A stretch of 64,000 nucleotides of DNA, from positions 396,009 to 460,008 of the forward strand of contig KL197722.1 of NCBI GenBank assembly GCA_000697665.1. Direction: 5' to 3'. Made by a program: the position numbers and the translations under genes. The DNA is from Jaapia argillacea MUCL 33604. Its lineage: Eukaryota; Basidiomycota; Agaricomycetes; Jaapiales; Jaapiaceae. Position 1 is the stretch's first letter. Every line of letters starts with the position of its first letter. Below the pieces are notes generated by a model. It worked only from the letters and a program-made list of their open reading frames with translations. It did not search any database and was not told the DNA's origin. Shown in pieces: positions 1-64,000 of the stretch.

Positions 1-954
1 ACGCCAGCACATCTTTCACCTTGTTGATGATACCGGTGAGTTGACGCCGTCAATTGGATTTTGTCTTACCATTCCACAGTGAGCGTGCAGGTATTTGTCA
101 GGCCTGGTTCCACCGGGGTTGACGCGATCTTGCTGAGCGCTGATCACTACAGCGGTGTATTGTCAATGGGTTCTTACCAATGATTTATCCCGACTCAAAG
201 GAACAAGTTCTTCCTTTCTTCCTCCCGGGAAATTTGACACCCTCCCAGTGACACGTAGGTCCATGAACTTCCACATGTTCCCTTCGCCTTGTTCGCAAAG
301 GGGTTACGCCCATTTCCCCGTTTTACTTGCCTTCATTCAAGGGTCAAGGCTAATTCAAGAACGGGCTGCGCGGAGTTGGACTTTGGCCGTGTGTGTGGTG
401 CGATTGCGCACGAGACCGATCTAGTGGCGGGGAGACTGGTAACTTTGGCAACCAGGAGATAAGCTTTCTATCCCCCATCTGATTTGCACCATCGCGCCCC
501 CGCATACGCAGAGTTGTAGACCAGTTATCGTGTACCACGTTCCTCGGTAGCACCACTTTTTCAGTGATTCCTGTGTGTGTGAGGGTACCTGAATTGGGAA
601 GCTGGAGAGGGGAAAGAAGACTGTCGGAGTTTGTGAACCTTTGTCCGTTCTGCAGACCATACCAAACTGGTACGCGTACCATCGCGGCAGGAATACCCTC
701 TTGCGTATCCTTCCTCGGAGCAGGCGCCTTTGTCGTTCATTTCACCAAAACCTTGTCTGTCTCCTTTCCTTTTGACGGTACGATTTTGTTTGAGACTCAT
801 CACCCACTTGCGTCGGGAACGAAGCTCAATTCATCGTCAGCTACCCGCTCACATCAACACTGTATATCCTGTAAAATTCTACCACGCAAAGTGTTGAAGA
901 CACGCTCCTTAACGCCTCCCATATACTGGACACGTACGACAGAGACCAAGAACC
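1..954. other. 5' flanking/intergenic sequence
   Basis: No open reading frame here has a convincing product, and the short frames on both strands overlap each other without recognisable domains. The segment lies upstream of the RhoGAP start at 955 and probably holds its promoter and 5' UTR. I could not place a clear TATA box. Confidence 0.5.
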
Positions 955-3900
955 ATGCTCCGTCGCGGCGCTCAGCCGTCATCCAATTCTCTCAGTCCTC
1001 TCAACCCTCCCCAAGATCCATCCTCCTCAAATCAATCTTTCCACATCTTCCCGCGTTCCACGTCTCCAGGAACCACAGGCATCACCGGATTCCTTTCAAA
1101 ACCTTCCAAATGGTTCAATCGTAGCGTTTCTGCTTCGAGGCAGAATTCGATGGCGAGTGAGCCCAGGAGTAGTACGAGCTCCGCGATGGCTGGCCCTGGA
1201 GGCGGGAGAAAGGCAAAGATATCGCACCCGACCGATCCGAGACCCATCTTACCGACTCTTAAGAGTGATTCGTACGTTGGTGGGGGAAGTCGGTGAGTTT
1301 ATGCCTTTCTTGAATCTTTTTATGGGCGCGTGAGTCGCCTGGTTGCATGGGTCCTTGATGGCCTTATGTGCCATTCACACCTCGGGGTTATGCCTACGAT
1401 GGGAATCTATATGTTGACCAATGCGATCTTTGGTGTATGCATGTGAACCTGCAGTCGGTGGTAATATGATGGGATCAGTCTTCACGACCACACGACCCCT
1501 CAATCTCCATCCGAACTCAATGGGGATCGCTTCCATTTACTCTCTAGTTTGCTTGTCATCAGCTCACTAATAATTATACATCTTTCCATAGATCCGTGCT
1601 CGACCTATCTCTGCAACGAACAACGACCACACAAGATGCACCTTCCTTCCCGTCTCCCTCCTCACCGTCCTCTCCTCGCCCCTCCAACGTCGGAGGTCTT
1701 GGAGATCTACGCAACATCTCACGAAAGGGTTGGTCAAGATCTGCTGATGATTTGAGTACTTTCGCCCCTCCTTCGCCGACGTCACCCAGAGGCTCAAGAG
1801 ACGGCCGAGACGGCAGTACCGCGTCGTTTACCGCAAGAGTGGAGCAATATCGGAACAGAAGTGCGAGTAACTGCAGCGGACCTCCAGCCCTTCACGTTCA
1901 GACCTCCACGTCTGGTTCATCATCCTATCACTCCATGTCTCCTTCTCCATCTAATGTTCACCCGCATTCCACTCCTAACTCCCACACCGGTCATGGGTCT
2001 GTGCGCAGTCAACATGCCTTCCCCAGCAGTTTGCCAACTACTCCAACGTCGGGGTCACCCCCTCAGCACGGCTCTGCTTTGTCAAGCTCTCCGGGCTTGT
2101 CTCCATCGCCCGTGCATACCCGGTCACACTCATTCACTCCTCGTCAACCATCTAAACTAGCAGTGCCTCAACCCGGGGCCGCTCTGAGTCCTCCGAGTCC
2201 CAAGAGGAAGGGGTCCTTTTCTGTGGATAGAGAAGTGGATGTACCAAAGGAGAGGGAGAGAGAGGCCAAAGGGAAGGAGCGGGAAAAGGAGAAGGAACGT
2301 GAATGGGAGAGGGAGAGAAGTGATGCTATACAAGGCCGCGGTGGGTTTCCTCTACGGGGTGGCCGACCTGGTGGGATCCCTCCAAGGGAGAGTGCAGCAA
2401 ATATGTTGTCTCCGCCGACCATAATCGAACCCCCAGGCCACGAGCAAATTCCAGAAGGAGAAGATATAGAAATGTCTTCCTCGATGGCGATGTCAAAAAG
2501 GTCCTCTCAAATAGTCTACCACTCTGGCTTCGTCAATCGCCTTACGGACTTTTCTGTTCCTTCCGCCCAAGGCTCTAACTTGAGTTTGAGCAAGGGATGG
2601 AAGCCGTACAAGGTTATCATGAAGGGGACCAAGTTGCACTTCTACAAGCCACCTAGTGATAGGATTGGAGCTGTGAAGGATTTGTTCCCGATTGAACTTG
2701 TGCCAGCTATCGAGCAAGAGGTTGAGGATATCCCTGTAGACGCACCTGCGTCGGGTGTGACTGGTAGAGAGAGGGGAGATTCAGCGCCAGGACGGAAGCG
2801 GAGGGCATTTTGGGGGAGACGAACTCATCCGGAGCTTGTTCTTGCTCAGGATGGCGCTGGTATCGAGAGAGGAACATTGGAGGCGCTCGTGCACGAAGCC
2901 GTATTTGGAACGACTTTCGATAACCCATCATCTCCTTCTACAGATGATAACCACGAGGAGCCCGTCGATGATTCGTCGAGATTGAACCGAAAGATAGCTT
3001 GGCAAGACTTTGCATCCTCGGTGGCTCTCTGTCTTCCTTCACTTGCTGGACGAGGCAAGTTTGAAGTTGAGTTCGTTCGGTGTTGCGACTACTTTGTCGG
3101 TGGTGCGGAGGGAAGTGTGAGGGAAGAGTGTAGAGGAAGGGTTGAATGGTTGGCGGAAGAGTACGTGAGGTTTCATGGGGCTCCTGTGGGCGATAGCGCT
3201 TGGGAGAACTTCAGGAAAGAGACGATTCCGAACTTCTCAACTGATGCAGCGCAAGATGCGATCCTTCCCGGTGTCCCCACGTCGTCTTCTGTCCAGGGAC
3301 TATTCGTTCCTTCACCTCAGCCTGGTGGGGTTTCCCCCGAAATGAATGGTCGGAATGAGTTTTCTCCGAATTTGGGAACGTTCTCTCCAAGACCAGGGCA
3401 AGGTGATAGGATGGGCAGCATCTCGGACGCCCTACATTCCAATGGCGACGACTGCAATCCTCAGGCACATGAGGACCCATTCACAACTAGGGTGTCCCCA
3501 ACTCTCCCACCGAGGTTATCGGGTGATTCTGGAGCCGAACGCTCGAAAGATTCCCCTCCTGCCAAGTCGTTTGTTCCTGCAGCTGTTTGGGCTGTCTTGG
3601 ATCGGGACGGACTAACAAGAGAGACGCTCCTTCACCTCGACCCTAATCTGGTGGCCAAGAGTCTCCTTTTGTTCCACCGAAATGCACTCAAGATCACCAC
3701 TGACGGACTTCTGGCAGAGGTATATCCTTTCACTGAAGCCAAGTCCGAGGGCCCCACTCCCACAGTTACTCCATCGCCATTGTTCGGCAGCGATGAAGTC
3801 CCTCATTGGCTCACAAAATTGATACTTACCCAACTCCTTGCTTCTGAGGGCGCTTCACGCCACGCAGCAAACTCCAGCTCCGCCACTGGCTCTCGTAGTT

Positions 3901-6900
3901 CAGACGACAGGAACCTTCAAACCTCCCGTACGCATTCGAGATCTGAGGTAATATCTGCTTGGGCGAAGATTGGCGAGGCGTGTAGACTGATAGGAGATGA
4001 ATGCTCATGGCGGGCAGTCATCGCTGCTCTGTGTTCACGGCCTATTGCTAGGCTTGAGAAGGCGTGGAAGAGGGTGGATCCTGTGGCATGGGCCGCTGTT
4101 GAGTCATGGGTATATCCGGGCCAGGGTGGTGAAGCTGTAGATGCAAAGGAACCTCGAATGACACCGTGGGGCGGCGACGTGAAGGAGCGGATCAAGGCTG
4201 CGTTCGAGAAGGCCAAATGCAGCAGCGAATCGGATGAGGAATGGAATGTGCCACCTCTTATTTCGGTGAAGCATGATTATGAGCTTGTCCGGACCTCGTT
4301 CTCGTTGTGTTCTGCGAAGCCAGACATAGGTGAGAGCACTGAGGATGTTTCGCGGTTGGTAAGCTTGTGGGAGGATATTTCCGTTGGTGTTGCTGGAGGA
4401 GCAGGGAAATTGCTTCGGTCCGTCTTCTAGGTATTCATTCGACCTCCAAATCCACTGACCACTTCTGTCCAGTGTCGATCAATTTATGTCTCTCTCGCTC
4501 GCCGCCGAGCCTCGCCGTAAAGGGCTTTTTGAACCGTATTTCTGGACAAGGGCTGCTTCGGCAAACGGACAGACCTTCAATCCGCTGGCCCCTCTCTTGC
4601 TTGTTGAACCCTTACCTTCTTTCTCTCTCATCGACCGTTCACTCCTCGCTCGAAGCCGCATAGAGAGTGGCCCTTCTCCGGTTACATTGCGTGACACATA
4701 CATTTTTGGATTGTTACGCTCCGATGCGCCGACTCGACGCCGAAGTCTTGACCCCTCGCGAAAACCCGATATTTCTCTCGGAAATACTGGGAAGGATTTG
4801 GGTGGTACAACAATTCCAGTTTATGAAGGCGAGCTGATACTCGTCATCCAACCTTGGAACGGAGAACCGTCCTCTCGTCCCACCTCTCGTGCCCCATCAC
4901 GGCCACCAAGCTCAATAATTGACAACCCGCTCGAGAGATCTCCTGCTCGAACTCCTTCAATCCGAGTGAAACCTGGTTCCTCCCAAGGACTCGACCGAAA
5001 GGCCAGTCTTGCAAGACGGAACTCCCTACCTACTATCTCACAACGGACGAACCCTGTCGTAGCAGAGGTTTCTTCCGACCGTCCGCTGCGAGCAGTTGTG
5101 AAGGCCGGTACATTGGATCGCCTTGTTGACGTCCTGTCGCATGGCCTTCCGGGCGTCTCCGTGTCCGTCTCCGATGATAATGGAGAAATGCCCCTTAGAG
5201 AGGGCAAGACAAGGGAACTTCGAATCGATCGAGAGGAGTTCGCGAAAGTTTGGTGGAACGTTTTTCGAACATTTGTGACGCCTTTGGTGTTTTTCGAGGT
5301 GAGACACTCTTCTACATGTCACTTGTATATTCTGACTTGATTATACCTTAGCTCCTCCTAAAGCGCTATTTCAGCGCTAATACCAAAGGTGACCTTGGTT
5401 CGATACCAAATGCTCTTCGGATGATTCAGACTCGTTCGGAACTTCTGGAAACGATTAAAGACTGGTTCGAGTCTGGTGGCGGCGCACAAGACATACTCGA
5501 CGACCTGCAGTTGTACACCGGTATGCGGTCGTTCCTCACCGGCAATGCTGAGCAAACACAACCGCAAACCGCTGCCTTCGAGGACCACAGCGTTCTGCAA
5601 GCCTGGCACACCTTGGATGAGCACAGAAAGTCGCTTGTATCACTATTTCTGTCACAGACTATGAGACCCCAGACTCGTCCAGTGCCAGCACCTCAGCCAT
5701 CCAGCACTGGTGTTGGCGCGCGCCACTTCACCAAGGATGCGCCCGATGTCGATAATATCGACGCACAAGATTTTGTGGACAATCTCGATTCGATGGCGGC
5801 GGCTGTCTTCAATAATGTCTCCGAAGAAGTATGCTCATTTTATAACCGTCACATCTAAATTTCATACTCACTTCGGCACGTTTAGGATCTATTTGTGACA
5901 GCAGATTTACTTGAAGTTCAGACTGCAGATCGTCTGGGATGGTTTTTACCTCCTCAATTCACGCAACCCGCAGATGAAACGGACCTACAAACAATTCATT
6001 CGCACATCTTGAACTGTGAACCATCGGATATGATTTCGGAGCTCACGCACGACGCTTTTTATCGCCTCCTTCCTCCGAGCATTCGCAGCTGCGTCCGCGC
6101 TTTCACTATCTTGCACAAGTGGCTCGTAGCCAAGTTAGTTGCTCCAAAATTGGGCCTTCGAGCCCGTCAGGCCCGTATGGAGTTATACCTCCGAGCCATT
6201 GAGATGGCTCGTTTCCAAAGCGCCGACATGTGTGCGCCCCCTGTTCCTTTGGCTGAACGACCTTGCGTAAGGTCGTTTGTGGAGGCGGCTCTTACATCTG
6301 CTGTTCTCAGCGTTGAAAGCCGGCTGCATGTTGCCGCTTGGCAGGGAGTCGCCGTGAACCGTGGGGTCACCTGCGAATCATTGCCGTTGATGTTGAATAC
6401 ACCTGCATTGAAGACGCAGAACTGTAAAGACTCTCTCACCGTAGATCTCGGTTGGCTTATTGAGCGAATGGTCGAAGTCATCAGCGTCCCTGACATATTG
6501 AATGCCTCGAACGAGGGCCAAACCTTGGTGAATTTTGAGAAGCGCAGGTATGGTGACCGATTATCCTTGACTATGTCACCTCGAACTCACGACTCGACAG
6601 GTTCTTGTGCGGCATCATTACCAACACAACCTCCAAAGCCACGCCGAGACATTGTAGACGTCGCCGCGCAGTTGACCGCCGAGATTTCGAACGCTTGAAT
6701 GTTGTTGAAAGAGAGGTTAACCTGGTAGAGTTCGACTACCGCGGCATCAAGGACGAGGCCTATCGTGAATCGTTACAGCTCAATCCGGCACTCCCACCTG
6801 GAAAACGGACTCATCGCCCCTTCCACCGACATGTCCTTGCTCAGCAGGAGAAGAACAAACGTGACAGATATCTCCGTGATCGCCTTAGCAAGGAGAAGAA

Positions 6901-8501
6901 GCTCGAACAACAGCGCAACGATCGCCGAGAAGACTATCTGAATAAAGCTATGCACCCCCAGCAGCATCGTAGACCTACCGCTGTCGGACAGAAACAACAC
7001 CGTACGAAGAAGAGTGTATCAACGGCCTTCTTCCAGTTCATGCGACCTATATCCAGCGCTTTCTTATCCGAAACCCCTCATACGTCAGGTTCGAAGCGGA
7101 GCCCAGCCGAGTTGGATTTTACTCCTTCCCAGAAGCCCTCGTTTGTTCTCAGTGCCGCAGATGCTCAAGTCACACAATTCATCAACATTGAGCGGTCTTA
7201 TACCTTCCAGCTTGACACCGAAGACGGAGGCCACTATTTACTTCAAGCCCACAACAAGCAAGAGATGAAGAAGTGGATCGACACCATAGGCCGTGTTTCT
7301 AAAACGGCTGCGCAGCGTCGGCTGACTTACACCGGCAGCTCCCCTCTCACCCAGCTTTCGGATCATATTCATGGTAGTTCACCAGCCAAGTCGCGGGACC
7401 CCACAGCAGGTGAGGTATCTGAGCTTGTTTTCTTTCCGCCCACTGACCTCGTCATGCTTCTAGTTTACGGCGTCGATTTTGAGTTTCTTCTCCACCGAGA
7501 TGCTTCGGAGGGACGACCTGGCCCTATCCCGTCGTATCTCGAGATGCTCTTTTCCGAAATAGAGAGGCGGGGGCTCACTGAGCCTGGAATTTGTGAGCTT
7601 CAACAACGAGTAAAGCCTATCAGCACGGAGCTAATCAAGCTTGCAGATCGCGTCGCCGGAGCCAATACTGATGTTCAATACCTCAAGAGTGCGGCCAATC
7701 GAGGTGCGTATCCAAGTACTTCCCCTTGAGTATGGTTTCACGTTGCTACGCAGGCGAATGGCTGATTACGTCGTCGACGGATATCTACGCCGTCTGCGAT
7801 CTCGTGAAACAATGGTTCCGTGATCTTCCTCGGCCAGTTCTCCCTTCCTCCTCCTATTTTGAGATCATTGCTGCTAGTAGTACGTTTCCTCCCCACTTCC
7901 TTGATCGGGATCTCATGCTGCATAGAATTGGACGATCTTCCTTCCAAGTTGGCGCGGTTGCGAAATGTCATTCAGCACCTCCCTCAACCCAATTTCGATT
8001 TATTGCGACGTGTTGCCGAGCACCTTGACAAGTGCGCACTCCCTGCTTTGGAACCTTCTATAGTCTTATGCAACTGACTTCACCAGAGTGACCGATTACG
8101 AAGATCAAAACCATATGACTGCAAAAAATCTTGCCATCGTCATCAGCCCCAGTTTATTACGAGCCCCAGATAATGATTTCCTGGTGTTCATGGGCAACAT
8201 GGGCCACCTCCACGAATTTGTCAAGACTCTGATTGGTCACGTAAGTCCACGTTTATCGTAGAGGATCAACCCTTGCTGACTCGGGACACTCAAGCTTCAT
8301 CTCATCTTTGATGAGGACCAAGAAGCTGAGAATGATCACGAGGACGATGACTTCGACGAACCCATTCTTGAGGAAGATGAAGAAGAAGAAGACGTGGAGA
8401 CCATCTTACCATCCGCGAACATCACTAGCGAACCTGAGGACCGCATCACTTCCCTCGATTCCACGAATCCATTTGATGATACCCAGCATGGACTCTCATA
8501 G
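955..8501 (+). CDS. BEM2-like multidomain Rho GTPase-activating protein (PH, RasGEF-like, PH, RhoGAP)
   Basis: Predicted to stimulate GTP hydrolysis by a Rho-family GTPase at the cell cortex, as yeast Bem2 does in polarity and morphogenesis. My model has 11 exons (955-1292, 1592-4417, 4473-5298, 5352-5828, 5886-6547, 6601-7409, 7464-7703, 7754-7879, 7926-8031, 8087-8240, 8295-8501). They join in frame to 2256 residues, close to yeast Bem2 (about 2170). The first about 420 residues are Ser/Pro-rich and probably disordered. A split PH-like domain lies at about 420-660, with a RasGEF_N-like segment near 776. A RasGEF-like helical domain spans about 1490-1710, a second PH near 1905-1945 (FQLDTEDGGHYLLQAHNK), and RhoGAP about 1980-2190. 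The RhoGAP part shows EIERRGLTEPGI, LVKQWFRDLPRPV and HMTAKNLAIVISPSLLR. The tail is acidic. The start is an ATG opening the first long frame. The donor at 4418 (GTCCGT) is the weakest junction. Confidence 0.88.
7410..7463 (+). other. stop-free 54-nt intron just before the RhoGAP domain
   Basis: The segment begins GTGAGG and ends CTTCTAG. It is exactly 18 codons long and has no in-frame stop, so splicing or retention both keep the reading frame open. Removing it joins the upstream linker to the canonical RhoGAP start (YGVDFEFLL), so splicing is the likely main form. Confidence 0.6.
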
Positions 8502-8763
8502 CCGTTGTACTTTCAGACATGATCTCATCCTCCCTTGCACTCCGCGGTAACCTTTCCCGGTTATATGAAACATAATCACATTAGAGAGAGGACTTGTTCA
8601 ATAATTTCAGCTACACTCCCATGTGCCAGTACTAGTACCATTCGAGACGATAATCTTAGGGGTTTCTCCTGCGTGGGGGTCATTCATGGGAGACCAGAAG
8701 TTCGATATGGAGAGGATCCATCACGGCATTGAGTTTCATTCTACACGCAACATGGATCACGAT

Positions 8764-9684
8764 TTATACAGCGCTTCTAGCGACACTTTCTATCCAGTTT
8801 CCCTCCTCCCACCGAATAGTATCCTTCCAAAAACCCATAATTGTATCATCTTCTTCGATGTACTTCAACACCTCGTTCACATGGACTCTGCTGGACCAAG
8901 CCAAATAGCAACTTGCTATCGACATTGCTAACCCAGGAAACAGTCCAGGAGTGTGAATCAGCACATTCGGTGATCTGGGAGAAGGCGGAGGGACGGATTG
9001 GAGGAAAGTGTCATAATCATCGCTTGAGGGAGAGGGTATGTCGATGAATCCGTCGTCACTGGACGAATCCGAGGAAGGACGGTATGGAAGGGCGAGGGAC
9101 AGGAAGTCTCGGGCAGCGCGAAGCTGATGGTCCGTTAACTGACCTCTCCCTGTCGTTCCCTCGCAAGGGGATTCGGTGTTGAGATGAATGGGCATAGGCA
9201 CATTCAGATCCAGTCCTTGAACACCTTGATCCGTCTCCCATTGGAAGACAGTACCCGACGTGTCAGATAAGGCTGTGGGGATGATGGATATGATGTGAGT
9301 GAAATCCCTTGGTGGGGTCGCGTTCACGTCGCGGGTGGGTGAGGAGGGTCCGTCCGAGAATGTGACAGAAAGGCCGGGAACAATTTCTTGCAGACAACTG
9401 AATTCCTCCCCATCTTCCTCTCCTTCTGCGACCTTGACTGGCTCTTCCTCCCTGACTGGTACTTCCTCCTTCACGCAAGGGTGCTTCTTGGGCGCTTTTC
9501 TCCGAGGAAGGCTGTCCCTGCGGGGTCCATGGTATGACGGGCTGGATTCAATCCAGGTGTACGACCTCTTCGGCTGTACGAAGGATATTGGCATAGGTGC
9601 GAGGGAGGTAACGTTGATAGAGAAGTTGACTGCACAGCGGTCACGAAGTGAACGGTGCGGAGTGGAGGGGATCGTTACGGGCAT
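8764..9684 (-). CDS. dual-specificity-phosphatase-like protein lacking catalytic P-loop residues (probable pseudophosphatase)
   Basis: A single exon encodes 306 residues from the ATG at 9684. The open frame continues upstream to 9777 only through a TTG codon, so I chose the ATG. The N-terminal half is basic then acidic and low in complexity. The C-terminal part (FTHIISIIPTAL, LTDHQLRAARDFLSLALPY, then VLIHTPGLFPGLAMS followed by a hydrophobic helix) has the layout of a cysteine phosphatase fold. However, the position of the HCxxGxxR loop reads HTPGLFPG, without Cys or Arg, so no phosphatase activity is expected. The last about 40 residues (VNEVLKYIEEDDTIMGFWKD) resemble the end of agaricomycete DSP-like proteins as I remember them. 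It converges with the RhoGAP gene across about 260 bp. Family assignment is by pattern only. Confidence 0.55.
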   Translation of the reverse strand: MPVTIPSTPHRSLRDRCAVNFSINVTSLAPMPISFVQPKRSYTWIESSPSYHGPRRDSLPRRKAPKKHPCVKEEVPVREEEPVKVAEGEEDGEEFSCLQEIVPGLSVTFSDGPSSPTRDVNATPPRDFTHIISIIPTALSDTSGTVFQWETDQGVQGLDLNVPMPIHLNTESPCEGTTGRGQLTDHQLRAARDFLSLALPYRPSSDSSSDDGFIDIPSPSSDDYDTFLQSVPPPSPRSPNVLIHTPGLFPGLAMSIASCYLAWSSRVHVNEVLKYIEEDDTIMGFWKDTIRWEEGNWIESVARSAV

Positions 9685-10647
9685 GAAAACGGATGGGTGA
9701 GGGAAGTAGAGAAAGAGGAGAAGTAAATAAGAGAAGAGAAGGATAGTCAGAGGAAGAGGAAAAGATGGCGTCGACAAGTACCAGACTTGAAGGCGGTTGG
9801 GGTAGGATAGCAGATATCAGCCCTTTTATCTTCGTCGGACAGACAATGAGTGGCGAGCAGAGCCGACTGACTAAGGGGAAAAGTCCACAAAGCGATGGGT
9901 TTGTCTCAGGTAGTCAGTGGCGTGCGAGGTCCACAGCAAAGGCAGGTCGATGTTGGGGAGGAGGATAACAGAACTGAAGTGTTAATCCAGACATTTATAG
10001 GGAGACTACCGGCAGCCTCGGAGACGGGAGATAGAAGGCGACATTGCCATCTCAAATATCCGACGGCTTGCAAGGTTGTCTGGCATAGTGTGAAACAACC
10101 GGATTCAGTTTGCATGGTGGGCAGTGGAATCGCCTTGGACTCACCTGGGGCAGCCACGCAGTCACGATCTGAATTGCCAGTGAAAACCCGCCTTGCCTCT
10201 ATCTTACCTCGGGGTATCGTCACCGGACAACAAGCACAGGACATGACTTATTTGATGTCTGGCGTTCTTCAGGCAGATCGGTCCAAACTACCCACCCAAA
10301 CCCCAGAGCATCAGGTAGCGGTGATGGTCACTGGTCAAGTTGGAGTGTCCGAGTAGCGACCGTCAACAAGATGGGAGACTCAGACATGCACATACATATC
10401 CCGATGGTTCCGAATAAGGAGAGTTGTATGCGACGTGCCGCTTGTCGCGATCGGTCGTACAGTACCAGCAAGGGACGGGGAAGAATCAACAGTTTATCCT
10501 AGTACTGGGTAACGTATGTAATGTATGGAACAATCTGAAACTTGACTATGGGACATCACAAGAGGCGTAAGCAAGGAGAATCGTGTCGTGGATGACAACA
10601 AGCATGCAAGTGAAAGGAAAGTAGGCCAAAATCTGCGTCGAAAGAAA
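9685..10647. other. intergenic region
   Basis: It lies between the 5' end of the phosphatase-like gene and the 3' end of the F-BAR gene. It probably contains the promoter of the former on the minus strand. Open frames here (for example 9895-10356, +) have no recognisable features and look like chance frames. Confidence 0.5.
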
Positions 10648-13600
10648 TCAAAACAAGCACACGAAATTACTAGGGAAGATATGTCGTCCGGGCTGCCTCC
10701 TAGCTTCATCAAGCAGCTCTCCACTCCACCAACCATCTTCAGGGGTCGCAGTCACAGCAATAACATCACCAGCCTGGAAGTCGAACTCTTCTTCAATGGT
10801 TGCTTGATAGTCATATAACGCTTTGACTGTGGGGGGTTAGCGGGTTGAAAAAAACACCGAGATAAATCGACGAACCATAGAATAGCACAGGCTGCCCGGC
10901 CTCCGTGTATTGGAATGTAGGTGGTGGCCTCACGAGCTGCCCTTGTTGTGCTGGAGGAGGTTGTGGGGAAGGCGATCTCCCCACAGGACTGTGGGTCTGA
11001 TACCTTTGATTATATCCAGCGTCGTAGCTCGGCTGCTGCAAATGTTGTTGTTGTTGTTGCTGCTGCTGCTGCTGCTGCTGTACTACCAATTGCTGTTGCT
11101 GCTGCTGCGGGTACGACACTGTTTGGTTGCGAGTCAGCCCATTAATACCATATCCTTGAGCTTGGGCTTGTGGCTGATAGATAGCTTGCGACGGAGGAGG
11201 AGGGGGAGGCTGGTAAACAGCTGCTGAGGGCGCGGCATAAGGTGGTTGTTGGGATTGTTGCTGCATACCATAGCCGGGGTAGCCTGGCTGCTGTGGAGGC
11301 GCACCATACGGATGCTGGGTGGGTGGAGGGGGTACGCCGTAGGTAGGCGACCGTTGTGGTGGTTGTCCTGTCATACTCGAAGGTGGGCCCATTGTGCTGG
11401 ACCTGCGAACTCCCTGCTGGGGTGGAGGTTGATAGTATGGAGATTGTTGAGGTGGCGGAGGAGGCTGTTGCGCTTGTTGCTGCTGCTGCTGCTGGAATTG
11501 CTGTCGCCTTTGCTGCTCAGCGTATCTATCTGCCATAGCATCCATAGCCACAGTTCCGTCTGGCGCCAAAGCAATTCCCACAGGGTTTGGACTCGTGGCT
11601 CTTTGTGGTCCATTAGCACCCGATACCGTACGCCCAGTCCCACCAGCAGAAGCAGGAGAAGCGAGACTGTTCCTACTATTGTTGCTATTCGCCCGCACAA
11701 CGGCTTGTGATGCAGGAACCAACGCCATCGGGGCGGGGCTCGCACTCCTCGAAACGGGTAACCCAGGGCTTGGACTTCTTCCATTCGCCCCAATACCGGC
11801 ATGTCCTTCCCTACTAACAGGTCGCCCAATGGTCTGAGCAATCTGCATGTTGTGAACAGGTGGAGCAGGACTGATGCTGGACCTTCTACTATTCTGCCGG
11901 CTAAGGGTGACGGATTTGCGCTCCCCGGGGAAGCTTTGATGATAATCCTTCAGAACATCTTCAACCGGTAGCTTTGTGCCAGTGGTGGTATCTGCTCGTT
12001 GTGGACTCATGAACGCGGCGGTGGGAGGGTTCGGGTTCGGCGAGGTCGGGCGAGATGATGGTGCTTGACCCGGATACTGGCCAACGACGAGCTCGGCTGA
12101 GTTCCTATAATCGCGCTGAGGACTCTGCGGGCTAGTAAGATTACTTGTCGAAGCTGGTGGTGACAACTTCGCGGACGACGCAGAAGCAGATGGTCCCGCC
12201 ATACTGGCAGCGGCCTCCACAGCACCCTTTCTCGACGTCGGATTCCTTCGAACAGAGCTCGATGCACCAGGGGCCTGGTTCCTGAGATCGTTCATCGCCC
12301 TCGCCAAAGGGTCGCTCTCGTCTCCAACACCCTTTGGAACTCCGTTCTGCAATGACGACGACGTAGGCTGACGTGGTTGTGACTGCTGTTGCTGAGGGCG
12401 TTGTAGCTGGGGATCCTTGGCAGGATCAACCTCATATGCGTTATCCCCAATCTTAATCATGGTCCTACTCGTAGGGTCGATAGGCTCGGCGTGCGGATCA
12501 TGGGGTGGCTTGAACGAAGATACGGGCTGAGGATCGTGGGGTCGAGAGGGCTGAGCGGAAGACGCTGTGTATGAGGGAGCGGCGTTTGCTTGGGAAGAGG
12601 CCGTTGACGTATTTCCATTCAGCTGTCGAGAACGGCTTTGTGTCTGTCTCCTCTCGACGGTAGCGCCACCCTCCTCACCCTTCCTTCCGGCATTAACGCC
12701 TGGTCCACCACCTGCTCCGACTCCGGCAGTATTAACGGGAGGCTCTTCGTCTTCAACTTGATGAGGTGGAGACTGCTGTCCGCGAGGAACCCGCTTTGAT
12801 GTACGGGTAAACTGAGCTTGGTGTGCTGTTGGTCGCGAGGAACCCATGACAGCGTCCGGTTGTGTGTAATTGACGAATCGAGGGGGATCTGGAATGGATG
12901 AGCCTGTACCATAGTCACGCACAAAGCCCTCCATATCCTTCTCTGGCTCGAACGTCTCGAGGGACAGTCGAACCTTCTCACACGACTGATAGAACGAAAT
13001 GCTCAGCTGAAATCTTCGACGATAGATGACAAAGTAAAAGCTCACCTCATCGTCACTAACACAAACAGTCGAAACGGCATTCGCATATGCCCACATATTA
13101 TCCTTGATAAAATCCATGCGATCCTCCTCCATGTCCTGACAACTATCACAGAACGTCTTCCAATCCAATTCCCACTGCCGCACGGTATCTCCCAAAGCTC
13201 TGGCAAAGTTAGCGAAATCTCTTTCATTCGCCTGGACCGTCTGCTGAACCTTCTCCAGCTTCAACGCAATCTTTTCCAAATCCTTGCCCTGTACCAAAGT
13301 AGATTGCGCGGTGTATGCATTGATCCGCAAACAATCTGCTTCGTACTTCTCCCGAGATTTGTTGACGTAGGTTTCTTGAGTTTGTTTGGCCTTGAAAGCT
13401 CGTTCGATACCAATTTGAAACGTCTTTTTGTGGTGAGCCTGACGAGCAAGGAAAGTCGCTGACGGGGTTTCAAGGTCATTGCGGACTTGTTGGGCGAGAT
13501 TCATGTGATAACTCGATTGTCTGTCCGTTTCTGCTCGTAGTGTGTCCAGAGATACTCGGAGGTCACTAGTGATGTTCATGAGCACACATATTCAGAAAGT

Positions 13601-14235
13601 CACAGAGAACTTACCCGATTTCATCTCGCCCCAGCGACTGCTTCGCTAACTTGGCTAATCTCTTCGCATAGTCTTCCTCAATCGAGGCTCTGGGAGTAAT
13701 GCGTCAGTTTCATCATCATCATGCAGATTGTGTAGTCGCGGAGGCACGGGACGGCGGTGAAGCATAAGTCTAAGGACCCCAAAGTCAGCCGAAGGGGCGA
13801 CCTCCGGGGCACAGTCCAATAAGCAACTCCAAATAGGTGGGTTGCACCAACTCGGGCTACGGGGAAATTAGGGACAACGTCGTTCTCAGTGGCAACAAAG
13901 GATCGCCCAGGATACGCAAGAGCGACTCAAGTGCTTCAATGCTACCAAGCATTCGACTCCCCAACATTGGTTGAAGACTCGGATACCGCCCGCCTAAACC
14001 GCGCAGTCATTGAAAAACGTCTCGGAACAGATGCTCACCTCTCTTTCCAAAAGTTCTTCAATTCCTCCATAGTCCGAGCCGCACCTCTCATCCTCGCAAA
14101 TAGAACGTCAACGCCTCCATCGCCGTGTCCCCAGAAAGCGTTGCAAAAGTCGATTGAGCGGGGTGTCGGGTCAGGAGAATTGATACGAGCGAATTTCGAA
14201 AGCGATGTCGTTGATGCCTGGCGTCGAGCAGACAT
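10648..14235 (-). CDS. F-BAR and SH3 domain cytokinesis scaffold (Hof1/Cdc15/Imp2 type)
   Basis: Expected to bind curved membrane at the division site and link it to the actomyosin ring and septum synthesis, as Hof1 and Cdc15 do. Five exons (14039-14235, 13615-13689, 13046-13565, 10876-12985, 10648-10826) join in frame to 1026 residues. The F-BAR domain starts at about residue 28 (FCNAFWGHGDGGVDVL) and continues through ELKNFWKERASIEEDYAKRL and the helical bundle to about residue 280. The middle about 650 residues are Ser/Pro/Gln-rich and disordered, with polyQ and polyP runs. The SH3 domain forms the C-terminal about 60 residues (ALYDYQA, EEFDFQAGDVIAV, GWWSGELLDE, IFPSNFV). The SH3 is visible only after removing the intron at 10827-10875. 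The short first exon supplies the conserved N-terminal helix, so the ATG at 14235 is well supported. Confidence 0.9.
11043..11110 (+). repeat. CAG/CTG-type triplet repeat encoding polyglutamine in the F-BAR protein
   Basis: The plus strand shows consecutive TTG and CTG triplets, read on the minus strand as two Gln runs in the disordered region. Shorter Gln runs lie near 11480-11520 and 11240-11300. Such tracts are length-variable in fungi. Confidence 0.75.
12986..13045 (-). other. stop-free 60-nt intron inside the F-BAR region
   Basis: It starts GTGAGC and ends TATCAG on the minus strand. It has no in-frame stop and is 20 codons long. Removing it restores the contiguous motif DDESCEKVRLSLE, which fits related F-BAR proteins, so it is probably spliced although retention would stay in frame. 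Confidence 0.6.
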
Positions 14236-17200
14236 TGCACCGACGCAAGAGATGAATTAGGAGCAAAAAGATGAAAGGATGAGGGTCAAAGTGTGTTCAA
14301 CGCGCAATAGGGCGTGTAGGTGCAAGCCGATCGTTGCCAACAGTGGCGGCGTGTGAATGTTTGCACTGCCTGCAGGTGACGCAAGAAGCGCCCGTTGAAC
14401 CTTGACTTTTGACTAGTCGAGGCGCTGGTGATTTCGACGATAACGACGACCAAACGACGACAGCGACAGCGGAGACAGCGGAAGAACTTAATAACGGCAA
14501 GGAACGCGCCTAGGAAGTCTGAGAGGGGCACACGGCTTCGCTGTTATTTTCATCTCCACCCACATCAACGTGGGATGCTCCTATCGATAACATCCCTCTC
14601 TGGGCAGCGCCAAGAATGACCATGAGCTTTAGGGGGGGACTGTGGTGGACAGTCCAGCGATTGGAGTTCCAACAAATCAACTCTTGCGATAGTCGCTAGC
14701 TCGCTGACCCTCCGCTACTCGCTTGCCGCTTGTCACGACGCCGATATTGTTGACTCTTGGAATCAATGGCTCTCCAAAGCACACCCCCAACTACTAGAAG
14801 CGATTTTTAAACTTCCTGATTTTATTTTGCCGGCTGCCCCACTTTGTGGAAGGTTTATCTCTGGGATTTCGGGCTGGTTTTATCATCCTGCGATTATGCT
14901 CGATTGGCCAAAGTTGCATGGTTGCCTTGCCCGCTACCCCAATGGACATCCCAGATGTAAAGTGCTTTTACCTCCAATTTATTGATTTAAATCACAATTC
15001 TTAGGGGTGGTGCGACAGTGGTGAGCTTCCTGTTTATCTAACCACGTCGAATAGGACGCTAATTAACATTCGACCCGTCCCCACAGAGTTTGGAATGACA
15101 TGGGTTGCTAGGAATCAGTTACGATGATAATCGGGCACCCCGATCTTCCTCGTTTACTCTCCTTATCCATCTTGGGGACAAGTCTCTTGACCTTTCAAGA
15201 AGGCGATACATTCGGTTTTCGGTTTTCAAAGTACCCTGAACCTCGAGGCGGATTCGTTCTACCCCCTACGTACGTTCGTACGTTCGACAAAGTGGGGGAA
15301 TGAAACCCGACCCCGCGACTTCGAACCGATGACCTGAGAGGTTAGCCACCACTTCTTCTCCTTCACCCGACTTTTGTCATCGGACCTAGTCTTTTTCAGT
15401 AGCTCCGCCCAAGCTATCTTCCTGTCACTCCTCATAGCTGGCATTCTCTAATATTATTACCTACGACATAAAGTCACGTTGGTCGGTGGTCATTCAAAAA
15501 TTGCAGTGTCTAACCAACGTTAGCACCGCCGCCACCTTGCCGAACGCTCCAAACAAATGCACGATGCAGAAGAATGTCTGTCTGTCTTTGTGCGGCGTAA
15601 TAGAAATTGTTGATGTTCCTTCGGAGGGCGTGTGCTGGCAAAAGCGAGAGTCATTCGACTCGGATTGCCATGGTCACGATCTCCGCTTTTCTGAATAATA
15701 TATGCACAAAGAGGGTCACCTGCACGACCGTCCCCCTCCGAAGCAGGCAAGATAGCCACGCGACAACCGCTCTCGAGTTCAGCCGACCAGCTGTTCGATG
15801 ACACAGTCGAGTTCCTATTCCCCCCGCCATCCTGAAATGTGTCTAAAGCGAATCATTCTACCTGGGCTGGCGTGTCCATCATTCACATCCACCACGGATT
15901 TGTCGACATTAAGGTCATCGGCCACAATGAGATTCACTGTATCCACAAACCATGTTCACCTTCCAACCTCCTCACTCGCACTCCAGCTGGACTGATGGCA
16001 TTTCCGTTACGCTCAGCATACGCCACAGCATTCAATAATTGCTAAGGACTCACTCTCGATACCGCACTCACTCAAGAACTGATCCTTTGACTCACGGCCA
16101 GTTGCCCACTGCCGCTTCCCGAGTCGGCAAACAACAGGATTGCATAGCCCCACTTACTGCAAGTGTAGTTTACGCCGTTTCACCGCTCTAACAACGTCCG
16201 AAGGGCCCCCATGCTTGTTGTACAAAACACACGCCTCTTGGTCATCCGACAACCATCTGAGAGCTCGGCCGATCTCGTTTGTTCCCCGTCTCTGGCGTGA
16301 AATGACAAACCTGCGCACCATCCATTTACACTAAAACCAGATTGACGAACTTGATTGCCGTAGATCCCCTCTAAATCTCAATACTTATCTTTCACTTGCG
16401 ATACCTCAAATCCAATCATCTATCGAGACACGCATCCTTCGTGCGGGTCCCGGTGGGCGCATGTGGACGTCATCACTCCCATCAAGGTATCTCCCGCACA
16501 GCCAAATCTCACTCCCGCCTAGTGTTGTCGAGAGCTTCAAAGCCGCTCGCCTTGCAATATATCGTTCATGCGAAATATCCATCGGTTTTCCCTAGGCCTG
16601 CGATGTGCCCATTCCCGGGAAGGTTAGCCCACTCTGAACCTTCAGCCTACTGCCTCCGATCTGGTCCAAAAGTCTTCTTCAAAACTGCCACCATCGCGAT
16701 CCACCTGCCGTACGTCTCCTCCACGTACAAATGGACTGTCCTCTCCAGCCTCATGTTTGCGGTTCATTCGATTAGCGCCGTTTTGATAGCCTACGGCGAA
16801 CCACACAGCTAGATTGTGATAATATTTCTTACAAATATTTGATATCTAGCTTGAACATGATGGTTGACGGACTCTTCGAGTGGCTAGGTTCGTTACGTTT
16901 CGTAGTCCACCCTCCAACCTTGCAAACGACTCCATGTCATCTTCGCGCTATTATGTACGCTGTCCGATGATGAGCATGAGATATGATAAGCACACCGCGT
17001 AGCCGAGGAATGAGCGAATGACGGTGAACGAAAGTTAATCTCCCAAGACAATTGCGTGCATAGACAATGGCTTGGTCCCGCCCTTCTTATTGTTGAGTGA
17101 GGTCGTTATCCCAGTACAAAGATCATTGTCCTACAATCATATGCATCGCACCAACTCTAACCAACTTTCACAATTGTCGATCACAGATATTTCTGAAACA

Positions 17201-17533
17201 GAGTTCTAGATCGGAAGCTATCTTTTGTCTCAACGCCTTGGACGGCGTCTTGTGTCCTAACCACGTGTCAGCAAGAGCAAAAGCGACTCCGCAAACCTTA
17301 AGGCAAATGAGTGAGAAGGGCCCCAGATCCGAGACCCACAAAAGTACATGTGGTTCCGTGAGGTGGGTATAAATGCTGCGAGGTTCGGCCTTTTAGCCCT
17401 CCATCTCTCTTCGGAACCGAGCTGTATAAAGCGCGCTGCTATCAAGGAAGACGTCCTCGAACATCCCTTCACCGAGACTCTCACGAACGAGCTCCCCTCG
17501 ACCATCACATTTGACCCCCATCCTCCACCCTCA
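14236..17533. other. gene-poor region without a confident gene
   Basis: About 3.3 kb without an open frame I can assign. Frames are short on all strands and interrupted. A minus-strand stretch near 16680-16790 reads LERTVHLYVEETYGRWIAM and looks coding-like, but I could not extend or identify it. The sequence may hold decayed gene or transposon remnants. Confidence 0.45.
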
Positions 17534-17722
17534 ATGCGCCCATACCGAGTATACGAACACCCTGACTTCTCAAACTCGCCCGAGCCAGGTCGAGCAGCAG
17601 TGGCTTTCGTGCTGGGAGGCGTAACAGTTGTAATGGCGTCGACAGTAGCTGTATACCAGCTAATAACGTCCTCGTTCGTCACACAGAAGAAACCGCAGAG
17701 GTATGTGAACCTTGACTCTTGA
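17534..17722 (+). CDS. small single-pass membrane protein, unknown function
   Basis: An ATG at 17534 opens a 62-residue frame. It begins MRPYRVYEHPDFSNSPEPGR and is followed by a strongly hydrophobic segment (AAVAFVLGGVTVVMASTVAV, residues 21-40), a short polar tail and a stop. The same frame is open back to an ATG at 17348, which would give 124 residues, but the upstream part is unremarkable. I do not recognise the family. The clean polar-TM-polar layout is the only evidence that it is a gene; an upstream exon is possible. Confidence 0.4.
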   Translation: MRPYRVYEHPDFSNSPEPGRAAVAFVLGGVTVVMASTVAVYQLITSSFVTQKKPQRYVNLDS

Positions 17723-18163
17723 GCGCTCCTTGGTGGCAGAGACTGACGAGCGGACGGGACACAGTGCGACAGTAACTGCATAGTGGGCACTCCATTCTTC
17801 CCGAGTTCGCTTCGACGATGAAGATACCGGCATATCCGACGTACTCGACATTCCGAGTAACGACAATGGCAATTCCGGCAGTAGTACGACGGGAGGACGA
17901 AGGGGTATAAGGCGGGAGACACTTTCGATATTCTACTGGGGCGAGGTCGACATGAAGTCGAGTTTTACTGTCATCATCATTTGCATCATGTAACACGATT
18001 GTTTGTATTTTAGTACGCACCACACTCCACCTCACTTTTTTCGCATTGTTGTTGTTACCACCAGTTGTACTTGTATGGCTTCGATTTTGACAACACTGAT
18101 GCGTTGCGCTTGGTATTGCAGGAGAGTGAGCAATTAGAGAGTGGTCAGGGCAACAAGCGCACC

Positions 18164-19354
18164 TTATGTCAGTTTCGTCGCAACCCAAAACTCCGCCCGA
18201 TAAATCCACTTCATCATAGCCTGCCTATCAGCAGTATACTCACAGTCTACTGTCATGGTCTTCTTCTTTGAGGCATCGATAGGCCCGAGTACAAAGCCTA
18301 CGCCTTCAGCGACGGCAATAACTTCCTCGAGGTTAAGCTCTAAGGATGCCTGCGCGCCAGGACTCCATAAGAGCGGTCCCAAATTGACCCAAGTGCCTCC
18401 AGGGCGGAGGAGCGTATAGATTTGCTCAATGGTGGCGATGGCGTTGAGTGAGGTGTCGATAAAAAACATGGTCACGATATAATCATATCCAACCTCCCCT
18501 TCACTCCGCAATGGGGGCAACAGGGTTATAAAGTCGCGTTCAAGGAGGTTAAACGTCGGGGTGAGGCGAGGAATAACGTCCGGAAACGAAACAGGTCGAA
18601 ACAGCGCGTCATTGGACCGAGAATGGGAGAACCAGTGGGCATAAGGATAGATGAGGTGTTGGTCGAGTGTAGTAGTCGTGGTGGGAGAAAGAAGGAAGCG
18701 TAAAGCTAAGTTCATGTACGATGATATCTCGTTCGCCGTGGTGTCAAAGCCCAACCGCGATATCTCCCAAGCTAGCCTGCCCAAGCCCGAACCAGGGACG
18801 AGAACCTTCATAGCTGCCGGGGAAGAGGCGTGTTTCAGAACCTCCAAGATGGGCGCGAATATTTCTTCTCGCTCAGGTCGTCCCTCGTCGCTCCAGTCGC
18901 GAACGAAGTGTCGGAGAGTTTCCCGCACCTTCCCTAAATCACCTCTCGGCGACTGCCCCTCACCTATCCAACCTTCTCCATCGACCTCCAGACCTAACTC
19001 TGTTTTCGCGAGGCCAACGATAGCCCTTGTTACCTCCGCGTTCGACGCTGTAACCTCTTCCAGTCTATTCAGCTTTTTGGTATATCCCAGGTCGTACCCA
19101 GTTCGCTTGTGAGCTCGGCCGAGCTTGGAGTACGATGCGCGCATTCTCTTCAACTCTCGTTGAGAAAGCTGCTCGTACTGAGAGTACGAAAGTATGGCTT
19201 GGGTTACAGAGAATGGTCCATTCAACTCTGATTTTTGACGTTGAAAGCCCGATAGATGTACAAGGTCCCGGAGAGGCAAGTATCTGACACCGAAGAGGGA
19301 GAGTACGAAGAGGAAAAATAGGACAGGACCATCAGAATTGAAGGTGGTTGCCAT
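18164..19354 (-). CDS. N2227-family (carnosine N-methyltransferase-like) SAM-dependent methyltransferase
   Basis: A single exon encodes 396 residues from the ATG at 19354. Members of this family (human CARNMT1, yeast YNL092W) methylate carnosine or histidine-containing targets using S-adenosylmethionine. A hydrophobic stretch lies close to the N-terminus (VLFFLFVLSLFGV), so membrane association is possible. The N2227 pattern follows: YSQYEQLSQRELKRMRASY, then the SAM-binding segment VLVPGSGLGRLAWEISRLGF with NEISSYMNLALRFLL. Next come an acidic strand before FFIDTSLNAIATIEQIYTLL, the LRPGGTWVNLGPLLW motif, and a C-terminal CEYTADRQ. The frame is open upstream to 19390 only via a GTG codon. 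Length fits the family and no break was seen. Confidence 0.88.
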   Translation of the reverse strand: MATTFNSDGPVLFFLFVLSLFGVRYLPLRDLVHLSGFQRQKSELNGPFSVTQAILSYSQYEQLSQRELKRMRASYSKLGRAHKRTGYDLGYTKKLNRLEEVTASNAEVTRAIVGLAKTELGLEVDGEGWIGEGQSPRGDLGKVRETLRHFVRDWSDEGRPEREEIFAPILEVLKHASSPAAMKVLVPGSGLGRLAWEISRLGFDTTANEISSYMNLALRFLLSPTTTTTLDQHLIYPYAHWFSHSRSNDALFRPVSFPDVIPRLTPTFNLLERDFITLLPPLRSEGEVGYDYIVTMFFIDTSLNAIATIEQIYTLLRPGGTWVNLGPLLWSPGAQASLELNLEEVIAVAEGVGFVLGPIDASKKKTMTVDCEYTADRQAMMKWIYRAEFWVATKLT

Positions 19355-20498
19355 GGTTGAAAATGCCGTAGATTGGCGGGCCTCACCCACGCAAGTGATT
19401 TAGTTTGAGGGAGTGGTAAAGAGGAAGGGTATTACGTCGTATGCAACGTCGAGGAAAATCGCCTTGTCGCTGTCCGCCACGACGAGGAAGGACATTTCCT
19501 GTTTAGGATAAACCTATAATGTGTTGATGCTCATGCAGTCACGGTCCCAGAGGTCCCTTACGGTTTTCAGCGATACCATAGCTCAATGATTCGAAGGTTC
19601 ACCACGATCTCTGGCCTTTTTAATGCTCTAACAGCAGAGCGAAGGGACCAAGCAGATGGGCTGAATTAAAGGCCGAGGGAGTACTGGTGAGCACAATTTT
19701 GGATGGCAGTACAACGAAATTACGATAGTGGGGCCTATGATACTACAGCGTCTTTGCCCTGACAATTGCAAGCAAGGTTCATGGCCAACGTATCCCGTCG
19801 GCGACCATCAGTATGAATCTCATTTTCCTGCACGCACTTCACGGCACCGATGGTTGAAACGTTGACTGCTTTGCGCGAAACGTATAGTACATGTTTTTGG
19901 GTTTCAGGCCATGCCATCCATGGCCAGGTTATTTCAGCGCCAACACGGTAACTTACCTTCAGCGAAGCAACATTCATGGGCGGTGAATTTCTGTAATAAC
20001 GTGTTTCATTGGTAATGCGTTGACCAGTGTGGATAGTAGCAGCAGATACAATATTAATGCCAGTGGTGAATACAGATCATCGGTTGATGGAAATATCGAT
20101 CGAAAGTCTGAAATCTAAACTGGGTGACAGTTGGGTGACAGCTAGCGTTGACACGATCGAGCAAACAAAGTTGCGATTATTATTAGCTTTTGACGTGAAG
20201 CCACCCCACGCGTCTCGCTGATTCTGCCCCTGCATATGACGGACTTCAGAGGACGAAACGTGCTCATTTTGTCCGATAGTGCCCATCAAACATGCAGTCT
20301 ATGTGACCTCAGACTCTCCGGGTGTAACCTTTGTTCTCCACTGAGCTTGGTGCCGCTGACTTTGGAAAGATCTTAGAAAAGGTACACACTGTACAGTAAT
20401 CTCCATCACTTCTTCGATTCTCTAGAGCTGATGAGCGTAAACAGGAGGTCTCCAATCGCCGAGCAACTGCGGTGCCTGCGTTCCACGACCATCGCGTA
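19355..20498. other. intergenic region between divergent genes
   Basis: It separates the methyltransferase (-) from the secreted-protein gene (+) and should contain both promoters. No frame with recognisable content was found. Confidence 0.5.
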
Positions 20499-20507
20499 CT
20501 ATATAAG
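20499..20507 (+). promoter_or_regulatory. TATA box of the secreted-protein gene
   Basis: The sequence CTATATAAG lies about 125 bp upstream of the ATG at 20629, followed by a pyrimidine-rich leader. Position and sequence suit a fungal core promoter of an inducible or highly expressed secreted protein. Confidence 0.6.
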
Positions 20508-20628
20508 TCAAACCCAGAGTATCGCTAGTCTCTAAGTCGCGTTTTCCCCTCGCACCATTGAACAATTTCTACGCGTCTCTCTCTCTTATATTCCCCTCAC
20601 TCCTTTACCCCACACTCATTTTAACAAA

Positions 20629-21975
20629 ATGCCCTCTGCGTCATCGTTGTTCAAGATCTTCGTCACTGCAAGCATCGGTTTGTCAGCCCTTGTCAATGCG
20701 GTTCCCACATCCACTTTCGAAGGAAGAGCCTTGTCGTTCAATCCCCTGAACGTCAACTTGCAACCCATCGAAAAGCGTGATGGATTCTCTGCCATCAACC
20801 CGAGGACCAACGCCCAGAGGATGGCTCAAGGCTTACCTCTCCTCAAGCCCAAGCGGTTCTCGCCATTCGGTACCCCATTTTCCCACCTGCTAATGCACAT
20901 TGACCAACATCTACCATTAGACAGGCGAACCCAACCTTCTTCCTGTATTCCGTCCACGTGAGTGGTTCCCTTTACTTTTCCTTAGACCTCCTTACGCTTA
21001 CGCCTATGCTTACCCTACAGCGTAACTGGCACGATCGCTGTCCAGGATACCAGCGGTGGTTCTCAAGGATACGTCTCGGCCACTACTAACGGGTTCGGCG
21101 AGTACGTGCTGACTACGGACAGCACAGCTGCTCTCACCGTCACTTTCACCATTCTATGCGATACGACAACCCCGGTTGCCATTTCGGCTGATGTGTGTCT
21201 CTACCACGGGCCTATTATTATTCCGCAACTCACCTTCTCCTTTCATTAGAACACTAACATTCCCTCCTACCCGTTCTTCGGTGGTGTTGTCGGATTTTCC
21301 AGCACTGATAATGATCTCGAGCCGGGAAGCCCCAACTATGTTTACATCGCAGGTTCTGCATCCCAGAGTACGTACCGCTCACTATTTTTCTCTACTTTGC
21401 CCATGTATTTTGACTAACAATATACCTACAGGTGCAGCGCTAGCTCCTCCCCAGTCCAGTTCCAACGCGTTCACTGCCGCGACCGGAATCCCCGAGGACT
21501 ATGAAAACACAATTTGGTACTACACCCCTGGAACTGGACAGCTCACGCCCGTATGGATCAACAGCGACGGCAGTACGTTTATTTCCTTTGTCCTCATCAA
21601 CACCCGATGCAACGCTCATACTCCCATCACCCTGTGATTCATTAGCTCCTGCCACTACTATTCTGGCTGAAACTCAAAACATCCTCCTCCTCACTGGCGA
21701 CTATAACAGTTTCCAGAATAGCTTTGGCCCAACCACCGAACTCGTGAGTTCATTCATCTTCGACTTTATCCACGACCAATTTACCGACGCTTTCCTGCCA
21801 GAACTTTTTCTTCACAGCCTAAACGCTTGTGTTATAGGTATTAGATGGACACTCGGACTTTTTTCTAAATGCTTTGACGATCACGCTTTCGAGATATATC
21901 TACTGTCGTTTTTCTACGAATAATGTCATCTGTGGCATATTCGAATCCTCATCGCATCTTGTGTTTGTACTTGAT
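20629..21975 (+). CDS. secreted protein of unknown function (signal peptide and Kex2 site)
   Basis: The first residues form a signal peptide (SLFKIFVTASIGLSALVNA) with likely cleavage before VPTS. A dibasic KR at about residues 46-47 (PIEKRDGF) suggests Kex2 processing. Exons I can join in frame are 20629-20869, 20921-20957, 21021-21192, 21250-21367, 21432-21572 and 21646-21743. The mature part contains VTGTIAVQDTSGGSQGYV, NGFGEYVLTTD, YPFFGGVVGFSSTDNDLEPG and ENTIWYYTPGTGQLTPVWI, which suggest a beta-rich domain. The last exon is uncertain: using the acceptor at 21837 gives a stop at 21973-21975, while the acceptor at 21817 gives a stop at 21842-21844. I have seen similar sequences in agaricomycete secretomes but know of no assigned function. 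Confidence 0.7.
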
Positions 21976-22330
21976 TACTAACAATGCAAAGAGTCTCTGA
22001 TTTATCGTACCCTTCATTCGGGAGTGTCGGCTCAGCGACAGTCTCCACAGACAACGTTGAACGGCTCTCGACATACCTTCAGGCGTATATGAATTACCCG
22101 GCAAGTCCATGGGTCACTTCGAGGTCTGATTGGGAGGCGCGTTGGTGTGTTCGACACGCAGTGAGGGGCAATTGGGGTAAATATATGCCGAAGCTTTATC
22201 GTGTCCTCCATAGGGAGGAAGGTGGCAATGTTACCAAAACCTAAATCATGCAAGTCCAAAACACAAAGTCCCATGGTAATACAGTGCTAGTCGCCCCAAA
22301 TCTCGGCTGATTTTCGACATTGAAGAACCC

Positions 22331-23021
22331 TCAACACTTCACAGTCATCGAAAAGGTAAATTCACAAGCCAATGTCGGCTACAAACCACGGAAACAAAGA
22401 TGAATTAGTTCATAATGTTCCCAGCCCAAAAGACAGGCCAAGGACTCACCTCCAACGACATGAGTACGTCGGGTCCACCACCAACTACTTTAGGTCGCTC
22501 ATCCGTGCCACCAGTTTCGTAGGCAGACTTGAATGGAATGTAAGCTGGTGGGATGGCATTCCTAGGATGTTGGGGATCGACGGGGAGAGGATGACGTCCC
22601 GTCGCGATAGTTGTTTGAAAGTAACATTCAACTCTGAGTTCCTTCAATAAAAAAAATCACGTGGTCAGGAAGAATGGAAGCGGGAAGGCGGGTGGTAAGG
22701 ACTGACTTCGAAACTCTTCTCCCTTAGGCCGGGGGTGCAAGTGATACTCTGAAACACTTCGCTTGCTTTGATACTCGCCTCTTCATCCTCACTTTCACCT
22801 TCCTGGCATTCGAAAACCTTCGGCCGTCCATCATGCGGCGCTTCTACCTCCATCCGCGCGGCTGCGCGAGCAGGCAAAGGTGCCACTGCCCTTCTCCCTT
22901 CCAACCTCGCGCTAAGATTACGCTTCCGGGAGGTAGGTAGAACCTCGTCGACATCCTCAGATATCACGAGAGGATTCGATGTATAATCGACAGAAAACCA
23001 TGCTTCAGAGAATGGAGACAT
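22331..23021 (-). CDS. three-exon hypothetical protein, 184 residues
   Basis: Exons 22707-23021, 22450-22641 and 22331-22378 join in phase 0 through GTCAGT..TTGAAG and GTGAGT..TTGTAG introns. The N-terminal half is charged and Arg/Glu-rich with an acidic stretch (ECQEGESEDEEASIK). The second exon, starting ELRVECYFQTTIATGRHPLP, is the best ordered part and has Pro- and Gly-rich loops. The short last exon ends FTFSMTVKC. No signal peptide or membrane segment is visible. I do not recognise a family. The consistent phases and small canonical introns are the reason to call it a gene. Confidence 0.6.
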
Positions 23022-23681
23022 GATTCACTCTTCGGATAATGACTGGTTGGGGAAAGGATGATTAACAGTAGGGTCAAAGGACGTAGTTGTGTTGTTGCCA
23101 CCTAAAAGGCGGATAAGAAGATAAAGATAGAGCTGGCAGGATAAACAGCGGGGTTGGACGAAATCGGTTACTTGACTTTATATCATGTGGGGGATGCGGC
23201 TTTGAAGTGGGCGCTTGTGACAGGGATGGTCAAAGCCAAGGCCACCTCATGCCACCCATTGTTGATCGGGTGAGTGGCTACCTTTTTGCTGCCGAATGGG
23301 TGAAGCAGTGCGGGTATAGTTGAGATACGCCATATCGGCGTGATATTGCACAATCGGGGATGATGGTCGCACCTGACTGGACAGGGCGCCTAGCAGAGGA
23401 GGGCTCTGCATATGCTATATGCGTCCAAAGTAGGAAGGTGGAAGGAAAGCCGGCAGGGGTACTGATACGAGAAGTCAACGTATGTCTTGATATGAATCTG
23501 TTGTGGTTGGAATGTATGTTGATGAGCCACGATATCACAAGATCAAACGATGAGATGTGGGTGCGTGGGCTTAGCATCCAGGGTATCGAAGTCCAATCGA
23601 AGCAAAGGCTCCGAGTGTTTCTGATCCCGCTGTTCTCAGGATGACGCCCAACATAAAAGTTTCAATCCCCAGTTATTTTCA
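23022..23681. other. intergenic region
   Basis: It lies upstream of the hypothetical gene at 22331-23021 and downstream of the NIF3-like gene. Open frames here (23278-23577, - and 23360-23644, +) oppose each other without recognisable content. Confidence 0.45.
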
Positions 23682-24225
23682 TTAGAAATTCTCCAGACGA
23701 TAAATATCGTACGCGACTTCTTCGTAAGGATGGACCTTCAAAGTTGAGAACCGACAGTCTTGTCAGAAACGTTAACAACCGGACAACAGAACTTGTTCAC
23801 CTTCTTCAGTTCCTGAATCGCATCCAGCAATTCCTTATTTTCCCCCTTATCATTAACGACAATCTCAACCTTATGTTCTTCCACGAACTCCAGCTTCCCA
23901 GCCTCACCGATAGCGGGGTTAGCCTCCGCGGTGGGTTTGAATTGACCTGTGCATTCAGGGGGTATACACGCCAAGGAATCAAGAGTGGGAAGAAAACCGA
24001 GCGAGTACCGTATTGAATGCATAATCGGGTGAAGGCAACGTTGAGAATAATCCAGGGATAGGGTATACACCAAGGCTAACCAGTCCCCTTTGTGATGAAT
24101 GCACAATGTTCGTAATTCCCGATTTTCCCGAGGGATTGGGGGAAGGTGGTGAAGAGGTGGTTGAGGATTGTAGAAGTGGATGTCGTTGGGGTGAAAAAGA
24201 CGAGTTTGAATCGTGTAAGAGACAT
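23682..24225 (-). CDS. stand-alone NIF3/YqfO PII-like domain protein, 114 residues
   Basis: Three exons (24081-24225, 23801-23946, 23682-23735) join in frame. The product matches the PII/CutA-like insert domain found in bacterial YqfO-type NIF3 proteins, here as a complete small protein. It starts with a beta strand (RFKLVFFTPTTSTSTILNHL). It then has GNYEHCAFITKGTGQFKP, NPAIGEAGKLEFVEEHKVE, a helix (KELLDAIQELKK) and the signature HPYEEVAYDIYRLENF. The signature is split by the second intron, and without splicing the protein would end before it. The larger dinuclear metal-binding NIF3 domain is absent. The fold suggests a ligand-binding or trimeric role, but function is unknown. It is divergent from the coatomer zeta gene with 202 bp between start codons. 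Confidence 0.85.
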
Positions 24226-24427
24226 ATTAGAACCAGATTATAAAGAAATTAGATCTTGGAGGAGATGTATCCAGGCGGTTGCGGAAGATCGGAAGTGAAG
24301 TCGATATTGGACTTGGTGGTGAACGCGAAAGAACAACGTCGACGTGTCCCTCCCTCCGACCTCCTCAAATCTCGCTTCCCAATCCCCTCCTCAACCCCCA
24401 ACTCCATAACACCACCGTCATATCAGA
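24226..24427. promoter_or_regulatory. short divergent promoter region
   Basis: Only 202 bp separate the start codons of the NIF3-like gene (-) and the coatomer zeta gene (+), so both core promoters must lie here or overlap. No clear TATA box was seen. Confidence 0.5.
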
Positions 24428-25129
24428 ATGAATCTTACGCTCTACACGATAACAGGATTCCTCATCCTGGACACAGATGGCCATCGAGTCCTCGCAAAAT
24501 ACTACCGTCCAAAATCACATCCAAACGCTGATTCCAACAAGTCTCTTCTCGCTCTCAAAGACCAAAGAGCCTTTGAGAAGGGTCTGTTTGCAAAGACTAA
24601 GAAACCAGGAGGTGTGTCACCCTTGTCATACACCTCTCGTTCTTCCCAACATGCAACACTTTGCTGATGGTACCACGTCATTGCGCCAGGCGATATCATC
24701 CTCTACGACTCGCACCTAGCGCTGTACAAACATTCCCTAGACCTCATATTCTACTTCATCTCATCACCAGAAGAGAATGAACTGGTCGTCCAATCCGCTC
24801 TCAACGCTTTCATGGACGCTCTCCAACTATTACTACGAAACCAAGTGGAGAAACGTGGTGTGTTGGAGAATTTAGATTTGGTGCTTTTGTGTTTGGACGA
24901 GACCGTTGACGATGGGTGTGTGCCATGGTTCTTTTCCTCAACCGTTTGCGAATTGGGTTGCTGATGTGGATTTGGTAGGATTATCGTTGAGACGGACTCT
25001 ACGACTATCGCTTCACGCGTGTCGAGACCGAAAGCAGACACTACGGAGATTGTCATTAATGAACAGACGATCATGAATGCCTACCAGACCGTCAAGGAGC
25101 AGATGAAGCAGAGGATTAGTCAGTTCTAG
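24428..25129 (+). CDS. RET3: coatomer subunit zeta (COPI coat)
   Basis: Zeta-COP is the small adaptin-like subunit of the COPI coat that mediates Golgi-to-ER and intra-Golgi traffic. Three exons (24428-24611, 24690-24915, 24979-25129) join in frame to 186 residues, the usual size for the family. Diagnostic segments are LYTITGFLILDTDGHRVLAK and YYRP, DQRAFEKGLFAKTKK, DIILYDSHLALYKHSLDLIF, PEENELVVQSALNAFMDAL, RNQVEKRGVLENLD and ETVDDGRIIVETDS. The ATG at 24428 places the first beta strand at residue 2, as in other members. Housekeeping gene; the symbol follows the yeast ortholog. Confidence 0.93.
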
Positions 25130-26486
25130 ACGGGATGAGATTTCGTGGGGTTGAAGGGCGCGTGTATCCCTTTGCGTTGTTCTTGATAGGAGGGCGAGCA
25201 CTTGGACTGCTACTGTCACAGATTGGACGTGCAGCTATGTTGTCCATATTTATTCAGTTCATCGTTCTGATCTTTCACTTCAGTATCTGGTGAGCGTCGA
25301 GACCTTTGGGTGGGATGTGTCTCTACTGTCTTGTTGTCCCTTTGATCTTTGGAAGGGCTGCCAGCTATATGGGGAATCCAGCTCTCGGTCGTCTTCTGCT
25401 AACCCGTTTGCAGCAGCTGACCGACTGCTTCTAACAGGCTCTCAGGCTGTGCCCAGTCCCAGCCCGAATTCCCTCTCGAATTGAGCCATTCTGGATAGCT
25501 TCTTTCTATCGGCGGGAGATCCATGGTTGTCCTTGAAACGTTTGAATGCGTTCCATGCGTCGATGTGGGCCTTGTCCTGTTTTCTCGTTCCTGTGTTCAC
25601 ACTGTCTGGCTAAATTCGGGAGTCTTTGGATTTGCCAAGAATTGAGCATCCCCCCTCACGGACCTTCGGGTCTCGAGAGCATGACCCTCTACCTGGCTGC
25701 CGTTGGGCATCGGGAGCGTGGTCTTGAATGTCTCTCCACCGTTGACTTCATAGGCTGCGTCGAGTTCAGCCTGTTCAGGCCCTCTACACAGGCACCGATG
25801 TTCAAGTCTGCTGCCTTCTCACAATCGACTACTCCATATATCGACCTCGGAGAACCTGGAGCTCGAAACCATCCACAGGCTGTCAGTTCCGATTCCCTTT
25901 GGCCATGTTCACTTTCTCATGCCTTCGGTGCCGGCACTGTTCCTACTGCACGGTTGGTGCCCCTGAGCACTATTCTCTGAGTGTTGGTGTACTTGGTGAG
26001 ATAAGATATCATTCTGGAGCTTGCCATGGCAGTCCAATTGTAAGAAGCATATTAGAAGCACAAAATCCATGCGATTTTGTGGTGTGTATTTTGGGCCTGT
26101 TTCCTCCCATCACGAACGTTGCTTGGCCCGCAAGGCTTCAGCTTTACCCCACCTCTCTGCCAAAACCATCGACTCTGTATACCAGCTTCATCTTTGCTGC
26201 CACTCGTGTCCAAGCGATGCGCCCACGCTGGCCAAAGTTATGCAGAAGATTGAAAGGACTTGTTTGGTAGCGATCGATTGTCGGGCGGATGGATGACGTG
26301 AAACGTGTGCATCCTTCGAAGCTCCACTCCCAGCAACTCTTCCTCCGTCTGGCGCATGCGGTTCACTGGGCTAAATTTCCACCCCCTTCAATCCGTGTCC
26401 CCATTTATAACCAGTTCTCCATGGCCTGCTTCACCTGCACCAAATTCACCGCCCATCTTCACTCCGATTTTCGCTTGGTTTGAGCC
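25130..26486. other. intergenic region without a supported gene
   Basis: About 1.36 kb between coatomer zeta and the phosphoesterase, both on the plus strand. Several frames of 60-145 codons occur on the plus strand but overlap in different frames without recognisable motifs. The last part should hold the phosphoesterase promoter. Confidence 0.45.
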
Positions 26487-28627
26487 ATGAAGCTCGCCTT
26501 TGCTTCGCTCCTTTCGTCGGTGATGGTCGCTGTGTATGCTTGTGCGGATGCTGAGCACGGTCATGACCATGCTCACACTTTCCACAAGCGGGAGTACCCA
26601 CCTGTTCCGTTGGCTCCTCCTACCAGACCGTTGGAGTGGGGGGATATCAACATCATCCATACCACGGATAGTCATGGTTGGCTTTTGGGTCACCAGAAAC
26701 TCTCGTTCCCCGAGCCCAACTACTCTGGTGCGTTCCCGAGTCTATCTTTGTCGGCTTGAAGAACTAGTGCTCATATATGCTATGTTGTAGGTGACCTGGG
26801 TGACTTCTCATCCTTCGTCTCACACATGAAACTCCTCGCCCTCGAAAAAGGTGTCGACCTCCTCCTCGTCGACTCTGGGGATCTCCACGACGGCACAGGC
26901 CTATCAGATGGTGGTCCCCCGGGCAGCGTCGACGCACATGACTCCAACAAATTCATGCTCGAGTTACCTTACGACGTCATGGCCATTGGCAACCACGAAC
27001 TCTACATCTACAACAACACCCTCGACATGTACCAGAATTTCGTTCCTTATCGAGGTGGTCGATACCTCTCATCCAACGTTAACATCACCATACCAAATTC
27101 CGCTGGCCAGAATGTCAGCGTACCAGTTGGGAATCAGTATACCAAGTTTACGACGTTGTTTGGCAAGAAGGTCACCGCACTTGGTGTGTTGTATGACTTT
27201 ACCGGTAACGATGTTGGAACGACAGTGCAGCCGGTTGCGGATATGGTGAAAGAGGCTTGGTTCGCGGAGGCTATTGCCCAAGAACCCGATTTCTTCTTAC
27301 TGGCCGGACACATGCCCGTTTCAAAGGATAACTGGCCGACTGTCTTCAATGCTGTTCGGGCTGTACACCCGTACACACCCATCTTGATTCTTGGAGGCCA
27401 CACACATATCCGTGATTGCAACCAACTCGATGGAAGGTCAATGTCGTTGGAGAGCGGAAGGTATATGGAGACCGTTGGGTGGATGAGTGTCAAGTTGGAC
27501 CAGGCTAATAGCACGGGCAACCTTACTTTCTCGAGAAGGTATCTTGATCCCAACCGTGTCACATATGAGGTGAGGAGAAACATCAATTGGGAGGTTTGTG
27601 GTATCTGACTTTTGTGTTTAGTACCATGCGCAAACCAGCAACTACACCTTTGATACATTCGTGGGCGAGCAAATCACACAGGGTCTGAACAACTTGGCCA
27701 CGACGTTCGACCTGAGTTACCTGTACGGTACCGCTCCCCATGATTATACCATCAGCCGGTACGTTCCGCCTGACCTCCACCGCCGACTACCTCTGACCGC
27801 AGCGGCGCATATAGCTCTCCCTATCCTTCGGAAAACTCCTCCCTATCACTTTTCATCCAGCAGGTCTGTTTCCACCTCCTCTCACCCCATTTCGTTACTC
27901 ACGCGTTCCCATCTTTCAGGCTGCTCCTGTCGCGTTAGCCATCAACAACACCCGCGCTAATATCCCCAACATCATGATCACCAACTCCGGTTCTCAACGA
28001 TTCGACATCTACGCTGGCACCTTCACCAAAAATGATCAAATCACAGCCTCTCCCTTCACTGATGCCTTCCTCTACATTCCCAACGTTACATACTCTGTCG
28101 CCAGTCAAGTCCTGCCAGCTTTGAACGGTGCTGGCGCAGCTGAGAAGAGGGCGTTGCAGGAGAGGGACAGGGAGTTGTATGCCAAGGGTGAAGTTGATAT
28201 GATTTATAAGAAGTGGTTGGAAGAGATGGATAGCAGGGCGAGGATTGAGAAGAGGTCGACGAACTCGACTTTGACTCTGGGATATGTTACTACGGATGTG
28301 AGTATCCATTTTCGAGCAGTTCGCTAAACGACCCATCGTGCTCACGTATTATCCCTCTAGTCCTGCCCAGGCGTCGGAGATGACATCCCACACACCCCTC
28401 TCCCTTACTACTACTACCCCGACTTCATCGGCTCCAACCCTCCAGCCAACGTCACCGCATCTGACCCCGTCGATCTGGTTTTCGTCGACTTTATCGAAAG
28501 TCAGTTGTTGGGCATCTTGAACTCCGTCCAGACCGTCAAGAACTATACTTCAGCGGATGTCAGTTCGTATACGGACATTTTGGCTGATCAGGTTTTGGGT
28601 TTGTATGCGCAGATGGCTTGGAATTAG
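26487..28627 (+). CDS. secreted calcineurin-like metallophosphoesterase / 5'-nucleotidase family protein
   Basis: Six exons (26487-26727, 26791-27569, 27622-27758, 27803-27863, 27920-28297, 28361-28627) join in frame to 620 residues. An N-terminal signal peptide is followed by a His-rich stretch and a KR site. The metallophosphoesterase motifs are complete: [37 protein letters not shown] and GGHTHIRDC, which supply the dinuclear metal ligands. The C-terminal half has the 5'-nucleotidase-like segment [19 protein letters not shown] and many N-glycosylation sequons. Related fungal proteins include yeast YHR202W. The substrate is unknown, probably a phosphomonoester or nucleotide outside the cell or in the vacuole. 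It converges with giant gene copy A about 420 bp downstream. A decayed copy lies at about 40150-40980. Confidence 0.88.
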
Positions 28628-29049
28628 GTGGATTCATACTCGAATATCGGTTGCGGGTGTTGGCGAGAGATTTTTGTGCTTATTTCTCCTCGTCAAATCT
28701 ATTGATTTGGTCTCTTCCTCGCTTGTTCAAGGATTGAATGAAGCAACAAGTACCCTGTAAGTAGATTTGATGGCGCGACATGGCCCACGCCAGACCCTCG
28801 CCACTTCAAGCTTCTAGCCTTCTCGAAGGACAGAGTTAACATTAGACGGAACATAGCACTCTTGCGTACATCCAAACGCTATACGTACAACAAAAATAAC
28901 TTGGCCCCAATCATTGTCCACCAATAATCTATACCACCCTATCCTCGCCCACTTTCCCTATCATACAAAAAATGTCGTCGTCACTAATGGTCGCAACAAT
29001 TAACATCGTTCTTGAGCTCATCCAATAGAGCAAGGTGATACTCACATCA
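28628..29049. other. convergent intergenic region
   Basis: It lies between the stop codons of the phosphoesterase (+) and giant gene copy A (-) and holds both 3' UTRs. No gene is seen. Confidence 0.5.
29040..29045 (-). other. possible 3' UTR splice donor, copy A
   Basis: GTGAGT lies a few nucleotides after the TAA stop of copy A. The same hexamer follows the stop codons of copies B (41377-41382) and C (55066-55071) at the same short distance. Confidence 0.35.
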
Positions 29050-32000
29050 TTAGAAATCGTCGGGCGAAAGGAATCGAGAATGCAAGATCTTCCCCAAATG
29101 TGTCGGCGTATATGTCATCCCTTTACGACGCAATCCAATGAGCTCCTTCAAGTATGGCAGAGGACTATGGGTGAAGGGCGAGTTAGTCCTGTTCGTGAGC
29201 CTTCGGCGATGTTCTGGGTTGATGAATCCGTCGCCCTGCCACTGGATGCCATCAACCGACTGGAGGTCTGGAGTATAAATGCCCAAGAATTCGCAAAGCA
29301 GCAGATAGGCTTGATAGTCTGCCACGTACAATTGACCAGCACAGAGATTGAGCTGAGCCACCAGGATCGGTTCCGGGGCAACCCAAGATGGGGGTGTCGG
29401 CGGAATGCAATGAAGTTTCAGATCATCGACTGGCTCCATCGCTTGCGTTACCCTTGGCGTGTACTGGTGAAGGTGAACCTTTCTGTACTGTCGGATCTTG
29501 GGAAGCAAATCGTTCGCCTCATAAGGACTGACAATTACCAGGACCAATGAGCCCCCATGAGAGCTAGAAATTATCCACTGAACAGGTCGGAGATAGTCGT
29601 TGAGGTATATGGATGAAGTTTTGACGGAGGTTAGGAAGTCGTCCGTTGCGAGCAGTCTCGGTGACCATGGGTCTTCATGAGCTCGTCGGGCACCGCTCAA
29701 TGGGAGGAAGGGACTCCGGAACGCGGGAGAGCCGCGCGGAAGCACACCCGAAACGACAAACTTGTCAACGTCTCGGTGAATCTTGTGAGGGGCGGCCGTC
29801 GCTTTGGGGGGCCTCTGAACTTGTTGTTCTCGTTCCATTTCATGAGCAACTTCTCTCTCCTGCTCCTCATCCGTTCGTTGATGCGACAACGATGACGTCC
29901 CAAGCAGCATACAGCGGTCGTGGATTTCAGGAATATCTAAACTGAAGTTATGAAGCGCAGTTTCTGACGAGCCTTGAATGCGGATGTTTGGAATCCCATA
30001 CATGGACTCCAGCTCTCTAGCCTCTGGCAGTACCCATGCACGTCCCAAAGCCGTGAGGGAGGCATCGTTGGATGTTGAGAGCTCTTTCCAGGCGCTGTTT
30101 CGCCTGAAAAAGTCAACGCCTTGCTGGGCCCAGTGTGGGGCCTGGCGTTGGATATCGGTGCAAGTTTCAAGCATTGTCCACCTTAACACATCTCGACTGC
30201 TGACTTGTTCAGAGGGCTTGCGGGCGGCTTCCCGAATCTTTCGATCAACCTCCAAGGGTGCAAAAAACATCACGGTTTGGCCAAAACCCAGTTTTCGCAG
30301 TCGCATACAACCTGGAATCACAGGTCAGTGAAATCAAAGCATCATTAATTCAGGAACTCACCCTGGATCAGTCGATCCTTTGTCACTTTTGGACCCAAGG
30401 TGACTGCAGCTCGAGAATCCCTGGGAAGCTTGAGATCTGTGCCTCTTGTGTGTGCATCATCCAGATACACTACACATTTATCCAGCTGCTGATTATAGGA
30501 TGACGAAACGAACGACTCGATCGTACCATCTCGAGTGATCACCACAAGATCATCGTCATCGTCAAAGAATACTGCAGCCTGGACTTCAAGCAACATCGAC
30601 AGCCAGTGTTTGGCCACCTGGCAGTTCGTCATCTCCAAAATCTGCGCTCCAACATCCAACAGGACCCTGATTTCGGGGGTTTGCCGAACAACAAGCTCGA
30701 GGAGAGCTTTCCCTGAGATGCAACCACCTGCACCAACGCTCGGACAAATGTAGGAATTGTTCTCTGGTCGCAGGAGGTAAGTCATGACCTTCGCATTCGT
30801 ACTCAACTGATCCAGCGGATCACACTGGGCAATTGAAGTTGGTAAGAGGTACTGGTTCTCATTGGTGCCACTGAAACCAGTGGTGAAGTGACTCTTGGAG
30901 CATGCCATATCCCAGCTCGAAGTCGTCAATTTCTCAGGAAATTCTTTGGCTTCCTTCGGAAAAACGACCTGTGATAGGTAGAAGTCGATGATAGCATGGT
31001 TTCTTTGGAAGTGGGGAACTAGGATCTCTTTTCGCAGCTCAATATCCTTGAGGTTCACTCCGCTCAGTTGGTGTAACCCCTCCGGCATAGAGCTGTCCGC
31101 TCGAACCCAGCGATCATATTCGAGCTTTGGGTTGTCGAGCTTGAAAAGACGATCAAAGCAGACGTCGAGATCATCTTCAGATAGGCCTCCATAATAGTAA
31201 CTCATGCAGGTAAGCAATATTGCCACGTCAGGATGGCCGAATTCAGCCCGGGGCGATGGAACGTCTTTGGCCCTGTATGGAACGGCCAATAACGAGCGAG
31301 CCAGATGCAGGCCATAGTCGACACGCCACCTTCGTTCTCTCAGAACGTACAGAAGAATGCCGTGGCCAAACAATCCTCGGAGTAGTAGGAGACTCTTCCA
31401 CAGCCCAGTGTCACCGCAGAATTCCTCCATTGTACCAGCTTCGTCATCGGCAATATTTTCGCATTGGATGAAGCGTGCGACAACCTGACGGGCGTCGTTG
31501 GGAAACGCCTCAAAACAGCAGTTCATGAGGCCTCCGGCCATAACATCTTCTACGACGGCTGCGATCAGTGCCTCCCCAGCATCTACCTCAAGAATGCGAA
31601 TGGACGGATGGCTACCACACTGAGTTGTGGTAACGTCTGCTCCAGATGGATATTTTTGTTGAATGCGGGGGGCATGCTTTCTAACCAGAGCGAAGACTTG
31701 CTGAATGGTTGTCCAACGGTCAGGATGGTGCTCTAGAGGCCGTGGTTCACCTCGAGTGTAAATCAACTGGAAATTTGATCGTAATATCTCGTCACTTTCA
31801 TCGAGGACGTCTCGTGAGTGCGACTCGAGCCACAGTTGGGAGTCCAGCAAATGTTTGGCAATGTTGCGTTCTTCGCTGGATTTGGCCGACAAGAGCCGAT
31901 CTATGCCCATCAACTTGAAAGATAGGATGTGCTCCGGCTGTACTACCAGAACGCCGCGAACTTGCATGCATGTCTCGTAAAGGCCACGGACGTGTAGGGA

Positions 32001-35000
32001 TGCCTGCTTCGATGCCACCGCTACGGAACGCGAGAAAGGTAGATAGAAAATCTGCCGGTTTGTGAGACCGCTCAGACGTTGGACCAGTAATTGGAACATT
32101 TGATTCGCGAGGGGTTTGAGAACCACTACCCTGGCCAGGCACAACCCATCGGCTAGTGTCGAGGCCACCAAGGGTACGATGACAGATGTCTTTCCTTCGC
32201 CCATGTTGAGTTGCAAGACCATATTCTGCCTCAATGAAGGAGAGATCATCTCCTCGGCCACACGAAGCTGAAGAGGTCGAGCTAAGAAGTCCCCGTCGAT
32301 CTGTACACAATGAAATTAGTCGCGAAAATTGTTAGGATACGACAGTCTTACCTGAATCAACAACCAGTCGGGGGGTACGACAGAATATTCATCTAGGCTA
32401 CCCATATTCTCCAATTCTTTCATTAATTCCTCTCTGTTCCCCAGCAGGTAGCACGAAATCAAACGCTGAGATCGCTGATTCAATATCGTGGCCGCAGCGA
32501 AGGCCGATAATGTTCGTCTCCATTGACTGGTCAAACGCAGACACGACGTCAGTGCTAACTGCCGTAGGAGACTGAGGGTGGTGATGCGTGGCCAAACACC
32601 GGCTGTGAGCGCCGCATCGTGCAAGCTGTTGGAAGGCGATAGCGACCGGCGTATCAAGGAGAATAGGTGTTCGAAATGGTCAACGCATACTTTTCTGTGA
32701 AAAAGCAAATCCTCCAACGAATACGGCATAGGTAGGATCTCTAGGGCTTGAAGGCTCCGCTCAAGCTTCTCTCCATAAAGTCGGTGAAGGGAGGACGTCG
32801 AGTTCGACTGAAAATCGTCGATTAAAGAACGTAGGTCGCTGGTGGGAACGGCGGTGTGGTACCCTCGTTGTGCGGGGGGTACTCCAAGAGTTTCGGGAAG
32901 TGGAGGGGGGTCAGGAGCGTCACACTCGAAAAGCCATTGAATGGTCACAGTGCCCGATTTTGGGCTGCAAGTCGAGGGCGGGGCTGAAGGAAGTCGACGA
33001 TGGAAGATGTAGGCACGAGCGGAGTATGCGGTGGAGTCCCGTGCGTCATCGAGTACTTTCTCGACTTTTTGAAGATATCTGTGAAGGTCGGCGTTGCGGT
33101 ACCAGGCCAAAAACAATGGGCGGATAATTCCGAGTAATCGATGGATGTCCAGGAATTTGAATCGGGTGGATGGGCAAGAGGGTTCCTCGCAGGGCCATTG
33201 CGCCATCAACAAGTCCGTTGCCTTCTCAGCCTCTGATTTGCAGGATGATTCGTAATGAGAGTAGCGTCGACGATTGTATTCTGCTTTCGTTTCATGGTCG
33301 AGCTTTTTGATCTCACAGACTAGGTTCTCTTTGAAAGTGACGGCACACGACCCAGCAATGTCCAGCAATTCTCGTTTACGTGGACTAGTGCCTCTGGCAA
33401 AATCATATGATGGCCACGGAGGGGGGTGGATTGCACGAAACTGAGGAACGGTCGCGAAAGACAACAACGTGGGTACGAAGGTTCGCACTTGCGCTCGATT
33501 TGGGCCATATGCCATTGCGCACAATGTGAATGCGAGTTGGAATTCGCTTTGTGCTGTCCTACAAAGACAATAAAGCGTGAGCCATGTTTGGCTGAGATCT
33601 TGTTCCATCCAGTCACGGCAATAGGATAGGGTCACTTGGGAGTCGTTCCGAGGGCCAGAAATGTCACCCCATGTCTTGAATGTATCCAGTATATGGAAGG
33701 ATGTTGCCAAGTATAACGGCTGACGGAGTATCATGCTGGAAAAGTTCGCCGCAAGGGATTCCTCCTCAGTAGTACTAGTGTTGAGAAAATCTCTGGAAAT
33801 ATATTCGACATCTCCCGCGCCCAATTCCAGGTTGTCAGTGGGACCCCGTGGGTAGTAATTTGCGTTACGGAGGCTTGCGCGCCGTAACAGCACAGTCGAG
33901 GCCGAAGTGGTGCTTCGGTTCGAAGGGGAATCTGCTGCATCGGACTTGTTTACTTGTAATATCCGCAGGCTTTCAGCATGATGTCTTGCAGAGTCCGATA
34001 AGGCGTGGAACCCATGATGCTGAGCCAGGGGGGAGAGTTCATCCCACCAGTTGGTCTTCTGCATGGCTTTGAGATGAGATGGATAATATTCTCGGATAGG
34101 TGTCAGCGAACCGATCCGACGAAGGAGCTCGGAAGCACTTTCATCGAGTTTCTGAAAGGATCGACAGCTGGCAGAACTCATCTCACGAAGAGCCTCCTCC
34201 GTTCCCGTGTATCCCGTTAAAGGATCAGGGAGACAATGACTGCTGACAGCGTGCAGGAGGACCTTATAGAGCTTGCCACCCAGGCTAACATTGCCCACGA
34301 GTCGACCAAGATGAGGGTCAACTGCGTATTGATGAAAACGAACATGATTTTGCGACCCAGTGTCTACCGTGACGTGGACGTGGTGAGAGTGCCTCTTAAC
34401 CCGAACCTCGCCAATGGGAATGATTAAACATCGGGAGGGTAAGGTCTTGGTGCCGACGGGCAGATTGTCTCGCAAGACTAGCCGACTCCGCAGCCCAACA
34501 AAGGACCCAATTGATTGATCCTTGTCAATTACCCTTCCAGATAAATTGGTACACTCCAACTCTTGTCTGTCGTTCAAAAAGAACGATAGGCGGTAACGAT
34601 GAAGATCAATCGAAAAGGACGACTGGGTGCCGCAGCAGGTGGCAATGAGGTATTCTGGAGATTCTATTGGGCGAAATATGGATGAGACCATCTTGAAGGT
34701 GGGACTGCGGACATCAATAAGTTGAAGTGTTTCATGAGGTGCCTTTCTGTGCATGACTGAGGCGCCATAGGTCGAGAAATTTGTCCACCAGTTATCAGGT
34801 GAGGAGGACCAAAGACTATCCAGTGGTCGAAACTCCATTTCCCCGGATAGCAAGTCCAACCAATGCGCGCGGTGCTCGACCAGCAGGTGCGGGAAATCAC
34901 CTCTCATGACAGCGTGAGGGATAAGTTGCAGTTGTTGGGCGCCTCTCCTTGTCCGTATCAGAAGATCTTCTCCATCTTCGAGCCTGAAGTACACCTGTAA

Positions 35001-38000
35001 TGGTCGTCAGGGAACGACTAGCTGACCGAGATTCGAACACAAGCATACCGTGTAGCCGTAGACCAGCGAACGAGTTGCAAAATCAAATCCCGCGAGATCT
35101 GAAGGAATAATATCAAATATTTTCTTGAAAAGAAAGGTCAGGGATGCGAAACTCAGAGTCGACGAGATCGCCAACTCACTCCACCGAATATCCGAGCATA
35201 CGTTGGGTGATTTACAATAGTTTCCGGTAGGCGACCCAAAGGCTTTCCATCGACGAGCAACTGACCATTGAGAAGATTAAGATGGACATGTTGAGATTCA
35301 CCATCCACACTCGCCGTGGACGAGGAAATCCATTGACTATTGGGAGATGGGAGATGAAGCCAAGTAGATCCGGGTCGGTATGCAGGCCACACAGCATTGA
35401 CGGCCTTGTCAAGTGTGGTGCGGTCTGCATGAATGCGTTCGCGGAGCAAAGGCTCTAGTGAATGGGACAGACGACGGTCACGAGCCAACAGTTTCTCCAT
35501 GTGGATAGGCACCGATTTCCCTCCAGAGGGTGTATTCTCAAATACGACAATGCCACACTCGATTGCAATTGCCACGTCGTGGATGGACTCCATGACAATA
35601 GGCATATGAACGGGGCCGATATCGTAGGTGCTCCGGCAAGCGGCCGCAACTTCACAGACGCGTAACTGAAATTCTTTGATCACATCGTCTGCCTCGCAAC
35701 CCTGTAACTTCGTAACCAGCTGACGCATCCACCTCAGTGAGGTCTCCCGAGCCAACTGAAGAATAGGATAAGATGCTGCGATAACATCAGGATCTGAAGT
35801 GGCGACCAAAATCCGCGAAATAAGGATAATGATGATCCTCATCGTCACCGTCTCCAACCAGTTCGCCTGAATGCTGGATAGTAGGCCTCGCAGTTGTCTA
35901 AGCAAGGCGAGACCGAACTGTGAGCTAGTCAGATCTACATGCCAATCCCAGGCGTCATCCGGCGATAGAGGTCCAATTTGCCATATAGCCATTGCAGTGA
36001 GAGTAAGCACTTCTTCTCGGTGAAAGCTCAACGACCTGGCTGTGATCTCTCTGAGTATGTTCATCCATTGTAGCCGATGACCGCTGCGCAAGCCCGCGAA
36101 GGCGATGTACTCGTGCAAACTGAGGTCGCGATGACAATCGGTCTGATTCGCCAGGATATGATTGGAAGTGTGGTCTGTCCCATCGAGAGCGTATTGAAGG
36201 TTAAGGTATGGGCTCGCTTGTGGAAGGTGAAGTTTGCAGGATTCTCCGGTGTCACAGTTGGAAAATGGATGTTCCAGGAAAGCCTGCAATGAGATATCGA
36301 ACGGCGCGAGCTGGAGTGCGTTGTTTACGCAGACCTCCGTCTCCCGAGCAGGGATCGCGGGCTTCTTGTAATGGGAATTGAGAAAGGACTTCGTCAACGA
36401 CCCAAGTGTAATTCGCCTTATTCTGTCACCAGAGGCAAATTTTCTCAAACCCTCGTAATGTCGCAATTCAACCTTGGCAGAACAATGTATCATCCAAAGT
36501 CTGCGAGGTGTACAAACATCGTGCAGGATCTTGTACGTCATCTCTCTCCAGACGGCGAACGGGACCGGGCATGCAAGCTCGAACACAGCGGTTTTTGCAT
36601 GCAGTTCATTCTTCGGCAACGGCCATTCGTGGGGTGTGATGCTTTGTCGCGCAAGCCGCTCGTAATTGCACTTAGAGCACTGCTTCTTCGCATGACGAGT
36701 GTCTCCACGCTCAGTGATGGAATATTGGTGCGATAATTCATCCGCCTTCGCCATATTACTGTGGTATCGAGCGTTCTTCTCTTGTAACTCCTCCAGCTTC
36801 CTCTTCTTGTCCTCCTTAGCTGAGGTTTCGATGCGTGATTTGAGATGCTTGAGCTCGAGGGAAGCTTCGAAAAAGCGAACGGGAAAAGAATCCGGGGCAG
36901 TGGAGCCCGAGAAGACGGATCCGAGGCGGCCAAACCTGTGACGCCAGCGTAGGTAGCCGATGATTGCTGATGCCCGAGTGATGGATTCGGCCGTGCGCAG
37001 TAGAAGGGCCTCCAGGAGTCGAATTGGAACGTCTGGCGAATAATCTCTCAGCAAGGGACACTGAGCAACCGCCAACTTGTCGAGGGCCATCCACAAGTCG
37101 AAAAGCGTGAGCAGCATGATTGACCAATCCTCCGAATTCGGCGTGTACAGCTCTTGAGCTGCCTTGTAATACTCTGTGATCCAGGCAGCCACAGTGGGGC
37201 AAGCGGACTCATCAACGAGGTGATTTTCAACCCATTCATCGATTCCACCCTGAATTCCCTCCTCGAAGTCGGCTAGCGGAACAAATGAATTGCCAGAGAA
37301 GGCAGCAGAGAGAGTGGATGGCGTCAGACTCTCAATACCACGAATTCGAGGGATAACTTGCGGGGGCGTGAATTTGAACAACTTTGGTTTGATGGGGCCG
37401 GGCCTCATCACCTTGGTGAGATACGCTCTGCTGTTAGATAGGGAGAGCTGAGTGTCGGCGATAATATCGAGTTGATGGGGACGCCAATCCGCCGACGCCA
37501 TTTGCTCCCGCTGGACAGCACTCCACCTTTGCTGCAATAGCGCCCCTACCGCTTCCCCGATGGTTTTTGCTTCGGAAAGCACAAACCCGGGTGTTGAGGA
37601 ACCCAGCTTGAGGAGGCGCCGAGCGACCTTCGCTCTCATGCAGAAGAGAACGTCGCTCGCGTAACCCTGATCCAACGCAGCCCGTAAGATGCGAGCCATC
37701 ATGAAGATCATGAATGCCTTGTATTCGGTGTGATCGTTGCCATTCTCGCAAAGCGAGGTCTGCAACGCCACACGGATGACAAGCCAAAGAGGCGATCTTC
37801 GCCATGGCAGCTTTACATCATTCCACAACACCTCGTCGGCAATCCTCTTCCGAATGCGATTGACGTCCTCCGGCGCTCCCATCCCTCGAAGGATTCCGGT
37901 GAGTAATTGGGTGATGTAACGAGGATGAGGGGTATCTCTCGTCTCGACAACAGCCGACCGCGCTTTTATGGTTGTTGGAGTAGAGTCGAGGACATCGACG

Positions 38001-38568
38001 TCCATGTGGCTTAGGAACGAGGACAATTCTTCCTGAAATGCACGGTCCTCCACGATGTCGTTGGGAACGGCGATGGCGGGCCCCGGATAGGAGCACAGCA
38101 ATTTTCCCTCGGTCTCCATAACGCTCGCGTTAGGCGGAGACACTTCGAAGGACTCAAACACAGTCTTATTCACGAATTTACGAATGATGAGCCCAGCGTT
38201 CTGAGCGCGAATCAAAAGTACAACGATATCTGCGATCGGGACAATGTCTCAGAACCGCAGTAAAAAGGAGTGGATGTGAGACAATGAGACACACCTCCTG
38301 GCCCCATCCTCTGAACCGATGCCAAAATATCCTGAGTGGCGAGGGCACTAAATCTCTGCGACGTCTTTAAATTCTCCAACATCCTTACGATTGGCGCCCA
38401 TCGGAGCTGAGCTTCGGGAGAGAGCGACTTTGAGTACGCCTTGGCACACTCCATGGTCCGCTCGCAGAGAGCGAGGTCATTCGCCTGATGTTGATCGTCC
38501 CCTTGGGGCAGCTTGGGCGGTAGAAAAACGTGGTGGACAATGTAGTCCAAAGAGTTTGGGCGGTCCAT
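29050..38568 (-). CDS. giant DUF3638/DUF3645-type protein with SecA-like ATPase core, copy A
   Basis: Six exons (38295-38568, 35180-38229, 35049-35123, 32352-34994, 30362-32300, 29050-30311) join without a stop to 3080 residues. The N-terminal start MDRPNSLDYIVHHVFLPPKL fits the DUF6606-type beginning of this fungal family. A coiled coil (about 551-590) precedes a conserved CxxC (CSKC, 609-612). A family block HEYIAFAGLRSGHRLQW lies at about 797-813, and SHCLPDPLTGYTGTEEAL near 1385. The ATPase part has Walker A NMGEGKTS (about 2046-2053), Walker B-like LDESDE (about 2180), VPYRAKDVPSPRAEFGHPDV (about 2354), TRGTDLKL (about 2632) and RLRKLGFGQ. This order resembles SecA-type SF2 translocases. 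Databases often label such proteins ubiquitinyl hydrolase; I see no clear protease site. Function is unknown. It is the most diverged of the copies here. Confidence 0.88.
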
Positions 38569-38677
38569 GGTCACACAGACTTTGAATCGATATACTAGCA
38601 ATATTTGGAGATCAGATGTGTCTGGGTGAGGGCGTTCAAGAACAAGAAGGGATGGGGACCCACATTATCGTATTTCC

Positions 38678-38685
38678 ATTATATA
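38678..38685 (-). promoter_or_regulatory. TATA box of giant gene copy A
   Basis: TATATAAT on the minus strand lies 110-117 bp upstream of the ATG at 38568. Copy D has a TATA box at nearly the same distance, which supports both the promoter and the chosen start. Confidence 0.6.
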
Positions 38686-40149
38686 CCCACAATCCTGTGA
38701 CCACATGTTTGGTAATCGATCGCAATAGGCAGCTTGGCCCATTGTACAGGCACAAATCGAGAAGCCTCTGCTTTGAAGCAACGGCAAGAGTTGAGCATGA
38801 GATCTCTTACCCAACCCCCAACTAACCATGCCTTGGAGTCCCAGAGTCCACGTCAGATCCAGCACTCAACGGTAGAGGGGCTGATCGATAGATAAGGATC
38901 GATATGAGAAGTTGGTGAATGGTGGGGAGACGGCGATGTGTGGGAGATGGTGACGAGCACGAACAACTGGGAGAACAAGATCATTGAGGATGTGGACCAG
39001 CTATTCGAAGTTTGATGTCGAAACGGAGGGCCGTGTGGACGAAGAGAGCGGTATCACGTGACTTGTCACCGACAAACAACGGCCCCCGTGCATACTAGCG
39101 AGGGCCCGTATGGGGACGCATCCTGCCATCAATGACAAGATACGACTGAATGTCCTCTTGATCCACTCTGACAGCACCGACCGAACTCGACTGCACTGAA
39201 ACCATAAACATAAGACCCATCTTGCCTTGCATCCCTACAGCAACAAATAACAAGAAGCTCTATCAATGAACGATATAATATTAATCACAGCGTTACAATA
39301 CCGGAGACAAACTCACCAGTCGCGCGCCCATTACTCGTCCATTGCCACAACGGGCATAATAATGTCATGGCGCCCTTAGTTGCGACGATTTCGCTCCTCA
39401 ACGCCACGTCCATACCTGTCCCACCCCTTGTGAAACCAAACAGAACCCTCGTATCGCAATTCCAAACCACTCCGGCTCGCAGAGGAGTCCAAGACTTGTA
39501 TGAACGCGAAGATTCAACATGAAAACCCGCTCGAAGAGGCCTGAAGGTCTGCGCTATGTGGGCGGCCGATAAATCCATCCAGGTATCGCAACAAAGAACG
39601 GCCTAAGCGCCTCCACCGATCCCATTCGACAATGTCACTTCCCCACAATCCCTACACAAGCGTCTACATCAGATTTGGATGGAGATATGAAGAGTTCGGC
39701 TTACCCAGATGACACCAAACTTCATGTAAAGCCACGCTCCTCAACTAGGAATGTGTATGACGGGACAGAATTGACAGAGGTGAAGTGCTGGTTGCGATAG
39801 TTGTGATATCTAGGTAAAGTTTTCAACTTTCGATGCTCGGGTGTAACGGGGATGCGAAGGAGAGGATGTTGTTGTTAGGAACACAGAGGACCCGATTGTC
39901 ACTTTAGGAATTCATTCCAGCGGTAACCAGTTTGCTTGGGACCCTATGTGTTGATGAGCGACTACTTATGAGGGAATCGAATACGTCAACCAGCGACGAG
40001 CAGATGGTCGGACTCGAAGGTTGAACATTGAGTGAATTTGTGACAGCTGTGATAGTGTCGTCATACAAGTGAATACACCAATGGAACACAGAGCACCTTC
40101 GGACCCCGACGGAAAATTCGTTCCCATCGCGTGCCTGGATTGTCCTTTT
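38686..40149. other. intergenic region upstream of copy A
   Basis: No confident gene. A minus-strand frame at 39285-39578 (97 codons) has a hydrophobic patch near MTLLCPLWQWTS but no recognisable family and no supporting introns. Confidence 0.4.
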
Positions 40150-40980
40150 GGGTGGATGACTTTTATCAAGTCAGTGGATCAGGATAGTACAGGACTCCCT
40201 AGGAATCCTCACTTTCTCGAGGAGATATATTGGTCTCCCGGAACCCTTTCAACATTGTTCGCTTTCGGTTTCATCAACCAGATCTGTTCTTCTCTCCTCT
40301 TACTCCAGTTTGTCGTTTATTCGGTCTCATCGTTCAGGCGGCTCACGTTGCGTCAACCACCAGGCACATTTCCACCGCATACCGAACGTCATGATCACCA
40401 ACTCAAGTTACTGAAGTTTGAAATTTACGCCATCACCTCCAGCAACAATGACCAAGTCACCGCACCGCCAACGCCATTCTCTGTCTCTCGTCGAATCCTG
40501 CCCTCTCCTAACAATGCTGGCACCCATCGCTGAGAACAGAACCTGTCAGGAGAGGGATAGGGCGTTGCATGGCAATGGTGCCCTTGACATGATTTGAAAG
40601 GGGTTATCGAAGGGCGAAGACGAACACGAGGTTGACTCTGGGTTACATTAAAACAACTGTGAGTCGCCATTTTTGAGTTTCTCATATACCTCTCTTGCTA
40701 ACCTATCAACTATATAGTCCTGCCCTAGCATCGGTGATGAGTCAATGATATTCCCATATCTATCTGCCCCAACTTTATCAACTCTCAACTGTGTTCGACC
40801 CCCTCAATCTTCGCATCGAGAATCAACCCTTCGGCGTCTGGAACGCTGTCTAAAACACGAAGAAAAGCACGGCCGCAGATGTGAGTTCGTATTCACACAT
40901 TTTTGGCGCTCATGTTCCGAGTTTGTATGTATAGATGGCTTGGAAGTAGGAGATGTCTACGGTCAGACCGATCATGTCTA
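40150..40980 (+). pseudogene. decayed 3' half of the metallophosphoesterase gene
   Basis: The segment is collinear with the intact gene at 26487-28627. Matching blocks are GTGGATGA..CTTTCTCGAG (40150-40220, compare 27480-27540), CATGATCACCAACTC (40391-40405, compare 27973), CAGGAGAGGGA.AGGG (40548, compare 28157) and GATGGCTTGGAA (40934, compare 28613). The catalytic N-terminal half is missing and the remaining frame has stops and indels, so it cannot encode the enzyme. It lies just beyond the 3' end of copy B, as the intact gene does beside copy A. It therefore looks like a relic of the duplicated unit. Confidence 0.75.
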
Positions 40981-40999
40981 ATGACGGCCGACCAATTTG

Positions 41000-41386
41000 A
41001 ATGCAGTCATTTTCGTCTGCCAAATGTACTCATTCCATTTCTTCGGCGATTCTTCCATGGATTTGCATGCAATTCCTACTACGTACTGTCGATCTTTCAC
41101 CCTGGATTTCGCGCGGAGAATGTCCCACATCAACCCCTCATAACCTATTGCGCCTCTGGAAAGATGAAGAGTCGAAATTAGACAGAACGTAGATTTTTAC
41201 ATATCTCAGCTATAGTCGTACACAATATACAATCCCTCATTTATCCTCTCCAACAGTCCCACTCGAAATTGTCCTTGCACTACTCTCTTATGGCGATCAA
41301 CATCTACAATCTTCGCTATGAGGTGGTCATAACAATCAGCATCTTCTCGTGCCTTGTCTGATCGCACCGAGGGGTGACTCACTTTA
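41000..41386. repeat. downstream flank of copy B, duplicated next to copy C
   Basis: This non-coding stretch is clearly similar to 54660-55075. Shared blocks include ATGCAATTCCTACTACGT, GTACACAATATACAAT and GGTCATAACAATCAGCATCT, and similarity is strongest over the last about 180 bp before the stop codons. The duplication therefore includes flanking DNA and not only the coding region. Confidence 0.8.
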
Positions 41387-44300
41387 TCAAAAGTCCTCCT
41401 CTGAAAGGAACCGAGCGTGCAAAACTTTACCCAGATGGGTCGGCGCATAGGTCATCCCTTTGCGACGCAGCCCGATCAACTCCTTCAAGTACGGCAAAGG
41501 ACTATGGGTGAATGGCGAGTCAGCTCGATCGGTGAGCGCTCGGCGATCTTCTGGTTTGATGAATCCATCACTTTGGACCTTGATCTCACCGGCTACTTGA
41601 ATCTCCTGTGTATAGATGCCCAAGAACGCGCATAGTTGGAGGTATTCTCCTTGATTCGCGAGGTACAGTTGACCGGCACATAAATTGACTTGGGCCCGTA
41701 GAATGGGGTCAAGAGCACCCCATGATATAGGGACAGCCGGAGAACAATATAGCTGTAGGTCGTCAACTGGTTTCGTCGCCTGCATGACTCTTGGAGTGTA
41801 TAGGTGGAGGTGCACCTCCTTGCTTTGCCGGATCTCTGGGAGCAGCTCGTTTACCTCGTAAGGGCTGACGAGAACCAGAACTTTTGAGGCTCCCTGGGTG
41901 GTGGATATTATCCATTGAACGTGTCGCAAGTAATCTCCGAGGTAGTGGGATGAGGACTGTATTGTCTGCATAAAGTCCCGCGTCGCCAGTAGGTCCTGCG
42001 ACCAACCGTCATTGCTACGCTCCGCGTGAGATCCGGCTGCTTCACGTAGAAGCGGAAATGCACCACAAAATGCAGGTGAGTTTCGGCGAATGACACCATC
42101 GCGTACGAGGCAGCGAACATCGGCGTGGGTAGAGTGATTCGCAGCTGCAGCTTTGGGGGGTCTCTGAACTTGCTGCTCGCGTTCAATCTCATGGGCAACT
42201 TCTCGCTCCTGCTCCTCCTCGGTGCGTGCATGGGAGAAGGATGTCACTCCGAGAAGTTCACACCGTTCCCGTATTTTGGGAATTTGAAGCGCCATCTCGC
42301 TCAACGGAGAACCTCCGGAGGGTGCGTAAGCGGAGTCGGCGATCCCGTACATGGCATCCAGCGTACTTGCTTCCGGTTGAAGCCACGCAGCTTCAAGATT
42401 CAAAATGGAGGAATCTGACGAAGAGAACTTGAAGTTGCTCCAGGCTTTGTATCGCCGGTCGTAGTCAACCCCTTGTTGAGCCCAATGGGGGATGTGATGC
42501 TTGATATCGGCGCAAGTTTCGAGCATAACCCATCGGAGCACGTCGATACTCCCAATTGATCCACGGGTGCTCTTCAACGCGGCCTCTGCAGCCTCCCGAA
42601 TCTTTCCATCGACTTCCGGGGGTGCGATGAACATCACAGACTGGCCAAATCCGAGTTTTCGCAGACGCATACACCCTTGAGAGAAACTAAGTCCTGATTA
42701 ATTTTGACTAGTAGACAAGAAACTCACCTTGAGTTAAACGATCTTTCGTCACCTTTGGACCCAGTGTGACGGCAGCCCGATAATCGCGAGGGAGTTTTAG
42801 GTCAGTCCCTCTAGTGTGCGCATCGTCCAGATAGACGAGACACTTGTCCAGCTGCGAATTGAATGATGACGTGATGAACGATTCGGTTCTACCGTCCTGA
42901 GTCACCACTGCCAGGTTGTCGTTTTCATCGAAAAAGATCGCTGCAGGAACATCCGACCTGAGACGAAGCCAACACGTGACGAATTCGACGTTCCTCATAT
43001 CTAAAATCTGCGCTCCGACGTCCAAAAGTACTCGGATTTCGGGGGTCTGAGCAATTATCACTTCCAGCAGTTGTTCCGCAGACATCCTTTCACCAGGTCG
43101 ACTTGGGGGACAAAGATAATGATCGTTCTCGGGTTGAAGGAGATACGAGAGCACCTTAGCATTGGTGCTCAATTGGTCGAGAGGATCACATTGAGAGATC
43201 GAGGTCGGCAAGAGATATTGGTTGTCGTTGGTGCCGCTGAAACCGGTAGTGAGATGACCGTGACGCTTCTCTTCGGCAATATCCCAACTCGAAGTGGTCA
43301 GCTTTTCGGGGAATTCTTTCGCCTCCTTTGGAAATACCACCTGTGATAGGTAGAAATCGACGACTGCGTGATTGTGGCAAAAGTGCGGGATCAGCTTTTC
43401 TCTTCGCTGCTCGACATCCTTGAGGTTCACTCCGCTGAGCTGGTGAAGACATGCCGGTATAGAACCGTTCGCTCTCGTCCAGGCGGCATATTCGAGTGCG
43501 GGGTTATCCAGTTTGAAGAGTAGCTGGAAGCATACATCTAGCTCATTTTCTGTCAAGCCTTGATAGAAATAGCTCAAGCAGGTAAGGAGGATGGCCACGT
43601 CTGGATGTCCGAACTCAGCCCTTGGCGCAGGGACATCTTTCGCGCGGTAGGGAACAGCTAACAAGGAGCGAGAGTGGTCGAGGCCGTAATCCACTCTCCA
43701 TCGTCTGTCTTTCAGGGCGTATACGAGTATTCCATGGGCCAACAAGCCGCGCAGTAGTAGGAGGCTTTTCCAGAGTTCGCCGTCTTCGCAATACTGCTTC
43801 AAAAGGTGCGACTCTTCAGAGGGCACGTTCAGGTTGCTGATGAACGTTCGAGCCATGCGACGCAGTTGACCGGACAAAGGAGCGAAACAGCAGTTTGATA
43901 GGTCGCCGCTGACCACAGCATCCGTGATTCTTGAAACGAGAGCATCGCCGGCGTCGGATTTGAGGATGCGGACAGAAGGAAACCTGCCCCGATCAACGTC
44001 TCCTATTTCTATCCCGGACAGAAATTGGGGCTGCAGTTGAATCTGAGGCGCATGTGTGCGGACGAGTGAAAGGACCTGCTGGATCGTTGTCCAACGATCT
44101 GGGTGATGCTCCAGCGGCATTTGCGGTCCTCTAGTGTAGATGAGCTGATATTTGACTGCAAGTATTTCGTCACTTTCATCCAGGATGTCTCGTGAGTGGC
44201 GCTCAAGCCAGTGTTGGGATTCGACAAGCTGCTTGGCGATTCCCTGGTCGTCCGATCGCCTCGACAAAACGGTGTCAATTCCCATCAACTTGAAAGAGAG

Positions 44301-47300
44301 AATGTGTTCCGGTTGTACCACTAATACGCCCTTGGCCTGGAGGCACTGCTCGTATAGCCCGTGGATGTGCCGCGCTTGGTGATAACCTACTCGAAGAGAT
44401 CGAGAGAAGGGCATATAGAAGATCTGCCGGTTGGTGAGACCGCTCAAACGTTCAACAAGGAGCTGAAACATTTGATTGGCTAAGGGTTTCAGCACAATGA
44501 TTCTCGTCAATTTCGTGCCATCAGCCAGCGATGCGGCGACCATGGGTACGATGACGGACGATTTTCCTTCCCCCATATTGAGCTGGAGAGCCGTGTTTTC
44601 AGATGATGATGGGATAAGCATCTCCTTTGCAACCTGGACTTGAAGAGGGCGAGCGAGGAAATCTCCGTCAATCTAACACGGGACGTCAGCCTCATCTCTA
44701 CCAAGATCGGAGATGTGCGTACCTGAATCAGTAGCCAATCCACATTCAATACGGAATCACCAACGAAGTAACCAACATTCTCCAATTCTTTCCAAACCTC
44801 GTCCTGCTTCCCAACAAGAGCGCATCCAACCATTCGATGTGACCGCTGGTATAGAAGGAGAGCCATCGCAAATAGTGACAGAATATCTTTCCAAGGAGTT
44901 GTGAGGCATATTCCGCAAGTTGTTGCCAACAATCCTAGAACAGATCGGCGAGTGATACGGGGCCAGAGGTCGGCAGTAAACATCACTCTCTCAACTGGAG
45001 TGGAGGGGGAAAAGGCTTGTGATATGGATGAAAACACATCTTGAACGTATGCTCTGCACGTATCGTGATGAAGAATGATCTCCGCGATGGAATACTCCTT
45101 CCTCGGGGGCGTCGGGGAACTGGCGTGGAGTGCCTTCAAACTTCTCATGAGACCCTCTCCATAATTTCGGGGAAAGCGATCCAAACTGCTCCGAAACTCC
45201 GAAATCAGCGACTGGAGATCAGTTAATGGTGCCAACGGGTGTGATATGCCTGGAAATCCGAGGATATTAGGAAGAGGACCGATTGTAGGGGCATCTCGCT
45301 GAAGAAGATGCCTCAATGTCACCGGTGAGAGAGACGAAAACAGCACTGGGGCCATAGCGCAAGGATCGAATCTGTAGATTGGAGGAGAGTTTGGCATAGG
45401 ATGGAAAGATTGGTTCAGGACTCTTTGCACTGCCAGTATGTGGTCGCGGAGGTCTGCATTGGAATTCCAGGATCGAAACAAGGGGATGACTCTGTCCGTG
45501 AATTTATCCGTATCAATGAACGAGAAACGCCGTGTCGGTGGGGAAGTGGGTGTGCGACAAGGCCATTGAGCCACAAAAAGGTCAACGACCTGAGTGCCTT
45601 CGGACTCCCGTAAGGAATTATAACGTGACCGGCGCCGGGAGGTGTAATCCACTTCTGTCTCCAGATAGAGTCTTTCGATGTCGTACGCAGGGCTGCGCTC
45701 CAGCGAAACAGCACATTCGACCGCAAGCTCCAAGAGTTTCTGTCTCTGCGGCTGAAAACCCATGGCAAGATCGTATGATGGCCAGGGAGGTGGATGCATT
45801 GAGCGAAACTTGGGAACAGTCGCGAATGCCAACAGGGTAGGGATGAGATCCTTCAGTTGGAGTCGGTGTCGGCCATATGCCATCGCGGCCAAGGTAAACA
45901 ACACTCCGTACTGGTTGCTACTGGTTCGGCACAGGTCATATAGCGACATCCAGGTCTTGTCGAGACCTTCTTCCATCCAGCGCCGGCTGTAAGACATCGT
46001 CCTATTGGCACTTTCTGAACCTGAAAGCTGCCCCAAACTAGCCAAGGTATCCCACAGATGAGGCCAAGTGTTCAACTGCAAAGGCCACTCGTGTATCATG
46101 GCCGAATATTTGCAGGCGATCCTCTCTCCTTCGTCATCGTGGTCGTTATCCAGAATGTCTCGCGACGCGTACGACAAGTCTCTGGAATCGGGTGGGACAA
46201 TATCTGCCAGCTCTGGTGGATAGTAGATTGCATTTCGACGAGCGGCACGGTCCAGTAACACAGGAAGGGAAGGGGAAGCATCTACTTCAGAGCAAGATCC
46301 AGATGGCTGAAAGACCCGAAGGGAAGCAGCATGCTGTTTGATGGCGTCGGCAATGATCCAAAAGCCATCATGCTGCGTGGTCGATGGCAAACTCTCCCGC
46401 CAGTTCACGCGTTGCATCACCTGGAGGTGAGTGGGATAGTACGTTCTTTGAGGTGTAAGAGAGGCAATTTGGTCGAGAATCTCCGCCGCGTCGTCGTCGA
46501 GGCTTTGAAAAGATTTGCACCGGGCGGAGCGTAATGCAAGGAGGGCTTCCTCGGTGCCAGTCGTTCCGGTCAAGGAGTCGGGCAAGCAATGACTGCTAAC
46601 GGCGTGGAGATAGACTTTGTACAACTCGCAGCCCAGCGATGCGTTGCCGATGAGGCGACCTAGGGTTACATCGACGTTATATCTGTGAAAACGGACGCAA
46701 GGTTGGGACCTTGTATCCACTGTGATATTGGTATGGTTACCGTCACCTGCAATGCGTACTTTGCCAACGGGAATGATGACAGAACGGATGGGTGGGAGGC
46801 CAAGGTCTACACTAGCCTTTCGGAGGACAAGTCGGCTCTCGAGTCCAAACATTGTTCCCGTAGATTGATTAGGATCAACGACCATCCCAGGTAGATTCTG
46901 GCACTCGAGATTGCCATTGAGATCAATCGAAAACGAAAGGCGGAATCGGGGAAGGTCAACGGCCAAAGATTCGCCAGTTGAGGTACAGGTGGGCGTAAGA
47001 TACTCGTCGTACTCCAGTTGTTCCAGCTGGGCAGAGATCATTTCAAAGGACCGGCTATGGATATCGATGAGACGAATCGAATGTGCAGTCTCCAAGATAG
47101 GACGACGATCCACATCGAAGACCATTGTCCATTTTTTGGCCGAAGAAACCCATAGACTCTCCAGCGGTCGGAACTCAACTTCTCCAGTCAAGACGTCCAT
47201 CCAGTGAGCATATTCTTGAACCAACAACTTCGGGAAATCCCCAGTAATTCTTTCGGGTGGGATAAGTTCAAGAAGTCGCGATTCTAGTTCTGCTCTGATA

Positions 47301-50300
47301 ATTAGGTGAGTTCCGTCGCGCAAAGTAAGGTGAACCTGTATAGCATAAGCCTATCATTCTTACAAGAGCCAGTATGAAACGAACCTGATGGCCAGAGACA
47401 GAACTTCTTGTCGCATAATCAAATCCTGCCATGCTAGAGGGCACTACATGGAAAATTTTCTAAAGGTCGATAGTATCGTCAGTCGGTAGGAAAAAAGATT
47501 GTAACTGATCAACATACTTGACCAAATATCCGACGGTAAGTTGCATGGTTGATGATAGCGGGAGGTAAGCGACCAAGTGGCTTTCCATCAATCAGCATCC
47601 GTCCTGATAGGATATCAAGGTGAACTTCTTGTGATCTGCCATTAGCGCTTTCTGCTGTCCTCGATGTGTACCATCGGTCGACGGGAGGAGAGAGGGATTG
47701 CCAGGTCGATCCAGCTTGATAATCCGACCAAAGCGAGGCGATAGCTCTATCCAACCCAGCACGATTCCGTCGAATAAGCAGGGAGAGGGAGGGCTCTAAG
47801 AAATGAGCAAGGCGGCGATCGCGAGCTAGAACCCGCTGGAGGTCAATGGAAATGCCTGTTTGGTGAGGGGGTGTGTTATCGTGGACGATGATACCACACT
47901 CAACCACTATGGCAACGTCGTCAATGGAAGCAAGGAAAGGACGGATGTGGGACTCTCCCACATCGTACGAGCTTCGACAGGTGGCTGCTGCTTCACAGAG
48001 GCGCAACAAAACCTCCTGGGTCTCGCTTTCTTCGCTATCTTGCGCCATCCGTGCCAGCCGACGGATCCATGTCAGAGTGATATCTCGAGCTTGCCGTAAC
48101 AGAGCGTATGCCGTTGAAGCAATCCCACTGTCTGTTGTTGAAGCCAAAAGACGACAAGTCAGAGCTATCGCCGTCCGCATCGATGTTAACTCTGCCCAGT
48201 TGGCCTGGATGGTATGGATAAAGTCCCGGAGCTGGTTGAGTAAAGCGGAGGCGAACTGGACGTTCTGCAATTCTACGTGTGATTCCCACGCATCCGAGCC
48301 ATCCTCTGAGAAGGACCCAATCTGCCATGCCGTTTGCATCATCAGGATGTGCACCTCTTCTCGATGGAAACTGAGACATCTCGACAAGAGTTCTTTCAAA
48401 ACGTTTGACCACTGGATTCGATGACCACTCCGCAAGCCGGCAAAGGCGATGTATTCATGGAGACTAAGGTCACGATGACAATCAGCTTGATTGGCAATGA
48501 CTTGATTTGATGTGTGAAGAGTTCCAGTCACAGAGTACTGAAGGCCGGTATATGGTCCATCCGGTGGAAGCTGTAATGTGCACCGGGGCATCGTATCGCA
48601 ATCCGCGAACGGGGCTTTAACGAGCGACCCCGAGATGGTGTCAAACAGGCCCCATGAGAGACCGTTGTTCAGGCATGCGGCGTTGGCAGTAGAGGGGATG
48701 GAAGGGTCTCTATAATGAGAATTTAGAAAGGATTTGGTCGTGGATGCCAACGTAATTCGCCCAACGTTGGCGCGGGATTGAATATATTGCTGAAGTCCAA
48801 CGTAGTCTTTCAGCTCGATTTCGGCTTCAGAATCTGACTGGGAAAGCCTTTGATGCATGCAAGACTCTCGGAGAAGGCTGTAGGTCGTGTCTCTCCAAGT
48901 ACGGAAAACGAAGGGGCATGCGAGTTCGAACACGGTGACTTGTGCTTCGAATGAATTATGGGACAGGGGCCACTCGTGAACTTTGATTGACATCTGAGCT
49001 GCCTGACTTTCAAGAGCGCACTTCTGGCAATACCAAGAGTGACGACTGAATCCCCATCTGTCATCGTAATATTGATGAGACAAGGAGCGGGCTTCGGCAG
49101 TGAGCCTATCGTATCGTGCATTCTCCTCCCCGAGTTCCCTGAGCTTGGCTTGTTTCTCCGCAGCTGCATCCATTTCGATACGACGCATGAGATCCTGATG
49201 CTCACGCGACGTCTCGAAATACCGCACAGCAAAAGAATCCCGACTCATGGTCGTCGCAAATACAGACCAGCCGAACCTCGAATGCTCATGGCGACCTCGC
49301 AGGTACTTGACGATGGCGACCAAACGGGCGGTAGACGCAGCTTTTCGGAGGAGAAGGGGTTCAAGGAGGTCGACGGAAATTTCAGGGGAATAATCTTTCA
49401 AGAGCGGGCATTGCGCGACTGACAACCGGTCGAGGGCGACCCATAGCTCGAACAGGGTCAACAACATGACGGACCAGTCCTCCGGATTGGAGTCATAGAG
49501 TCTCTTGGCAGCGGAGGCGTATTCGTCAATCCACTTGGACACAGTAGTGCACGCAGCCTCAACGTTCAGGTGGCGAGCCACCCAATCATCGATACCGGTT
49601 TCAACGGCTAGTTCGAAGTCTGCCAATGCGATAAACGAGTTCCTCTCAAACGCCAACTTAAAGCTCGTATGATCGAGGGACTGAACCCGAGGGAACTCCG
49701 TCGGTTCGAAAGAGGTTAATGACTCATCGACGGAATCCCCTCGCAGAACCTTCAACAAATAGTCTCTACTATTGGGCAGCGAAAGATGGGTGTCTGCGAG
49801 GAGGTCGAGATCTTCGGGGTGCCAAGGTGGAGAAGCCTCTTGCCTCCTTTGCACGGCTTCCCATCTATTCTGTAAGAGTGTCTGCGTCCATTCCACACTT
49901 TGCTCCACCTCTGAAACCACGAACTGTGGCGTAGAAGAGCCGAGCTTGGACAAACGCCTGATTAGTTTCGCCCTCATGCAGAAAAGAAGATCGCTCGGAA
50001 GGCCTTTTTCCGAAGACCTCCGCAATATGGTCGACATCAGATAGAGCATGAAAGACTTGTACTCGGTGTGGCTGTTGCTCTCTCGGTGAAGGGAGGTTTG
50101 CAACGCCACACGAATTACAAGCCAAAGGGGTGATCTCCGCCAAGGGAGCTTCGCGTTGTCCCACAAGATGTCATCCGCAATCCTCTTTCGAATGCGAGGA
50201 ACTTCCTCGGGTTCACCGATTCCCCGAAGAATGCCGGTGAGGAGTTGAGTGATGTAGCGAGGATGGGTAGTATCTCTGGTCTCGATGACAGCTGAACCTG

Positions 50301-50894
50301 CTTTGTCGGTAGTTGGTGCGGAGTCGAGGATGTCCACATCCATGTGCGCAAGGAAGGAAGAGAGCTCTTTGAGAAAGGAGGACTCTTCAACTATCTCACG
50401 GCGGACGCCAATAGCGGGCCCTGGATAGGAGCACAAGAGTTTCCCCTTTGTCTCCATGACCTTCTCGTTCGGAGCAGAGACTTCGAACGATTCAAAGGCG
50501 GTCCTATCAACGAACTTGCGCACCAAAAGTCCCGCGTTTTGGGCTCGAATAAAGAAGGCCAGGGTGTCTTCGAAAGAAGTTGAGTTGGAGATGGAGAAAA
50601 TTTGACATAAAACACACCTCCAGGTTGCATCCCCGCAATAGAGCTCGAAACATCATCGGCAGCGAGGGCGCGGAGCTTGTGAGCAGATGTTAAGTTCTCT
50701 AACATCTTCACAATCGGCGTCCAACGCTCTTGAAGATCAGGAGACAACAATTCTTTGTACTCGATAGCGCAGCGAAGCGTCTGATCGCAGAGTGCAAAGT
50801 CATTGCTGGCATCGTGATCATCTTCCTGCGGCAGTTTCATTGGAATAAAAACATGATGAATGATATACATCAACGTTTTGGGAACGTTGGGCAT
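41387..50894 (-). CDS. giant DUF3638/DUF3645-type protein with SecA-like ATPase core, copy B
   Basis: Six exons (50618-50894, 47518-50567, 47385-47459, 44723-47335, 42728-44672, 41387-42675) join without a stop to 3082 residues. Intron positions and phases equal those of copy A, and exon 2 has the same length (3050 nt). It starts MPNVPKTLMYIIHHVFIP. Kept motifs are CQKC after the coiled coil, HEYIAFAGLRSGHR, SHCLPDSLTGTTGTEEAL, NMGEGKSS (Ser in place of the Walker Thr), LDESDE, VPYRAKDVPAPRAEFGHPDV and TRGTDLKL. The ATG lies one base from the assembly gap, so its promoter is not in the sequence. It is much closer to C and D than to A. All structural motifs suggest a working gene. Confidence 0.86.
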
Positions 50895-50895
50895 G

Positions 50896-50915
50896 NNNNN
50901 NNNNNNNNNNNNNNN
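50896..50915. other. assembly gap (20 N)
   Basis: Twenty undetermined bases join the first codon of copy B to the interior of exon 2 of copy D. If D is a full-length paralog, about 7.8 kb of its gene plus the B promoter are missing here, so the gap length is probably nominal. Confidence 0.95.
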
Positions 50916-51698
50916 TTGAGGAGCTGATGCTCACGTGACGTCTCGAAATACCGCACAGCAAAAGAATCCCGGCTCATGGTCGTCGCAAATACAGACCAGC
51001 CCGGCCTCGAACGCTCATGGCGACCTCGCAGGTACTTGACGATGGCGACCAAACGGGCGGTAGACATAGCTTTTCGGAGGAGGAGGGGTTCAAGGAGGTC
51101 GACGGAAATTTCAGGGGAATAATCCTCCAAGAGCGGGCATTGCGCCACTGACAAGCGGTCGAGGGCGACCCATAGCTCGAACAGGGTCAACAGCATGACG
51201 GACCAGTCCTCGGGATTGGAGTCATAGAGTTTCTTGGCAGCGGAGGAGTATTCGTCAATCCACTTGGACACGGTAGTACACGCAGCCTCATCGGCCTTAA
51301 CGTCCAGGTGGCGAGCCACCCAATCATCGATACCGATTTCGACGGCCAACTCGAAGTCCGCCAGTGCGATAAACGTGTTCTCCTCAAACGCTGTGGCAAA
51401 GCTGGAGTGATTGAGGGACTGAAACCGAGGAAACTCATTTGGTTCGAAAGACGTCGATGAGGGATCAATGGAATCCTGCCGCAAGATCTTCGAGATATAA
51501 TCTCTACTGTTATCGAGCGATATATGGGTATCTGCGATGAGGTCGAGATCTTTAGGGCACCAGGGTGGAGAGGCCTCTTGCCTCCTTTGCACGGCTTCCC
51601 ATCTATTCTGTAAGAGTGTCTGCGTCCATTCCACACTTTGCTCCACCTCTGAAACCACGAACTGTGGCGTAGAAGAGCCGAGCTTGGACAAACGCCTG
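50916..51698. repeat. 783-bp tract with no visible difference from copy C (62845-63627)
   Basis: Read base by base with a constant offset of 11,929, the two tracts show no difference until 51699/63628 (A versus C). The tract ends at the assembly gap. Confidence 0.85.
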
Positions 51699-52633
51699 AT
51701 TAGTTTCGCCCTCATGCAGAAAAGAAGATCGCTCGGAAGGCCTTTTTCCGAAGACCTCCGCAATATGGTCGACATCAGATAGAGCATGAAAGACTTGTAC
51801 TCGGTGTGGCTGTTGCTCTCTCGGTGAAGGGAGGTTTGCAACGCCACACGAATTACAAGCCAAAGGGGCGATCTCCGCCAAGGGAGCTTTGCGTTGTCCC
51901 ATAAGATGTCATCCGCAATCCTCTTTCGAATGCGAGGGACTTCCTCGGGTTCACCGATGCCCCGAAGGATGCCGGTGAGGAGTTGAGTGATGTAGCGAGG
52001 ATGTGCAGTATCTCTGGTCTCGATGACAGCTGAACCTGCTTTTTCGGTAGTTGGAGCAGAGTCAAGGATGTCGACGTCCATGTGCGCAAGGAAGGAAGAG
52101 AGCTCTGTGAGAAAGGAGGAGTCTTCAACTATCTTACAGAGGACGCCAATAGCGGGCCCTGGATAAGAGCACAAGAGTTTCCCCTTGGCCCCCATGATCT
52201 TCTCGTTCGGAACAGACACTTCGAACGATTCAAAGATGGTCTTATCGACGAACTTGCGCACCAAAAGTCCCGCGTTTTGGGCTCGAATGAGGAAGGTGAG
52301 AGTGTCTTCAAAAGAGAACTGAGTTCGATATGTAAACAATTCAACATAGAACACACCTCCAGGTTCCATCCTCGCAATAGAGCTTGAGACATCGTCGGCG
52401 GCGAGGGCGCCGAGCTTGTGAGATGATGTTAAATTCTTTAACATCTTCACAATCGGCGTCCAACGCTCCTGAGCATCAGGAGGCAACAACTCTTTGTACT
52501 CGATAGCGCAGCGAAGCGTCTGATCACAGAGTGCAAAGTCGTTGCTGGCATCATGATCATCTTTCTGCGGTAGCTTCATTGGAAGAAAGACATGATTAAT
52601 GAGGTACATCAACGTTTTGGGAACGTTGGACAT
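50916..52633 (-). CDS. giant DUF3638-type protein, copy D, 5' fragment cut by assembly gap
   Basis: Exon 1 is 52357-52633 (ATG, MSNVPKTLMYLINHVFLP) and exon 2 runs from 52305 to the gap. Together they give 555 residues of an expected about 3080. The frame is open and reaches the start of the coiled coil (SREHQLL). Exon 1 has exactly the length of copy B exon 1 (277 nt). Intron 1 (52306-52356) is 51 nt and stop-free. The last 783 bp before the gap look identical to 62845-63627 in copy C. It carries the same three-residue insertion as C (HLDVKADEAACTT) where B reads HLNVEAACTT. Whether this is a fourth paralog or an assembly artefact cannot be decided from the sequence. Confidence 0.75.
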
Positions 52634-52745
52634 GATTGAGAGTTGACGAGCTGAGAATAGGAAAAGTTGGATAGTTCAGTTTATGTCTCGACGACGAGGG
52701 CGTAGAAAAACAAGAAGAGACAATCACCCAAAAGCCCTTGTCCCA

Positions 52746-52753
52746 TTTATATA
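52746..52753 (-). promoter_or_regulatory. TATA box of giant gene copy D
   Basis: TATATAAA on the minus strand lies 113-120 bp upstream of the ATG at 52633. The spacing matches that of copy A, although the surrounding promoter sequence differs. Confidence 0.6.
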
Positions 52754-54659
52754 CGACACGCCGGACACCCCGCTATCGATCAAGATAGGCGCGCGCTTTG
52801 AGCTCAAAGCTCGGTCGGATGGAGACCCTCATTCGCAAACAAGACCAATATCCGTCAATCAGCGAGCGTCAGGCGATGGCATGAGGAGTACAGCACTAGT
52901 ACAGCATTGGCGAAGATAACAGTGCTTGGCTCAGAAAGGCCTTGTGGGGTTTGCGTTACGCCGGTGAACTTCGCAGCGGAGTCGACCCATGACTTGTGCG
53001 GCCGCAGAGCAGTGATGGGTTTGGGAAGACGCTCATCGTGCCCTTGCGCTGGTATATAAGGCGAGAGATGAGGGTGTGGAAATGGTTGGGGAAGTCTTGA
53101 AGGCTTGAACAATGAAGTTGTGGGCTGGTTGAGGGTCGATTCTCGCGATCAGTTTCGTGACTTGGGTCGGGACTTCGTCGGGACACACCGTTCGGCTGAG
53201 CATAAAGCTATCCATCACAGTGCCAATGGCCATGCAGGGTAGTAACGAGCGGATTTTGAAGGCGTGCACAGTACATGGCAGTCATCTCTCGTGAACGCGT
53301 GAACGTCGATGGGTTGAAACAATGTTTGCCCACGTTGACAGCTAAGATTCTGACACTGTCATCCTTTCCCAGTCGCGCGGACGGCCAATGTGTCGGCTTC
53401 CCGTAAAAATGGGGCTTCAACGTTTCAACAGCAGTGCTGAAAAGCGCTGCACTGTGTATATCGGTAACAAGGCGATAATCAATTATCACCACGGTACTAC
53501 AGTACGTTGAATGGGAATCATGATGGTCCAATCAGGGCAGGTGAGCTCTCCGCCTGTACATCCATCTGATATCGCTAGCGCTCCTCCAAAAACAGGTTAC
53601 CTGATGACCCGGACTGGTCACAGGCTCCTTGACTGGCTTACAGAGGACCTACAAAAGAATCGCAGAAGATTGTTCTGATCGGAGCACCACACGAGGAGCG
53701 GCCACCGTGATCACAAAAAAACTAACCAAAGTTACTCCCACTTGGTGTACTTCAAGGGCTCCTGGTTTTTCGCGAAGGTCGCGACATATTGCTGGTATGT
53801 TTTCTCCATCAGCGCTGTGAATTTCTGGGGGGGACTGTGGTTACACCTCCCGTCCGGCGAGACACACGGTCCGTCGTCTCGTCATTCCACCTGTGTTCTC
53901 TCCCTAGTGTTGCGTCACAGCACAGCTTATCCCTAGCAACCCAAACAAACACCCTACCCCTCACCTCCGTTCCAGAAGGATTTGGTGTCCTCCACCAACT
54001 CCTCGAATCCTCACGTGGCTATTTCGCCCAAGTCCTCTCGGATGCCCGGGTGGATGCCAAGTGCGCTGGAGGGGGAGGAAAGATTGAGATGGACGATGGA
54101 CGATGGACGACGCCGTACTTGCTGTCGCTAACCCCCCACTCTTCTACCTCCATGTCAGACCAATGTCCAACCCTTATCGTGTCCCATCTTCCAAGCTCAC
54201 ATCGCTCCGGTTCTAATGATCTGATGCCTTGACCGGTGTGTCTATGCCTGCAGTCTCGTCTTGTCAACCTTACCTGACCGACGATAATAAGTAGCCGAGA
54301 TGAGAGTTCGAACATTAACCACTCTCAACAGCTTGCGCGGGCCCCGTTTATTTGGATCAGTCGGTTTTTACATGATGCTTCCCCTGTACCTACTATATAC
54401 CTTTCTGTACCATCTACATGCAACTCCTAAATTTATTCGTTTGTCTTGGGATGCTCATTGTGAAGGCGAGTTCGATTGAAGGAATATGACTTACTCGACT
54501 TTGTTGACTGGACCTTGAAGACTTGGGCTCACTATTGCTGTCTAAACTTGGTCTTCGACGGCGAACTTGGTCTGACTTGCGAGCAACTTGCACATGTCGA
54601 CAACTCATCCAAGACCCACAAGATGTGTAAGTGATGTGTAGTTTTGCTGATGCGCCAAA
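52754..54659. other. intergenic region between copies D and C
   Basis: No confident gene. A minus-strand stretch near 53033-53269 (DEVPTQVTKLIARIDPQPAH) and a plus-strand stretch near 53960-54060 (VPEGFGVLHQLLESSRGYF) look coding-like. They are short and unrecognised, and may be gene remnants. I found no clear phosphoesterase relic here, unlike beside copy B. Confidence 0.4.
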
Positions 54660-55075
54660 GGCGCTCGACCGAACACCCTTCGGCGATTCTCCTATGGATT
54701 TGAATGCAATTCCTACTACGTGCTATTGTGTGATCTTTCGGGCCTGGATCTATACGAAGTTGTCAGTGACTTATGGATTTCGCGTGTCGGAGACTTGGCC
54801 TACGTCCACGGGGACCCCTCACAAATTTTGAGCCTCGGGAACGACGTGGAGTCGAATTTGGACAGAACATAGATCATTTCTACATATCTCAACTCTAGAC
54901 GTACACAATATACAATGTCTCCTGAGTCGTCTCCAATACATAGTCCCACTCGAAATCGCGTCCTTGCGCTACTCTCCTATGGCAGTTAAGGTCTACAATC
55001 TTCGCTTTGAGATGGTCATAACAATCAGCATCTTCTCGTGCCTTGTTCGGTCACACCGAGGGGTGACTCACTTTA
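54660..55075. repeat. downstream flank of copy C, paralogous to 41000-41386
   Basis: Same blocks as in the flank of copy B, including GTACACAATATACAAT and GGTCATAACAATCAGCATCT. The final stretch before the stop codon is nearly the same in both. Confidence 0.8.
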
Positions 55076-58000
55076 TCAAAAGTCCTCCTCTGAAAGGAAC
55101 CGAGCGTGCAAAACTTTACCCAAATGGGTCGGCGCATAGGTCATCCCTTTGCGACGCAGCCCGATGAGCTCCTTCAAGTACGGCAAAGGGCTGTGGGTGA
55201 AAGGCGAGTTAGCCCGATCGGTGAGCGCTCGGCGATGCTCTCGTTTGATGAATCCATCGCTCTGCCACTCGACCCCACCGGCCTGTTGAATCTCTTGTGT
55301 ATAGATGCCCAAGAACTCGCAGAGCTGTAGGTAGGCTCTTTGATTTGCCAGGTACAGCTGACCGGCACATAGGTTGAGTTGAGCCAGCAGAATTGGGTCG
55401 GGAGAAACCCACGAGGTCGGGATAGTAGGAATAGAGTAGAGCCTCAGGTGGTCAACTGGCTTCATCTCCTGGGTTACTCTTGGGGTGTAGAGGTGAAGGT
55501 GCACCTTTCTGCTTTGCAGGATCTTCGGGAGTAGTTCGTTCACCTCGTAGGGGCTGACGATTACCAGGACTTTCGAGCTGCCATGAGTGCTGGAAATGAT
55601 CCATTGAACGGGTCGTAGATAATCTCCGAGGTAGTGGGATGACTCGGAGATGTCTATTGTCTGGATGAAGTCCCGCGTCACAAGTAGTTCCTGTGACCAA
55701 CCGTCATGGCTAAGCTCCGTCTGAGATCCTGCTGCTTCGCGTAGAGGCGGAAATGCACAACAAAATGCAGGTGAGCTTTGACGGATGACACCATCGCTTA
55801 CGAGGTAGCGAACATCGGGGTGGATAGAATGTTTCGCAGCTACAGCTTTGGGAGGTAGCTGAACTTGCTGCTCGCGTTCAATCTCGTGGGCAACTTCTCG
55901 CTCCTGTTCTTCCTCGGTGCGCATATGGGAGAACGATGTCACTCCGAGAAGTTCACACCGTTCGCGTATTTTGGGAATTTGGAGTGCCAGCTCGCTCAAC
56001 GGAGAGTCACTGGAGTGTGTATCATCGGAGCCAGGGACCCCATACATAGCATCCAGCGTGTTCGCTTCCCGCTGGAGCCAAGTTTCTTTAATATCCGAAG
56101 AGGAAGAATCGGTCGAAGAGAGCTTGCTCCAGGCTTTGTGTCGGCGGTCATAGTCAAGTCCTTGTTGAGCCCAATGAGGGACGTGGTGCTTGATATCGGC
56201 GCAAGTTTCGAGCATAGCCCATCGGAGCACGTCAATACTCCTAACCGGTCCAGAAGTTTTACCGTGCGCGGCTCCTGCAGCCTCCCGGATCTTTCTATCG
56301 ACTTCCAGCGGTGCGATGAACATCACGGACTGGCCAAATCCGAGTTTTCGCAAACGCATACAGCCTTGAGAGCAGATAAGTCTTCTTTTACTACCGCAGC
56401 AACGAAAAACCCACCTTGAGTTAAGCGATCTTTCGTCACCTTTGGACCCAATGTGACGGCAGCCCGATAATCACGAGGGAGCTTTAGATCGGTCCCTCTG
56501 GTGTGTGCATCGTCCAGATACACAAGACATTTGTCCAGTTGCGAATTGAACGATGACGTAATGAACGATTCAGTTCCACCGTCCTGAGTCGCCACTACCA
56601 GATTATCCTTTTCATTAAAAAATATTGCCGCAGGAACATCTGGCCTGAGACGAAGCCAATGCGTGACGAATTCGTCATTCGTCAAATCCAAAATCTGTGC
56701 TCCGACGTCCAATACCACTCGGATATCAGGGGTCTGGGCAACTATGACTTCCAACAGTTGTTCGCCAGACATCATTTCACCAGGCCAAGTTTGTGGACAA
56801 AGATAACAGTCGTTTTCGGGCTGCAGGAGATATGAGAGCACCTTGGCATTGGTGCTCAGTTGGCCGGGAGGATCACGTTGAGAGACTGAGGTTGGTAAGA
56901 GATATTGGTTGTCGTTGGTGCCGCTGAAACCGGTCGTGAGATGATGCTTCACTTCGGCAAGATCCCAACTCGAAGCGGTCAGCTTCTGGGGGAATTCTTT
57001 CGCGGCCTTCGGAAATACCACCTGCGATAGGTAGAAATTAACCACTGCATGATTTTGGCGAAAATGCGGGATCAACATTTCTCGTCGTTGTTCGCCATCC
57101 CTGGTGTTCACTCCGCTGAGCTGACGAAGACATTCCGGTATAGAACTGTTCGCTCTGATCCAACATGCGTATTCGAGCGCGGGGTTGTCCAGTTTGTAAA
57201 GTAGCTGGAAGCACGAATCTAGCTCGTTTTCTGTCAAGCCTTCATAAAAATAGCTCAAGCAGGTAAGGAGGATGGCCACGTCAGAATGTCCAAATTCTGC
57301 CCTTGGGGAAGGAACGTCTTTTGCGCGGTAGGGAACGGCCAACAGGGAGCGAGAGCGGTCGAGGCCGTAATCCACTCTCCATCGCTTGCCTTTCAAGGCG
57401 TACACAAGTATCCCATGGGCCAACAGGCCACGGAGTAGCAGGAGGCTTTTCCAGAGTTCGCTATCCTCGCAATACTTCTTCAAGATGTGGGACTCCCCAG
57501 AGGAAACATTCATGTTGCCGATGAATGCTCCGGCCATGCGGCGCAGTTGATCGGGCAAAGGAGCGAAACAGCAGTTCGATATTTCGCCATTGATCACGGC
57601 CTGGATGATTTCTGAAACCAAAGCTTCACCGGCCTCCGATTCCAGGATGCGGACAGATGGAAAGCCACCCCGAGGAAGGTGCCCCATTTCTATTCCGGAC
57701 GGAAACCGTCGTTGAATCTGAGGTGCACGCCTACGGACGAGTGAAAGGACCTGCTGGATCGTTGTCCAGCGGTCTGGATGGTGCTCCAGAGGTTGTTGTT
57801 CTCCAATGGAGTAGATGAGCTGATACTTCACTGCCAAGATTTCGTCGCTTTCGTCGAGGACATCACGGCAGTAACGCTCGAGCCACCGCTGGGAATTGAT
57901 AAGCTGCTTGGCGATGGCTTGGTCTTCAGATCTCTCGCTCAACCCCATGTCAACCCCCATCAGCTTGAAGGAGAGAATGTGCTCCGGCTGCACAACTAAT

Positions 58001-61000
58001 ACGCCATTGACTCGAAGGCAGTGTTCGTACAGATCTTGGATGTGCTGTACTTGGCGAGAACCGACTCGAAGGGACCGAGAGAAGGGCATATAGAAAATCT
58101 GTCGGTTCGTAAGACCGCTCAAACGTTCAACAAGGAGCTGAAACATTTGATTGGCCAGGGCTTTCAGCACAACGATTCTCGTCAGTTTCGTGCCATCAGC
58201 GAGAGATGTGGCGACCATAGGTACGATGACGGACGATTTTCCTTCACCCATGTTGAGCTGGAGGACCGTGTTTCTGGAGGAGGGAGGGTCAAGCATCTCC
58301 TTGGCGATTTGGATCTGAACAGGGCGCGCAAGGAAATCCCCGTCAATCTGGTGAAGGAAGCGTCTGTCAGCCTCGCATAGTCAATACTGGAGATGTGCGC
58401 ACCTGAATCAACAGCCAGTCTACATTAAGTGCGGAGTCACGGTCGAAGCAACCAACGTTCTCCAACTCTCTCCAAACGTCTTCCTTCTTCCCCAGGAGGG
58501 CACATCCAAGGATTCGTTGTGATCGCTGATAGAGAAGGAGAGCCATCGCAAACACTGACAGGATGTCTTTCCAAGGAGTTGTGAGGCTTATTCCACATGT
58601 TGTAGCCAAGAGCGCTAACACAGATCGACGAGTGATGCGGGGCCAGAGGTGGGAAGTAAACACCACCTTCTCAATAGGAGTGGAGGGGGACAAGGCTGAC
58701 AATATGGACGCAAATACTTCTTGAACATACGCTCGGCACTTTTCATAATGAAGGACAACCTCCACAATGGAATATTCCTTCCTTGGGTGTGGGGAACTGG
58801 TATGGAGTGCCTCCAAACTTTTCATGAGACCCTCTCCGTAACGTCTGGGAAAACGATCCGAACTGCTCTGGAACTCCGAAATAAGTGACTGTAGAGCAGG
58901 CGATGCGCTCGGAGCTCTTAGGATGTCCGGGAGAGAACCAGCTTTGGGTGTATTTCGCTGAAGGAGGTGTCTCAATGTCAGCCGTGAGAGGGGCGAAAAC
59001 GGAGCCGTTCCAATAGTGGCAATAGTGCAAGGAGTGAAGCTGTATTTCGGAGGAGAGTTTGAGATGGGTTGAAAAGATTGATCTAAGACGTTTTGCACGG
59101 CGAGTATGTGTTCGTGGAGGTCTGCATTAGAACTCCATGATCGAAACAAGGGGATGGCTCTGCCCATCAATATATTCGTGTCAATGAATTTGAAAGACCC
59201 TGTCGATGGGAAAGTGGGTGTCGGACAGGGCCATTGCGCCATCAAGAAGTCAACGATCTGAGTGGTTTCTGATGAGAGCGAATCCTGGTAGCTTGATTGG
59301 CGCCGGTGTTCATAACTCGGGTCTGTCTCCCGGTAATTCCTTTGGATGTGGGATGCGGGACTCTGTTCCATCGCGATGGCACATTCCCGAGCAAGCTGCG
59401 ATAATTCCTGTCTTTTTGGGTAGACACCCTTTGAAAGATCATAAGATGACCAGGGTGGTGGATGTATTGAGCGAAACTGGGGTAGGGTTGCGAAGGCCAA
59501 TATGGTGGGGATGAGATCATGCACCTCCAGCCGGTTTGGGCCATACGCCATCGAGCACAGTGAAAACATCACTTCGTAGCGGGTGCCACCATTCCGGCAC
59601 AAGTCATATAGCGTTACCCAAACCTCGTTGAGGCCTTGTTCCATCCAGTGACGCCTGTAAGACATCGTCAAACTGGTGCTCTGTGAGCCCGAAATCTCTT
59701 GCCATCCCGTCAAGGTATCCCACAGTTGGCGGGAAGTGTTCAACCGCAAGGGCCAATTATGTATCATGGCCGAGAATTTGCATGCCATCTGCTCCCCCTC
59801 ATCATCGTGATTGCCGTCGAGAAGATCTTGCGATACGTAGACCAAGTCTCCGGAATCTGAGGAAACGATATCCGTAAGCTCCGGCGGATAGTAGATCGCA
59901 TTTCGACGAGCAGCACGATCCAGCAACAGAGGAATCAAAGGTAAAGCACCACTATCAGAGCAACATCCAGGTCGCTGAAACACGCTCAGGGAAGCGGCAT
60001 GCTGTTTGATCGTTTCCACGACAATCCAGAACCCATCATGCTGGGCGGTCGACGGCAAATTCTCCTCCCACTTGGTGCTCTGCATCACCTGGAGGTGGAT
60101 GGGATAGTACACTCTTCGAGGTGTGAGAGAACTGATTTTGTCGAGAATCTCCATGGCATCATCATCGAGGTTTTGGAACGACTTGCATCGAGCAGAGCGC
60201 AATGCAAGAAGGGCCTCCTCCGTACCGGTCGTCCCAGTCAAAGGATCTGGCAAGCAATGGCTGCTAACGGCGTGGAGATGGACTTTATACAACTCACAGT
60301 CCAACGCAACACTGCCCACGAGGCGACCTAGGGTCGTATCGATGTGATATCTGTGAAAACGGACTCGACGTTGGAACTTCGTATCCACAGTGATGGTGGT
60401 ATGATGTCCATTTCTTGCGGTGCGCACTTCGCCAATGGGAATAATGACAGACCGAATGGGTGAAAGGCCATCATTTATGTCTATCTTTCGGAGGATTAGT
60501 TGGCTTTCGAGTCCGAACATTGTTCCCGTAGATTGATTAGGATCAATAACCATCCCCGGCAGATTCTGGCACTCGAGATTACCATGGGTATTGAGGGAAA
60601 ACGAGAGGCGGAATCGAGGAAGGTCGATGACTAGGGACTCTCCGACTGAGTTGCAGGTGGGCATAAGATATTCCTTGTACTCCAAGGGCTCCAGGCAAGC
60701 AGAGATCATCGCAAACGACGGGCTACGGATATCGATGAGACGAATGGAAGTTGCTGTCTTCAGGATCAGAGGATGATCTACACAGAAGATCATTGTCCAT
60801 TCTTTGGTCGCAGAGTCCCATGGATTCTGCAGTGGACGAAATTCAATTTCTCCGGTCGAAACGTCCATCCAGTGAGCATAATCTTGAACCAACAACTTTG
60901 GGAAATCCCCTGTAATTACTTCATGAGGGATGAGTTCAAGAAGTCGTGAATCGTGTTCAGCTCTGATAACGAGGTGAGTCCCGTCCCGCAAAGTGAAATT

Positions 61001-64000
61001 GACCTAGATAGCCTTCAGCATATTATTCTCACCAGATACTATTTGGAACGCACCTGATGGTCAAAGACAGAACTTCTGGTAGCATAATCGAATTCGGGAA
61101 GTTTGGAAGGTACAACGTGGAAGACTTTCTACAAACCCATTGTATTGTCAATCGGTGAGAGAGACCTGTAACTAATCAACATACCTGGCCAAATATCCGA
61201 CGGTAGGTAGGATGATTTATGATAACAGGTGGTAAGCGACCAAGCGGTTTTCCGTCAATGAGCATTTGTCCCGCCAGGATATCAAGGTCCACATGCTGTG
61301 GTCTCCCCTTAGCGCTACCCTCTGTGCTCGAGGAGAACCATCGGTCTTCGGGAGGGGAGCGACGTCTCCAGTTGGTCCCAGGTTGATAATCGGACCAAAG
61401 AGAGTGGATGGCTTTGTCTATCCCGGCACGGTCCTGCCCAATACGCAGGGAAAGATGTGGCTCCAAGAAGTGAGCGAGGCGATGATCGCGCGCCAGAATT
61501 CGCTTTAGATCGGCGGACATGTTGCTTTGAGGTGGTGTATTGTCATGGACGATGATACCACACTCGAGAGCTATTGCAACGTCTTCCGGTGAAATCAAGA
61601 GGGGAAGAATGTGGCATACTCCTACATCATACGAGCTTCGACAGGTCGCAGCTGCTTCACAGAGGCGCAATAAAACCTCCTGGTTCTCGCTTTCACTATG
61701 TTGCGCCATATCGGTCAGCCGACGGATCCACGCCAAAGTTGCGTTCCGAGCTGCCCGGAGCAGTTTGTACCCAGTAGAGGCAATCACAGGATCTGTTGTT
61801 GAAGCCAAAAGACGACAAGTCAAAGCGATGACAGTTCGCATCGATGCTAATTCCGCCCAGTTGGCCTCAATGGTCCGCAATAGGTCTTGGAGTTGATCGA
61901 GTAAAGCCCGAGCGAACTTGACACTCCCCAACTCCGCATGTGATTCCCATACATCGTCATTTGATAGGGGTCCAATCTGCCATGCAGTTTGCATCATTAG
62001 GAGGTGCACTTCCTCCCGATGGAAACTCAGACATCGTGACAAGAGTTCCCTCAAGATATTTGGCCATTGGAGGCGGTGACCGCTGCGCAAGGTGGCAAAG
62101 GCGATGTATTCGTGGAGATTGAGATCGCGGGAGCAGTCAGCTTGATTGGCAATGACTTGATTTGACGTATGAAGAGTTCCAGTCACAGAGTACTGAAGGT
62201 CTGTGTACGGCCCATCCAGTGGAAGCTGGAGTGTGCAACCGGGTGTCGTATCACAACCGGCGAATGGGGCATCAATGAATGACTCTGAGATAGTATCAAA
62301 TAGGACCCATGAGAGACCGTTGTTCAGGCATGTGGCATCAGCGGTGGAGGGGAGCGCATGATCCTGATAATGAGAATTTAAAAAGGATTTGGTCGTGGAT
62401 GCCAATGTAATTCGCCCAACATTGGTGCGAGCTTGAATATAATCCTGAAGTCCAACGTAGTCTGCTATCTCGATTTTGGCTTCAGAATCTGACTGGGAAA
62501 GCCTTTGATGCATGCAAGATTCTCGGAGAAGGCTGTAGGTCGTGTCTCTCCAAGTGCGGAAAACCAAGGGGCATGCGAGTTCGAACACAGTGGCTCGTGC
62601 TTCGAATAAATTACGGGACAGGGGCCACTCGTGCACTTTGATCCGCAGCTCAGCTGCCTCACGTTCAAGAGCGCACTTCTCGCAATTCCCGGAGTGACGA
62701 GTCCTGCGCGCCCAACAGTCATAGTGATATTGGTGAGACAATGAGCGGGCTTCGGTGGTGAGCCTCCTGTATTGCGCATTCATTTCCTCAAGCTCTCTGA
62801 GCTTGGCTCCTTTCTCGACAGTTGCATCCATTTCGATACGACTCTTGAGGAGCTGATGCTCACGTGACGTCTCGAAATACCGCACAGCAAAAGAATCCCG
62901 GCTCATGGTCGTCGCAAATACAGACCAGCCCGGCCTCGAACGCTCATGGCGACCTCGCAGGTACTTGACGATGGCGACCAAACGGGCGGTAGACATAGCT
63001 TTTCGGAGGAGGAGGGGTTCAAGGAGGTCGACGGAAATTTCAGGGGAATAATCCTCCAAGAGCGGGCATTGCGCCACTGACAAGCGGTCGAGGGCGACCC
63101 ATAGCTCGAACAGGGTCAACAGCATGACGGACCAGTCCTCGGGATTGGAGTCATAGAGTTTCTTGGCAGCGGAGGAGTATTCGTCAATCCACTTGGACAC
63201 GGTAGTACACGCAGCCTCATCGGCCTTAACGTCCAGGTGGCGAGCCACCCAATCATCGATACCGATTTCGACGGCCAACTCGAAGTCCGCCAGTGCGATA
63301 AACGTGTTCTCCTCAAACGCTGTGGCAAAGCTGGAGTGATTGAGGGACTGAAACCGAGGAAACTCATTTGGTTCGAAAGACGTCGATGAGGGATCAATGG
63401 AATCCTGCCGCAAGATCTTCGAGATATAATCTCTACTGTTATCGAGCGATATATGGGTATCTGCGATGAGGTCGAGATCTTTAGGGCACCAGGGTGGAGA
63501 GGCCTCTTGCCTCCTTTGCACGGCTTCCCATCTATTCTGTAAGAGTGTCTGCGTCCATTCCACACTTTGCTCCACCTCTGAAACCACGAACTGTGGCGTA
63601 GAAGAGCCGAGCTTGGACAAACGCCTGCTTAGTTTCGCCCTCATACAGAAAAGAAGATCGCTGGGAAGGCCTTTTTCCGAAGACCTCCGCAATATGGTCG
63701 ACATCAGATAGAGCATGAAAGACTTGTACTGGGTGTGGCTGTTGCTCTCTCGGTGAAGGGAGGTTTGCAACGCCACACGAATTACAAGCCAAAGGGGTGA
63801 TCTCCGCCAAGGGAGCTTCGCGTTGTCCCACAAGATGTCATCCGCAATCCTCTTTCGAATGCGAGGAACTTCCTCGGGTTCACCGATTCCCCGAAGAATG
63901 CCGGTGAGGAGTTGAGTGATGTAGCGAGGATGGGTAGTATCTCTGGTCTCGATGACAGCTGAACCTGCTTTGTCGGTAGTTGGTGCGGAGTCGAGGATGT
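55076..64000 (-). CDS. giant DUF3638/DUF3645-type protein with SecA-like ATPase core, copy C (5' end beyond window)
   Basis: The gene enters at 64000 inside exon 2 and runs to a TGA at 55076-55078. Exon limits are about 61184->64000, 61055-61129, 58405-61003, 56420-58349 and 55076-56364, with the same intron positions as in A and B. Reading frames are open throughout. Motifs present are CEKC after the coiled coil, HEYIAFATLRSGHRLQW, SHCLPDPLTGTTGTEEAL, NMGEGKSS, LDESDE, VPYRAKDVPSPRAEFGHSDV (Ser instead of Pro), TRGTDLKL and RLRKLGFGQSVMF. The first exon and about 250 nt of exon 2 should lie just outside. The 5' part is a mosaic: 62845-63627 equals copy D, while 63732-64000 equals copy B (50065-50333). 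Confidence 0.85.

Follow-up and report, generated by a model that had tools for sequence, protein, structure and literature searches.

A tandem array of three giant DUF6606-DUF3638-DUF3645 genes with SecA-like motor motifs in Jaapia argillacea

DUF3638 proteins are giant eukaryotic proteins, and the literature that names the domain, in the extracts available, assigns them no job, in agreement with the first-pass annotation of this DNA, which called the family one without an established function. Expansion in fungi is already in print: the same partial sources describe nine expanded genes of the DUF3638 family in Hypomyces perniciosus and a lineage-specific gene of the family in one Aspergillus oryzae strain, and a large family with DUF3638 is described in a microsporidian. 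The closest described proteins are the giants carrying DUF6606 (PF20255), DUF3638 (PF12340) and DUF3645 (PF12359). For the motor part, the nearest points of comparison are SecA of Escherichia coli (NP_414640.1) and the DEAD/DEAH-box SF2 helicases (Pfam DEAD; RhlE). We give a probability of roughly 0.45 to the reading that the Jaapia argillacea locus is an old three-gene array whose products would be SecA-motif SF2 motors on giant scaffolds, and in which an apparent additional gene fragment, F, would be the 5' end of gene B.

Within the window, meaning the whole 64,000-nt stretch analyzed here, the minus strand carries giant genes A, B and C in head-to-tail order; their introns stand at matching positions, and their frames are free of internal stops.

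29050..38568, minus strand: gene A, 3,080 aa, 9,519 bp; ATG at 38568, stop at 29050
38295-38568, 35180-38229, 35049-35123, 32352-34994, 30362-32300, 29050-30311, minus strand: exons of gene A (introns predicted)
41387..50894, minus strand: gene B, 3,082 aa, 9,508 bp; start at 50894, stop ending at 41387
50618-50894, 47518-50567, 47385-47459, 44723-47335, 42728-44672, 41387-42675, minus strand: exons of gene B (introns predicted)
55076..64000, minus strand: gene C, stop at 55076; 2,903 aa visible, open to the window edge
61185-63998 (open), 61054-61128, 58403-61003, 56415-58347, 55076-56364, minus strand: visible exons of gene C (introns predicted)

The 14 introns modeled from the sequence are all GT-AG and 49 to 65 nt long. 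Copies are spaced by ~12.3 and ~13.7 kb and similarity spans the full gene length; such spacing and full-length similarity exclude chance, and the tandem array of three giant paralogous genes is real. The gene models and matching introns thus uphold the three long minus-strand copies first described. The accompanying statements, that the complete copies are free of stops and share a six-exon structure, hold for A and B, which are full length, open and composed of six exons each. They hold in part for C, which is open and shows its last five exons at matching positions, with all of exon 1 and the beginning of exon 2 falling outside the window, beyond 64000.

A, B and C are members of the known DUF6606-DUF3638-DUF3645 family, as had been proposed. 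The three domains occur in that order in A and B, far over the Pfam cut-offs; DUF3638 scores 280 to 307 bits in all three copies (cut-off 31), and DUF3645 scores 67.8 bits in A and 68.2 bits in B (cut-off 25) in a scan that covered exon 5 of these two genes, the conserved DUF3645 segment of C being recognized by alignment of the copies. DUF6606 is likewise over its curated cut-off, and for C the part inside the window, profile positions 164 to 266, yields 155 bits. No feature was found that distinguishes these proteins from the described giants; the locus has three copies in tandem and one decayed relic on another contig. A search of the readable genome gave three DUF3638 matches, all within the array, and none beyond A, B and C. 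Queried with single exons of gene B, the genome returned three places for exon 4, and the three genes plus the relic for exon 6. The DUF3638 genes found sit within ~35 kb, and the family could be removed as a block. In the same genome the FunK1 kinase family has 66 matches, and the HET domain has none in a search whose control also went without a match; these counts may point to an agaric-type basidiomycete, and rRNA searches added no match.

In the ~3,080-aa protein, DUF6606 forms an N-terminal module; a long, divergent middle follows, then what would be an ATPase motor of the SF2 type, and finally a conserved C-terminus. The putative motor is made up of DUF3638 and a second half, and DUF3645 lies in an insert that separates motifs II and III. 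In gene B its landmarks are as follows.

44037..44672, minus strand: DUF3638, first motor half (Pfam; position from exon 5)
44562-44573, minus strand: Walker A GEGK (computed from exon 5)
44166-44180, minus strand: DESDE (computed from exon 5)
43581..43679, minus strand: DUF3645, within the motif II-III insert
43230-43238, minus strand: SGT motif
42801..42812, minus strand: RGTD motif (motif V type)
42650-42667, minus strand: RLRKLG, in exon 6

The motor motifs are invariant across A, B and C and follow the order GEGK[ST], DESDE, SGTN, RGTD. SecA has in common with them a GEGKT-type Walker A, DE.D.IL, GT and RGTD in order, as well as a long insert separating motifs II and III: the distance is 181 aa in SecA and 314 aa in copy B, versus 31 aa in RhlE and 55 aa in UvrB. 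The array motors differ from SecA in this longer spacing, in having RLRKLG where SecA has GRSGR, and in belonging to fungal proteins of ~3,080 aa. Against E. coli SecA the motif chain scored 93, versus a mean of 67.7 for shuffles (sd 7.8, z 3.2), with windows picked post hoc and with prior knowledge of SecA's motifs; 11 of 2,000 shuffles scored as high, and the best single windows fell on the matching SecA motif in only three cases out of five. For UvrB and RhlE, 1,461 and 1,103 of 2,000 shuffles did as well. No profile similarity to SecA emerged. The SecA family model was absent from the Pfam matches of nine exon proteins, including the motor exon of B, at E values up to 10, and a motor profile made of three close sequences (Neff 1.35) matched none of the single E. 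coli proteins SecA, UvrB and RhlE, nor the controls YbhF, ClsB and MoaA. Among PDB entries, a sequence search gave four chance-level matches (E 0.24-0.83) and a profile search gave none. AlphaFold2 predictions were unusable both for exon 5 (648 aa, three copies; mean pLDDT 41.2) and for its first 214 residues (mean pLDDT 42.1). The SecA likeness originally proposed is thus fair, if tentative, at the level of ordered motifs, whose chain few shuffles equal, and fails as a match to the SecA family or to a PDB structure.

Could these motors work on nucleic acid instead? A DEAD/DEAH-type helicase acting on RNA or DNA, its SecA likeness being common SF2 heritage, is a rather unlikely reading. DEAD is the sole wider Pfam match, over the first motor half (E 0.005 and 0.011), but its 16.9 and 15.9 bits stay below the cut-off of 26. 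The RhlE and UvrB motif chains equal shuffles whereas SecA's lies above them, and RhlE and UvrB, in which motif II stands close to motif III, do not resemble the long-insert motors of the array.

The first-pass annotation also counted an extra fragment, which lies upstream of gene B.

50916..52675, minus strand: 'fragment' F, with 555 open codons: exon 1 (ATG at 52633), an intron of 51 nt and the beginning of exon 2
50896..50915, no strand: gap of 20 N (the window has no other N-run), adjoining F and one base upstream of the ATG of B

When F, B and C are compared, 1,156 positions of F face visible C, and 107 columns are variable. Every one of the 107 holds two versions, never three, in clean blocks: B agrees with C in 12 columns, F with B in 4 and F with C in 91. 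Two versions per column in three unmixed blocks is the pattern expected from phase-switched assembly of two loci. Judged by this sequence pattern, F most likely represents B's genuine 5' end, split off by a mis-join, and the 5' end modeled for B may through the assembly belong to C; there would then be no fourth gene. That F instead begins a real fourth gene, with its body in an assembly gap and its near-identity to C owed to very recent conversion or duplication, is unlikely. In its favor, F differs from B's 5' end by ~8 to 10% in exon 1, where C is outside the view, and is identical to C over 783 bp; moreover, assemblies frequently break at near-identical repeats. On the other hand, to arrive at 107 unmixed two-version columns, several very recent events would have to have occurred, none of them leaving a private change, and the gap is only 20 N, against lengths of hundreds to thousands for the other N-runs observed in the genome. 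If F is the 5' end of B, near-identical tracts of giant tandem genes can give rise to a false fragment in an assembly.

How old is the array? Between A and B or C, synonymous sites are saturated and amino acid identity is 56%, and B and C have a dS of 0.53, values that do not support a recent date for the local amplification first suggested. B and C are under purifying selection, with a dN/dS of 0.25 (95% CI 0.22-0.28) overall and 0.17 in the motor; no 100-column window exceeds 1 (maximum 0.945). Synonymous divergence between B and C is lower over about the first 700 residues, with a step near residue 700. B and C look homogenized over this N-terminal part only: recombination past residue 700 is unsupported (longest identical run, P 0.60; lowest window, P 0.35), and support for it is borderline when counting starts at residue 575 (0.06 and 0.03, respectively). 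Judged by these alignments, the array looks like a set of old duplicates maintained in working order.

A role in conflict, as self/non-self recognition or defense with diversity supplied by tandem copies and gene conversion, would fit the tandem paralogues with their decayed relic and the conversion between B and C. The published cases in Hypomyces perniciosus and Aspergillus oryzae, in what their sources report, lean weakly the same way, as does the large microsporidian family. However, the copies are old, the B-C dN/dS stays below 1 in all windows, and none of the four exon proteins of B matched PADLOC, a prokaryotic library, at E values up to 1; we regard this role as very unlikely. Ubiquitin-linked protein quality control, which draws on the naming of DUF3638/DUF3645 proteins as ubiquitinyl hydrolases in some databases, is highly improbable, since no protease or ubiquitin domain appears among the Pfam matches of the nine exon proteins at E values up to 10.

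Under the preferred reading of SecA-motif motors on giant scaffolds, ATP hydrolysis would drive a motor arranged as in SecA, with a Walker A of the GEGKT type, DE.D.IL, a large insert ahead of motif III, and RGTD. This motor would pull on or remodel a polymer, most likely a polypeptide or a ribonucleoprotein, and the N-terminal and middle parts may serve as a scaffold selecting the substrate. A bolder version, which we consider quite improbable, is that DUF3638 proteins constitute a eukaryotic branch of the SecA-type polypeptide motors: DUF3645 would occupy the place of SecA's substrate-gripping domain, substrates would be divided among copies through the divergent middles, and conversion would keep the N-terminal modules of B and C alike.

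Relatives of the array proteins were not found in viral contigs, in bacterial and archaeal species genomes, or in phages and plasmids. A single pattern match, in a Clostridia record (L039), was rejected, its 12 residues in common with the motor being due to chance; it sits in a long frame with a start that we judge to be pilin-like.

The giant gene is present as three minus-strand copies, A, B and C, from position 29050 rightward in the window (bases 396009-460008 of contig 14; genome of 43.7 Mb in 95 contigs), with its long open frames recurring at spacings of ~12.3 and 13.7 kb. Introns were placed by aligning the three copies, giving the following models predicted from sequence, listed with the short piece F, which the first-pass annotation had counted as a gene fragment, and a relic elsewhere in the genome.

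38568-29050, minus strand: gene A, 3,080 aa, spliced frame open
50894-41387, minus strand: gene B, 3,082 aa, spliced frame open
End at 55076, open up to the window edge, minus strand: gene C, 2,903 aa visible
50916-52675, minus strand: F, with an ATG at 52633, a first exon, an intron of 51 nt and 555 codons that read open
L016:2499-5273, contig 13: relic, a degenerate relative of the array genes that retains just the N- and C-terminal regions

The six-exon structure described earlier is seen in A and B, and all five visible exons of C match it; the 14 modelled introns are 49 to 65 nt long and GT-AG. The 9,003 bases beyond the window are N, and the sequence of C upstream of 64000 is not visible. 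In the Pfam search, the array proteins start with DUF6606, followed by a long stretch without a match above cut-off and then by DUF3638 and DUF3645; DEAD was matched only below its cut-off. The array is a real, rather ordinary tandem set of a known, uncharacterised family: three long copies with open frames and matching exons stand, but the fragment is probably not a separate gene.

A 20-base N-run (50896-50915), the only one in the window, separates F from the ATG of B; among 20 other 10-kb stretches of the genome, 5 contain N-runs, none of them 20 N long. Where F, B and C overlap, 107 columns are variable, and in none (0/107) do all three differ. From 5' to 3', these columns form unmixed blocks (12 with B=C, 4 with F=B, and 91 with F=C), and F matches C exactly across 783 bp, as far as the N-run. 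In exon 1, B and F differ by ~8 to 10%, a region where C is invisible, being upstream of 64000. Independent genes would be expected to carry private changes, and their absence, like the sole N-run beside the ATG of B, speaks against F as a separate gene. The lack of any third version and the block pattern point instead to two genes whose assembly was phase-switched in the identical stretches between blocks. Judged from these columns, F would be the true start of B, and the present start of B is probably that of C.

The copies do not bear out a recent local amplification. A shares 56% of residues with B/C at a dN of 0.36 with saturated synonymous sites, and B and C share 78% (dN 0.131, dS 0.532). 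The B-C dN/dS of 0.25 (95% CI, 0.22 to 0.28) shows constraint. It is 0.17 in the motor (residues 1950-2670), the putative SF2-type ATPase part, and rises to 0.28 where the two copies diverge most (1250-1950) and to 0.40 at residues 300-700. A single 100-column window, starting at B residue 594, goes up to 0.945 owing to low dS there; the value of 0.67 for residues 580-700 (CI, 0.34 to 1.43) neither demonstrates nor rules out positive selection in that part. On these values and the homogenisation described next, the array is an old set of copies under constraint, homogenised in part, rather than a recent amplification.

B-C synonymous differences per 60-residue window are 0 to 0.28 up to about residue 700 and 0.13 to 0.50 thereafter, with 0.06 in the last window. 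Against random site order, the longest identical run gave support for recombination over the whole gene (P = 0.0005), was borderline from residue 575 (P = 0.06), and did not depart from random order from residue 700 onward (P = 0.60). On the basis of this synonymous step and the identical-run test, gene conversion appears to have made B and C alike over their 5' ~2 kb. Residues 172-282 lack any synonymous difference between them, and part of the homogenisation may have happened very recently or come from mis-assembly.

Within its own genome, in searches to which N stretches are invisible, DUF3638 has three matches, all within the array, exon 4 of B is found in 3 places, and exon 6 of B in the same three genes plus the relic. 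The relic matches B residues 9-850 and 2929-3082, with the middle missing, and is split into seven pieces that carry eight stops and frame changes. Over 278 common columns, it is 54 to 57% identical to A, B and F, below the 67% between A and B. DUF3638 had no match in 14 control genomes, and relatives were absent from viral contigs, bacterial/archaeal species genomes, phages and plasmids at the sensitivities used.

The label "SecA-like" fits at motif level, by ordered motifs and a long insert, but not in profile comparison or PDB searches. All three motors carry GEGK[ST], DESDE, SGTN, RGTD and RLRKLG in constant order. When an ordered chain of five windows was compared with 2,000 shuffles, Escherichia coli SecA scored 93 (shuffle mean, 67.7; sd, 7.8), a value reached by 11/2,000 shuffles, whereas for UvrB, RhlE, YbhF, ClsB, MoaA and YbhN 290 to 1,461 of 2,000 shuffles scored as high. 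The best single windows fell on the matching SecA motif for three of five (GEGKT, MTGTA and GRGTD), the other two lying off it. SecA shares with the array motor a GEGKT-type Walker A, GT and RGTD and a long insert between motifs II and III, which in SecA is the preprotein cross-linking domain; the two motifs lie 314 aa apart in B and 181 aa apart in SecA, against 55 in UvrB and 31 in RhlE. Profile comparison of the motor gave no match to E. coli SecA, UvrB or RhlE, no PDB relative was found by sequence or profile, and two AlphaFold2 motor models were unusable, we think owing to too little alignment depth. In the preferred reading, the proteins would be ATP-driven SF2 motors of SecA-type layout that remodel a polymer; that this polymer would be a polypeptide is the weaker step of the proposal.

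Lineage-specific expansion of the family is already in print. In the published passages, DUF3638, with nine genes, ranks in the top five by abundance of the expanded annotations in Hypomyces perniciosus (PMC6627653), a DUF3638/DUF3645 gene appears with a HET gene in a lineage-specific gene table of an Aspergillus oryzae strain (PMC6237848), and DUF3638 is the domain of a large microsporidian gene family (PMC5423893). A passage on Tetrahymena, with two DUF3638 genes, describes the domain as widespread in eukaryotes and its mechanism as undefined (PMC12615304). Within the library covered by full-text search, DUF3638 occurs in four papers, one of which also has DUF3645, and no paper was returned for DUF6606, PF12340 or five other accessions. 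New points here are that the copies are old and constrained, the apparent 5' gene conversion, the motif-level link to SecA and the likely assembly artefact behind the fragment.

HET has zero matches in the whole genome and none in the controls, and the FunK1 kinase family (PF17667) has 66 matches genome-wide, a combination suggestive of an agaric-type basidiomycete. Beside the array lies a 5'-nucleotidase-like gene (26760-28327, plus strand), in which a NAD-nucleotidase C-terminal domain comes after a calcineurin-like phosphoesterase match. Farther left are a 926-codon open frame with no Pfam hit at an E-value of 0.01 or lower (10811-13591, minus strand), a carnosine N-methyltransferase family gene (18164-19399, minus strand; PF07942, E = 1.1e-63), and RasGEF and PH matches in separate open frames (1548-7729, plus strand), perhaps one large signalling gene.
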